In this document: piece after piece, positions 1-64,000 of the stretch
How the letters are laid out: each line of letters begins with the position of its first letter
How positions within the stretch are numbered: the first letter of the stretch is position 1
Source: Cheilinus undulatus
Taxonomy: Eukaryota; Chordata; Actinopteri; Labriformes; Labridae
DNA: 64,000 nt
Reading direction: 5' to 3'
Assembly (NCBI RefSeq): GCF_018320785.1
Contig: NC_054866.1
Span: forward strand, 11,187,385-11,251,384
Notes under the pieces: generated by a model
The model's input: the letters and a program-made list of their open reading frames with translations, nothing else
Databases searched by the model: none
Told to the model about the DNA's origin: nothing
Made by a program: the position numbers and the translations under genes

Positions 1-57
1 CAGCCTTGCTATTACAGGAGCGGAGGAGGCCACGGCTCCAAACACCAGATGTGGAAA
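1..57 (-). CDS. prss16: prss16 exon 6, cut by the window edge
   Basis: The CAG acceptor is at 58-60. The visible 19 codons read FPHLVFGAVASSAPVIARL, the segment after the S28 nucleophile elbow. The exon continues to the left of the window. Confidence 0.87.
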
Positions 58-3000
58 CTGTGAAGGAAGTAGAATAATGTCCACATAAACATTTAAGAAA
101 GGTCTCTGCATTAATTAAAGTCCCAGTCATGAAAAACAAGAAATGCACCTTTCCTCTGAACCAGGCAGACAGAGCTCCAGAGTACGAGCCTCCAAAGCTG
201 ATCCAGGTGTTCCTGTGGCTCAGGCCGAATCTTTGACTGATGAACTGGTGGAATACTGCCAAGTCAACTAGCCTGGATAGAAAATACACACCAAAAAATT
301 AAGGTCTAACATCATTATGATCAAAGATTGTTAAATCTTTCACATAAACAAGCCATACAGACGCCTGATGGATGCAAGGATATTTATATTTATAAAAGGC
401 ATTCACAGGGAAAATGCCAAATCCTTACTTTTATTTGATTCTGTTGGAAAAAAAAAATCCCTTGGTATAAGATTTTTTGATTCAATATTTCTAAATATTT
501 TTGATTATTTACTATATTATAATACTCTGTCCCCCCATAACAATGAGAGGGTCCTTGTAGTTTTTTCAGGGTTTTATCTTTTTATGTTTCAATTTCAGGA
601 AAAAAAATGATGTTTTATTTTGTAATGACTCAGTAGATTCAGTCTTTTAACAAGATCTGGAGAAATTTGTCTTCTCTATTCTCTATGTACAGATGCATGT
701 TGGCTCAAGGTTTCTGTAGTAGAAGGTGATCAGAGAGTCCAGTATTAATACTGGAAACCACAGAAGCCAGTGATTTGATGGTTGTAAATATAATGCATTG
801 TAATGGAATAGAATTTTACACATAATTTCAACACTCACGCCTGCTGGCTGCTCAGGCACACCAGGTTCTCTGTTTTAAGGCCATCAGGGTTGATGCTGTC
901 TCCATAGAAACGGTGCTCCAGAGTCAATATTAGAGCTCCATGTTCTTCAGCCATGTCGACATGGTGACCTGGGAAAGCATAGTTACATAAATACATGGTG
1001 TACCATGATCTAATAGATCTCTGAAGAAGAGAAGTGCAACAGCATAATCATTAAACATTTCAAGTGGCGTGTTTCTAGGAGTAATGACGCACGACTGCTT
1101 CATCCTCCTACAGGAGGTAAGAACCACTTGATCCTCATCATTAGGGTCCTAGACCCTATGAAAAGACATGATAGCTCTCAAAAAGTGAGGCCAGAACATT
1201 GTTGAGCACTTGCACACATGATTACTATGGCATCAGTAGCCACAGCAGTAATACCAGTGTTGTCATTTGGCTACTATATATTCTAGTCAACATCCAGCAA
1301 TGAAAGTCTCCAGTAAACAGGGTCCCTCTTTTAACTATAATACTGTTATTTCTTAGTGTAAGCCTTAGCTATTCAGTGCTACTGTTGCAAACAAGACGTT
1401 GCGATGATAAAGCTGTTCTTTGTCTTATAGAATAATTTTCAGGTATCAAATACTGGCATTACTAGTTTTCTAAGCTTTCCGTCTATGAAATGTGCACTAC
1501 ACAGATAACTGCGTGATAACATAATTGCATAAAAGGCTGCAAGTGTTGTTGTAGTCATTTAAAGGTTTACAAAAATTCCTGCAGAAAGGCCTGTAAGTGC
1601 ACAATAGTGTTACTGTTGCATTTTGCAGAAGTACTTTAATTTTCAAGAAAGGAAACATTTTTGTAAATGAGCTTATTTTGAAAGCAGTACTGTAAAATTT
1701 TCAGGTTTTGCATTTTTCATGCAACTTAATATTTGTTTATTTTGAGTCTAGAAATACACACTTCAAAACTGTCATTATTCACCGCATTTTCCTTGATAAT
1801 CAAGCAAGTGGACTCCCAATACCAGTTATGTATTATATTATAATCATGATAGCAAATCACAGTCCAGTCCAGTCTGTCCAGTATAATTGTAATCACACAT
1901 TATTACCAGATCATGCAGCATTAATCATGCTGATCAGCAGATGAAGTGCACTTCAAAGCAGATCAAAATACCACCTTTCTAGTCAGTCTGCAATTCCTCC
2001 ACTCATGCACTGGTCTGGCTCTGGCATGTGCCAAAAGGGCCACCAGAGTCTGCTCTGCTCAAGATACCTGGATCCATGAGGCTATTTTAAGCAGAGCCCA
2101 ATGCCAAAACAGGTTAACTCATGTTGAGAAGATCAACACAAAAAGGAACAAGAACACACAGAGCATTTGGTTGATTTTAAAACACAACACAGTGCTTGGA
2201 CCCCTGAGTGGTCACAGAGGTAACACAATACCATGAATAGAAGCAGCTCATTTTCAGGTTAAAGATGACAGGATTTTATATGAAATGGCCCTTCCTTTCT
2301 GAAAATATAACCTTTTTAATTCCTGACTCACCCATGAAAGAAGTTAAAAGATTGGGAAAAATATAAGGATGAACAGCAAATCAACTTTCGAAAGACAAAG
2401 TAATCTATTGTTTAAATGCTACTCTCACAATGACCTTGATTGCCACCACATGATCCTGCATTTCCCCAAATGAACTTATAGTTCTCTTGTGATGATCTCC
2501 CATCACCAGATGCTCTGGGCCATGCCTCACTTCTGAAACAGATCCAGTGGGTGAGGGTGCCTGCCATTGGTCAGACTGAAACCATAGCAAGCATGCAATG
2601 CTGCAGACATGGAGTAAGTGGAATTTGTAAGTTACTAACATGCTTGTTTTGCTGTCTGGACTGGGTCTGGACAGATACTGTGAACAAATAGAAAGGGCTC
2701 TGCCTCCTCCAACAAAACACAATTATTTCAAGTGTGGCAACATGTTCTTTCACATCCTGCCTGCATGCACCCACACTAGTTACCCTGCATGTCCAATACA
2801 TTTTTCTCAAACATGGTTTCTGTCTTTTCAGTCGGCTCTTGGATGGCTTTGCGAGGCTTTAATAGTTAGATTGACAGCTCTGTTGATGAATGCAGCTCAT
2901 GCAGCGCTATGTTTGCTGGATTAGCAGGAGGATTTTAGCTTGTCTTTTGATCAACAGAAAGGAACTATGTGAACCTCAGCTTTAAACTGAAATTGCTGCT

Positions 3001-6000
3001 GCCTTACAAGAAATTTGAGAAAAGCCATTATTAAAAATCAAAGGTCAGCCAGTGACTCCATGGAGAGAATTATGAGCTAGGAGGTGGAGGGTGTAGAATT
3101 ATGAGAAGCTGAACAGTACAGGGTAAGGAGCTTACAAGCAAGTGTCATCTTACTAACAACATGATGCTTCTTTCCACTTTCACTCCTTTGAATTTCTGTC
3201 AGCCAGTTGGATTCATAGATCATGCATTTTCTCTATTTTATGTCTATGTGCTGTTTAAAGACCTGCATAGATGAGAACATGTTAATCTACCTGCAAGAAC
3301 ATCAAACTCAAAGATGGGGCCTTCTCCTCCGATGAAGAGGAACACCGGACCGTCAGGATGCCGCCAAAACGCCTCATTCACAAAGAACCTCTGCAGAGAA
3401 AATGAATGTCTCATTTAAAGCAGCAGCACATTCAAAGCCTTTATTGAACTCTACAGTGGACTCATTTGCATATTGGCAGCCTGAAATCGTAGTGAGAGAC
3501 AAATAAAGCTCTGCATTTCTGTTGGTTAACGCCATCCTGGCAGTGTTTGGTGGAGCAGGGGAGCCAAGCAGGTTCAGCCAGATTTTCTTCACATGAATGT
3601 CTTCATCAGTGCAGCTCTCAAAAACCTTTTTGTGTTGATTTTGGCAGCTGATTAACGTATACAAAAGCACTACACCTAGTATCATGAAGATCTTGACGTT
3701 ATGTTGGGTGTGAATTTGCAAGGCCGCCCATAAGGAAGGCAAAAAAAGGAGGAACTTCTAGAGAAATCAGAGATAACGTTCCTTAGAAGCCATTACGAAA
3801 CTGCATGTTCCTTTTACAGCTCGGTATCAGAAAGTGCATGCTGTTTTTTTCTTACGGCCTTGGCAGATAAAATCTGATGCAAAGAAGTTTGCATAAGTCA
3901 TAATTGTCCAGAACCAGAAAAAAAAACTGATCTGCATGGAGGACATTTTCCTAAAAAGTCATCATTAACAGACGGTAAAACAGCAAATTAATCTTGATTC
4001 CTCAACATCATACAACAAACTCTGTCCTCTTTGGTGGCGTTAAACTTTATAGTATGGCTTCTGAGCCGACTGATCTCATATTACATCTAAATTATACAGC
4101 ATAGGTCAGCTGTTATATTAGCTTTCCATAAGTTAGCCTAGCTGTTTCAGAACACTGAGCAATCCAAGAACATGAGTGGGCCTTTTCATGTTACTGCCCT
4201 CATGCACTCACTCTGCAGTGAGTTATAAAAGACTGTTATGAGAGAGTAATCACTGAGGCACTGCTCAGTGTCTACCTGTGAGAAGGTGCGGAGGTCTTGT
4301 CGGTTGAAGTGGTCGAGCCGCTGCTGAATCCGGCCCTCCTTCACATGTTGGAGACCTCTGGTTGTCTGCCTCAAGAGATGCTGCTTGGCTCTCTGCAGCT
4401 GCAGGTGACGTACACGCTCCTTTATCTTCCACAGTATTCCTCCTGGCATTAAAAAACAGAGAGGAAAAGGAAAAACGTGGATGAAATATTGAAAATAATG
4501 CAAACCTTAATTTTTCTACGGTTGTTTTGGTGGTTTTTTTGCAGGAAGTTCATGCCTTATATTCAGAAAAATAAGAGACGAACATAATTGCATACAGGCA
4601 TCCTGTTAAAACTACAGAAAATAGTTGGTTATATTCTGAATATTTTATTTTTTATTTTCCAATAATTTTCAGTGATTGTTAACATGCAGAATTGTTTGCT
4701 TTTTCCCACTCAGTTGACTCCTTTAAAAATATTTGTTAGCATTTGTTCCATCAATTTGGGGCATTTAATTTCGGATCACTCACAGTCGCACTTTTTCCAA
4801 ATCAAGGCTTCACAGAATGTTTCCAGACTTATCTTCAAAATGTGATAAATGTAACTGACAAATCTCCTCCACAGCTTTGTTCTGTGCCCCAGGATAGAGA
4901 GATACTGGATACAAATTTTTGAAGCCTTCACGGATATCTAATACTCATATTGAACCCAAGCCCGCTTTAATATTGATAGGAACCTTGGATAAAAAATCTG
5001 AGAATGAATTTTAAGCTTCTGGAAGAAAACAAGAGGCCGCCACCTTAAGAGTGTTGCCCAAAGAACTGACTTTGTGTCTCTAAAGGGACAAAGATTCACT
5101 ACTTAACAAGAGTCTGTCACCCCTCGTCTGTTACCTAAAGAGCGATTCTTAATAGACTCAGTAAAGTTGACTGTCTGTTTATGGGGCTTTTTTATTTTTC
5201 ATTGCAATTCCATCTTATTACTTAGTACCTGGGGGTCTGGACCACCCTGGGGGTTGTGACACAGTGAGAGGGGGTTGCCAGATGCCTTCTAAAACAAGGA
5301 ATATTTCAAAAATTATTTCAAATTGTATATTTTATCCATTTTTAATAAAAATATATGCATGAAATTAGTTAAATTTAATATAAAACATGTTAATTTGGTG
5401 AGATTTATGCTGAAATCAAAATAATGTTTTTTAAAAAAAGTTAAAATGTAAGTCTGCACATGACTATGCCTCAACCACCTTCAGGCACAGTGGGGTCCCT
5501 GGTCTCTCGCACCTCTATTTTGGGGGTCACCGGTGAAAAGGTTGGGAACCTCTGACTTAGCACATTGCAGAAGGGGTGTGGGGTGTTGTGTTTATGTTTA
5601 TGTTTTATTTTTATTTTTATGTTGAAATTGTTTGCTGTCTTTGTTTTTTGTTATTTTTTTTCCTAAATGAAAACTTAAATGGCGTTTTTCTGTCCAGCAT
5701 TATTTACCCTGTCTTCAATAAGACCAGGCCCAGATTAAGAATACAGAGGCCCCTGGGCACAAAATCCTTACTTGTTTTCTCATTTTGAAATCCTATCCTG
5801 TTAAATAAATTGAAATAATTTTGTGGTTTTATGTAAATAAAAATAAGGGTTTGAACCTGGTAAAATTCTGGATTTCTGTGGTTAATTATCAATAATCTTC
5901 AATTTTAACACACTTTAAAATACCATTATTTTGGATTTAAAATAATTTTTGCTAAATTTTGGATTCTTTTACTGTCATAAACCAATAGTACTCTATTTGG

Positions 6001-6930
6001 ATACACACCTGCTTTTATTTTGAAAGAAAATAAGGAACCAGGGTTCTTAAAGATGAACGTAACCACAGAAAGGAACTGATTTGTCCACTGAACCGTATAT
6101 TTTGGGGGGGGTTGTTTGTTTTTTTTTCTTTTTGCTAAAATGAGACACTAAGGAGACGTGGTGGACTTGTGTGCTGAAAGGAGACATTCAGCATGGGATT
6201 TTTCCTTTATTTAAATGGATGCACTAATTATGGACCTTAATCGCATTGCAATTAATGCCTTCATGCAAAAAAAAAAAAAAAAAAAAAAAAAAGCTGGCGA
6301 ACCAAATTTGATCTATTAACACACTGGGGTTTAAGTCCATATCACTGACAAGATGAGCTGACAGAAATATCAGAAACTCCATATCTTGGCACCAGTGGCC
6401 TGGTGGTTGTATCACATTCCCCATGTACAGAGGCTGTCGTTCTCGATGCAGGTGGCAAGGGTTCGAAGCCTGTGGTTCCTTTCTGCACATTCCCCTCTCT
6501 CTCTCTTCCCCTGACTCGATCTACAGTTCTGTCTGAATAAATGCAATTTTAAAGGTTTGAATTTCCTTGAATTAATTATTTAAAGCCACAGGCTCAGAAT
6601 CTGTGATCTATTTCAGGAACAGTCAACACTCAACAATCTCTTGATATCTACTGTCATCATCGGGCACGTGAATCTGTTGCTCAGAAAGTCTTCCGGAAAT
6701 CCCCATCAGAGAGTGTTTGATCACGTCAGTGCCACATATGTGCTGCTGGAAGTCTGACTTCAACTTTACAGAGCCATTACCCAAACACAACAGAAGCTAT
6801 AAGACTCAAAAGTCAATTTTAAAACAATGAACAGATTAAAAATCAGGGTAAAACATATTTTTAACTTACCAGCATCAACAGAGTTTAAGAGCAGTAGGAG
6901 GATGAGACAGCGGGCTGGTGAGAAGATCAT
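1..6930 (-). CDS. prss16: prss16, thymus-specific serine protease (peptidase S28), 5' part, six exons
   Basis: Coding exons on the minus strand are 6930-6870, 4442-4276, 3390-3291, 968-839, 272-149 and 57-1 (continuing past the left edge). All junctions have AG acceptors and GT donors and keep one frame for 213 codons. Residues 1-20 form a signal peptide with a leucine run, as expected of a secreted or endosomal/lysosomal enzyme. Family S28 signatures follow: FWRHPDGPVFLFIGGEGP, LEHRFYG, the nucleophile motif GGSYSG (Ser about 182) and FPHLVFGAVASSAPV. LEHRFYG and WFRGKFPHL fit PRSS16 better than PRCP or DPP7, which have AEHRYYG and MKYPH. By family knowledge it is a serine carboxypeptidase-like protease expressed in thymic cortical epithelium. 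The charge-relay Asp and His would lie beyond the edge. I see no break in this part. Confidence 0.9.
149..272 (-). CDS. prss16: prss16 exon 5 (catalytic serine)
   Basis: 124 nt; carries GGSYSG with the presumed nucleophile Ser182, followed by ALSAWFRGK. The donor GTGCAT is weaker than the others, but it is needed to join Lys to the next exon's FPHL exactly as in the family, and it leaves an intron of only 91 bp. Confidence 0.88.
839..968 (-). CDS. prss16: prss16 exon 4
   Basis: 130 nt encoding GHHVDMAEEHGALILTLEH, then RFYGDSINPDGL and LSSQQ. LEHRFYG is the conserved S28 motif. Donor GTGAGT; the split codon joins to Ala at exon 5. Confidence 0.9.
969..3290. other. prss16 intron 3, no gene seen
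   Basis: AT-rich intron of about 2.3 kb. Short open frames on both strands show no recognisable domain and no splice context, and I see no clear transposon ends. Intron 2 (3391-4275) is likewise featureless. Confidence 0.6.
3291..3390 (-). CDS. prss16: prss16 exon 3
   Basis: 100 nt encoding RFFVNEAFWRHPDGPVFL followed by FIGGEGPIFEFDVLA, the first core strand region of the S28 alpha/beta-hydrolase fold. Acceptor TGCAG, donor GTAGAT; phase 0 in, phase 1 out. Confidence 0.9.
4276..4442 (-). CDS. prss16: prss16 exon 2
   Basis: 167 nt, residues 21-76. A basic, Gln/Arg/Leu-rich propeptide-like stretch leads into QQRLDHFNRQDLRTFSQ, the usual S28 entry motif (…LDHF…). The acceptor is a T-rich tract with CAG; the donor is GTAGAC. 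Confidence 0.88.
5222..5556. repeat. hAT-like non-autonomous fragment in prss16 intron 1
   Basis: The right end, read on the minus strand, starts CAGAGGTTCCCAACCTTTT, the typical terminus of dispersed hAT-type repeats in fish. The left part keeps the GGGTC/GGGGGTT pieces usual just inside such ends. The interior is AT-rich and the left boundary is approximate. Confidence 0.45.
6383..6545 (+). repeat. tRNA-derived SINE fragment
   Basis: A box A-like stretch (CCTGGTGGTTGTATCACATT) is followed by the box B-like GGTTCGAAGCC, then the body typical of a common fish SINE (CTCTCTCTCTTCCC, then a TGAATAAATGCAA tail). It lies in prss16 intron 1. A 26-nt A-tract at 6267-6292 lies just upstream and may be an older tail. 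Confidence 0.6.
6870..6930 (-). CDS. prss16: prss16 exon 1 (start codon and signal peptide)
   Basis: The ATG is at 6930-6928. It encodes MIFSPARCLILLLLLNSVDA, a short basic n-region and a leucine-rich core, then the donor GTAAGTT. The exon ends in phase 1. The start is chosen because it gives a clean signal peptide joined in frame to exon 2. Confidence 0.88.
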
Positions 6931-7904
6931 CTTTACTATCAGCTAAACTGACTGAGGAGGATGACCTCTCAGGGGCTCCCTTTAAACCCTCAGAAAGACG
7001 CTGGAGACCATGAAAAATGAGACAGTGTTTGATATTAGATATCTGTAGTGTGTTATAATCTCCATCCATCTTGTGAAGATAGCAGAGTAAGAAAAGCAGA
7101 AGACAGAGAGTGTTTGCATGTGTACGCAGAGTATATGACCACTCAGCAAAACAACATAGTGATGTAAAGATTTTTCTGCATGTGTTGGCTTTCTCAGACT
7201 CCTCTGGTTACAGAAGCATTTTTCATTCACAGCAACAACTGGATAAAGTTTTAAACATATGTATTAGTATCAAATTAAATTTAAGGTTCAAAATAAATAT
7301 CATTTAGTTTCCTTCAAAGCCACATCCTGAGCTCAATAAGGGTCTGGAGTCATCTCAGTTTCCTGCAAACATTTGGAATATGTTATCAACATTTTAATTC
7401 GTGACAAAGTTCAGAAAATATGACTCATGTTTTTTCCACTTTTCTCAGTACAAACATTTTTAGATGCACAAAGCCTTGAGATGTTAAAGATATAATTGTT
7501 CATAAGAAAGCAGAGTTTAAAAAACAAATAAATAAAACACGGGTCACACTGATGCTGATCTAATACATCATTAAGTTGTTAATGTAAACCATTTACCCAG
7601 CAGCTTCCTTTGAAATTTCCAGGTGTGATTGAGAAGTATTAACACTTAGTGTTCATAAAAATGCAGCATTCAGCTTTTTAAAAGAAACCTGCATATTAAG
7701 GCATGTCACCTTGATCAAATTAACATTAATACCTTCTGTATGGATGTTGTGTACAAAAACACACTTAGTTTCTACATTCTGGGGAAATTTCAAGGACTAG
7801 ATTCACCTGTAGGCTGCCATTTTTATGTAATGCATTCTGGGTAGTGATGTTATTGGGCAGATTTCTTATTCACATCTATTTGACATTTACTTTTTCCTCA
7901 AAGT

Positions 7905-8122
7905 CTTCTTTGCTAAGTCAAGTTCTTCACATCACACCACGTCTTTATAAACTTTGCTTTGTGCACTCGGGTACAGTCATGTTGGACCATCCCCAAACTG
8001 TTGCCAAAAAGTTGGAAGCATAGCATTGTCCAAAATGTCTTGGTATGCTGAAGCATTAAGATTGGCCTTCACTGGAGATAAGTAGCCTAGCCCAAACCCT
8101 GAAAAACAGCCTCAAACCATTA
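7905..8122 (-). pseudogene. Tc1 transposase fragment (TACACTATA family), inverted
   Basis: Read on the minus strand this matches the second half of the transposase at 38401-38600: a VFQGLG-like stretch, then AYQDILDNAMLPTFWQQFGD and a degraded copy of the second catalytic-Asp region. It is truncated at both ends with several frame breaks. Paralogous copies lie at 18080-18305 and, shortened, at 32312-32395. Confidence 0.7.
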
Positions 8123-8715
8123 TCCCTCTTCCTCTATGTATGTACTCTGCCAAGCTCTAGTGACATTCACACACCATGCACAGCTTCTACTTTTAGAAAG
8201 AGACAACCACATCCTGCTAGTTGTCCAAGATATCTGCACAAGCACTTCTGTAGCAGGCAAATATGTTGGTTCCTGTTGCGCCTGGTTCAAGTGACAACCA
8301 GACATGCATTCCAGATACTTTTAATGTTCTGTAAGTCAATGTGGCTGGTGGGCTGTGCAAACTTGCCCCCACACTTAGCAATGATCCTGTTGTTATTTGG
8401 CTGCTAATTTCCATTGAAGGTGCCTTACCTTGCAAAGCAGATGGATTTGCCAGACTGTCTGGCCAGTATCATTTGAGGAAAACGAGGCAGTAGCCAAGGT
8501 GGGGTTAAGATGTTCAGTGAACCAACAGCAATGGCTGCCTCCAGTGTAGCTGTTGGCTTGGATGTAGTTTAGTATAGTAGTGTCAAGACCACACTATCCA
8601 AGAACAAGACTTGCCCTAGACCAGAGTGCACAGAGACCAAGACAAGGCCAAGACTCTTGGGGGTCGAGACCGAGTCAAGACCGACACAAGACTAAGACCA
8701 AGACAAGACTAAGAC

Positions 8716-9899
8716 CAGACCCGGCAGCATGGGCAGGCATTGGGGGCCGTGCCCCCAGCCGTGCCCCCAGCCATGCCCGCCCTGGGACTTGGAGCAGTCC
8801 ATATTTGGGTTTTGTTTTTTCGTCGGAGTAGCCATCTTCTATCATTCCTATCTCGATTTGTCGAACCTACAATTCAACCAATCCGACCCAGGAATGAAGG
8901 CAACATTCTAACAAATAGAGGGGGCGGGTCGCTGAGTCATAGCGAGTCATATGTTCATGGCGTTCACCATCGCTAGTGCGCAGTGAACTGAACATGGATA
9001 TCTGGAATTCTTTCCAAAAAATACAAAAGTACCAAGGACAAGTGACGATGCGGACAGGAGCGAGCAGGAAGCAGCGCCATACAGCTTCACTTCTATTGAA
9101 AACATAAGCACCAAAGTCGACAGCCGCACTGGAGTAAACATTCGTGGCAGGAGGGTTAGCTACAGCAGCTAGGGAGTATACGGAGCAGCACCAAGCAGCG
9201 TAACTCATCTGCATGGAAGAAACGTGAGTGACGACGTCAACAACAAAAACACCACCAAGGTTCACGGTAACATTACAGCCGTGAGGAACAGTAACATGCC
9301 ATTGCAGTCTAGTGACCTTGACACAGAAAAGCCCCAAAGACCATTCATGCAGAGCTTTCCTCCACGCCTTTTCTCTGGGAAAAAGTCTGTGCTGGCCTGT
9401 TGCTGTTCCTCGCGGCTGTAATGTTACCATGAACCTCGGTGGTGTTGTTGTTGTTGACGTCGTCACTCACGTTTCTTCCATGCAGATGAGCTACGCTGCT
9501 TGTCGCTGCTCCTTGTGCTCCCTAGCTGCTGTAGCTAACCCTCCTAGCATGAATGTTTACCCCAGTGTGCAGTTTGACATCAGTGCTTATGTTTCTAATA
9601 GAAGTGAAGCTGTATGGTGCTGCTCTCTGCACGCTGCAGCCCTTGTTGCTGTACTTCTTGACATAAATGCTTGACTTTTGAGTTTTATAAATCGAATAAA
9701 TAAAAATTGAATAAATGTTTTTTTAGATTATGGGATGAACTGCCCCTTTTTAGTGAGATAAAAATGATTTCTCAGCACTGTACTACTCAGCACTGCCACT
9801 ATTTAGCCTGACGCAAATAAAATTTAGGTTGAAAAGGTGTGCCCCCCCCCCAAAAAATGTAATGCCCCCCCCTCTAATTTGTTTCTGCAGCCGGGTCTG
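8716..9899. mobile_element. foldback hAT-type non-autonomous element
   Basis: Begins CAGACCCGGCAGCA and ends TGCAGCCGGGTCTG, giving imperfect terminal inverted repeats of about 13-14 bp. It is flanked by the 8-bp near-duplication ACTAAGAC (8708-8715) and ACTAACAC (9900-9907), as expected for hAT. The shorter MITE in unit 2 lacks it. It contains a large internal inverted repeat (9065-9640) and GC-rich C-tracts just inside both ends. The long open frames on both strands are mirror images of this palindrome, not a transposase. Confidence 0.75.
9065..9640. repeat. long inverted repeat inside the hAT element
   Basis: The left arm (about 9065-9300) and right arm (about 9403-9640) are reverse complements at roughly 85-90 percent by eye. 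They flank a spacer of about 100 bp that has the pieces AAAGCCCCAAAGACC and AGTCTGTGCTGGCC. The arms explain why conceptual peptides on opposite strands share the same words (for example VVDVVTHVSSMQMSYAA). Confidence 0.8.
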
Positions 9900-10999
9900 A
9901 CTAACACCATAAAAATAAATATTTCTTTAGACCATGACAAGGTTGAACAGTTGAAGAGCATTCTCTCTTTAATTTTAGTTTTCTTTTTGATGAATTTGAC
10001 AGATAAAAACAAGGTGTCTGCAACTCTATCAAGGCAAAACATGCAAAAAATCTCAAATCTGAACAAATTTGTTCAACTTACTTCTTGCAAGAAAATAAAT
10101 CCTTGCATGTAACTGACAAGTCTGTAATTATTTTAAATATCTGAAAAGGAGATGTGTATCTAGATTTATCAGTGTTCAGAGAGATTTCTGACTAGAAATC
10201 AGATGCTCTGATGTCCAAGTTTTTGCAGGTGTAGCTTTTTGTTGTTTTAGTAAGTGCTTCTCCTTATTATCACATTAATGAAGTCAAAAAATAGTAAATC
10301 AGCACGTCCCCATGGAAAATCCCAAGTCTGGCCAGTCCAAGACGGAGACAAGCTCAAGTAAAAATGCTCTTGAGTCTGTGACAAGACCAAGACAATCAAA
10401 ATGTGGTCTTGAGACCGGTCTCAAGACCAAGACTGTTATCGAGTACTACAACACTAGGGCAGTTTTTTCAGAAATGAACCACATTTTATTATTAAAACAG
10501 CAGCAAAGAGCCACACTTAAAGCTTTAAATGAGAGAAAAAAATGTCTTTTTGGTGAGATTGCGTTTGGTACAGGCAGGGTTGAGTTACACTGTAAGCCAG
10601 TATACACAATGGCTACAACAATGGTAGCGATTAGCTTGGACGTAGCTGTAGAATAGTGGCAGTTTAATCAGACCTTGACCACATTTCTGTAATAAAACGA
10701 GCCACACTCAAAGCTCTCAGCAGAGAATTTTTTTCATGTCTCCTGATAGATTTCAGGCGTGAATTTTAGTAACAGATAAGTTCACTGTTCAAACACTAAG
10801 GTAGAGATAGCCTGGATAACGCCAGCTAGCATTGTAGCTGTGTGTGTCTACTACCTCATTTTGTCTTGTTGCTCTGATTGGCTCGTTATGAGTGTGACAG
10901 GCAGAACATTCATCCAATCACTAACACTTTAGACTGATAGGGTGATGCACTGTAATTCTCTGCCAGGATGCTCAAGGCCTGACTGAACTCCATGTCTTT

Positions 11000-11465
11000 G
11001 ATTGTGACTAGGTTGAGGAAGTGTCTTCAACATGCTATGTGCCATTATTGAATTCAAACCCAAAGATAACAGCATTAAGGAAATGTCCATGTTTTAAATA
11101 CAGTAGTCTATGGTTGAAGCTCATCTGCACTGTATATTCAAGAGAAGAAGCATAATTCAATGATCAACAATCAATTCAAATTTCAGCTATTGCCACAAAA
11201 CAAAAATGTAATTTGTGTTGTAACAATTTCAAAGTTTTGCAATGCTTGAACTGGTGGAAAGCTCATGAACGTCACAGTGACAAGTATTTCTAGGCCAAGG
11301 GAACTAAGGCGGTGTGAGTTTCCTGTCTTATAATCTATCACCTCTATCTGTCCTTCTCTAACCTCAGACTTGTAAAGTTCAGGAAGAGGAAATTAAGCGC
11401 CGTGTATTTTATTGCCACATTTATTTCAGCGCACAGAAACGCTGCCATTCTCATTGTGTCGAGAC
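11000..11465 (+). promoter_or_regulatory. conserved GPCR 5' flank with probable 3' splice acceptor
   Basis: About 450 bp upstream of the ATG is closely conserved in all three units (also 24020-24468 and 33015-33471). It ends in a pyrimidine-rich tract and TTATTTCAG (CAG ends at 11429), 36 bp before the ATG. This suggests an untranslated first exon spliced onto the single coding exon, as in many class A GPCR genes. Just upstream, CAGGAAGAGGAAA is an ETS/PU.1-like string and CTTATAA could serve as a TATA box; both are weak inferences. Confidence 0.45.
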
Positions 11466-12308
11466 ATGAACGCCACACTGGAAGAGGGACCAGAGCCGGC
11501 TTATGCTGCGTTCTTTGGCTGTATTTTGGCTGTGGGTCTGCCTCTCAATGCTGTGTCACTGTGGATTCTGCTGAGACACCACAGTCTCAAATCCCCCAGT
11601 GCTGTCTACATGGTCAACCTGGCAATCTCAGACCTGCTGCTTGCTATATCTTTACCCTTGAGGGTCTACTTTTACGCCATGGGAACCTGGCCACTGAGCA
11701 CTTTGGCCTGCCACTCCGTTTCGATGCTGTTTCGGAACAACATTCGCTCCAGCGCTTTATTCATCACCATCATCAGCGTGGACCGTCTGCTGGCTGTGGT
11801 TTATCCTCTGAGATCACGGCACCTTCGGACCTCGTCTAACGCCTGGAAAGCTGCAGCGCTCATTTGGCTGTTTGTGATTGTGACGAATGTTCCAGAGAGT
11901 GTTAAATACTTCATCTATTTAAACAATACAAATGAATCTTCCTGTTTCAAAGGTGAAAGAAATTCTAAATCAATAATGATTTATCTACAGCTGGCTCTCG
12001 TGCTCAGCATGCTGGCAGTCAACATTGTGTGCACTGCTCTGGTGTCCTGGACTCTAAACAGACACCTGAATGACTCTACAAGGATCAACAACAAGGTGAA
12101 CGTCATGCTGATCTTTGTTATGAGCCTGGTGATGTTCATCGTATGTTTCTTACCTCTGTGTGTTGGTTTACTTGTAAAAACAACAAGTGAAGAGATAATA
12201 CCTTTAGTATGTCTCACTAGTGTGAACTGCTGCCTGGATCCTCTGCTGTATTACTTTTCCTTTGATGCTTTCTGGAAGAAAAAAGACAATGCAGATCTTC
12301 CTGGATAA
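11466..12308 (+). CDS. GPR55/GPR35-like class A GPCR, tandem copy 1
   Basis: An intronless 280-aa receptor. Start MNATLEEG at 11466 is chosen over in-frame upstream non-ATG codons because a splice acceptor lies 36 bp before it and residue 2 is a glycosylation sequon. Approximate helices: TM1 14-36 (Asn28), TM2 47-70 (Asp56), TM3 82-108 (Cys82; DRL 106-108 in place of DRY), TM4 126-142, TM5 170-197, TM6 212-237 (CFLP 227-230) and TM7 244-266 (DPLLY 258-262). ECL2 has Cys160, pairing with Cys82, and NNT/NES sequons. NCCLD-xxx-YYF and FLPLxVGL resemble GPR35/GPR55 of the P2Y-like group, whose members answer lysophospholipids or small acids. The tail is only about 14 residues. LPAR5/6-like is the main alternative. 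Adjacent itm2c favours gpr55. Confidence 0.85.
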   Translation: MNATLEEGPEPAYAAFFGCILAVGLPLNAVSLWILLRHHSLKSPSAVYMVNLAISDLLLAISLPLRVYFYAMGTWPLSTLACHSVSMLFRNNIRSSALFITIISVDRLLAVVYPLRSRHLRTSSNAWKAAALIWLFVIVTNVPESVKYFIYLNNTNESSCFKGERNSKSIMIYLQLALVLSMLAVNIVCTALVSWTLNRHLNDSTRINNKVNVMLIFVMSLVMFIVCFLPLCVGLLVKTTSEEIIPLVCLTSVNCCLDPLLYYFSFDAFWKKKDNADLPG

Positions 12309-12592
12309 CAGAAGTCAAAGGACATATTAGATTTATGTGTTGGCATCATGTCTGTAATGTAACAATGAATTTTTGCAGTTATGTGTGATGCTCATTTAGA
12401 TCACAAACCTATCCTCTCATAAATGTCCTTAAATGTAAAGATTTAACATGAGGCCAGGCAAATATGTTCCTATTAAAATCTGCATAAATGTTCTCAAGTA
12501 CATTCTACATATGCTGTGTGATTTACTGTTTTTAATTGTATATTGCTTGTCTTTTTGTTACAAAATACTGTTGTACATCCTGTCAGTAACTG

Positions 12593-12598
12593 ATTAAA
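12593..12598 (+). other. candidate poly(A) signal of GPCR copy 1
   Basis: ATTAAA about 285 bp after the stop. The 3' flank is shared with copies 2 and 3 (ATCTGATTAAAAAATTG near 25590 and 34600). The homologous flank continues past it, so the exact 3' end is not fixed. Confidence 0.35.
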
Positions 12599-12923
12599 AT
12601 TGTTCCAAAAACCCGTTTGAAAAAAAATTGCCTTTGAATATATATATAGCACAAATAAATTTAAGATATATAGATAGGTACAATGCCAATTCCAAAAAAG
12701 TTGGGATGTAAAATGTAAAAAAAAAAAACAGAGTACACAGCAACAACAGCAGTAGAGTTGATTTTACATTGATTTTTATGTTGCAGTCTGATGCTACAGT
12801 TGAAAAAAAAACAAACATTTTTATTCTCATTAATCTACACTCAGTAACCAATCATGACAAAATGTAAAACAGAATTTTAGAATTTTTGTAAATTTATAAA
12901 AATAAAAAAAATAGATATCACAT

Positions 12924-15090
12924 TGACATAAGTGTTCAGACCCCTTGCAAAACCTCTTGAAATCTAGCTCCATTTCTCTGTATCTTTCTGAGATGTTTCT
13001 ACACCTCGATTGCAGTCAACATGTCATAAATTAAATTAATCGGACATGATTTGTACAGGTCTCTCGAGGAGTCGTAACAACTGACAATGCATATAAGAGC
13101 AAAAATCAGGCTATAAGTTTAAAGGACAAAGTGGCCTCCATGATTCTCAAATGGAAAAAGCACAACCAGGACTCTACCAAGAGTTGGTCACCCAGCCAAA
13201 CTGAGCAATCGGGGGAGAATGGCCGTAGTAAGAGAACATGATGGTCACTCTGACTAAGCACCAGAGATCCTGTGTAGAGGTGGGACATAGATCCAGAAGG
13301 ACAGTCATTACTGCAGTCCTACACTCAGTGGCAGCTGGCCAATAGAGGGCGCTGGGGCACAGCCCCTCCTGAGCCGGACACACATAAAACAGTAAGTATG
13401 AATTAGAAAATATAATCCTTTAAATTAAAAAAGATCCATATGTGAGTACGTTATGATATAGACCCAGCAATATGTGATTTTAATGTAAAACAAGTCACCT
13501 ACGTGGAGAAATCTGCATCTATTTAGTGTTTTCTTCTCTTTTCTGTATGCTTTTCCTGCTCTGGGGGAAAATTTCAAGTAGCCCCGAGGAGGCGGGTTTA
13601 AGACGCAGTTTCACCGATGACTCATTGACTATATATGTGAGTGACACACAGATTAACCAATCAGCACGCTTATAATGAATCCGTTTGGGGCAGTCCAGGG
13701 CAACTTTCAAGTAGCCCATCATTCAGTCGTTGGCTAAAGTCAAAAATGGTCTCTTCTCGCGTAATTGAACGGGAACTGGATGGTAATGAACTATAAACTT
13801 TCCTGGAGCGGCTGCCTCAGAAACTCTTCGAGACCGCGGTGAATGGAGACCTGACAGAGAAACCATAGGAAGCAGAGCTAGGTCTGGATCAACCTGGTTG
13901 TGACTGAACAGGCGGAAAAGGACAGTGCTATGTGCGGGGCTTCAGTAGCGGATTCACCCGCGAGGCTAGCGGGCTAATGTTGCTAATGCTAATGCTTTCC
14001 TGTTTACTGAGTCAGTGCGATCATATCAGCCTGTCAGAAACGGGACAGTGAATATGAAGCGCTCCTGAGAAAGTGAAGAGACTCCAAGATGCCTCTCAAG
14101 AAACGGGATAGACAGGGTTAGGGTGGTCGTCTGAATCAGGTAAATGAATATTAGTCTGTTTACAGTAAAATGGCTGTTTGATAACGTTAGTTATGACGGC
14201 GTCTTAAAACTTTATTGAGTCCTGTCATTTAGGTTGAAGCTGGTCAAAAGAAGATCATCACAGTTAAACCAGTTTTAGTATTTTAAGTACTAGATATCGA
14301 TGATAAGGCTATCAGATATTGATGATAATCAATATGTTTTGTATTGTCAAATTGGAATCATTTCCAGTATGAGTAAACCCCAGGAAGAATAGCTGCTGCA
14401 ATATAAGTTAATGAGGGTCTAAACAAATGTACAAAAAAGATAAATTGTTATTACTGAATGCAATGTTGAATATAAGGGGAATATTGTGGTGCCCATCAGA
14501 TCCACCTGTGGGGACTAGTTGGTGTCTTAAACTTAGTTTTGCTATGGAGTATACACAGGATATTCACTGTAAAATGAAAGAATAATACATCTGCCTTTGA
14601 GTAAAATGAGAATATGTTCAAATGTTAAAATTTAACACAGTATAAAAAATAGAAGCATACTCATTATTTTGACAATATAACTGCACTTAAAAGATGAAAA
14701 GGCTACTTATGAATAAAAGTCAGTTGTGTTTTTTCTTCGAGTTAATTAAGTCAAGTAGTTTGATCACAAGATAGTCACTCTCCTCTGCTCTCTTCTTCTC
14801 TCTTCTCTTTGGGACAGTACATCTGAACAACAGCCAATCAGACTACAGAGGACACGAACACAAAATGATTGCTGTATGTTAAAATGCAAAGAAGAATGGT
14901 TGTCTTTTGACTTTTGACTTTAAAAAACAGACAATGTGCCCTGTAGTTGAACAGATTTAGGACAGCCCCACCAATGAAATTTTTCACCAGCCGCCACTGC
15001 CTACACTGATCTGGGCTTCATGGCAGTGTGGCTGGACGGAAGCCTCTCCTCAGTGAAAAACACATGAAACCCAGTGAGATTTTACAAAAA
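12924..15090 (+). pseudogene. decayed Tc1-like transposase, interrupted by a hAT element
   Basis: After a Tc1-type inverted-repeat remnant (GTGTTCAGACCCCTTGCAAAA), the plus strand keeps a degraded Tc1 transposase N-terminal half: VASMILKWKKH, a broken GRP-like region and words equivalent to MVTLTELQRSC. It resumes after 14999 with the piece leading to the first Asp region. Multiple frameshifts and stops. Paralogues at 25757-26265 and 36196-36710 lack the hAT insertion. Confidence 0.75.
13326..14999. mobile_element. hAT element, non-autonomous, 1674 bp, unique to unit 1
   Basis: Begins CAGTGGCAGCTGG and ends CCAGCCGCCACTG. It is flanked by a perfect 8-bp duplication CCTACACT (13318-13325 and 15000-15007). 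The homologous sites in units 2 (near 26195) and 3 (near 36625) contain a single CCTACACT and no insert, which proves the boundaries. The interior has an early ATG frame that soon stops and no dimerisation or catalytic hAT domain that I can read, so it is a deletion derivative. It inserted after the unit duplicated, or was lost cleanly elsewhere (less likely). Confidence 0.9.
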
Positions 15091-15114
15091 ACTCCAAATG
15101 AAAGCCAAAAGTAG

Positions 15115-15206
15115 TATCAGTGGCCTCTGGTTTTGCACAGCTGATAAAGCAGGTGCCCGTTAACAGAGGCTACAGTCTTTGATTCAGTACTAGCAGGATC
15201 AATCCC
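15115..15206 (+). repeat. tRNA-derived SINE 5' part
   Basis: CAGCTGATAAAGCAGGTGCC resembles a box A head and GGATCAATCCCC a decayed box B, with ACAGAGGCTACAGTC between, as in common fish tRNA-SINEs. Also present in unit 3 (36746-36836) and missing from unit 2, where a LINE-associated deletion removes it. Confidence 0.5.
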
Positions 15207-15474
15207 CACTAAATGTATCGTGTTTGAAATTCAGCCACCAGGGGGCTCTCAACCAAAACAATATCACAACATGCTGAGCAAAGACCAGCGCTGCCTGATC
15301 ATCTCTGCTGTTTTTTATACCGAGGACTGTTCAATAGAACAGGTCCTTAAAAGGCCTATTTACTCAACAGAAAACCCATGTTTTGTTTTCATTCATAAAT
15401 TTCTCACTATGAGGGAAGCATGCACTTAAAAAAAGCCCTTCCAGGTTTGTGCTGGAAGCAGATATACACTATAG

Positions 15475-16029
15475 TGCCAAAAGTATTCACTCACCCATCC
15501 AACTAATTGAAATCAGGTGTTACAATCACTTCCATGGCCACAGGTGTATAAAATCAAGCACCTCGGCATGCAGACTGTTTCTACAAACATTTGTGAAAGA
15601 ATGGGTCGTTCTCAGGAGCTCAAAGAATTCCAGCATGGTACTGTGATAGGATGCAACCTGTGCAACAAGTCCAGTCGTGAAATTTTCTCACTCCTAAATA
15701 ATCCACAGTCAACTGTCAGTGGTATTATAACAAAGTGGAAGCAATTGGGAAAGACAGCAACTCAGCCACGAAGTGGAAGGCCACGTAAAATGAAAGAGAA
15801 TGGTCAGTGGATGCTGAGGCACATAGTGCGCAGAGGTCACCATCTTTCTGAAGAGTCAATCACTACAGACCTCCAAATTTCATGTGGCCTTCAGATTAAC
15901 TCAAGAAGAGTGCGTAGAGAGCTTCATGGAATGGGTTTCTGTAGCTGAGCAGCTGCATCCAAGCCATACATCACCAAGTGTAATGCAAAGCGTCGGATGC
16001 AGTGGTGTAAAGCATGCCACCACTGGACT
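15475..16029 (+). pseudogene. Tc1 element, TACACTATA family, truncated in mid-transposase
   Basis: The terminal repeat TACACTATAGTGCCAAAAGT is followed by a transposase ORF from ATG 15601 (MGRSQELKEFQ, paired HTH region with GRPRKM). It has a stop near 15946 and is cut off at GGACT just before the first catalytic-Asp region. The unit 3 copy (37091-38924) continues past this point. The cut coincides with the spacer junction. Confidence 0.85.
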
Positions 16030-17475
16030 GGACTCGCCGGATTTTTGGAGGGATGATGGAGAATTTTTAAGGCTGTCATTTTGACGGACTGGAATGATGA
16101 GGATGAGCCTCCATTTCAGCGCACACACACAGACAGATGAACCTTTTCCATTTAGCACACATGGACTATCAAGGAGGTTATTTAATCTATTAAAAATCTT
16201 GTAGCCAGTGGGCTCTATCACTGACCTTGACACCGTATTTGTAAAAGCACGTTGGTCTCCATGCTGACAGTGCACTGAGAGGCTGCTGCAGGTGTCTCAG
16301 TACACAGGTCAGCATGCAGAGTGTTAAGGCCTTTGCACAATGAGTCCGTTTCATGTTGTTCTAATCATGTCTGTGCACTGGTGCTGAAATTGATGTTATA
16401 TTTGTTCCGGTTTTTTTTTTTCGGAACAGGTTCAATTTTATGTGAAATTTCGTATTTCATATTGTGTCCAAGGTGACTGATAATTCAAAACAGTTCCTGC
16501 TGCTTCCACCTCGCTTTCTCACCACCGAAACCTCACTTTAAACACCAAAGTTTGCTCATTTATCATGTGGATATCTCTCTTTCTCTCTCTGAAACCTCTC
16601 TTTAAACACTGTAGTTTTCCCGTGTATTATGTGGATATCAACCATGAAAATATAACAGATAAAGGCATATTTTTGTAGCCTACTCACAGGTCATAACAGA
16701 GACAGAATTAAAAAGTTGTTCTCCGTCTCTCCAGCTTGTTTCTGCGCTATGATGCATGAATGGGTGCTGTATGAAGCTTTGTGTCAGGATGTATCCAGCT
16801 GGATTTTAAAGGAGTGACAGAGACACAGGCTCGTAGTACGAAACTATTTTCCACATTCTACAAATGCGCATGGCTCCACAGTGCAGCCTTTTAACTTGTT
16901 ACCAGTTATGGTCATCAAACTACAACATCTTGACATTAAAAATATCCTCAAAACTGTGCGTGATATCTTAAATGGGTCAGTTCATAGTTGCTTGCTTAAA
17001 GACAGGGATTGTTGCTCCACCGTCACTGCGTAAAAATGACGAGCAGTAAACGCTGTGCTGCTGTGTTCATCTTTCTCTCAGTCCCATTAAAATGCAGAAC
17101 CTCAAAGATTGTTTTTTTTAATAAAAGTTTAGAAATGGTGCTTCATTAATTAAACACTACAAATGAAGCCACATTGAGTTATATTACATTACAGATATTA
17201 AAGAGAAAATTATAATGACGGATTGTAAAATGGCATGACGGAATTTTTACGATCCTGCTCTGTGAGCATGTTTTGTTGCTGTTTCAGTACTGATGTAAAA
17301 AAAAAAAAAGTGATATTTCACTTAAAACATGAAATAAGACTACGCCGCGGATGCATTTTGTAGTAGACTTACCTAAAGTAAAACCAATTATAGTCATCGT
17401 CCCCAGCACTTCTCAAAAGTCACTTTTGCTAATAGTTATTGTTCCCCCCACACAAAACAAACTGACGCCCTTGCT
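16030..17475. repeat. inter-unit spacer, copy 1
   Basis: Joins the truncated Tc1 to the head of unit 2 and is repeated at 29970-31727. It is absent before unit 1 and after unit 3. There is no gene; contents include a TCCGG-T11-CGGAACAGG hairpin-like string near 16407 and A/T-rich tracts. The sequence from GTTAAGGCCTTTGCACAAT (about 16322) looks like a transposon end with a TTAA, but I could not find a matching second end. Confidence 0.75.
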
Positions 17476-18079
17476 CAAAGCCACATCCTGAGCTCAATAA
17501 GGGTCTTGAGTGTTCTCAGTTCCTGCAAACATTTGGTAAAGGTTATCAACATTTGATTTCCCTTTCAAATTGAATCAAAGTTCAGAAAATATGACTCATG
17601 TTTTTTCCACTTTTCTTAGTACAAACATTTTTTGATGCACAAAGCCTTGAGATGTTAAAGATATCATTGTTCATAAGAAAGCAGAGTTTAAAAAACAAAT
17701 AAATAAAACACAAGTCACACTGATGCTGATCTAATACATCATTAAGTTGTTAATGTAAACCATTTACCCAACAGCTTCCTTTGAAATTTCCAGGTGTGAT
17801 TGAGAAGTATTAACACTTAGTGTTCATAAAAATGCAGCATTCAGCTTTTTAAAAGAAACCTGCATATTAAGGCATGTCACCTTGATCAAATTAACATTAA
17901 TACCTTCTGTATGGATGTTGTATACAAAAACACACTTAGTTTCTACATTCTGGGGAAATTTTAAGGAATAGATTCACCTGTAGGCTGCCATTTTTATGTA
18001 ATGCATTTGGGTAGTGATGTTATTGGGCGGATTTCTTATTCACATCTATATGACATTTACTTTTTCCTCAAAGTCTTCT

Positions 18080-18305
18080 TTGCTAAGTCAAGTTCTTCAC
18101 ATCACACCACGTCTTTATAAACTTTGCTTTGTGCACTGGGTTACAGTCATGTTGGACCATCCCCAAACTGTTGCCAAAAAGTTGGAAGCATAGTATTGTC
18201 CAAAATATCTTGGAACGCTGAAGCATTAAGATTGGCCTTCACTGGAGATAAGTAGCCTAGCCCAAACCCTGAAAAACAGCCTCAAACCATTATCCCTCTT
18301 CTTCT
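18080..18305 (-). pseudogene. Tc1 transposase fragment, paralogue of 7905-8122
   Basis: Same inverted second-half transposase remnant as in unit 1, near-identical and equally broken. It was part of the unit before duplication. Confidence 0.7.
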
Positions 18306-18365
18306 ATGTATGTACTCTGCCTAGTGCTAGTGACATTCACACACCATGCACAGCTTCTGCTTTTA

Positions 18366-18994
18366 GGACCTGTCCACATGGAGACGAAAACAATATATTG
18401 CCATTTCATTTTGAAAAAGTTTTTCATAAAGACGGGATTGTTTCAGGAAATATCCCTGTGAGCATGAAACCACTGAAAACACTGTAGTGCATATGCCAAG
18501 CCTGTATGTGGCGCTGTGTTGCTGCCACAGAAATGCACTAAAAGAGGAGAAGAACATCACAGAAAACTGACACAAACTTTCTTCTAGTTGCCCTTCTGGT
18601 TGTTCTCGAAGTTGGATTTCAGAACATATGGTGTGTTCGTTTTGCGGTGGTGGTAAAGGAGCATCAGATTTTTCTGTAAAAGCCATAACAAGCTCAGTAG
18701 CTTCTGCAGCACGAACACAACCGTGTAGTCCACTATTATTGTTTTGGCTGGACCTGTGCAGGCGCCTTAAGGGAGCTACAATGTGTGTGACACAATCGCT
18801 TCAAGAAAGATGTGGGTAGCCATCCACACGGGAGACGAAATGGTAGTCGTTTATGGATTTATGCTTTCTGGGACCCGTTTTAAGAAAGTATTGTTTACAG
18901 TCACCCAAAACACCATTTCTGTGTTGATGAAATGCCGATACGACAAAAAAACTTTTGCGTATACGCCTGAATTCATCTCTGTATGGACGGGGCC
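18366..18994. mobile_element. Harbinger-type MITE, 629 bp, unique to unit 2
   Basis: Termini GGACCTGTCCACATGGAGA and, reversed, GGCCCCGTCCATACAGAGA form an imperfect inverted repeat of about 25 bp. The flanks are the 3-bp TTA at 18363-18365 and 18995-18997, the PIF/Harbinger target signature. Unit 1 (8193-8195) has one TTA and no insert. There is no transposase. Confidence 0.85.
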
Positions 18995-19429
18995 TTAGAA
19001 AGAGACAACCACATCCTGCTAGTTGCCCAAGATATCTGCAAAAGCACTTCTGTAGCAGGCAAATATGTTGGTTCCTACTGCGCCTGGTTCAAGTGACAAC
19101 CAGACATGCATTCCAGATACTTTTAATGTTCTGCAAATCAATGTGGCTGGTGGGCTGTGCAAACTTGCCCCACACTTAGCAATAACCCGGTTGTTATTTG
19201 GCTGCTAATTTCCATTGAAGGTGCCTAACCATGCAAAGCAGGATTCGCCAGATTTCATGTCTGTCAACAGGCAAATCTGTCTTGCAAAGCTCCAATCTGC
19301 ACTGTCTGGCCAGTCAGCATCATTTGAGGAGAACGAGGCAGTAGCTACAGGCGGGGTTAAGATGTTCAGTGAACCATTAGCAATGGCTGCCTCCAGTGTA
19401 GCTGTTGGCTTGGATGTAGTTTAGTATAG

Positions 19430-19619
19430 TAGAGTTGTACTCAAGACCACACTATCCAAGAACAAGACTTGCCCAAGACCAGAGTGCACCGAGACCAAGA
19501 CAAGGCCAAGACTTTTGGGGGTCGAGGCCGAGTCAAGACCGAGACAAGACTAAGACATTCAAAATGTGGTCTTGAGACCGGTCTCAAGACCAAGACTGTT
19601 ATCCAGTACTACAACACTA
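19430..19619. mobile_element. TAGTGTTGTA-type MITE, short copy
   Basis: Ends TAGAGTTGTACTC and GTACTACAACACTA, with CAAGACCAAGAC-like interior repeats. It is the 190-bp paralogue of the 8578-10456 element, without the nested hAT or the roughly 480-bp extra interior. Confidence 0.7.
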
Positions 19620-20192
19620 GGGCAGTTTTTTCAGAAATGAACCACATTTTATCATTAAAACAGCAGCAAAGAGCCACACTTAAAGCTTTAAATGAGAGAA
19701 AAAAAATGTTTTTTGGTGAGATTGCGTTTGGTACAGGCAGGGTTGAGTTGCACTGTAAGCCAGTATACACAATGGCTACAACAATGGTAGCGATTAGCTT
19801 GGACGTACCTGTAGAATAGTGGCAGTTTAATCAGACCTTGACCACATTTCTGTAATAAAACGAGCCACACTGAAAGCTCTCAGCAGAGAATTTTTTTCAT
19901 GTCTCCTGATGGATTTCAGGCGTGAATTTTAGTAACGGTTAAGTTCACTGTTCAAACATTAAGGTAGAGATAGCCTGGATAACACCAGCTAGCTTTGTAG
20001 CTGTGTATGTCTACTACCTCATTTTGTCTTCTTGCTCTGATTGGCTCGTTATGAATGTGACAGGCAGAACATTCATCCAATCACTAACCCTTTAGACAGA
20101 TAGGGTGATGCATTGTAATTCTTTGCCAGGATGCTCAAGGCTTGAACTGAACTCCATGTCTTTGCTTGTGACTAGATTAAGGAAGCGTCTTC

Positions 20193-20455
20193 GAAAAAGC
20201 AAAAAAAGGAGCACCCTCCTGACTTTCAGCAGAAAAATAGATGCACGACCACAAAGGTAAACTAGAAGCAGGAAAAGTCAGCACTCAAAATGTCCTTTTA
20301 CCATTTATTAAGGCATAACAGGCCACAACGGACACGTTTCGACACGTAGGTCTTCTTCAGCATTGTAAACAAAGAGTGGAAGGGCACCTTATATACAGGA
20401 AGTAGCACTAACAGTACAGGTACATCCTTCAAAATAAGACTCTTAGTTTAAGCAA
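20193..20455 (-). repeat. Penelope-like element pseudo-LTR, left copy
   Basis: About 263 bp, direct repeat of 23575-23838. Begins GAAAAAGCAAAAAAAGGAGC, ends TTAGTTTAAGCA. Carries a hammerhead-like motif. Confidence 0.85.
20325..20366 (-). ncRNA. hammerhead-ribozyme-like motif in left pseudo-LTR
   Basis: On the minus strand: ACAAUG, core CUGAAGA, a stem-loop II region, GAAA, a minimal stem III (AC-GU-GU), C17, then CGUUGU. Stem I pairs ACAAUG with CGUUGU over 6 bp including one U-G. Predicted cleavage falls between 20331 and 20330. Stem II (GAC/GUC) is short and has an extra A after the core, so activity is uncertain. Hammerheads with tiny stem III are known from Penelope-like elements. Confidence 0.6.
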
Positions 20456-21137
20456 TGACTAGTAGTAATTTCTATCTTCAACTAAATCCATCAAGTTCAA
20501 TAGAAACATCAAATAGCTTTAAAAAGCTCCAGGAAGGAGCTAGTTATCCAAGAGAAGAACAATGTTATTTAAGTCTTGAATAAGTACACACTCCACCTAG
20601 TGGCCAGAAGCCTGATATGATAATAAATAAGATATCAGGTATCCGGGTATCTATCCTAAACTGGAGAGTCATGTGTCAGACAATCTGTATTTAAAACACT
20701 GTAAATACTATAACACTTTACAAAAAACAGTGTTGCTCAAAAAGTGTCTCAAAATTACCTGTAATAAATTCCCCAGGAATTTTATATAGAAAATACTCTT
20801 AGGCATATAGTTAGGGATCTAGAGTAGAAAAAGTTAACCAAATCAGGATAATAAACAGAGAAAAAATGAAAAAATCAAAAACAAAGCAATTGATGGGGAT
20901 GACGACACTTCAAATAAGGGAAAAATGTAAATAATAAACAATTAACTGAAAGACAATTCTACTAAGTTTAGATAAATAGACATAAACAGCAACAAACAGG
21001 AGTCCCTTTCCAGAGCTAACTTGCCTAATTGCAGACAGGACACATAGAAAATGTCTAAAAAGGCCTGCTTCCTCACCTAGACCCAACAAGCAGCACAGAT
21101 GTGGTGCACAAGACACAGAAACAAGTACTAAACAGTC

Positions 21138-21420
21138 TTACAGAAAACAACCAAGTAAAAGCTCCTCATTAAGACCTTTAGGGTGTTTAGTTTGAAGTGT
21201 ATGTATCCAATACTCTTCCCTTTGGAGCAATAACTTATCTCGGTTCCCCCCTCTCTTAGGGATCTTTACCACTTCAATACCTTGGAATCTTAACGCGCAT
21301 ACGTCATGGCCTACTTCATTAAAATGTCTAGCTACTGAAGATTTCTCATCCTTATTTCTGATGGTGCTTTTATGTTCAGAGATACGGACTTTAAGTTCTC
21401 TAGTAGTTTTTCCGACTTAA
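21138..21420 (-). pseudogene. GIY-YIG endonuclease block of the Penelope-like element
   Basis: Contains GKTTRELKVRISEHKSTIR, then SVARHFNEVGHD and a REEYWIHTLQTKHPKGLNE tail, matching the later part of Penelope GIY-YIG domains (conserved Arg, His and Glu positions). It follows the RT block on the same strand. Confidence 0.85.
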
Positions 21421-21884
21421 CAAAGTAGCGAAAACAGGTGGTTTCTTAAAAATGTGGCCTACCTGAGGATCGCTCGATAAGATGTACCAGTGCTTTTTTA
21501 TGCATTTTTTATAGTGTCAGAAGCTGGTAAGAAAGTTAAGGCGCCGACTAAGTTATTCTTATCGGATTCAGAGGATCTAGGGGACAGTACGGTGAGCCTG
21601 TCAGTGTTTCTGGCTTTTTGTAAGCAGCTCTCCAGAGTTCTTTTATCATAACCTTTTGCAAATAATCGTGTATATAAGTCTGCTGCTTGTTCCTCAAAAG
21701 CGTCAGAAATGCTACATATTCTTTTGATCCTTAGGAATTGACTGTAAGGAAGGCTATTTTTAAGAGAAGGGGGGTGGTAACTCTTATACTCCAAGGAGCT
21801 ATTTGTATCTGTCTTTTTCCTAAAAACCCATGCCTGTAGCTGTTCAGACTTACTAACAAGAACATCAAGAAAGGACACCGACCG

Positions 21885-22964
21885 TTAATTGAACTCTAAA
21901 CAGAATTTTATCGTAGGCATCCTAGAATCAATGCACTTACTTAACTCTTCTAGTTGGGCTTGAGTTCCACTAAAAATAAAAAACACATCATCAATAAACC
22001 GGAACCAACATCTCAGAAAAGAAGAAAAGAGATTATTATTATATACAAAGTCCTCCTCAAACTTACCCATAAACAAGTTCGCATAGTTAGGAGAGCAAGG
22101 GCTCCCCATGCTGACTCCTTGACACTGTAGGTAAACGGCATTTTCAAACCTGATGTAGTTTTTATGCAATATCAAATCGACCATTTCTACTAGAAATTTA
22201 GTAGGAGTGGGGTTTTGCCTTTTCTCTAAATAAAAATTAAGAGCTTCAACACCTTCTTTATGAGGCACATTAGTGTATAAGCTGGTGGCATCCATTATAA
22301 AAAGCCAATCATCTTCATGAATATCTCTGATGTCATTTATTTTATTCAAAAAATCAGTAGTGTCTTTTAAATAGGAAGGAAGTTGAGACACTAACGGTTT
22401 AATATGCAAGTCAACATACTGAGACAAAGGTGCCGTTACAGACTGAGTTCCAGCTACAATAGGGCGCCCTGGTACAGGATTAACCATACTTTTATGAATT
22501 TTGGGTAGTGTATAAAACACAGGGCGGACAGGATACTTCTGTTCGTTACTAGAAATAAAGGAATCATCAAATGCCTCATTTAAAAAGGAGGTAAGTTCAT
22601 AAGAAAATTTCACCGTAGGATCAGAAGGAAGAGGAGTATAGAAATCACTGTCACTTAGATGTCTCAAAATTTCAGTTCTATAACACTCTTTATTTTGTAT
22701 CACCACTGCTCCACCCTTATCTGTTTTCCGAATCACAATAGAGTCATCACTGGAAAGCTCTAACAGTGCCTTTTCTTCATCATGGCTAATGTTAGAATAA
22801 TGTCTTTTTTTATTTTGTGTGAATACCTCATTATAAGACTCCTGTTCCACCAGCCTGCAAAAGGTGGAAACGGATGAGTTCAGAGCAGGAGGGGTAAAGG
22901 TGGAAGCTGCAAAGTCCTCTCTCTCTCGTCCGCAGTGGTGGTATCTGGCGCCGTCAGCCGACAA
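21885..22964 (-). pseudogene. Penelope-like reverse transcriptase block
   Basis: Shows RT motifs in order: GRPIVAGTQSVTAPLSQYVD (finger region), MDATSLYTNVPH (motif A, typical Penelope wording), QGVSMGSPCSPNYANLFMG (motif B) and RFIDDVFFIF (motif C, DD pair). This combination separates it from LTR and LINE RTs. It is one block of the broken element. Confidence 0.92.
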
Positions 22965-23574
22965 CCACGGATAAACACGGCCATTTTTGTAGTCCAGAGT
23001 GTCTCTTATATTTCTGCATCTTCATTTCTAATGTTTTCTTCTCAAAAGGCACCTTAGCACTGGCGCACTTCTCCTCCGCCTCCTGGATCTGCTCAGTTTT
23101 CAATTTTTTCTTCATTTCGTCTTTTAGTTCAGTGATCTCAGTCCTTGTTTTTGTAAGTTCATCATTGGCGTGTTGTATGACAAGTATCATGAGATCAAAA
23201 GAGTACTTGTTCAATATTTCGCATCACTTTCTACAAAACTCACTGTTGTTTCTCCCCAGCACCAGTTCTTTGTTGATGTGCAGGCCTCTCGGTATTCGTT
23301 TGTTGCGCCAGTACTGTGATAAAGTGGAGCCATGCAGGTTGGTTCGAGTCTCTCTCTTCATCAGATACTCCAAGGGGTTTGTGAAAGACAAAACAGAGTC
23401 CGACATTAGAGCCGAAGCTGCAGGCATTTCTTGAGGAAACAGACTTAAAATGGTGTCAGAGTCCGAGTCTGAGAGGGCCAGCATAGTGGCTCATTTGTCT
23501 GTAAGTAGATCTAGTTCTTTGTACAGGTCCACCATGTTAGCCTGAGGTGGAGGTGCAACACTCAAGAGAATCCA

Positions 23575-23838
23575 CGAAAAAGCAAAAAAAGGAGCACCCT
23601 CCCGACTTTCAACAGAAAAATAGGGGCACAACCACAAAGGTAAACTAGAGGCAGGAAAGGTCAGCACTCAAAATGTCCTTTTACCGTTTATTAAGGCATA
23701 ACAGGCCACAACGGACACGTTTCGACACGTAGGTCTTCTTCAGCGTTGTAGACAAAGAGCGGAAGGGCACCTTATGTACAGGAAGTAACACTAACAGTAC
23801 AGGTACATCCTTCAAAATAAGACTCTTCGTTTAAGCAG
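23575..23838 (-). repeat. Penelope-like element pseudo-LTR, right copy
   Basis: Second direct repeat, same orientation, with scattered substitutions relative to the left copy. It lies upstream of the coding blocks in the element's own orientation and would act as its 5' end. Confidence 0.85.
23708..23749 (-). ncRNA. hammerhead-ribozyme-like motif in right pseudo-LTR
   Basis: Same layout as the left copy, but the 5' strand of stem I is ACAACG, so the U-G pair is a C-G pair and stem I is fully Watson-Crick. Core CUGAAGA and GAAA are unchanged. Confidence 0.62.
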
Positions 23839-24468
23839 GGTAAAACAAAACCACTCAATGAAACCTAGCACAAAGATTCAAATGTACATAAAAATATGAG
23901 TTTAACCAGTGTAAAGACTCACAAAAAGACCACTGTTAGAGGGCTCAAGATGACTCTTTAGAAACAAATTTATCATTTGAAATATTATTAAATATTTATC
24001 AATATATTGTAAAATAATATATTGAGAAAGCGTCTTCAACATGCTATGTGCCATTATTGAGCTCAAACCCAAAGATAACAGCATTAAGGAAATGTCCATG
24101 TTTTATATAGTCTATGCTTAAAGCTCATCTGCACTGTATATTCAAATGAAAATGCATAATTCAATGATCTACAGTCAATTCAAATTTCAACTATTGCCAC
24201 AGACCAAAATATAATTTGTGTTGTAACAATTTCAAAGTTGTGCAATGCTTGAACTGGTGGAAAGCTCATGAACGTCACAGTGACAAGAATTTCTAGGCTA
24301 AGGAAACTAAAGTGCTGAGAGTTTCCTGTCTAATAAGCTATCATCTCTATCTGTCCATCTCTAACCTCACACTTATAAAGTTCAGGAAGAGGAAATTATG
24401 CGCCGTGTATTTTATTGCCACATTTATTTCAGCACACAGAAACACTGCTGTTCTCATCGTGTCGAGAC

Positions 24469-25311
24469 ATGAACACCACACTGGAAGAGGGACCAGAGCC
24501 GGCTTATGCTGCAATCTTTGGCTGTATTTTGGCTGTGGGTCTGCCTCTCAATGCTGTGTCACTGTGGATTCTGCTGAGACACCACAGTCTCAAATCCCCC
24601 AGTGCTGTCTACATGGTCAACCTGGCAATCTCAGACCTGCTGCTTGCTATATCTTTACCCTTGAGAGTCTACTTTTACGCCACCGGAACCTGGCCACTGA
24701 GCGTTTTGGCCTGCCACTCCGTTTCGATGCTGTTTCGGAACAACATACGCTCCAGCGCTTTATTCATCACCATCATCAGCGTGGACCGTCTGCTGGCTGT
24801 GGTTTATCCTCTGAGATCACGGCACCGTCGGACCTCGTCTAACGCCTGGAAAGCTGCAGCGCTCATTTGGCTGTTTGTGATTGTGACGAATGTTCCGGAG
24901 AGTGTTAAATACTTCATCTATTTAAACAATACAAATCAATCTTCCTGTTTCAAAAATGATGGAAATTCTAAATCAATAATGATTTATCTTCAGCCGGTGC
25001 TTGTGTTCAGCATGCTGGCAGTCAACATTGTGTGCACTGCTCTGGTGTCCTGGACTCTAAACAGACACCTGAATGACTCTACAAGGATCAACAACAAGGT
25101 TTATGTCATGCTGATATTTGTTATGAGCCTGGTCATGTTCATCGTATGTTTCTTACCTCTGTATGGGGGTTTACTTGTAAAAACAACAAGTGAAGAGATA
25201 AAACCTTTAGTATGTCTCGCTAGTGTGAACTGCTGCCTGGATCCTCTGCTGTATTACTTTTCCTTTGATGCTTTCTGGAAGAAAAAAGACAATGCAGATC
25301 TTCCTGGATAA
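24469..25311 (+). CDS. GPR55/GPR35-like class A GPCR, tandem copy 2
   Basis: 280 aa, start MNTTLEEG, intact, same TM motifs as copy 1 (DRL, CFLP, NCCLDPLLYY). By eye 17 residues differ from copy 1, spread along the protein: Met72Thr, Thr79Val, an ECL2 change at 163-165 (GER to NDG), a TM5 entry change at 176-180, Cys232Tyr/Val233Gly after CFLP, and Ile245Lys. The ECL2 cysteine and sequons are kept. The conserved splice acceptor TTATTTCAG lies upstream. The Penelope-like element ends only about 440 bp before this ATG, so it could have separated the gene from more distal promoter sequence. Confidence 0.85.
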   Translation: MNTTLEEGPEPAYAAIFGCILAVGLPLNAVSLWILLRHHSLKSPSAVYMVNLAISDLLLAISLPLRVYFYATGTWPLSVLACHSVSMLFRNNIRSSALFITIISVDRLLAVVYPLRSRHRRTSSNAWKAAALIWLFVIVTNVPESVKYFIYLNNTNQSSCFKNDGNSKSIMIYLQPVLVFSMLAVNIVCTALVSWTLNRHLNDSTRINNKVYVMLIFVMSLVMFIVCFLPLYGGLLVKTTSEEIKPLVCLASVNCCLDPLLYYFSFDAFWKKKDNADLPG

Positions 25312-25756
25312 CAGAAGTCAAAGGACATATTAGATTTATGTGTTGGCATCATGTCTGTAATGTAACAATGAATTTTTGCAGTTATGTGTGATGCTCATTT
25401 AGATCACAAACCTATCCTCTCATAAATGTCCTTAAATGTAAAGATTTAACATGAGGCCAGGCAAATATGTTCCTATTAAAAGCTGCATAAATGTTCTCAA
25501 GTACATTCTACATATGCTGTGTGATTTACTGTTTTTAATTGTATATTGCTTGTCTTTTTGTTACAAAATACTGTTGTACATCCTATCAATATCTGATTAA
25601 AAAATTGTTCCAAAAACTTTTTTGCAGTCAGATGCTACAGTTGAAAAAAATCATTTTTATTCTCATTAGTCTACACTCAGTAACCAATCATGACAAAATG
25701 TAAAACAGAATTTTAGAATTTTTGTAAATTTATAAAAATAAAAAAATGAAATATCA

Positions 25757-26265
25757 CATTGACGTAAGTGTTCAGACCCCTTGCAAAACCACTTGAAATT
25801 TAGCTCCCATTTCTCTGGATCTTTTCTGAGATGTTTCTACACCTCGATTGCAGTCAACATGTCATAAATTAATCGGACATGATTTGGACAGGTCTCTCGA
25901 GGAGTCGTAACAACTGACAATGCATATAAGAGCAAAAATCAGGCTATAAGTTTAAAGGACACAGTGGCCTCCATGATTCTCAAATGGAAAAAGCACAACC
26001 AGGACTCTACCAAGAGTTGGTCACCCAGCCAAACTGAGCAATCAGGGGAGAATGGCCGTAGTAAGAGAACATGATGGTCACTCTGACTAAGCACCAGACA
26101 TCCTGTGTAGAGGTGGGACATAGTTCCAGAAGGACAGTTATTACTGTTGAGAAATAAAATGTATTAATTTTATTATCATTACTGCATTCCTACACTGACC
26201 TGGGCTTCATGGCAGTATGGCTGGACGGAAGCCTCTCCTCAGTGAAAAACACATGAAACCCAGTT
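25757..26265 (+). pseudogene. decayed Tc1-like transposase, unit 2 copy
   Basis: Paralogue of 12924-15090 without the hAT insertion; a single CCTACACT site is present near 26190. Broken at several points. Ends where a roughly 250-bp deletion meets the LINE flank. Confidence 0.72.
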
Positions 26266-26316
26266 AGTAGGCCTATTTACTCAGTAGAAAACCCATGTTT
26301 TGTTTTCATTCAGTGT

Positions 26317-27967
26317 GTGAACTGGCCCAGAGCTGTTAAAAAGCGAGAATGGGAAATGGTTAACAACGACCTGACAATACTCCTGGAGCAACAGGCAGGC
26401 ACAGCAGAGAAAAAGCTTGAAAGGATGGGCAACATTATCTACCACTATAGAAAAGAACGATTTGGGGAAAAAATAAGTGGCAAGGCAACACCACCGTTCA
26501 CCAAATCTAGAAGGCAGCAAGAGATTAAAAGACTGGTCAAAGAGAGAAGGCAGAAGAAGGCCTCTGATGCAGAGAGAGAAGGTCTCATACTACTCCAGGG
26601 GGACATCAAATCTTGGCTGGCAACCCTGAGAAGAGCAGAAAACTTGAGGAAACTTCGCAGGAAGAAGGAACACAAAAGAACATGGTTCTATAAAAACCCC
26701 TTCAAGTTTGTCAAAGACCTTTTCACAAAGGAAAAAAGCGGAATCCTGAAGACTCCAAAGCAGAAGCCGGAAGAACATCTGGAAAAGGTCCACCAGGACA
26801 CACAAAGGCACAAACAGATAGTTATTCCACATCCCACCTATTTAACCTCCTGAATTTGACCTGGAGACTGGTCCTCCAAAATGGAAGGAAGTAGAGAATA
26901 CAGTACAGCACACAAGATCAGCAATGGCCCCTGGGCCTAATGGAGTACTGTACAAGCTCTACAAGAATGCACCTGATGTTCTACACTTTCTTTGGAGGCT
27001 CATGAGGATAGTGTGGCAGAAAAGAACAATACCTAAAGCATGGCGAAGGGCTGGAGGAGTGCTGATTCCCAAGGAGAAGGATGTGACAGAAATCAGCCAA
27101 TTCCGGCCAATCTGCCTTCTGAACATTGAGGGAAAAATCTTTTTCAGCGTATTAGCAAAGAGGCTGTCCACCTACTTGGAGAAGAATAAGTACGTTGACA
27201 CATTCGTACAGAAAGCTGGCATTCCTGGTTTCTCTGGTTGCTTGGAGCACACCAGTATGATCTGGCACCAGATCCAAGCTGCAAAGAGGGAGAAAAGAGA
27301 TCTCCATGTCATCTTCCTTGACCTGGCCAATGCCTTTGGTTCAGTTCCCCATAACCTACTCTGGGAATCCTCCAACAGCAGCCCTGAAGCACAAAGACAT
27401 CATGGGCATGTACAGCTGGGAAGAGGAGGCTTTGGCCTGGTGGTGAGCAAGCCAACTTGGCATAAGGCCTCAGCAGTTGAGAGGAGGAAGCTGGTGGTGG
27501 ATGAGGTATGCAGACAAGAGGAAACTGCAATAAGTGCAAAGGCTGTCTCACTTGCTAAGCAGGGGCAGTGGATGCGGTGGGAAGGCCTGCAGAAGAGGAA
27601 CCTCAGCTGGAGGGAGCTTTGGGAAATGGAGGCAGGCAACATCAGCTTTATCATAAGAGCCACCTACAATGTGCTCCCATCACCAAAGAATCTCCACCAG
27701 TGGTATGGTGAAGATCCAACCTGCGCCCTCTGCCCAAGTCCAGCATCTCTAAAGCACATCATGACCGGTTGCAAGACCAGCCTCACACAAGGCTGCTACA
27801 CCTGGAGGCACAACCAGGTCCTCGAGAGCCTGGCAGCGGCACTTGAGATCAGGAGGGGTACAACCAACTCCCTGCCCCTGAGAGCAAACAATGCCATCAA
27901 GGCACCAGCATTTGTCAGGGAGGGACAGGAAAAGCCCAAACATCCCGCCACCAATCCAGAAACTTGA
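26317..27967 (+). pseudogene. LINE ORF, N-terminal/RT part without the catalytic palm
   Basis: Two open blocks: 26317-26853 (178 codons, very basic) and 26924-27967 (347 codons). The second runs from PGPNGVLYKLYK through RT motif A (FLDLANAFGSVPH) and then, in the same frame, straight to a linker and CCHC knuckle (C-x2-C-x7-H-x4-C). RT motif B and YxDD are missing, so an in-frame deletion removed the palm and the protein could not reverse transcribe. Confidence 0.82.
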
Positions 27968-28416
27968 CAACTAGCCTTGGCCCGTGACTGGAAGATGCTT
28001 GTGGACATTGGCCAACAGTTAGTATTTCCACCTGAGATTGCATCCACCACCCTTAGACCAGACATGGTCCTCTGGTTCCCTTCACTCAAGTCTGTGTACA
28101 TCATAGAACTCACAGTACCATGGGAGGACTCAGTGGAAGAGGCCTAAGAGCGGAAAAAACTATGGTACACAGAACTAGCAGCCAATGCAGAACAACGAGG
28201 ATGGAAGACAAAACTCTATCCAGTCAAAGTGGGATGCAGAGGATTTGTCGCTACTTCCACCATCAGACTGTTAAAGGACCTGGGAAGCCATGGACAGGCT
28301 TTCCGGCAGATCATTAGATCTGTGTCCGAAGCAGCCGAAAGGAGTAGCCAGTGGATATGGCTCAAGGGGAAGGACCCATGTTGGGCTCCAACAACAGCAA
28401 GAGGAGCAACTCATTA
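27968..28416 (+). pseudogene. LINE restriction-like endonuclease part
   Basis: After a stop, the same coding sense continues with LRPDMVLW ... VYIIELTVPWEDS, the PD-(D/E)xK-type core of R2-group LINE endonucleases. Then come ERKKLWYTELAANAEQRGWK, VGCRGFVATSTIRLLKDLG and RSSQWIWLK. At least two stops or frame changes interrupt it. The clade within the restriction-like-endonuclease group is not certain. Confidence 0.8.
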
Positions 28417-29404
28417 ACACTACCACCTCCTTCCCCACTTGAGAACCCAGAGCAGAACCCCCCCACAAACAACATCTGTGCATCTCATGATAGGGCATGG
28501 CACACAAGCTCAGGCTTGATCACCCTGTAGCTGGCCGCCTTTGATGAGGGTGTCTAGTGTTTGAAAGGCCAAAACACCCTATGACTCATAGGTACACTAC
28601 TGATGATGTGCCCTAAAGTTACATCTGTCCATATCCGAGATACACCTCCGATGGAGCTGTTAACCACCAGGAGGAACTACTAGGAGGATTCTGCTCTTAG
28701 GTATTGTTGCACTGCAATCACGAGTGGTGTTAAAGAAGGTAGTATCGGCATCATCACTACCTGGAGCTCGCATCAACAAAACCTGGGTCTGTTGAAGGTG
28801 GCATGCTGTTGAGGCTGTGTGGGCCATGTGATAAGATAGGTAAGAGGATGTCTGCGTGTATGCATGGTGGGTCTTGAGAGCCGGCATGGAGGGGGGTGGC
28901 TCTGGGACGCTAGGGATCACTGTTCAGACCTTTGGAGGTGTCCGCTCTTAACATCGGGAAACCACCAGGAGGACCTACTAGGAGGACTCCCAGTCACTCT
29001 TAACATCAAGGAAACCCTCAGGTAAGTTAGGTGCATCTCTGGTGACGCTCTTGATGTTGGGAGCGTCATTGGAGATGCACCTCCAGTGATGCTCTTGGCA
29101 TTGAGGAACTATCAGGAGGAGCCACCAGGAGGAATCACAAGGAAGAATCCCAATCACTCTTAACATTAAGGAAACCCTCAGGTAAAGTGCATACCACCTA
29201 TTGGCACAATGGACAGTTTAACATCACATCCCATGTCTCATGATTCTGCTGTTTTTTATACTGAGGACTGTTCAATAGAACAGGTCCTCATAAGGCCTAT
29301 TTACTCAACAGAAAACCCATGTTTTGTTTTCATTCATAAATTTCTCACTATGAGGGAAGCATGCACTTAAAAAAGCCCTTCCAGGTTTGTGCTGGAAGCA
29401 GATA

Positions 29405-29969
29405 TACACTATATTGCCAAAAGTATTCACTCACCCATCCAAATAATTGAAATCAGGTGTTACAATCACTTCCATGGCCACAGGTGTATAAAATCAAGCA
29501 CCTAGGCATGCAGACTGTTTCTACAAACATTTGTGAAAGAATGGGTCGTTCTCAGGAGCTCAATGAATTCCAGCATGGTACTGTGATAGGATGCCACCTG
29601 TGCAACAAGTCCAGTCATGAAATTTCCTCGTTCCTAAATAATCCACAGTCAACTGTCAGTGGTATTATAACAAAGTGAAAGCAATTGGGAACGACAGCAA
29701 CTCAGCCACGAAGTGGTAGGCCACGTAAAATGACGGAGCGGGGTCAGCGGATGCTGAGGCGCATAGTGCACAGAGGTCACCATCTTTCTGAAGAGTCAAT
29801 CACTACAGACCTCCAAACTTCATATTGCCTTCAGATTAGCTCAAGAAGAGTGCATAGAGAGCTTCATGGAATGGGTTTCCATGGCCGAGCAGCTGCATCC
29901 AAGCCATACATCAACGAGTGCAATACAAAGTGTGGGATGCAGTGGTGTAAAGCATGCCACCACTGGACT
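29405..29969 (+). pseudogene. Tc1 element, TACACTATA family, truncated, unit 2 copy
   Basis: Same truncation point (GGACT) as 15475-16029. The transposase opens at ATG 29541 (MGRSQELNEFQ), has a stop after IITK near 29678, and reads on to FHGRAAASKPYINECNTKCG. Confidence 0.83.
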
Positions 29970-31727
29970 GGACTCGCCGGATTTTTGGAGGGATAATGGA
30001 GAATTTTGAAGGCTGTCCGTCATTTTGACAGACTGGAATGATGAGGATGAGCCTGCATTTCAGCGCACACACACAGACAGATAAACCTTTTCCATTTAGC
30101 ACACACGGACTATGAAGGAGGTTATTTAATCTATTAAAAATCTTGTAGCCAGTGGGCTCTATCACTGACCTTGACACCGTATTTGTAAAAGCACGTTGGT
30201 CTCCATGCTGACAGTGCACTGAGAGGCTGCTGCAGGTGTCTCAGTACACAGGTCAGCATGCAGAGTGTTAAGGCCTTTGCACAATGAGTCCGTTTCATGT
30301 TGTTCTAATCATGTCTGTGCACTGGTGCTGAAATTGATGTTTTATTTGTTCCGGTTTTTTTTTTTCGGAACAGGTTCAATTTTATGTGAAATTTCGTATT
30401 TCATATTGTGTCCAAGGTGACTGATAATTCAAAACAGTTCCTGCTGCTTCCACCTCGCTTTCTCACCACCGAAACCTCACTTTAAACACTAAAGTTTGCT
30501 CATTTATCATGTGGATATCTCTCTTTCTCTTTCTGAAACCTCTCTTTAAACACTGTAGTTTTCCCGTGTATTATGTGGATATCAACCATGAAAATATAAC
30601 AGATAAAGGCATATTTTTGTAGCCTACTCACAGGTCATAACAGAGACAGAATTAAAAAGTTGTTCTACGTCTCTCCAGCTTGTTTCTGCGCTATGATGCA
30701 TGAATGGGTGCTGTATGAAGCTTTGTGTCAGGATGTATCCAGCTGGATTTTAAAGGAGTGACAGAGACACAGGCTTGCAGTACGAAACTATTTTCCACAT
30801 TCTACAAATTTTCGCAGTCAAGGCAAATACAATCACGCCTAAATCAGTGTGCAAGGTCCGAGTGTGCGACATTTTTTTCGGATTACGACTCCTGTGGAGC
30901 AGACAAATGCGCACAGCTCCACAGTGCAGCCTTTTTTTTTTTTAAGATGTATTTTTGGGCTTTTTCATGCCTTTATTTGACAGAGGAAGGACAGTGGATA
31001 GATAGGGAAACAGGGAAGAGTGTGGTGAGAGACATGTGATAAAGGGCCGCAGGCCGTATTCGAACCCTCACCACCCGCATACATGGGTAGCGCCTTAAAC
31101 TACTCGACCATCTGCGTTCCCGTCAATGCAGCCTTTTAACAACTTGTTACCAGTTATGGTCATCAAACTACAACATCTTGACATTAAAAATATCCTCAAA
31201 ACTGTGCGTGATATCTTAAATGGGTCAGTTCATAGTTGCTTGCTTAAAGACAGGGATTGTTGCTCCACCGTCACTGCGTAAAAATGACGAGCAGTAAACG
31301 CTGTGCTGCTGTGTTCATCTTTCTCTCAGTCCCATTAAAATGCAGAACCTCAAAGATTGTTTTTTTAATAAAAGTTTAGAGCTTCATTAGTGCTTCATTA
31401 ATTAAACACTACAAATAAAGCCATATTGAGTTATATTACATTACAGATATTAAAGAGAAAATTATAATGACGGATTGTAAAATGGCATGATGGAATTTTT
31501 ACGATCTTGCTCTGTGAGCATGTTTTGTTGCTGTTTCAGTACTGGTGTAAAAAAAAAACAAAAAAAGTGATATTTTACTTAAAACATGAAACAAGACTAT
31601 GCCTCAGATGCATTTTATAGTAGACTTACCTAAAGTAAAACCAGTCATAGTCAGCATTTCTCAAAAGTCACTTTTGTTATTGCCCCCCCACACACACACA
31701 CACACAAAACAAACTGACGCTCTTGCT
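29970..31727. repeat. inter-unit spacer, copy 2
   Basis: Homologous to 16030-17475 over its length but about 300 bp longer, from a SINE insertion (30936-31126) and about 100 bp (near 30815-30905) absent from copy 1. No gene. Confidence 0.78.
30936..31126 (-). repeat. tRNA-derived SINE inserted in spacer copy 2
   Basis: Minus-orientation SINE: the reverse of box B (TATTCGAACCC) near 31049-31059, a body with GACAGAGGAAGGACAGTGGA, and a T-rich 5' side (the tail). Flanked by the duplicated TGCAGCCTTTT (30925-30935 and 31127-31137). The spacer copy in unit 1 has one such site near 16884, confirming the insertion. Confidence 0.82.
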
Positions 31728-33471
31728 CAAAACCACATCCTGAGCTCAATAAGGGTCTCGAGTGTTCTCAGTTCCAACATTATCAACATTTTATTTCCCT
31801 TTCAAATTGAATCAAAGTTCAGAAAATATGACTTATGTTTTTTCCACTTTTCTCAGTACAAACATGTTAAGATGCACAAAGCCTTGAGGTGTGGAAGATA
31901 TTATTGTTCATAAGAAAGCAGAGTTTAGTAAAACAAATAAATAAAACACGGGTCACACTGATGCTGATCTAATACATCATTAAGTTGTTAATGTAAACCA
32001 TTTACCCAACAGCTTCCTTTGAAATTTCCAGGTGTGATTGAGAAGTATTAACACTTAGTGTTCATAAAAATGCAGCATTCAGCTTTTTAAAAGAAACCTG
32101 CATATTAAGGCATGTCACCTTGATCAAATTAACATTAATACCTTCTGTATGGATGTTGTATACAAAAACACACTTAGTTTCTACATTCTGGGGAAATTTT
32201 AAGGAATAGATTCACCTGTAGGCTGCCATTTTTATGTAATGCATTCGGGTAATGATGTTATTGGGCGGATTTCTTATTCACATCTATATGACATTTACTT
32301 TTTCCTCAAAGTCTTCTTTGCTAAGTCAAGTTCTTCACATCACACCACGTCTTTATAAACTTTGCTTTGTGCACTGGGTTACAGTCATGTTGGAAATATG
32401 GCAAATATGTTGGTTCCTACTGCGCCTGGTTCAAGTGACAACCAGACATGCATTCCAGATACTTTTAATGTTCTGCAAGTCACTGTGGCTGGTGGGCTGT
32501 GCAAACTTGCCCCACACTTAGCAATAACCCGGTTGTCATTTGGCTGCTAATTTCCATTGAAGGTTTGCGTTTGGTACAGGCAGGGTTGAGTTGCACTGTA
32601 AGCCAGTATACACAATGGCTACAACAATGGTAGCGATTAGCTTGGACGTACCTGTAGAATAGTGGCAGTTTAATCAGACCTTGACCACATTTCTGTAATA
32701 AAACGAGCCACACTGAAAGCTCTCAGAAGAGAATTTTTTTCATGTCTCCTGATAGATTTCAGGCATGAACTTTAGTAACAGATAAGTTCACTGTTCAAAC
32801 ACAAACGTAGAGATCACCTGGATAACGCCAGCTAGCATTGTAGCTGTGTGTGTCTACTACCTCATTTTGTCTTGTTGCTCTGATTGGCTTGTTATGAATG
32901 TGACAGGCAGAACATTCGTCCAATCACTAACACTTTAGACAGATAGGGTGATGCCTTGTAATTCTTTGCCAGGATGCTCAAGGCCTGACTGAACTCCATG
33001 TCTTTGCTTGTGACTAGGTTGAGGAAGTGTCTTCAACATGCTATGTGCCATTATTGAGTTCAAACCCAAAGATAACAGCATTAAGGAAATGTCCATGTTT
33101 TAAATACAGTCGTCTATGGTTGAAGCTCATCTGCATTGTATATTCAAGTGAAGAAGCATAATTCAATGATCAACAATCAATTCAAATTTCAACTATTGCC
33201 ACAAAACAAAAATATAATTTGTCTTGTAACAATTTCAAAGTTTTGCAATGCTTGAACTGGTGGAAAGCTCATGAATGTCACAGTGACAAGAATTTCTAGG
33301 CCAAGGGAACTAAGGCGGTGTGAGTTTCCTGTCTTATAATCTATCACCTCTATCTGTCCTTCTTTAACCTCAGACTTATAAAGTTCAGGAAGAGGAAACC
33401 ACACATGATGTGTTTTATTGCCACATTTATTTCAGTGCACAGAAACACTGCTGTTCTCATTGTGTCGAGAC

Positions 33472-34314
33472 ATGAACGCCACACTGGAAGAGGGACCAGA
33501 GCCGGCTTATGCTGCGTTCTTTGGCTGTATTTTGGCTGTGGGTCTGCCTCTCAATGCTGTGTCACTGTGGATTCTGCTGAGACACCACAGTCTCAAATCC
33601 CCCAGTGCTGTCTACATGGTCAACCTGGCAATCTCAGACCTGCTGCTTGCTATATCTTTACCCTTGAGGGTCTACTTTTACGCCACGGGAACCTGGCCAC
33701 TGAGCACTTTGGCCTGCTTCTTGGTTTTATTGCTGTTTTGGAAAAACATTCGCTCCAGCGCTTTATTCATCACCATCATCAGCGTGGACCGTCTGCTGGC
33801 TGTGGTTTATCCTCTGAGATCACGGCACCTTCGGACCTCGTCTAACGCCTGGAAAGCTGCAGCGCTCATTTGGCTGTTTGTGATTGCGACAAGTGTTGAG
33901 AATAGCGTTAACTACTTCATCTCTTTAAACAATACAAATCAATCTTCCTGTTTCAAAAATGATGGAAATTCTAAATCAATAACGACTTATCTTCAGCTGG
34001 CTCTCATGCTCAGCATGCTGGCAGTCAACATTGTGTGCACTGCTCTGGTGTCCTGGACTCTAAACAGACGCCTGAATGACTCTACAAGGATCAACAACAA
34101 GGTGAACGTCATGCTGATCTTTGTTATGAGCCTGGTGATGTTCATCGTATGTTTCTTACCTCTGTATGGGGGTTTACTTGTAAAAACAACAAGTGAAGAG
34201 ATAAAACCTTTCATATGTCTTGCTAGTGTGAACTGCTGCCTGGATCCTCTGCTGTATTACTTTTCCTTTGATGCTTTCTGGAAGAAACAAGACAATGCAG
34301 ATCTTCCTGGATAA
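33472..34314 (+). CDS. GPR55/GPR35-like class A GPCR, tandem copy 3
   Basis: 280 aa, start MNATLEEG, intact, with DRL, CFLP and NCCLDPLLYY. By eye about 28 residues differ from copy 1. They are clustered: residues 83-91 (TM3 just after Cys82, HSVSMLFRN versus FLVLLLFWK) and residues 139-172 (end of TM4, ECL2, start of TM5, for example NVPESVKYFIY versus SVENSVNYFIS), with near-identity elsewhere. Both blocks face the extracellular ligand pocket in class A receptors. The upstream acceptor is conserved; the sequence after GAGGAAA differs (CCACACATGATG), giving an out-of-frame upstream ATG at 33405 in the presumed intron side. Confidence 0.85.
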   Translation: MNATLEEGPEPAYAAFFGCILAVGLPLNAVSLWILLRHHSLKSPSAVYMVNLAISDLLLAISLPLRVYFYATGTWPLSTLACFLVLLLFWKNIRSSALFITIISVDRLLAVVYPLRSRHLRTSSNAWKAAALIWLFVIATSVENSVNYFISLNNTNQSSCFKNDGNSKSITTYLQLALMLSMLAVNIVCTALVSWTLNRRLNDSTRINNKVNVMLIFVMSLVMFIVCFLPLYGGLLVKTTSEEIKPFICLASVNCCLDPLLYYFSFDAFWKKQDNADLPG

Positions 34315-34769
34315 CAGAAGTCAAAGGACATATTAGATTTATGTGTTGGCATCATGTCTGTAATGTAACAATGAATTTTTGCAGTTATGTGTGATGCTCA
34401 TTTAGATCAAAAACCTATCCTCTCATAAATGTCCTTAAATGTAAAGATTTAACATGAGGCCAGGCAAATATGTTCCTATTAAAAGCTGCATAAATGTTCT
34501 CAAGTACATTCTACATATGCTGTGTGATTTATTGTTTTTAATTGTATATTGCTTGTCTTTTTGTTACAAAATACTGTTGTACATCCTATCAATATCTGAT
34601 TAAAAAATTGTTCCAAAAACTTTTTTGCAGTCAGATGCTACAGTTGAAAAAAATCATTTTTATTCTCATTAGTCTACACTCAGTAACCAATCATGACAAA
34701 ATGAAAACAGAATTTTAGAATTTTTTGTAAATTCATAAAAATATAAAAATGAAATATCACATTGACATA

Positions 34770-36193
34770 CAGTCATGGATGTAAGTATTGGCATCCCTGG
34801 AATTTTTCCAGAAAATACATCATTTCTACCAGAAATTGTTGCAATTACAAATGTTTTGGTATACATGTGTTTATTGCCTTTATGTGCATTGGAGCAACAC
34901 AAAAAATCAGAAGGAAAAAAGACACAATTGACATAATTTACACAAAACTCAAAGACAAAACTATTCACACCATTTTAAAATTGTGGGTAAATCATTTTAT
35001 TTCAAGCATGTGATGCTCATTTAAGCTCACCTGTGGCAGAAACAGGTGCTGGCAATCTAGAAATCACACCTGAAGCCAGTTAGAATGTATAAAAGTTAAT
35101 TTTGTGTTGTGTGCCTGTGTGTGTCCCATCAAGCATGAAGAGAAAGAAGAGCCCAGAATTGTCTGAGGACTTAAGAAGCAAAATTTTGGAAAAATGTGAA
35201 CAATCTCAAGGTTTCAAGACCATCTCCAGAGATCCTAAAATTCCTTTGTCCAATGTGTGTAATATAATCAAGAAGTTTATAACCATGGAGCTGTGGCTAA
35301 TCCCGGACGTGGCCAGAAGAGAAAAATGGACAAAAGAATGCAACGCATGATAGTTGGAATGGTGGATAAAAATCCTCAGTCAACTTCCACACAAATTCAG
35401 ACTGTCCTGCAGACTCAGGTAGAGCTTTTTGGAAAAGCACGTCATTCTACTGTTTACAGAAAACAGAACGAGGCCTACAAAGAAAAGAACACAGTACAGT
35501 CAAACATGATGGAGGTTCAAGGATGTTTTGGGGTTATTTTGCTACCTCTCTTGCACTGGGTGCCTTGACTGTGTGCAAGGAATCATGAAATCTGGAGACT
35601 ATCAAAAAAATTTTGGGCTGCAATGTAAGGCCTAGTGTCAGAAAGCTGGGTCTGGGTCAGAGGTCATGGGTGTTCCAGCAGGACAATGACCCCAAACATA
35701 CCACAAAAAGCACCAAGAAATGGTTGGAGACAAAGCTGGAGAGTTCTGAAGTGGCCAGTAATGAGTCTGGTCTAAATCCCATTGAACACCTATGGAGAGA
35801 TCTCAAAATTGCTGTTGCAAGAAGCACCCTTCAAATCTGAGAGACCTGGAGCAGTTTGCAAAAGAAGAGTGGTCCAAAATTCCTATTAAGAGGTGTAGGA
35901 AGCTTGTTGATGGTTATAGGAAGTGATTGGTTTCAGTAATTTTTTTTTTCCAAGGGTGTGCAACCAAATATTAAGTTGAGGGTGCCAACAATTTTGTCTG
36001 GCCCATTTTTTGAGTTTTGTGTAAAATTGTGTCAATTTTGTCTTTTTTCTTTGGATTTTTTTGTGTTGTTCCAATGCACATAAAGGCAATAAACACATGT
36101 ATACCAAAACATTTGTAATTGCAACAATTTCTGGTAGAAATGGTGTATTTTCTGGAAAAATTCCAGGGGTGCCAATACTTTCGTCCATGACTG
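34770..36193 (+). mobile_element. Tc1/mariner element, CAGTCATGG family, unique to unit 3
   Basis: Long terminal inverted repeats (about 210 bp) begin CAGTCATGGATGTAAGTATT on the left and end in its reverse at 36193. They are flanked by TA (34768-34769, 36194-36195); units 1 and 2 have a single TA in the same context (GACATAAGTG, GACGTAAGTG). The transposase is broken: an N-terminal HTH from MKRKKSPELSEDLRSKI (about 35136), a middle piece, and a C-terminal piece (35613-35840) with FQQDNDPKHTTKSTKKWL and LNPIEHLWRDLK, the second Asp and the Glu of DD34E. The first Asp region is lost or unreadable. Confidence 0.9.
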
Positions 36194-36195
36194 TA

Positions 36196-36710
36196 AGTGT
36201 TCAGACCCCTTGCAAAACCACTTGAAATGTAGCTCCCATTTCTCTGGATCTTTTGAGATGTTTCGGTACATCGATTAGAGTCAGTCAACATGTCATAAAT
36301 TAAATTAATCGGACGTGATTTGGACAGGTCTCTCGAGGAGTCGTAACAACTGACAATGCATATATGAGCAAAAATCAGGCCATAAGTTTAAAGGACACAG
36401 TGGCCTCCATGATTCTCAAATGGAAAAAGCACAACCAGGACTCTACCAAGAGTTGGTCACCCAGCCAAATTGAGCAGGCGGAGGAGAATGGCCATAGTAA
36501 GAGAACATGATGGTCACTCTGACTAAGCACCAGAAATCCTGCGTAGAGGTGGGACATAGTTCCAGAAGGACAGTCATTACTGTTGAGAAATAAAATGTAT
36601 TATTATTATTAGTACTTCTGCAGTCCTACACTGATCTGGGCTTCATGGCAGTGTGGCTGGATGGAAGCCTCTCCTCAGTGAAAAACACATGAAACCCAAT
36701 TAGATTTTGC
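36196..36710 (+). pseudogene. decayed Tc1-like transposase, unit 3 copy
   Basis: Third paralogue of the 12924-15090 remnant, hAT-free, carrying the single CCTACACT site near 36625. Broken in several frames. Confidence 0.72.
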
Positions 36711-36745
36711 AAAAAGCTCCAAATGAAAGCCAAAAGTAGTATCAG

Positions 36746-36836
36746 TGGCCTCTGGTTTTGCTCAGCTGATAAAGCAGGCACCCGTAAACAGAGGCTACAG
36801 TCCTTGATTCAGTACTAGCAGGATCAATCCCCACTA
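36746..36836 (+). repeat. tRNA-derived SINE 5' part, unit 3 copy
   Basis: Paralogue of 15115-15206 (CAGCTGATAAAGCAGGCACC, GGATCAATCCCC). Confidence 0.5.
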
Positions 36837-37090
36837 AATGTACCGTGTTTGAAATTCAGCCACCAGGGGGCTCTCAACCAAAACAATATCACAACATGCT
36901 GAGCAAAGACCAGCGCTGCCTGATCATCTCTGCTTTTTTTTATACTGAGGACTCTGTTCAATAGAACAGGTCCTCATAAGGCCTATTTACTCAACAGAAA
37001 ACCCATGTTTTGTTTTCATTCATAAATTTCTCACTATGAGGGAAGCATGCACTTAAAAAAGCCCTTCCAGGTTTGTGCTGGAAGCAGATA

Positions 37091-38924
37091 TACACTATAG
37101 TGCCAAAAGTATTCACTCACCCATCCAAATAATTGAAATCAGGTGCTCCAATCACTTCCATGGCCACATGTGTATAAAATCAAGCACCTAGGCATGCAGA
37201 CTGTTTCTACAAACATTTGGGAAGGAATGGCTCGCTCTCAGGAGCTCAGTGAATTCCAGTGTGTTACTGTGATAGGATGCCACCTGTGCAACAAGTCCAG
37301 TCGTGAAATTTCCTCGCTCCTAAATAATCCACAGTCAACTGTCAGTGGTATTATAACAAAGTGGAAGAGATTGGGAATGAAAGCAACTCAGCCACGGAGT
37401 GGTAGGCCACGTAAAATGACAGAGCGGAGTCAGTGGATGCTGAGGCGCATAGTGGGCAGACGTCGACAATTTTCTGAAGAGTCAATCACTGCAGACCTCC
37501 AAACTTCATGTGGCCTTCAGATTAGCTCAAGAAGAGTGCATAGAGAGCTTCATGGAATGGGTTTCCATGGCCGAGCAGCTGCATCCAAGCCATACATCAA
37601 CGAGTGCAATACAAAGTGTGGGATGCAGTGGTGTAAAGCACGCCGCCACCGGACTCTAAAGCAGTGGAGACGCATTCTCTGGAGTGACAAATTGCGCTTC
37701 TCCATCTGGCAATCTGAATGACGAGTCTGGGTTTGGCGGTCGCCAGGAGAACAGTACTTGTCTGACTGCATTGTGTCAAGTGTAAAGTTTGGTGGAGGGG
37801 GGTTTAAGGTGTGTGGTTGTCAGGATTGGTAAAAACTCAAAAGGGAAGGACTCAAATGCAAAGGCACAAAAAACTATTTAATTAACTAAAAATGCAAAAA
37901 CTACAACAAGGTGCTAACAAAATCAAAATGCACAAAAAGGCCAAAATACTAAACCTAAAGATCACCAAAAGAACACGAGGGAACACTGGATGAAAATCAC
38001 AAGAGGTTACACACAGGGGAGTCACAGGCAGGATATGCAGACGAACTGACACAGACACAGGGAGACCCAGAAACTAAATAGACAGGGGGTGATTAGACAC
38101 TGGGAGACAGGTGAGGCCAATGACACAGGTGAGGGAGAACAAGACACAGGTGAAGGCAATCAGGGTGGAGGGAAAAACACAAGGGCAGGAAGAAAGCCAG
38201 AGGACACACACGAGGAGAAGAAAACTACAAAATAAAACAGGAAACACTGAACAGGAGCACGTGGAACACATGGAGGGAAACTGACACAACTTGAAACTAA
38301 AGACAAGGGAACACAGGAGGTAGAAAAACAAACATAAGGAGCACCAGAAACCCAAGTAACTAAAAATTAACACAACTAAACCCAAACCATGACAGTGGTT
38401 GTTTTTCAGGAGCTGGGCTTGGCCCCTTAGTTCCAGTGAAAGGAACTCTGAATGCTTCAGCATACCAAGAGATTTCGGACAATTCCATGCTCCCAACCTT
38501 GTGGGAACAGTTTGGGGATGGCCCCTTCCTGTTCCAACATGACTGTGCACCAGTGCACAAAGCAAGGTCCATAAAGACATGGATGATAGAGTTTGGTGTG
38601 GATGAACTTGACTGGCCTGCACAGAGTCCTGACCTCAACCTGATAGAACACCTTTGGGATGAATTAGAGCAGAGACTGAGAGCCAGGCCTTCTCATCCAA
38701 CATCAGTGTGTGACCTCATAAATGCGCTTCTGGAAAAATGGCCAAAAATTACCATAAACACACTCATAAACCTTGTGGAAAGCCTTCCGGGAAGAGTTGA
38801 AGCTGTTATAGCTGCAAAGGGTGGACCGACATCGTATTAAACCCTATGGATTAAGAATGGGATGTCACTTAAGTTCATATGCGAGTCAAGGCAGGTGAGC
38901 AAATACTTTTGGCAATAAGGTGTA
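37091..38924 (+). mobile_element. Tc1 element, TACACTATA family, full span with insert
   Basis: Inverted ends TACACTATAGTGCCAAAAGT and (reversed) TACACCTTATTGCCAAAAGT. Transposase opens at ATG 37227 (MARSQELSEFQ), with HTH and GRPRKM, then HRTLKQWRRILWSDKLRF (first Asp) and a stop at 37719-37721. After the 37821-38394 insert it resumes with FQHDCAPVHKA (second Asp) and SPDLNLIEHLWDELE (Glu), ending GGPTSY near 38840. The catalytic residues are all present but the ORF is interrupted by stops and the insert. It is the reference for the truncated copies in units 1 and 2. Confidence 0.88.
37821..38394. mobile_element. 574-bp insert of unknown family inside the Tc1 element
   Basis: Starts CAGGATTGGTAAAAAC, ends CCAAACCATGACA. 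The 8-bp GTGGTTGT is present on both sides (37813-37820, 38395-38402), matching the uninterrupted Tc1 sequence. The ends are weak inverted repeats (TGTCAGGATTGG versus TGTCATGGTTTGG). The interior is A-rich with repeated ACACAGGTGA-like words and no coding capacity. The 8-bp duplication would fit hAT- or P-like transposition. Confidence 0.6.
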
Positions 38925-39211
38925 GAACGTGCATGTGCACTGGAATGTGCCACACACACAGGTGTGCAATTTCAGAGTATTTCCACCTCACTGTAAGACA
39001 AATCAGTAAAAAAGTAGTTTAAAAGAGTGAGTTGTGTTAATTTAAAAATCCATGCATAGACACATCTATGCAATCATACCAGCACTTTAAATAAACAGCT
39101 CAAGGGCTTTTTTTATTAAATTGCGCTGTTTATGTTGTTTGGTCTCTTGGTGTCTGATTTTATGTACATTTTCATTTTCATTATGTACATGCTTGATGTA
39201 CACCTTATGTA

Positions 39212-40715
39212 CAGTGGCTTGCAAAAGTATATCTCTTGAACTTTTTCACATTTCTTCATGTTACAACCACAAACACAAATATATTTCATTGGGACTTGAT
39301 GTGATGGACCAACATAAAGCAGTGCATAATTATGAAGTAAAAGGAAAATTATACATGGCTTTCAAAATGTTTTACAAATAAAAATCTGAAAAGTGTGGTG
39401 TGCAAAAGAATTCAGCCCCCTGGAGTCAATACTTTGTAGAGCCTTTCGCTGCAGTTACAGCTGCAAGTCTTTTGGGGTATGTCTCTATCAACTGTGCACA
39501 TCTAGAGGCTGAAATTTTTGCCTATCCTCTTTGAAAAATAGCTAAAGCTCAGTCAGATTTGATAGAGAGCGTCTGTGAACAGCAACTTTTAAGTCTTGCC
39601 ACCGATCCTCAATAGGATTTAGCTCTGGACTTTGACTGGGCCATTTTAATGTGTGAATATGCTTCAATCTAAACCATTCCATTGTAGCTCTGGCTGTATG
39701 TTTAAGTCGTTGTCCTGCTGGAAGGTCAACCTCTGCCCCAGTCTCAAGTCTTTTGCTGACTCTAACAGGTTTTCCTCCAAGATTTCCCTGTATTTGGCGC
39801 CATCCATCTTGCCATCAACTCTGATGAGCTTCCCTGTCCTGGCTGAAGAAAAGCATCCCCACAGCATGACGCTGCCACCCCCATGTTTCACGGTGGGGAT
39901 GGTGTGTTCAGGGTGATGTGCAGTGTTAGTTTTCTGTGCCTCATGTTTAGGCCAAAAAGTTCAGTTTTGGTCTCATCTGACCAAAGCACCTTCTTCCACA
40001 TGTTTGGTGTGCCCCCCACATGTCATGGCAAACCACAAACGAGACTCCTTATGGCTTTTTTTCAACAATGGCTTTCTTCTTGCAGCTCCTCCAGAGTTCC
40101 CATTGACCTCTTTGTTGCTTCTCTGATCAATGCTCTCCTTACCCGGCCTGTAAGTTTAGGTGGATGACCATTTCTCTGTAGGTTTGTAGTTGCATCATAC
40201 TCTTTATATTTTGGGATGATGGATTGAATAGTGCTCCATGAGATGTTCAAAGCTTGGGACATGTTTCTATAACCTAATCCTGCTTTAAACTTCTCCACAA
40301 CTTTCTCCCTGATTTGTCTGGTGTGCTGCTTGGTCTTCATGGTGCTGTTTGTTTACTGATGTTCTCTAACATAAGTCTGAGGCCTTCACAGAACAGCTGT
40401 ATTTATACTGAGATTAGATTACACACAGGTGGACTCTATTTACTTATTAAAAGACTTCTGAAGGCAATCGCACTGGATTTTATTCACTAGTGTCAGACTC
40501 CAGGGGGCTGAATACGTTTGCACACCACACTTTTCAGATTCTCCATTTGTAAAAAATTTTGAAAGCCATGTATAATTTTCCTTCCACTTCACAATTATGT
40601 GCCACTCTGTGTTCATCAATCACACAAATCTGAATAAAAAATATCTATGTTTGTGGTTGTAATGTGAAGAAATGTGGAAAAGTTCAAAGGGTATGAAAAC
40701 TTCTGCAAGCCACTC
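39212..40715 (-). mobile_element. Tc1/mariner element, CAGTGGCTTGCAA family
   Basis: Terminal inverted repeats of roughly 200 bp (CAGTGGCTTGCAAAAGTAT left, reverse of GAGTGGCTTGCAGAAGTTT right) between TA dinucleotides (39210-39211, 40716-40717). Transposase on the minus strand: an N-terminal block from ATG 40340 (MKTKQHTRQIREKVVEKF, ALNISWSTIQSII, GRVRRALIREATK) and a separate block 39891-39664 (KHGGGSVMLWGCFSSA, FQQDND). The middle and the DD34E glutamate region are deleted or frameshifted, so it is inactive. Confidence 0.88.
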
Positions 40716-42390
40716 TATACACCATCAACCTGTTGGGGGACTATGGATGGAAATTAGCCTATGGCTACACATTTACATGTCCATGTTCATTTATGTGCGC
40801 TGTCCCCTACAATAAGGATATTAAAGAAAAGATAATTCAGCTCTTTTTTTCTGAGGTAATAGAACACAATTTTAGTTTGAAGTTAACAGTACTCGATCTA
40901 GATTTTTTTTTCATTGTACTGGAATTGACAATCATCCCTTAATCTGTATGGTTTCCCAGAATGCCTTTGAGCATTTGACACTTTTGCACCATGAGTGAAG
41001 TTACTTCCTCAGTCAGAGAATTCCTGTCCTTGCATGAACTTAAGCACAGCAAGGATGATGCACTGAACTCCATGGAAGAGCACTTTCTAATTCTAACTGC
41101 ATCTTCAGCCATAGTTAGTCATAGCCAATTAGATTGGCTTACTTTGGGTAGCATGATTATTGAAAATTAAATGACATGCAACATATGGAAAATTGCAGTG
41201 GATGATAAACATGTAAATAATTTTATATTTCAACTTGAGTCATACAAAAAAAGAGTATGTCATTAAAATTTTAATGCAGTCAGTTTTGACTTTTTTTTTA
41301 ACATTTTCAATTTGTTCAGTTTTACAGTGCTCATTATAAGAAGTATGTGAACGTAGCCATTAATATTAATCATGTTGTTTGATCAGTTCAGAAAGCATAA
41401 AGAGCTAAGCTTCATGGCTTGCCTCATACCACTCCCATTTGATGGTTTGATGTCACTTTATGACTCCTCTATGGTTTTTAAGACAGTCCGTCGATTTGAT
41501 TCATGCTTTCAGCCTTTTGAGAGCATCTCTGTCACACCGCCAGCAGCTCTGCGGTCCTAAACCACACCAGATGGACCAGCAGCCGTATCATCATCCAGCA
41601 GACTGTGGGGATCTAGACGACCTCATGTGAAGATTTGAAATGATCCCGAAGTAAACAGTATAACATCTACTTGGTTCTGACATTACACACTACTGTCAAA
41701 TGAGGCTACAAGGGGTACATTTTCCTCATCTTTTTTAATCTTTGGTCAAAGAAATGTAGAGAAAGGAATTCTCATAAAAATATTGAGTTATTCTCAAATG
41801 TGATGGAGCTGTGATGTAAGATCTCCCCTACAATGATGACATTTGGGAAAAATTGTGAAAATTGATGCAATACTTCACCTCAGATCACTTCACTGTACAG
41901 AGAAAACACCGTAGTTCACCTGGGAAGAAGGAAACATGTTTTGAATGCACCTGAAGGTCCTCAGGAGTAGGAAAAGCATTTGGTTTGTTTCATTTGTCTT
42001 GTAAATGTGACAGCTTACAAACTCTTTTAGGGATCTTCTACAAACAAGGTCTACAAGGTCAACATAACATCTTTGAAGGATCTTTCTCTACCTTTGCACA
42101 AATACCCACTCTGACTCAAGGATGAACAGATCAGTTATTAGAGGTTACAAGTCAGAGGTCAAGGTTCTCAGTCCTTATGTTTGTCACCTGATGGTGAATG
42201 CCATATCTGCCTCCCAGCCTTTTTCTTGACTCATTATTTATATTCACTACTTACTGTATACATTACAGAGAAATATGACTTCACAGCAGTAGAGTTAGTT
42301 TATTTTACATGAGAATTTGGCACAGTTATCACCAGACTATTACGATCTGACATGAGTCAATCTCAAGATGCTGCTGTTGAAAGCTCTAAA
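40716..42390. other. intergenic, nothing recognised
   Basis: AT-rich. The longest frame (41372-41560, 62 codons) has no recognisable domain. No splice-bounded exon or transposon end is convincing. Confidence 0.5.
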
Positions 42391-42475
42391 GCAGTGATCC
42401 AAAGTGTGGGCCGGGGCCCACTGGTGGGCTCTGGGGGTACTGCATGCAGTTGGGTCACAAGAGGCCTTTTACCTC
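42391..42475 (+). repeat. hAT-like terminus fragment
   Basis: CAGTGATCCAAAGTGTGGGCC, followed by GGGGCCCACTGGTGGGCTC and GGGGGTACTGCA, resembles the common hAT-type repeat end (CAGTGGTTCCCAAAGTGTGGG ...). No second end was located. The following sequence to 43567 shows nothing else recognised apart from a GTGGGCGTG/CACGCCCAC inverted pair near 42815 and 42846. Confidence 0.45.
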
Positions 42476-43567
42476 AAAAGCCATAAACATAATTTTGATA
42501 ATTAGAATCAAGTTTAAAATGCTCATGAACTACTTGAAGGCATATTGAAATACTTCCAAGCAGTATTCTGTCCAATGTACAGAGCAGATGTCATGGTTTC
42601 ATCGGTGTTGAATCAACTGGTGGAACTCCATTAAACATTTGACTTTGCTGCATTAAAGTCTCTGTGAAAAAAAACAATCTTTATTTTAGGTATGTTGTAT
42701 GATAGGCCACTTTGTTATGAACCACCAGGCTGAATTGAGTAATGAAAAACATTTGAGTTTATAAAATGTAGCTTCAAACTCATGACAAATGAGGCAGTAA
42801 AATGCACTGGGAGGGTGTGGGCGTGTCAGCTGAATGAGGTGAAGCCACGCCCACTAATGAGAAATAGGATCCTTTCAAATTCTAAAAAAATGCTTCTGAT
42901 CAGAGCGCAGCTCCCTGGCTCAGAAGAAACAGAAGTTGGGGAATAAATGTAATGTTTTATGGCACAAATCTTTCTGTTTCTATTTTTATTTAATGACCCG
43001 TACGCCACTGTTAACCTTTTTGTCATGGTTGTGCATTTTTGCCACTATTTTGTCCCTTAACCCCATTATTGCTATTCGATCTGAGGACAGAAGTTTTAGG
43101 TCTGAACTACATTTTAATTATTTGTATTGGTTAAAATTAATTTATAAATATTGTACATCAAATAGCCACAAAAATCCAATAACATACATCTCTAAATCCT
43201 GTATGTATGATTATTAGGGAAGAACAGGGTTGGTGGTCACACTTTTTACTCCATTGTGAACTGCTCATCATCAAAGCATCTTTTAATCATCATTCCTACA
43301 TTAAATGGAAGCTTAAGGTGTTGGCTTGAAATGTGCATCCTTCTCATTTTCCAACTTGTTGTCACAAAGAGGTAATTAACTATCAAAGATACTCTCACAA
43401 ATTGTGAAAACCAACCCCATCATGGGCATGGTTGTCAAACATGGGGTTGTTTGTCACAATTTTATTTTAATGGGAAAAACCTAAAAAAAAATGGCAGGAA
43501 GGCAGAGCTAAACTTGAGACCTTAATTGCATTGAAAAGTTGACAAATACATAACTTCATCCATCTTA

Positions 43568-44095
43568 ACTATGGCTGTCAAGATAAATCAAATTAATCAC
43601 AATTTATCATGGTCCACAATTAGTGCATTATTTTTTTAAAAATTGCAATTAATCACATGCTTTCTTGTCATTTTCAGTACACTTCGGTTAAGGCATGTGA
43701 GTCTCTCCCTGCAGCCACAGTGCTGTAAATTAAATCCACCACTGCTCTTTTATTTCTCATGTATCTTTAAAAAAAACATGTATGGATAGCCCAGTGGACA
43801 AGTGAGTCATCTGAACCTTTTTCATTTTCTTTTTAATGTTCTCTTATTTTATTTCTAATCCCTAACAAGTTCCTTTTTCCACATTTAAGTTCATGTTAAC
43901 ATCTTTGATTTTACAATTAAAGTAGCTCTGTATCTAAACGGGAAGTCAATTACCCCTGGTGTAAGACAATAGAGAAATGACACAAATACAGTTTTTATGC
44001 AAAATAGAGGAATTGAAAAATGCAATAAAAGAAGGGTGCAATTAACGACAGAAATCTGTGATTACAAATCTTAATTTTGTGGCATCTCTAATCTC
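43568..44095 (+). repeat. dispersed AATTAATC-type non-autonomous repeat, copy 1
   Basis: Begins GGCTGTCAAGATAAATCAAA and has AATTAATCACAATTTATC, then TTTTCAGTACACTTCGGTTA and a TTTCCACATTTAAGTT block. The same blocks occur in order at 61591-62030. The form (GGCTGTCAA with ATTAATC words) is that of widespread hAT-like MITEs in fish. No coding capacity. Confidence 0.55.
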
Positions 44096-44651
44096 AGCAT
44101 AAAATGAGCAAGGAGCATGAACAGGAACATCTTTAGGCCAGCCTATAGGCCTACAGCAACATAAAGAACCAAACAAATGATAGCCTACTTTACTAGACTA
44201 CACACAGACAACAAACCCCAAGTGGGATGTCTTGCTAGCATCAAGGCTAACGATCATCTAACGACTGGCTAGCTAGCTAACAAAAATCAAAACTGTCACT
44301 TTCTCCTCACACTTTTTACGAGTAACTATTATTTTGTTATAAACCCACTGTGTAAAAGTCTAGAAGAAAAACACTGAGGAGATGAATATCTAAAGGTGAC
44401 TTAAAACACAAAAAGTCCTCTCACCTCGAGTTCAGCTGTCCTATTCCAGAAAAGACTATATCTGTGAGCTCTGATCCCAATTCTGGAAATTTCCATACCA
44501 AATTCTGGCAGACAGCACCTTCTGGTGGCGAGATATGGGTGTGACAACCAACCTGTGTGACAACCAACACCATTGTCCCTTCTGCATAATGTTGATGATT
44601 AATTTCACACAATGATTGAGTGATGAAACCAAACTAAGTTATTTCCACTAC

Positions 44652-44657
44652 TTTATT
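44652..44657 (-). other. itm2c: itm2c poly(A) signal and 3' UTR
   Basis: Read on the minus strand this is AATAAA, about 960 nt after the itm2c stop (45616). The 3' UTR therefore spans roughly 44635-45615 without introns. The frames inside it (for example 44893-45081 plus) are not conserved coding. 44096-44634 beyond it shows no gene. Confidence 0.6.
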
Positions 44658-45615
44658 CACAGACAGATTTCATTGGCAGACAAAATATACAGCTGAAAGT
44701 TGGTTTTGTTTAACTAACATACCATGTTTTACACTACCATTACAGTAGCATTGACTTTAATCCATAGTCTGGACTAAGGCTTTAACGTAGTTTTACAAAA
44801 CATTCTAACAGTGCCGTTTTTCTCATATAGATAACACATGCAAGGGAAACAAGGATGTTGTTTAAAAGGATTCACAAAGGCAATGATTTAAAGTGAGTAA
44901 AAAAGCTCATGACAGTAAAAAGAGAAAAGCTGATGAGGCTTTAAAAGTAACTACAATCTTCACTCATTTCAATAAGATACCAACATGTGAGTGCAATCAA
45001 ATGCCTGATGCAACCTGTTCTTACACCTACTTAGAGACGCAGGGAGTGATGCAAGGATGCCACAGGCAGGCAAGAGAATAAATATGCAAGCAAGCAATGA
45101 GCCATTAGCAGTTAATATTAAAAAGAATATAAGGTAAACTTAATCTGAGAGTAAGGTTAGCTCAAGAAGTTCATGCTCTGTACAGATGACTGATACTAAG
45201 AGACACCTCCTGTACAGGAGAAACTACACAAGTACAGTCAACTTGGCAACACATGGAGATAGTCATCTCCCTAAACGACAGCAACAGATCCCCAGAGGAG
45301 GAGCAGAGGCGTTAAAACTGTGTTCATTATTGGCTTAAAGACTGTGCTACAAGGAAAATCCCGTGATAAAACCAGCAGCTTAGTATTGCATCACATGTCA
45401 GAGAAAATATCACCTACGGGAGATAGAAACTAAAAACAACAACGCATCAAGAAGGCAGGGAATACATAAAAAAAACCCTTTTACAAAAAGACAAACTAAA
45501 AGAAGTAAAGTGCGACTCAGACAAGATCAGATCCACAGGAGGATGCTACAGTGGCTGGGGTAGTGACGGAGATGTGCCTTTTGGGTGGGTGGGGTGACAC
45601 GGGTGACCGCCGTGT

Positions 45616-57650
<12,035 letters not shown>

Positions 57651-57860
57651 GGCTCGGTGTCAAAATCTGCCTGTCTGTCCTCCTGTCTGTTTGTCTGTCT
57701 GTCTGCAGGTGTCCTCGCTCTCCGCCTGTAGTCACAATAGCTCAACACCTTTCCAGAACAACCCCTCACCTCGTTGTCAGCTCGTCCTCTTCTCACCACT
57801 GCTCCGCTATCTGTTTTTGTTTCATCCAACCGGAAGTGTGGGCTTTTATTTTTTCTATGC
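57651..57860 (-). promoter_or_regulatory. itm2c: itm2c 5' UTR and probable promoter
   Basis: GC-richer than the surroundings, with a CTGT microsatellite (57662-57705) in the presumed 5' UTR. An ETS-type site ACCGGAAGT lies at 57829-57837. No TATA box is obvious, which fits a broadly expressed gene. Confidence 0.4.
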
Positions 57861-58689
57861 ACCGTTAAAGGAGTAGTTGGCTGCTTTCTGCGCTGAAAAA
57901 GGAACGAAATCCGTTTTTGAAAAAACAAAGTAGAATTAGCTGGTGCTTTTTAGTGCGAAACTGAACGTTAAATTGTATTTTTAAATACAACCATTGATTC
58001 TAATTCAGTAAAACTAGAACAACAGCTTGTTATACTGCGATAAAGGTCTATATGCAATGCATTTTAAGTCCTACCTTTGGTTAATTTTATTTTTCTCTGT
58101 ACTCTAATTTTGAATGGTCTACACATCATGTTTAATGTCTTTATTTGTTTGATGTAATATATATTCAGAGCCGGTTTTAGTTATTTGAAGGCCCCAGGCA
58201 AACTGAACATTATGAGGCCCCTACTCATTAAGCCAAAAGCAGTCATAGCGAGGGAATATAATATTTTGAAGCATCTCTTTCCGAGTAACAAAGCCAGAAA
58301 ACTATAGGAGATAGCTTCATCTCAGGGTGCCACAACTTGTGAAAAGAGCTGGCTTAGTAAAAAGAGGGTCAGTGGTGCTTCCGTTTTGGTCTTGTTTTTC
58401 TATTAAACTGAAAGAGAGAGACAGAGAAGTCTCTAACCCATTGTGCCCCTTAATCATTTCAAATATTAAATGATTAAGCTGAAGAAAATATGACAAAATC
58501 TGCCATCAAGGATTTTCATCAAGTCATCGATCACACACCATGTGCAGACCGAAGCATAAGATCATAAAAGTGGATATAATCATCTTTGATTACTGGAATT
58601 TCTGTTTTTTGCAAGACATAAGTGCATATAACTGGCTTTATAACTTTAAATGCATTGTTTAATTTTTTGGGAAAAATGCAACGTAAGTA
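57861..58689. other. intergenic, nothing firm
   Basis: AT-rich. A short piece near 58165-58220 (GAGCCGGTTTTAG ... GGCCCCAGGCAAAC) resembles the stretch at 5720-5760 and may be a shared repeat end, but is too short to assign. Confidence 0.4.
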
Positions 58690-59320
58690 GCCTGACACGC
58701 CAGATGGATGTGTTTCACACATCCATCTGGGAAATGTTCAATACTAAGCATTTGGGAAAGGGCAAAGGATTTGAAAGAAACTTGCAGTGTGATTGGATGA
58801 GCATTCTGTCTGTCACATCTTTACGGGCCAATCAGAGCAACAAAACACGTGACGTAGCCGCTATCGAGGTACAAGTGTGCAGCTACCGAGAAATAACACT
58901 ATGGTGACTATAGACATGTCAGTACGTAACTTCTGTCGTTTTTGAAAAGAAAACAACTCACCACTGTTCTTTGTTCTTCTGTTAACAAAGAAATGACGTC
59001 AAATTCGGATTCGCTTTAGCAGCATCCACACCAAGCTCTTCTGCCATAATTGCACCAGCCTCTTGTCGCTGCTCACATACCTCACGACTCTGCCACGCCC
59101 GGATGTACTGCCTCTTACTCCTGCTTGGTCCTGTCACTTTCTAACCGGGCCCAAACTGTTCAGACGGGAGCTTTGCAAGATGGATTTGCCAGTGAGAAAC
59201 ACTGCAACATATTCAACTAACCTAACGTGCGTTGTTGAAAATTTTGGGGAAATTTGGGCCACAATCTATCATCTGTCAAGACAGACTGGTGGGTTCTAAG
59301 GCCGGACCAGTTGAGACCAG
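58690..59320 (-). repeat. dispersed repeat with terminal hairpin, inverted copy
   Basis: The reverse complement aligns in order with 8436-10990 and 50990-51450: CTGGCAAATCCATCTTGCAA at one end, CTCTGATTGGCCCG and CATCCAATCACA near the other. It keeps the hairpin end lost from the other copies. Probably a non-autonomous DNA transposon; no coding capacity. Confidence 0.55.
58700..58730. repeat. perfect 14-bp hairpin with 3-nt loop
   Basis: CCAGATGGATGTGT, then TTC, then ACACATCCATCTGG. Sits at the end of the dispersed repeat. Confidence 0.9.
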
Positions 59321-59755
59321 TTCAACTGGTGTGGCAGCTAGTCTAGGTGTGCCTTGGGAATTTGTGCAACCATGCATTATTTCTACAACTATACAACAAC
59401 TTGAGTTACTGTTTTTAAATGGCTATTTTGTAGAGATAAATATAAGATGTGCCTTGACACTTTAGCTTGAGCTTAGGTGTGGCTTGGACAAAAAAAGGTT
59501 GAAAACCACTGCCCTAGAAGAAGTCTGAAGTTATGCCAAGAGGGGCACAGCAAGGTTTAAGAAAATCAACAGTATGTATTACCTTTTACACTGTTAGAAA
59601 AGGACAGCAAATTTTTGGGACTTCCAGATAAAGCTGCATATTAGATTTTATTTTGGTGTGTTGTATACTGGAGAATGCTGAAGTATTGTGTCCTGTTACA
59701 TACAATTTTGATAAGTTCTAAAAATACTTGTCATCAAAGGGGCATGATTGACATA

Positions 59756-61357
59756 CAGTTGAAACCAGAAGTTTGCATACACTATATAAAAAGGCACATA
59801 AACTTTTTTTTCTAACCGTCTAACATTAAATCAAATTAAACTTTTCCTGTTTTTGGTCAATTAGGATTACCAAAATTATTTCTATTTGCTAAATGCCAGA
59901 ATAATGAGAGAGATCATTTTTTAGACAATTTTTTATTATGTTCTTGAGAGTCAGAAGTTCACATACACTAAGATTACTATGCCTTTAAACAATTTGGGAA
60001 AGCCCAGATGATGATGTCATGTCTTTGGAAGCCTCTGATAGGTTTATTGAAACCATTTGAGTTAATTAGAGGCACACCTGTGGATGTATTTTAAGGCACA
60101 CCTGAAACACACTGCTTCTTTGTGTAACATCATGGGAAAATCAAAAGAAATCAGCTAAGATATCAGGAAGAGAATTGTGGACTTGCACAAGTCTGGTTCA
60201 TCCTTGGGTGCAATTTCCAGATGCCTGAAGGTGCCACGTTCATCTGTTCAAACAATTATACGCAAGTATAAACACCATGGGAATGTCCAGCCATCATACC
60301 GCTCAGGAAGAAGACGGGTTCTGTGTCCCAGAGATGAATGTGCAAAAAGTGCATCTCAACCCAAGAACAAAAGCAAAAGACCTTGTGAAGATGCTGGCTG
60401 AAGCTGGTGAGAGTGTGTCATTATCAACAGTCAAACGAGTCCTGTACCGACATGGGCTGAAAGGCCACTCTCCCAGGAAGAAGCCATTACTCCAAAAGAA
60501 ACATAAAAAAGCCAGATTACAGTTTGCAAATGCACACAGGGACAAAGACCTTAATTTTTGGAGACATGTTCTCTGGTCTGACGAAACTAAAATTGAACTT
60601 TTTGGCCATAATGACCATCGTTACATTTGGAGAAAAAAGGGGGAAGCTTGCAAGCCTGAGAACACCATCCCAACTGTGAAACATGGGGGTGGCAGCATCA
60701 TGTTGTGGGGTTGTTTTGTTGCAGGAGGGACTGGTGCACTTCACAAAATAGATGGCATCATGAGGAAAGAACATTATGTGGAAATACTGAAGCAACATCT
60801 TAAGACATCAGCCAGGAAGTTAAAACTTGGGCACAAATGGGTTTTCCAAATGGACAATGACCCTAAGCATACTGCCAAACTGGTTACAAAGTGGCTTAAG
60901 GATAACAAAGTCAATGTTTTGGAGTGGCCATCACAAAGCCCTGATCTCAATCCCATTGAAAATTTATGGGCAGAGCTGAAAAGGCATGTGCGAGCAAGGC
61001 GGCCTACAAACTTGGCTCAGTTACACCAGTTCTGCCAGGAGGGCAAAATTCCTGCAAACTGTTGTGAGAAGCTTGTGGAAGCATATCCAAAACATTTGAC
61101 CCAAGTCATACAGTTTAAAGGCAATGCTACCAAATAATAATGAAATGTATGTAAACTTCTGACTCTCAAGAACATAATAAAAAATTGTCTAAAAACTGAT
61201 CTCTCTCATTATTCTGGCATTTAGCAAATAGAAATAATTTTGGTTATCCTAACTGACCAAAAACAGGAAAAGTTTAATCTGATTTAATGTTAGATGGTGA
61301 GAAAAAAAAGTTTATGTGCTTTTTTATATAGTGTATGTAAACTTCTGGTTTCAACTG
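59756..61357 (+). mobile_element. Sleeping Beauty-type Tc1 transposon, nearly complete
   Basis: 1602 bp between TA dinucleotides (59754-59755, 61358-61359). Each end has an outer repeat (CAGTTGAAACCAGAAGTTT) and an inner repeat about 190 bp inward (GTCAGAAGTTCACATACAC), the IR/DR arrangement of salmonid-type Tc1 elements. The two roughly 220-bp inverted repeats differ at only a handful of positions, so the copy is young relative to others here. Confidence 0.93.
60132..61137 (+). pseudogene. Sleeping Beauty-like transposase with two lesions
   Basis: From ATG 60132 (MGKSKEIS) with a stop at codon 9, then HTH DLHKSGSSLGAISRCLKVP and GRRRVL. A frame change near 60340 leads to a long open frame reading through ARLQFANAHRDKDLNFW, the three catalytic residues (SDETK, DNDPKH, NPIENLW) and the end FKGNATK. 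A few residues are missing near the C-terminus (QEGKIPANCCEK against the family QEEWAKI...). Identity to Sleeping Beauty-type transposase is high by eye. Inactive as it stands. Confidence 0.9.
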
Positions 61358-61590
61358 TATGCTTAGCGTATACTGATATGTGTTGACAGGCCTGCAACTG
61401 GAAGAGCTAGGCCACTCAAAGCCAAACAGCACTACCCAGATGTCATTTAGTAATATCAACACATGCACACTGGATCAGTAGCATTAGGGTTAGCTTCCTG
61501 ACACACATTCATCTCCTTGGCTTCACTCCTATCAGCTTTGGAGCCGCCTTACAAAGTTTGTTGCAGGTTGTACCGTGGCTATACATACTC

Positions 61591-62030
61591 AGTAGGGCTG
61601 TCAGCATTAATGCGTCATTTTGGTTGCATTTAAGGTCCATTAGTGGTGCGTGAACTTTTTAAAATCACAGTATTTGCTTGCTCTATTGGCCCTTTCAGTA
61701 CACTCTGGTTAAGCCGGACAATTCAGAAATCATTAGAACCTTGTGCTATCAAACATTTGCCTTTCTTTTACTGTTCCCTTATTTATTTTTCAACCCATTA
61801 CAAGTTTCTTTTTCCATGGTTAAGTTTAGTAGTCTTTCAGTACTCTGCTTCCTTATTTTCTTTCAAAATAAAAACACGTCTATATCCATAAAGAAAGTTA
61901 ATTACTGTTAGTTTAAGACTGTACAAACACCCAAAATGTCACAAAAGTGCAAAATAGTAGAATTTCAAAATGCAAAAATAAATAAAAAATTATATGAAAT
62001 AATATTTTTTTAATCATTTGACAAATCTAA
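61591..62030 (+). repeat. dispersed AATTAATC-type repeat, copy 2
   Basis: GGGCTGTCAGCATTAATGCG, then TTTCAGTACACTCTGGTTAA and TTTTTCCATGGTTAAGTTTA, the same order as 43568-44095. More diverged, no coding capacity. Confidence 0.5.
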
Positions 62031-62470
62031 CACACACACATTAGTGTCCTAAATTCAGACTCAATGGGCCCACCCAGGGCATTAAAATTGCAAAACTAAA
62101 GGCTCACACCACTCTCAGAGGTGGGGGCTCACATTTTGAAACTGAAATCAATAAATAATGTGCATTTTTGATGTGATAATTTGGGGCATTTAGGTTTACA
62201 GTAAAAGATAATCATTGCTCAAATCTAAGATGGAGCACACCTTTGCTTATCTCAGTGGGAAATAGTTTGTAAAGTACTGTGTGGGAACAGGTTCCAAAAA
62301 GTACCATCATTTTGAGTACAAAATGGCTGTAATATTCACACTTGTAAAGAAAATAATCTGCAAAATAAATGTTAATGATACAGTCTACTGTAAAAGGGTA
62401 ATTTTGTGTCCACATGAAAAAAACAACCACAGCTTTATTTTATTCCAAATGTTTTTTTTTTTCTTTATTT

Positions 62471-62757
62471 CAGTTGTAGGGCCCAGGCCTTTGACACTTC
62501 TGAAAGCACCCACACGCTCTATGCTGAAACTGGAGCCAGTCAGCACACAGCCAAGAGATCAATTTGACATTTCAATGTTGTTAAATATTGGAAAAAAGAA
62601 ACAATTCCAGTACAACATCTTTAGTACAGCATCATGCACAGCCAGTGGAGGAACATGCATGTTCAATGTGTATGATGGAGGAACTGAAGACGTTCTGAGC
62701 AGTGCTGCTGTCTGCACTGACCTAGTTCCTTATGTGCCTCTTTGGAGGTTTGTATGA
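62471..62757 (+). other. unidentified open frame behind a splice-acceptor-like tract
   Basis: A T-rich run ending TTTATTTCAG (62462-62471) is followed by 95 open codons, with VVGPRPLTLLKAPTRSMLKL near the start and SGGTCMFNVYDGGTEDVLSS later, ending TGA at 62755-62757. I recognise no family. Could be a terminal exon, a repeat piece or chance. Confidence 0.25.
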
Positions 62758-64000
62758 ATGAGACCACTGTAAATGAACTCATCTGTGGTTTTATCAGTCT
62801 AGTTCAGCACCATGAGGACAGTCCAACATGCCTGAATTACTCTGCTACCCACAATGCTTTACGCTCAATTGTACTGGAATTATAATCCTATGAAGAGAAA
62901 GGCTCAAACATGAGGAGAAAGGGGGGAGTTAAGAGTGTCTTTATGAATTCACCCTTCATCCACACAGCACTCCTTTGCCGCTCGCAAAGACGTGAGAATG
63001 AAAAACAAAACAAGTTAATGATACTGACGAGGGCTGGGAATCCCTGTTACCCTCGCCTCCAGTTAGGTGATCACTCGGCACCTCAAAAAGTGCACAAACA
63101 CAGGATTTATTTTCAGTTAACGCTCTCCTAACACCCCCCTCCCTCTTCTCTAATGCTCACACTCCTGCAGGTTCAAAATGTAAATGGAGAGAAGGATAAA
63201 GAAGGTTAACAGATCCAGAGCTAATACCATGACATTCCTCCGCTGTACAAATTGTTAATATCTTAAAGGTTAGCTAAACGTGAGCTGGCCCTAAGTTATG
63301 TACAAAGAAATCCACCAGCAACCATTTCAGCAGTAAAATGAAATGCAAAAACGAAATCACTTAGCTTGTTTCTTTTATGGTTTAGAAAGTAATTTGATTA
63401 CAATTAACCAAAAACTTGATGTTTAAGGTAATATATATATAATATATATATATTCATATGTCAAGGTTAAACAAAAATCTACAAAGCAAAAAAAGGCATA
63501 TGTACATGTTAACCCTGTCCCAAAACAAAAAAACAATAAAGTGACCCAGATAGGGCTTTTACTAAATTCATACCTTACATCCCCTCCCTCCTTTCCTCAA
63601 GTGCTTCAAGTGCTGCGTCGTAACAAAGCACACAGGAGGTCAATGTTTCCAAGTGATGGCATCTGAGAGCTCGTCCAAAACCAATTAAGAATTGAACCCG
63701 TCTTTTTTTTTTTTTTTTTTGGATGAAGGCATAGATAGGAACTGTATAGTTGTGATGCACGTGCATTTCCGAGTCCGTGGCACTGAATGTGGGAGCCGGA
63801 CCGGGCAGGCCACCACAGAGCCGATGCTGGGTTCACCTGTGGATCTGTCACATTTCAAGGCATGCAACAAACACACCAACTTGCTCGTACCATTTCCATC
63901 TCAAGGATTTAGCTGATATTGTTTCAGTATGTGTGAATGCATGTTTTTTTGTGAGACGTGTGTAAACTTGTTTGATTTTGTTGTTTGTTTATGAGGAAGT
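62758..64000. other. right edge, no coding exon identified
   Basis: Contains a (TA)n stretch near 63430-63453 and a T-tract at 63702-63720. On the minus strand AATAAA is present near 63104-63110. In mammals CAB39 ends just upstream of ITM2C, so this could be the 3' UTR of a minus-strand neighbour, but nothing here proves it. Confidence 0.3.

Follow-up and report, generated by a model that had tools for sequence, protein, structure and literature searches.

A tandem array of receptor genes raises three questions: whether the copies are genuine, whether each has remained an intact gene, and whether the copies have come to sense different things. Receptor genes duplicated in tandem are frequent in vertebrate genomes. 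The locus described here lies in a stretch of 64,000 nucleotides, referred to as the window (C2:11187385-11251384 of an assembly that totals 1.17 Gb and consists of 46 contigs), in which three units follow one another head-to-tail on the same strand, each with a receptor gene. A preliminary description had proposed a recent tandem triplication of an intact GPR55-like receptor at this site.

A Tandem Array of Three Units

Self-BLAST of the window finds colinear homologous blocks spanning 7314-37655, which bears out the proposed triplication, with an age that is moderate to low. The identity of the blocks is mostly 90%–98%, with one gap-rich block at 85%, and private insertions interrupt them (Table 1). 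In the blocks that align three ways, the pairwise difference between units is 1.8%–7.7%. The features by which a tandem gene array is recognized are present: one orientation, homologous flanks, a common junction, and low divergence. The homologous 5′ flank noted in the preliminary description is also present and is longer than the ∼450 bp given there; copies 1 and 3 share ∼900 bp unbroken and then, with gaps, sequence back to 7314, and the shorter figure corresponds only to the stretch of copy 2 that lies 3′ of its private insertion.

Table 1. Features of the receptor array, in positions of the window
Feature	Position	Strand	Evidence	Remarks
Receptor copy 1	11466-12308	+	ORF list, Pfam	280 codons, PF00001
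Receptor copy 2	24469-25311	+	ORF list, Pfam	280 codons, PF00001
Receptor copy 3	33472-34314	+	ORF list, Pfam	280 codons, PF00001
Acceptor-like tttatttcag and 36-base leader	11420-11465	+		ahead of copy 1
Tandem unit 1 (U1)	7314-17474	+	self-BLAST chain, block alignment, insertion edges	left edge of array
U1 insertion relative to U2	about 8699-10379			region absent from U3
U1 insertions absent from U2 and U3	12613-12780; 13314-14999		insertion edges	
Junction filler U1/U2	16030-17474	.		1445 bases; stops exactly at unit start
Tandem unit 2 (U2), middle	17475-31726	+	self-BLAST, block alignment, insertion edges	
U2 private insertions	about 18367-18994, 20193-24021, 26268-29244			
U2 private 3.8 kb insertion	20193-24021	-		reverse-transcriptase ORF at 21885-22487 (-)
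Tandem unit 3 (U3)	31727-37655	+		right edge within Tc1 fragment that continues beyond 37655 in U3 alone
U3 private inverted-repeat element	about 34770-36198			TA on both sides
Copy 3 patch after TM3 cysteine	33718-33744	+		codons 83-91; 6 of 9 changed, 6 amino-acid changing
Copy 3 patch, top of TM4/ECL2	33886-33924	+		codons 139-151; 8 of 13 changed, 6 amino-acid changing

The three units start alike in the block alignment, and U1 and U2 end in a common junction, where a Tc1 fragment (assigned from Pfam) is truncated, at 16029 or 29969, and is followed by filler. Because of this common end, and because the Tc1 fragment runs on past the array in U3 only, the left flank is assigned to U1 and the right flank to U3. 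Such an arrangement is as expected if a tandem duplication came first and an unequal exchange second. The filler itself is a member of a dispersed repeat family, with at least 110 matching pieces in the same genome among the 40 of 2472 candidates that were scored; many of the pieces among the matches listed begin near filler base 9–13 or finish at its last base. The 16-base target copies bordering the insertion in U2 that carries the reverse-transcriptase ORF mismatch at two positions.

The middle unit is a mosaic. It is closest to U3 in the left blocks A (0.027) and B (0.018) and closest to U1 in block D (0.031, the remaining two pairs being at 0.062 and 0.077); in the block alignment neither pairing is favored by block F. 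The ratio of copy-1-unique to copy-3-unique sites shifts from 24:13 to 11:27 (Fisher P = 0.003). A mosaic of this kind is what an unequal crossover inside the unit would predict.

It is very improbable that the array arose during assembly, by haplotypes or misjoined copies being placed end to end. The divergence between units, the private insertions in every one of them and the shared junction sequence all speak against it, the whole array is contained within one contig of 57.6 Mb (C2), and the right flank (41000-42600) has a single full match, its other matches, at least 39 in number, being short and at most 80% identical. Haplotype collapse is likewise an unlikely source of the copies. A protein search of the same genome returned the three copies, a paralog at 69% identity (L004) that lies 544 kb downstream of the array, and otherwise nothing above 41% among the 138 of 431 candidates scored. 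A DNA search of the assembly with copy 3 returned the same four loci and nine 47-base matches on contig C17, and no further close copy or donor for copy 3. The fourth paralog, like the clustering of changes described below, is an addition to the preliminary description. The locus is a genuine, fairly young array of three receptor genes, of a known kind.

Integrity of the Three Receptor Genes

The three ORFs have the length and common orientation first described, and each matches the 7tm_1 profile (PF00001) over positions 2–260 of 260 with scores of 120.5–122.3 bits, against a cut-off of 30.5. Residues C82, C160, D106-R107, and D258-P259-L-L-Y262 are invariant across the three copies and in L004. 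We take C82 and C160 to be the TM3-ECL2 disulfide, D106-R107 to be the D/E-R motif that ends TM3, and DPLLY (258–262) to be the N/D-P-x-x-Y motif of TM7, all hallmarks of class A receptors. The acceptor-like sequence tttatttcag finishes 36 bases 5′ of the ATG in all three copies, in agreement with the earlier statement that disulfide cysteines, TM motifs, and splice acceptor are retained; in L004 an acceptor-like cccacag lies 10 bases 5′ of the ATG. Two ATTAAA motifs are found 3′ of every stop codon in the array, offset from it by 164 and 285 bases.

The copies differ by 17 (1 and 2), 28 (1 and 3), and 27 (2 and 3) amino acids, in line with the earlier estimates of 17 and about 28 from copy 1, and by 32, 40, and 46 of 840 nucleotides, respectively. 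No frame-breaking event is observed, compared with ∼6.5 expected from the non-coding indel rate if events in the three copies are treated as independent (P about 0.0015). The absence of stop codons is by itself uninformative (P = 0.19). As had been suggested, all three copies are intact and probably functional.

Distribution of the Differences between Copies

Helix anchors were set by motif, and a split at mid-membrane gave an outer (extracellular) half of 128 codons and an inner (cytoplasmic) half of 152; the halves were drawn from these anchors, though after the list of differences had been seen. With this division, 32 of the 36 amino-acid-variable codons fall in the outer half (Fisher P = 1.2e-8), a count reached by 2 of 279 circular shifts. 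Eight of the 11 codons with silent variation only are also in the outer half, and the distribution of nonsynonymous and silent-only codons over the halves does not differ (P = 0.33). Since silent changes, too, are denser in the outer half, part of the contrast between halves is not selection on residues.

Aligned non-coding DNA of the array provides a scale for these counts. Variable nucleotides number 51 of 384 in the outer half, 8 of 456 in the inner half, and 243 of 3349 in the non-coding alignment. The inner half thus shows about one-quarter of the non-coding variation (P = 6e-7) and the outer half about twice that variation (odds ratio 1.96, P = 1e-4). The outer count of 51 exceeds the maximum of 48 found among 371 overlapping 384-nt intervals of the concatenated non-coding blocks.

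The change is greatest in copy 3, where 13 residues are altered from a state common to L004 and the two remaining copies, compared with 2 each for copies 1 and 2 (P = 0.007 for each contrast). Changes in copy 3 form two dense patches (Table 1). As a sign of either conversion or selection this clustering is weakened by equally dense patches in non-coding DNA (up to 10 changes in 27 nt). The ratio of multiply to singly hit codons is 11:36 in the coding sequence and 29–33:170–179 in non-coding triplets, a modest difference judged from counts alone. L004 is used as the outgroup on the strength of its 69% identity; in a protein tree it is placed beside copies 1 and 2 with copy 3 outside, at weak support (81/79), probably because copy 3 is accelerated.

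The ratio of outer to inner pN is 8–18 within the array and 3–4 between the array and L004, compared with 0.9–1.9 in ten control receptor pairs from the same genome, which were chosen by the analyst among 40 loci fetched from 138 scored matches and are mostly older than the array, with only L034/L062 of similar age. One control pair, L031/L049, also shows more silent change in its outer half (P = 0.008). Of the 35 ligand-contact residues of LPA6 given in the available part of PMC8812926, 21 were mapped onto the array by hand, gaps and the N terminus being left out. Six of these 21 positions have changed, compared with 36 of 280 overall (P = 0.04). Enrichment at ligand contacts was not retained as a separate effect, as it goes little beyond what the remaining outer positions show (6 of 20 compared with 26 of 108).

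Selection, Conversion, and Relaxed Constraint

The comparison of dN/dS among the copies, suggested in the preliminary description, depends on how silent change is modeled. When a single silent rate is fitted to the gene, the three copies give an ω of 2.1 for the outer half, which is above 1 at P = 0.012, and of 0.18 for the inner half. Moving the limits of the halves by 3 residues changes the outer P to 0.006 or 0.053, and the half-to-half contrast persists under the shared silent rate. With free silent rates, ω is 1.13 outside, not above 1, and 0.43 inside (P = 0.22 for the difference), and the outer half has a silent rate 4.6 times that of the inner half (P = 0.004). A codon model that includes L004, again with free rates, gives an ω of 0.55 for the outer half and 0.29 for the inner half (P = 0.04). 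The outer ω is 1.08 on the array branches, again not above 1, compared with 0.34 on the branch of L004 (P = 0.005); on the copy 3 branch it reaches 1.99, which is not different from 1 (P = 0.20). Constraint of the inner half by purifying selection and release of the outer half are well supported by the sequences, and the estimates are no more than suggestive of positive selection on the outer half.

The unequal silent rates bring gene conversion into consideration, and conversion can mimic positive selection, according to the available part of PMC3514295. Segmental conversion among the copies, and at earlier times with the 69% paralog, would homogenize parts of the cytoplasmic half; the outer half would escape or receive short tracts from diverged copies since lost, and selection for new ligands would not be needed. 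The NG86 estimates of pS against L004, 0.62 outside and 0.31 inside, partly reflect path counting. At codons with an unchanged residue the silent difference from L004 is still 0.43 and 0.20 (for copy 1, 26 of 61 codons in the outer half and 23 of 115 in the inner half; P = 0.002), so that a counting artefact does not account for the whole of the silent contrast. The roughly twofold excess is found in each copy (P = 0.002, 0.006, and 0.003 for copies 1, 2, and 3), and between copies 1 and 3 silent change at such codons is seen at 0 of 140 in the inner half and 4 of 100 in the outer half (P = 0.03). Conversion would also fit runs of agreement longer than in shuffled sequences, seen for pairs 1-2 (P = 0.005) and 1-3 (P = 0.004) and less clearly for pair 2-3 (P = 0.06), as well as the dense patches of copy 3, which have their equal in the non-coding DNA. 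However, a scan for a local low in silent divergence from L004 is non-significant (P = 0.29–0.39), the DNA search of the assembly with copy 3 yielded no further donor, and in codons 83–91 of this copy all nine changed bases lie in amino-acid-changing codons. Conversion alone also poorly explains a pN that is ∼10 times lower inside, and as the whole explanation it is considered unlikely.

Nor does relaxed constraint, under which redundant copies would tolerate change in the outer half and might be on the way to becoming pseudogenes, account well for the pattern. An outer ω near 1 under free silent rates is what it would give. It sits poorly with three coding sequences without an indel, with inner ω estimates of 0.18–0.43, and with an outer half that varies above, and not at, the non-coding rate, and is judged improbable.

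The preferred account, to which we give a probability of roughly 0.7, is a tandem triplication in which the cytoplasmic half has stayed constant and the ligand-facing half has diverged toward different ligand preferences. It starts from what is observed, namely the array, the open frames, the mosaic middle unit, and the rate contrast between halves. The ancestor would have been a class A receptor gene whose coding sequence occupied one exon, from an LPA6/LPA5-like branch. Tandem duplication, and then triplication through unequal crossing-over, would have given three copies that all retained the open frame. Purifying selection would have kept the half that faces the G protein constant, and the extracellular half would have diverged as fast as neutral sequence or faster, most of all in copy 3. 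The likely result would be receptors with the same signaling output that differ in which ligand they prefer or how strongly they bind it; the ligand may be a lipid or some other small mediator. Expression, coupling, the ligand, and an adaptive rather than relaxed origin of the outer changes are presumed in this account.

Both adaptive change in the outer half and conversion in the inner half are plausible, and the two may act together; three copies and one outgroup do not separate them. A fuller version, in which the inner half is held uniform by purifying selection together with repeated conversion, even with the paralog 544 kb away, and the outer halves are driven apart to give one output and several ligands, can be put forward only tentatively and appears doubtful.

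Relationship to LPA and GPR55 Receptors

The GPR55-like label of the preliminary description does not hold. The best matches of copy 1 among solved structures are LPA6a (128 bits), LPA5 (127 bits), and LPA6 (126 bits), with two LPA6 chains within 123–128 bits and the next match at 104. A profile of the three copies and L004 gives LPA6 at 152 and 148, LPA6a at 147, and LPA5 at 137 bits, with the next at 112. GPR55, which is also a class A receptor, is absent among the 60 matches listed for copy 1; L004 matches it at 63 bits, compared with 129 for LPA6, with 43 chain sequences ranking ahead of it. By these matches, the name is corrected to a receptor nearer LPA6/LPA5 than GPR55.

The array is also not the ortholog of LPA6. 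Separate LPA6-type genes (L023 and L024) are present in the genome, L023 scores 504 bits against LPA6a, and the identity of the array receptors to this gene (region L005) is 35%. A tree built from 44 receptors of this genome joins the array and L004 to L023/L024 with support of 95/83. This placement is tentative, given the length of the branch to the array (1.86) and a tree in which the LPA5, GPR35, and GPR55 genes of the same genome are unlabeled. Among relatives sought in viral contigs, six stretches fit a pattern and none was confirmed.

LPA6 and LPA5 are the closest named relatives of the array receptors. Compared with LPA6a, however, ECL2 is 6–7 residues shorter in the array and the TM6-ECL3-TM7 region 15 residues shorter. 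The basic residues of the LPA6 phosphate site are K1.31, R2.60, R6.62, and R7.32 in the available part of PMC8812926. Only R2.60 has a clear counterpart, which is retained as R66; the counterparts of R6.62 and R7.32, mapped by hand, fall within or beside alignment gaps, and K1.31 lies beyond the aligned part, with a proline there by extrapolation. Binding of LPA in the manner of LPA6 appears unlikely, and the receptor is tentatively read as, in effect, an orphan of the LPA6/LPA5-like branch.

Comparison with Opsin Duplicates

The green opsins RH2a of African cichlids offer a parallel, as tandem class A receptor duplicates of fish whose coding sequences diverge while their introns show gene conversion (PMC3514295, in the part available). 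In contrast to the opsins, whose ligand is known, the array receptors are orphans, and their changes are spread across the outer half. A literature search of limited scope returned no title on an array such as the present one. The array is ordinary in kind and interesting in detail, as the split between a constant, putatively signaling half and a fast, putatively ligand-facing half appears unusually sharp. With three intact genes, flanking DNA that can be aligned to gauge neutral change, a related paralog elsewhere in the genome, and this spatial split, the array makes the gain of new ligands under gene conversion directly testable. The concentration of differences in the outward-facing half suggests that the copies may be drifting, or may be selected, toward sensing different things.

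Structure and Surroundings of the Receptor Array

The stretch that closes the first unit of the array (U1), immediately before the start of U2, belongs to a dispersed repeat family, and the end of the repeat coincides with the unit boundary. A transposon may therefore have been involved in the first duplication of the array.

Upstream of the receptor gene, comparison of U3 (window 32394-32565) with U1 (window 7987-10558) showed that two U1 stretches, ~7987-8255 and ~8422-10558, are absent from U3, which may have deprived copy 3 of distal regulatory DNA. Within the U1 insertion lies a 577-base stretch with an ~81% match to its own reverse complement.

Features of the window
Feature	Window position	Description
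Junction filler	16030-17474	Dispersed repeat family member
Self-complementary stretch	9059-9635	In U1 insertion
Tc1-like element	59752-61361	286-codon ORF with DDE_3 and HTH_Tnp_Tc3_2

The Tc1-like element is apparently young; the inverted repeats bounding it (216 bases) are 96% alike.

Related Receptors Elsewhere in the Genome

A search of the fish's own genome identified a fourth paralog with an open frame (L004, G000:C2:11765981-11766787; 69% identity), 544 kb downstream of the array and on the same strand; it served as the outgroup for array comparisons. Receptor genes are also clustered at G000:C17:9549911-9838271, with 13 among the matches listed (12 on the minus strand, one on the plus). 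For L027, the single member tested, proteinase-activated receptor 1 was the nearest match, at 242 bits, and on this sequence similarity the cluster may be an expanded thrombin-receptor-like array.
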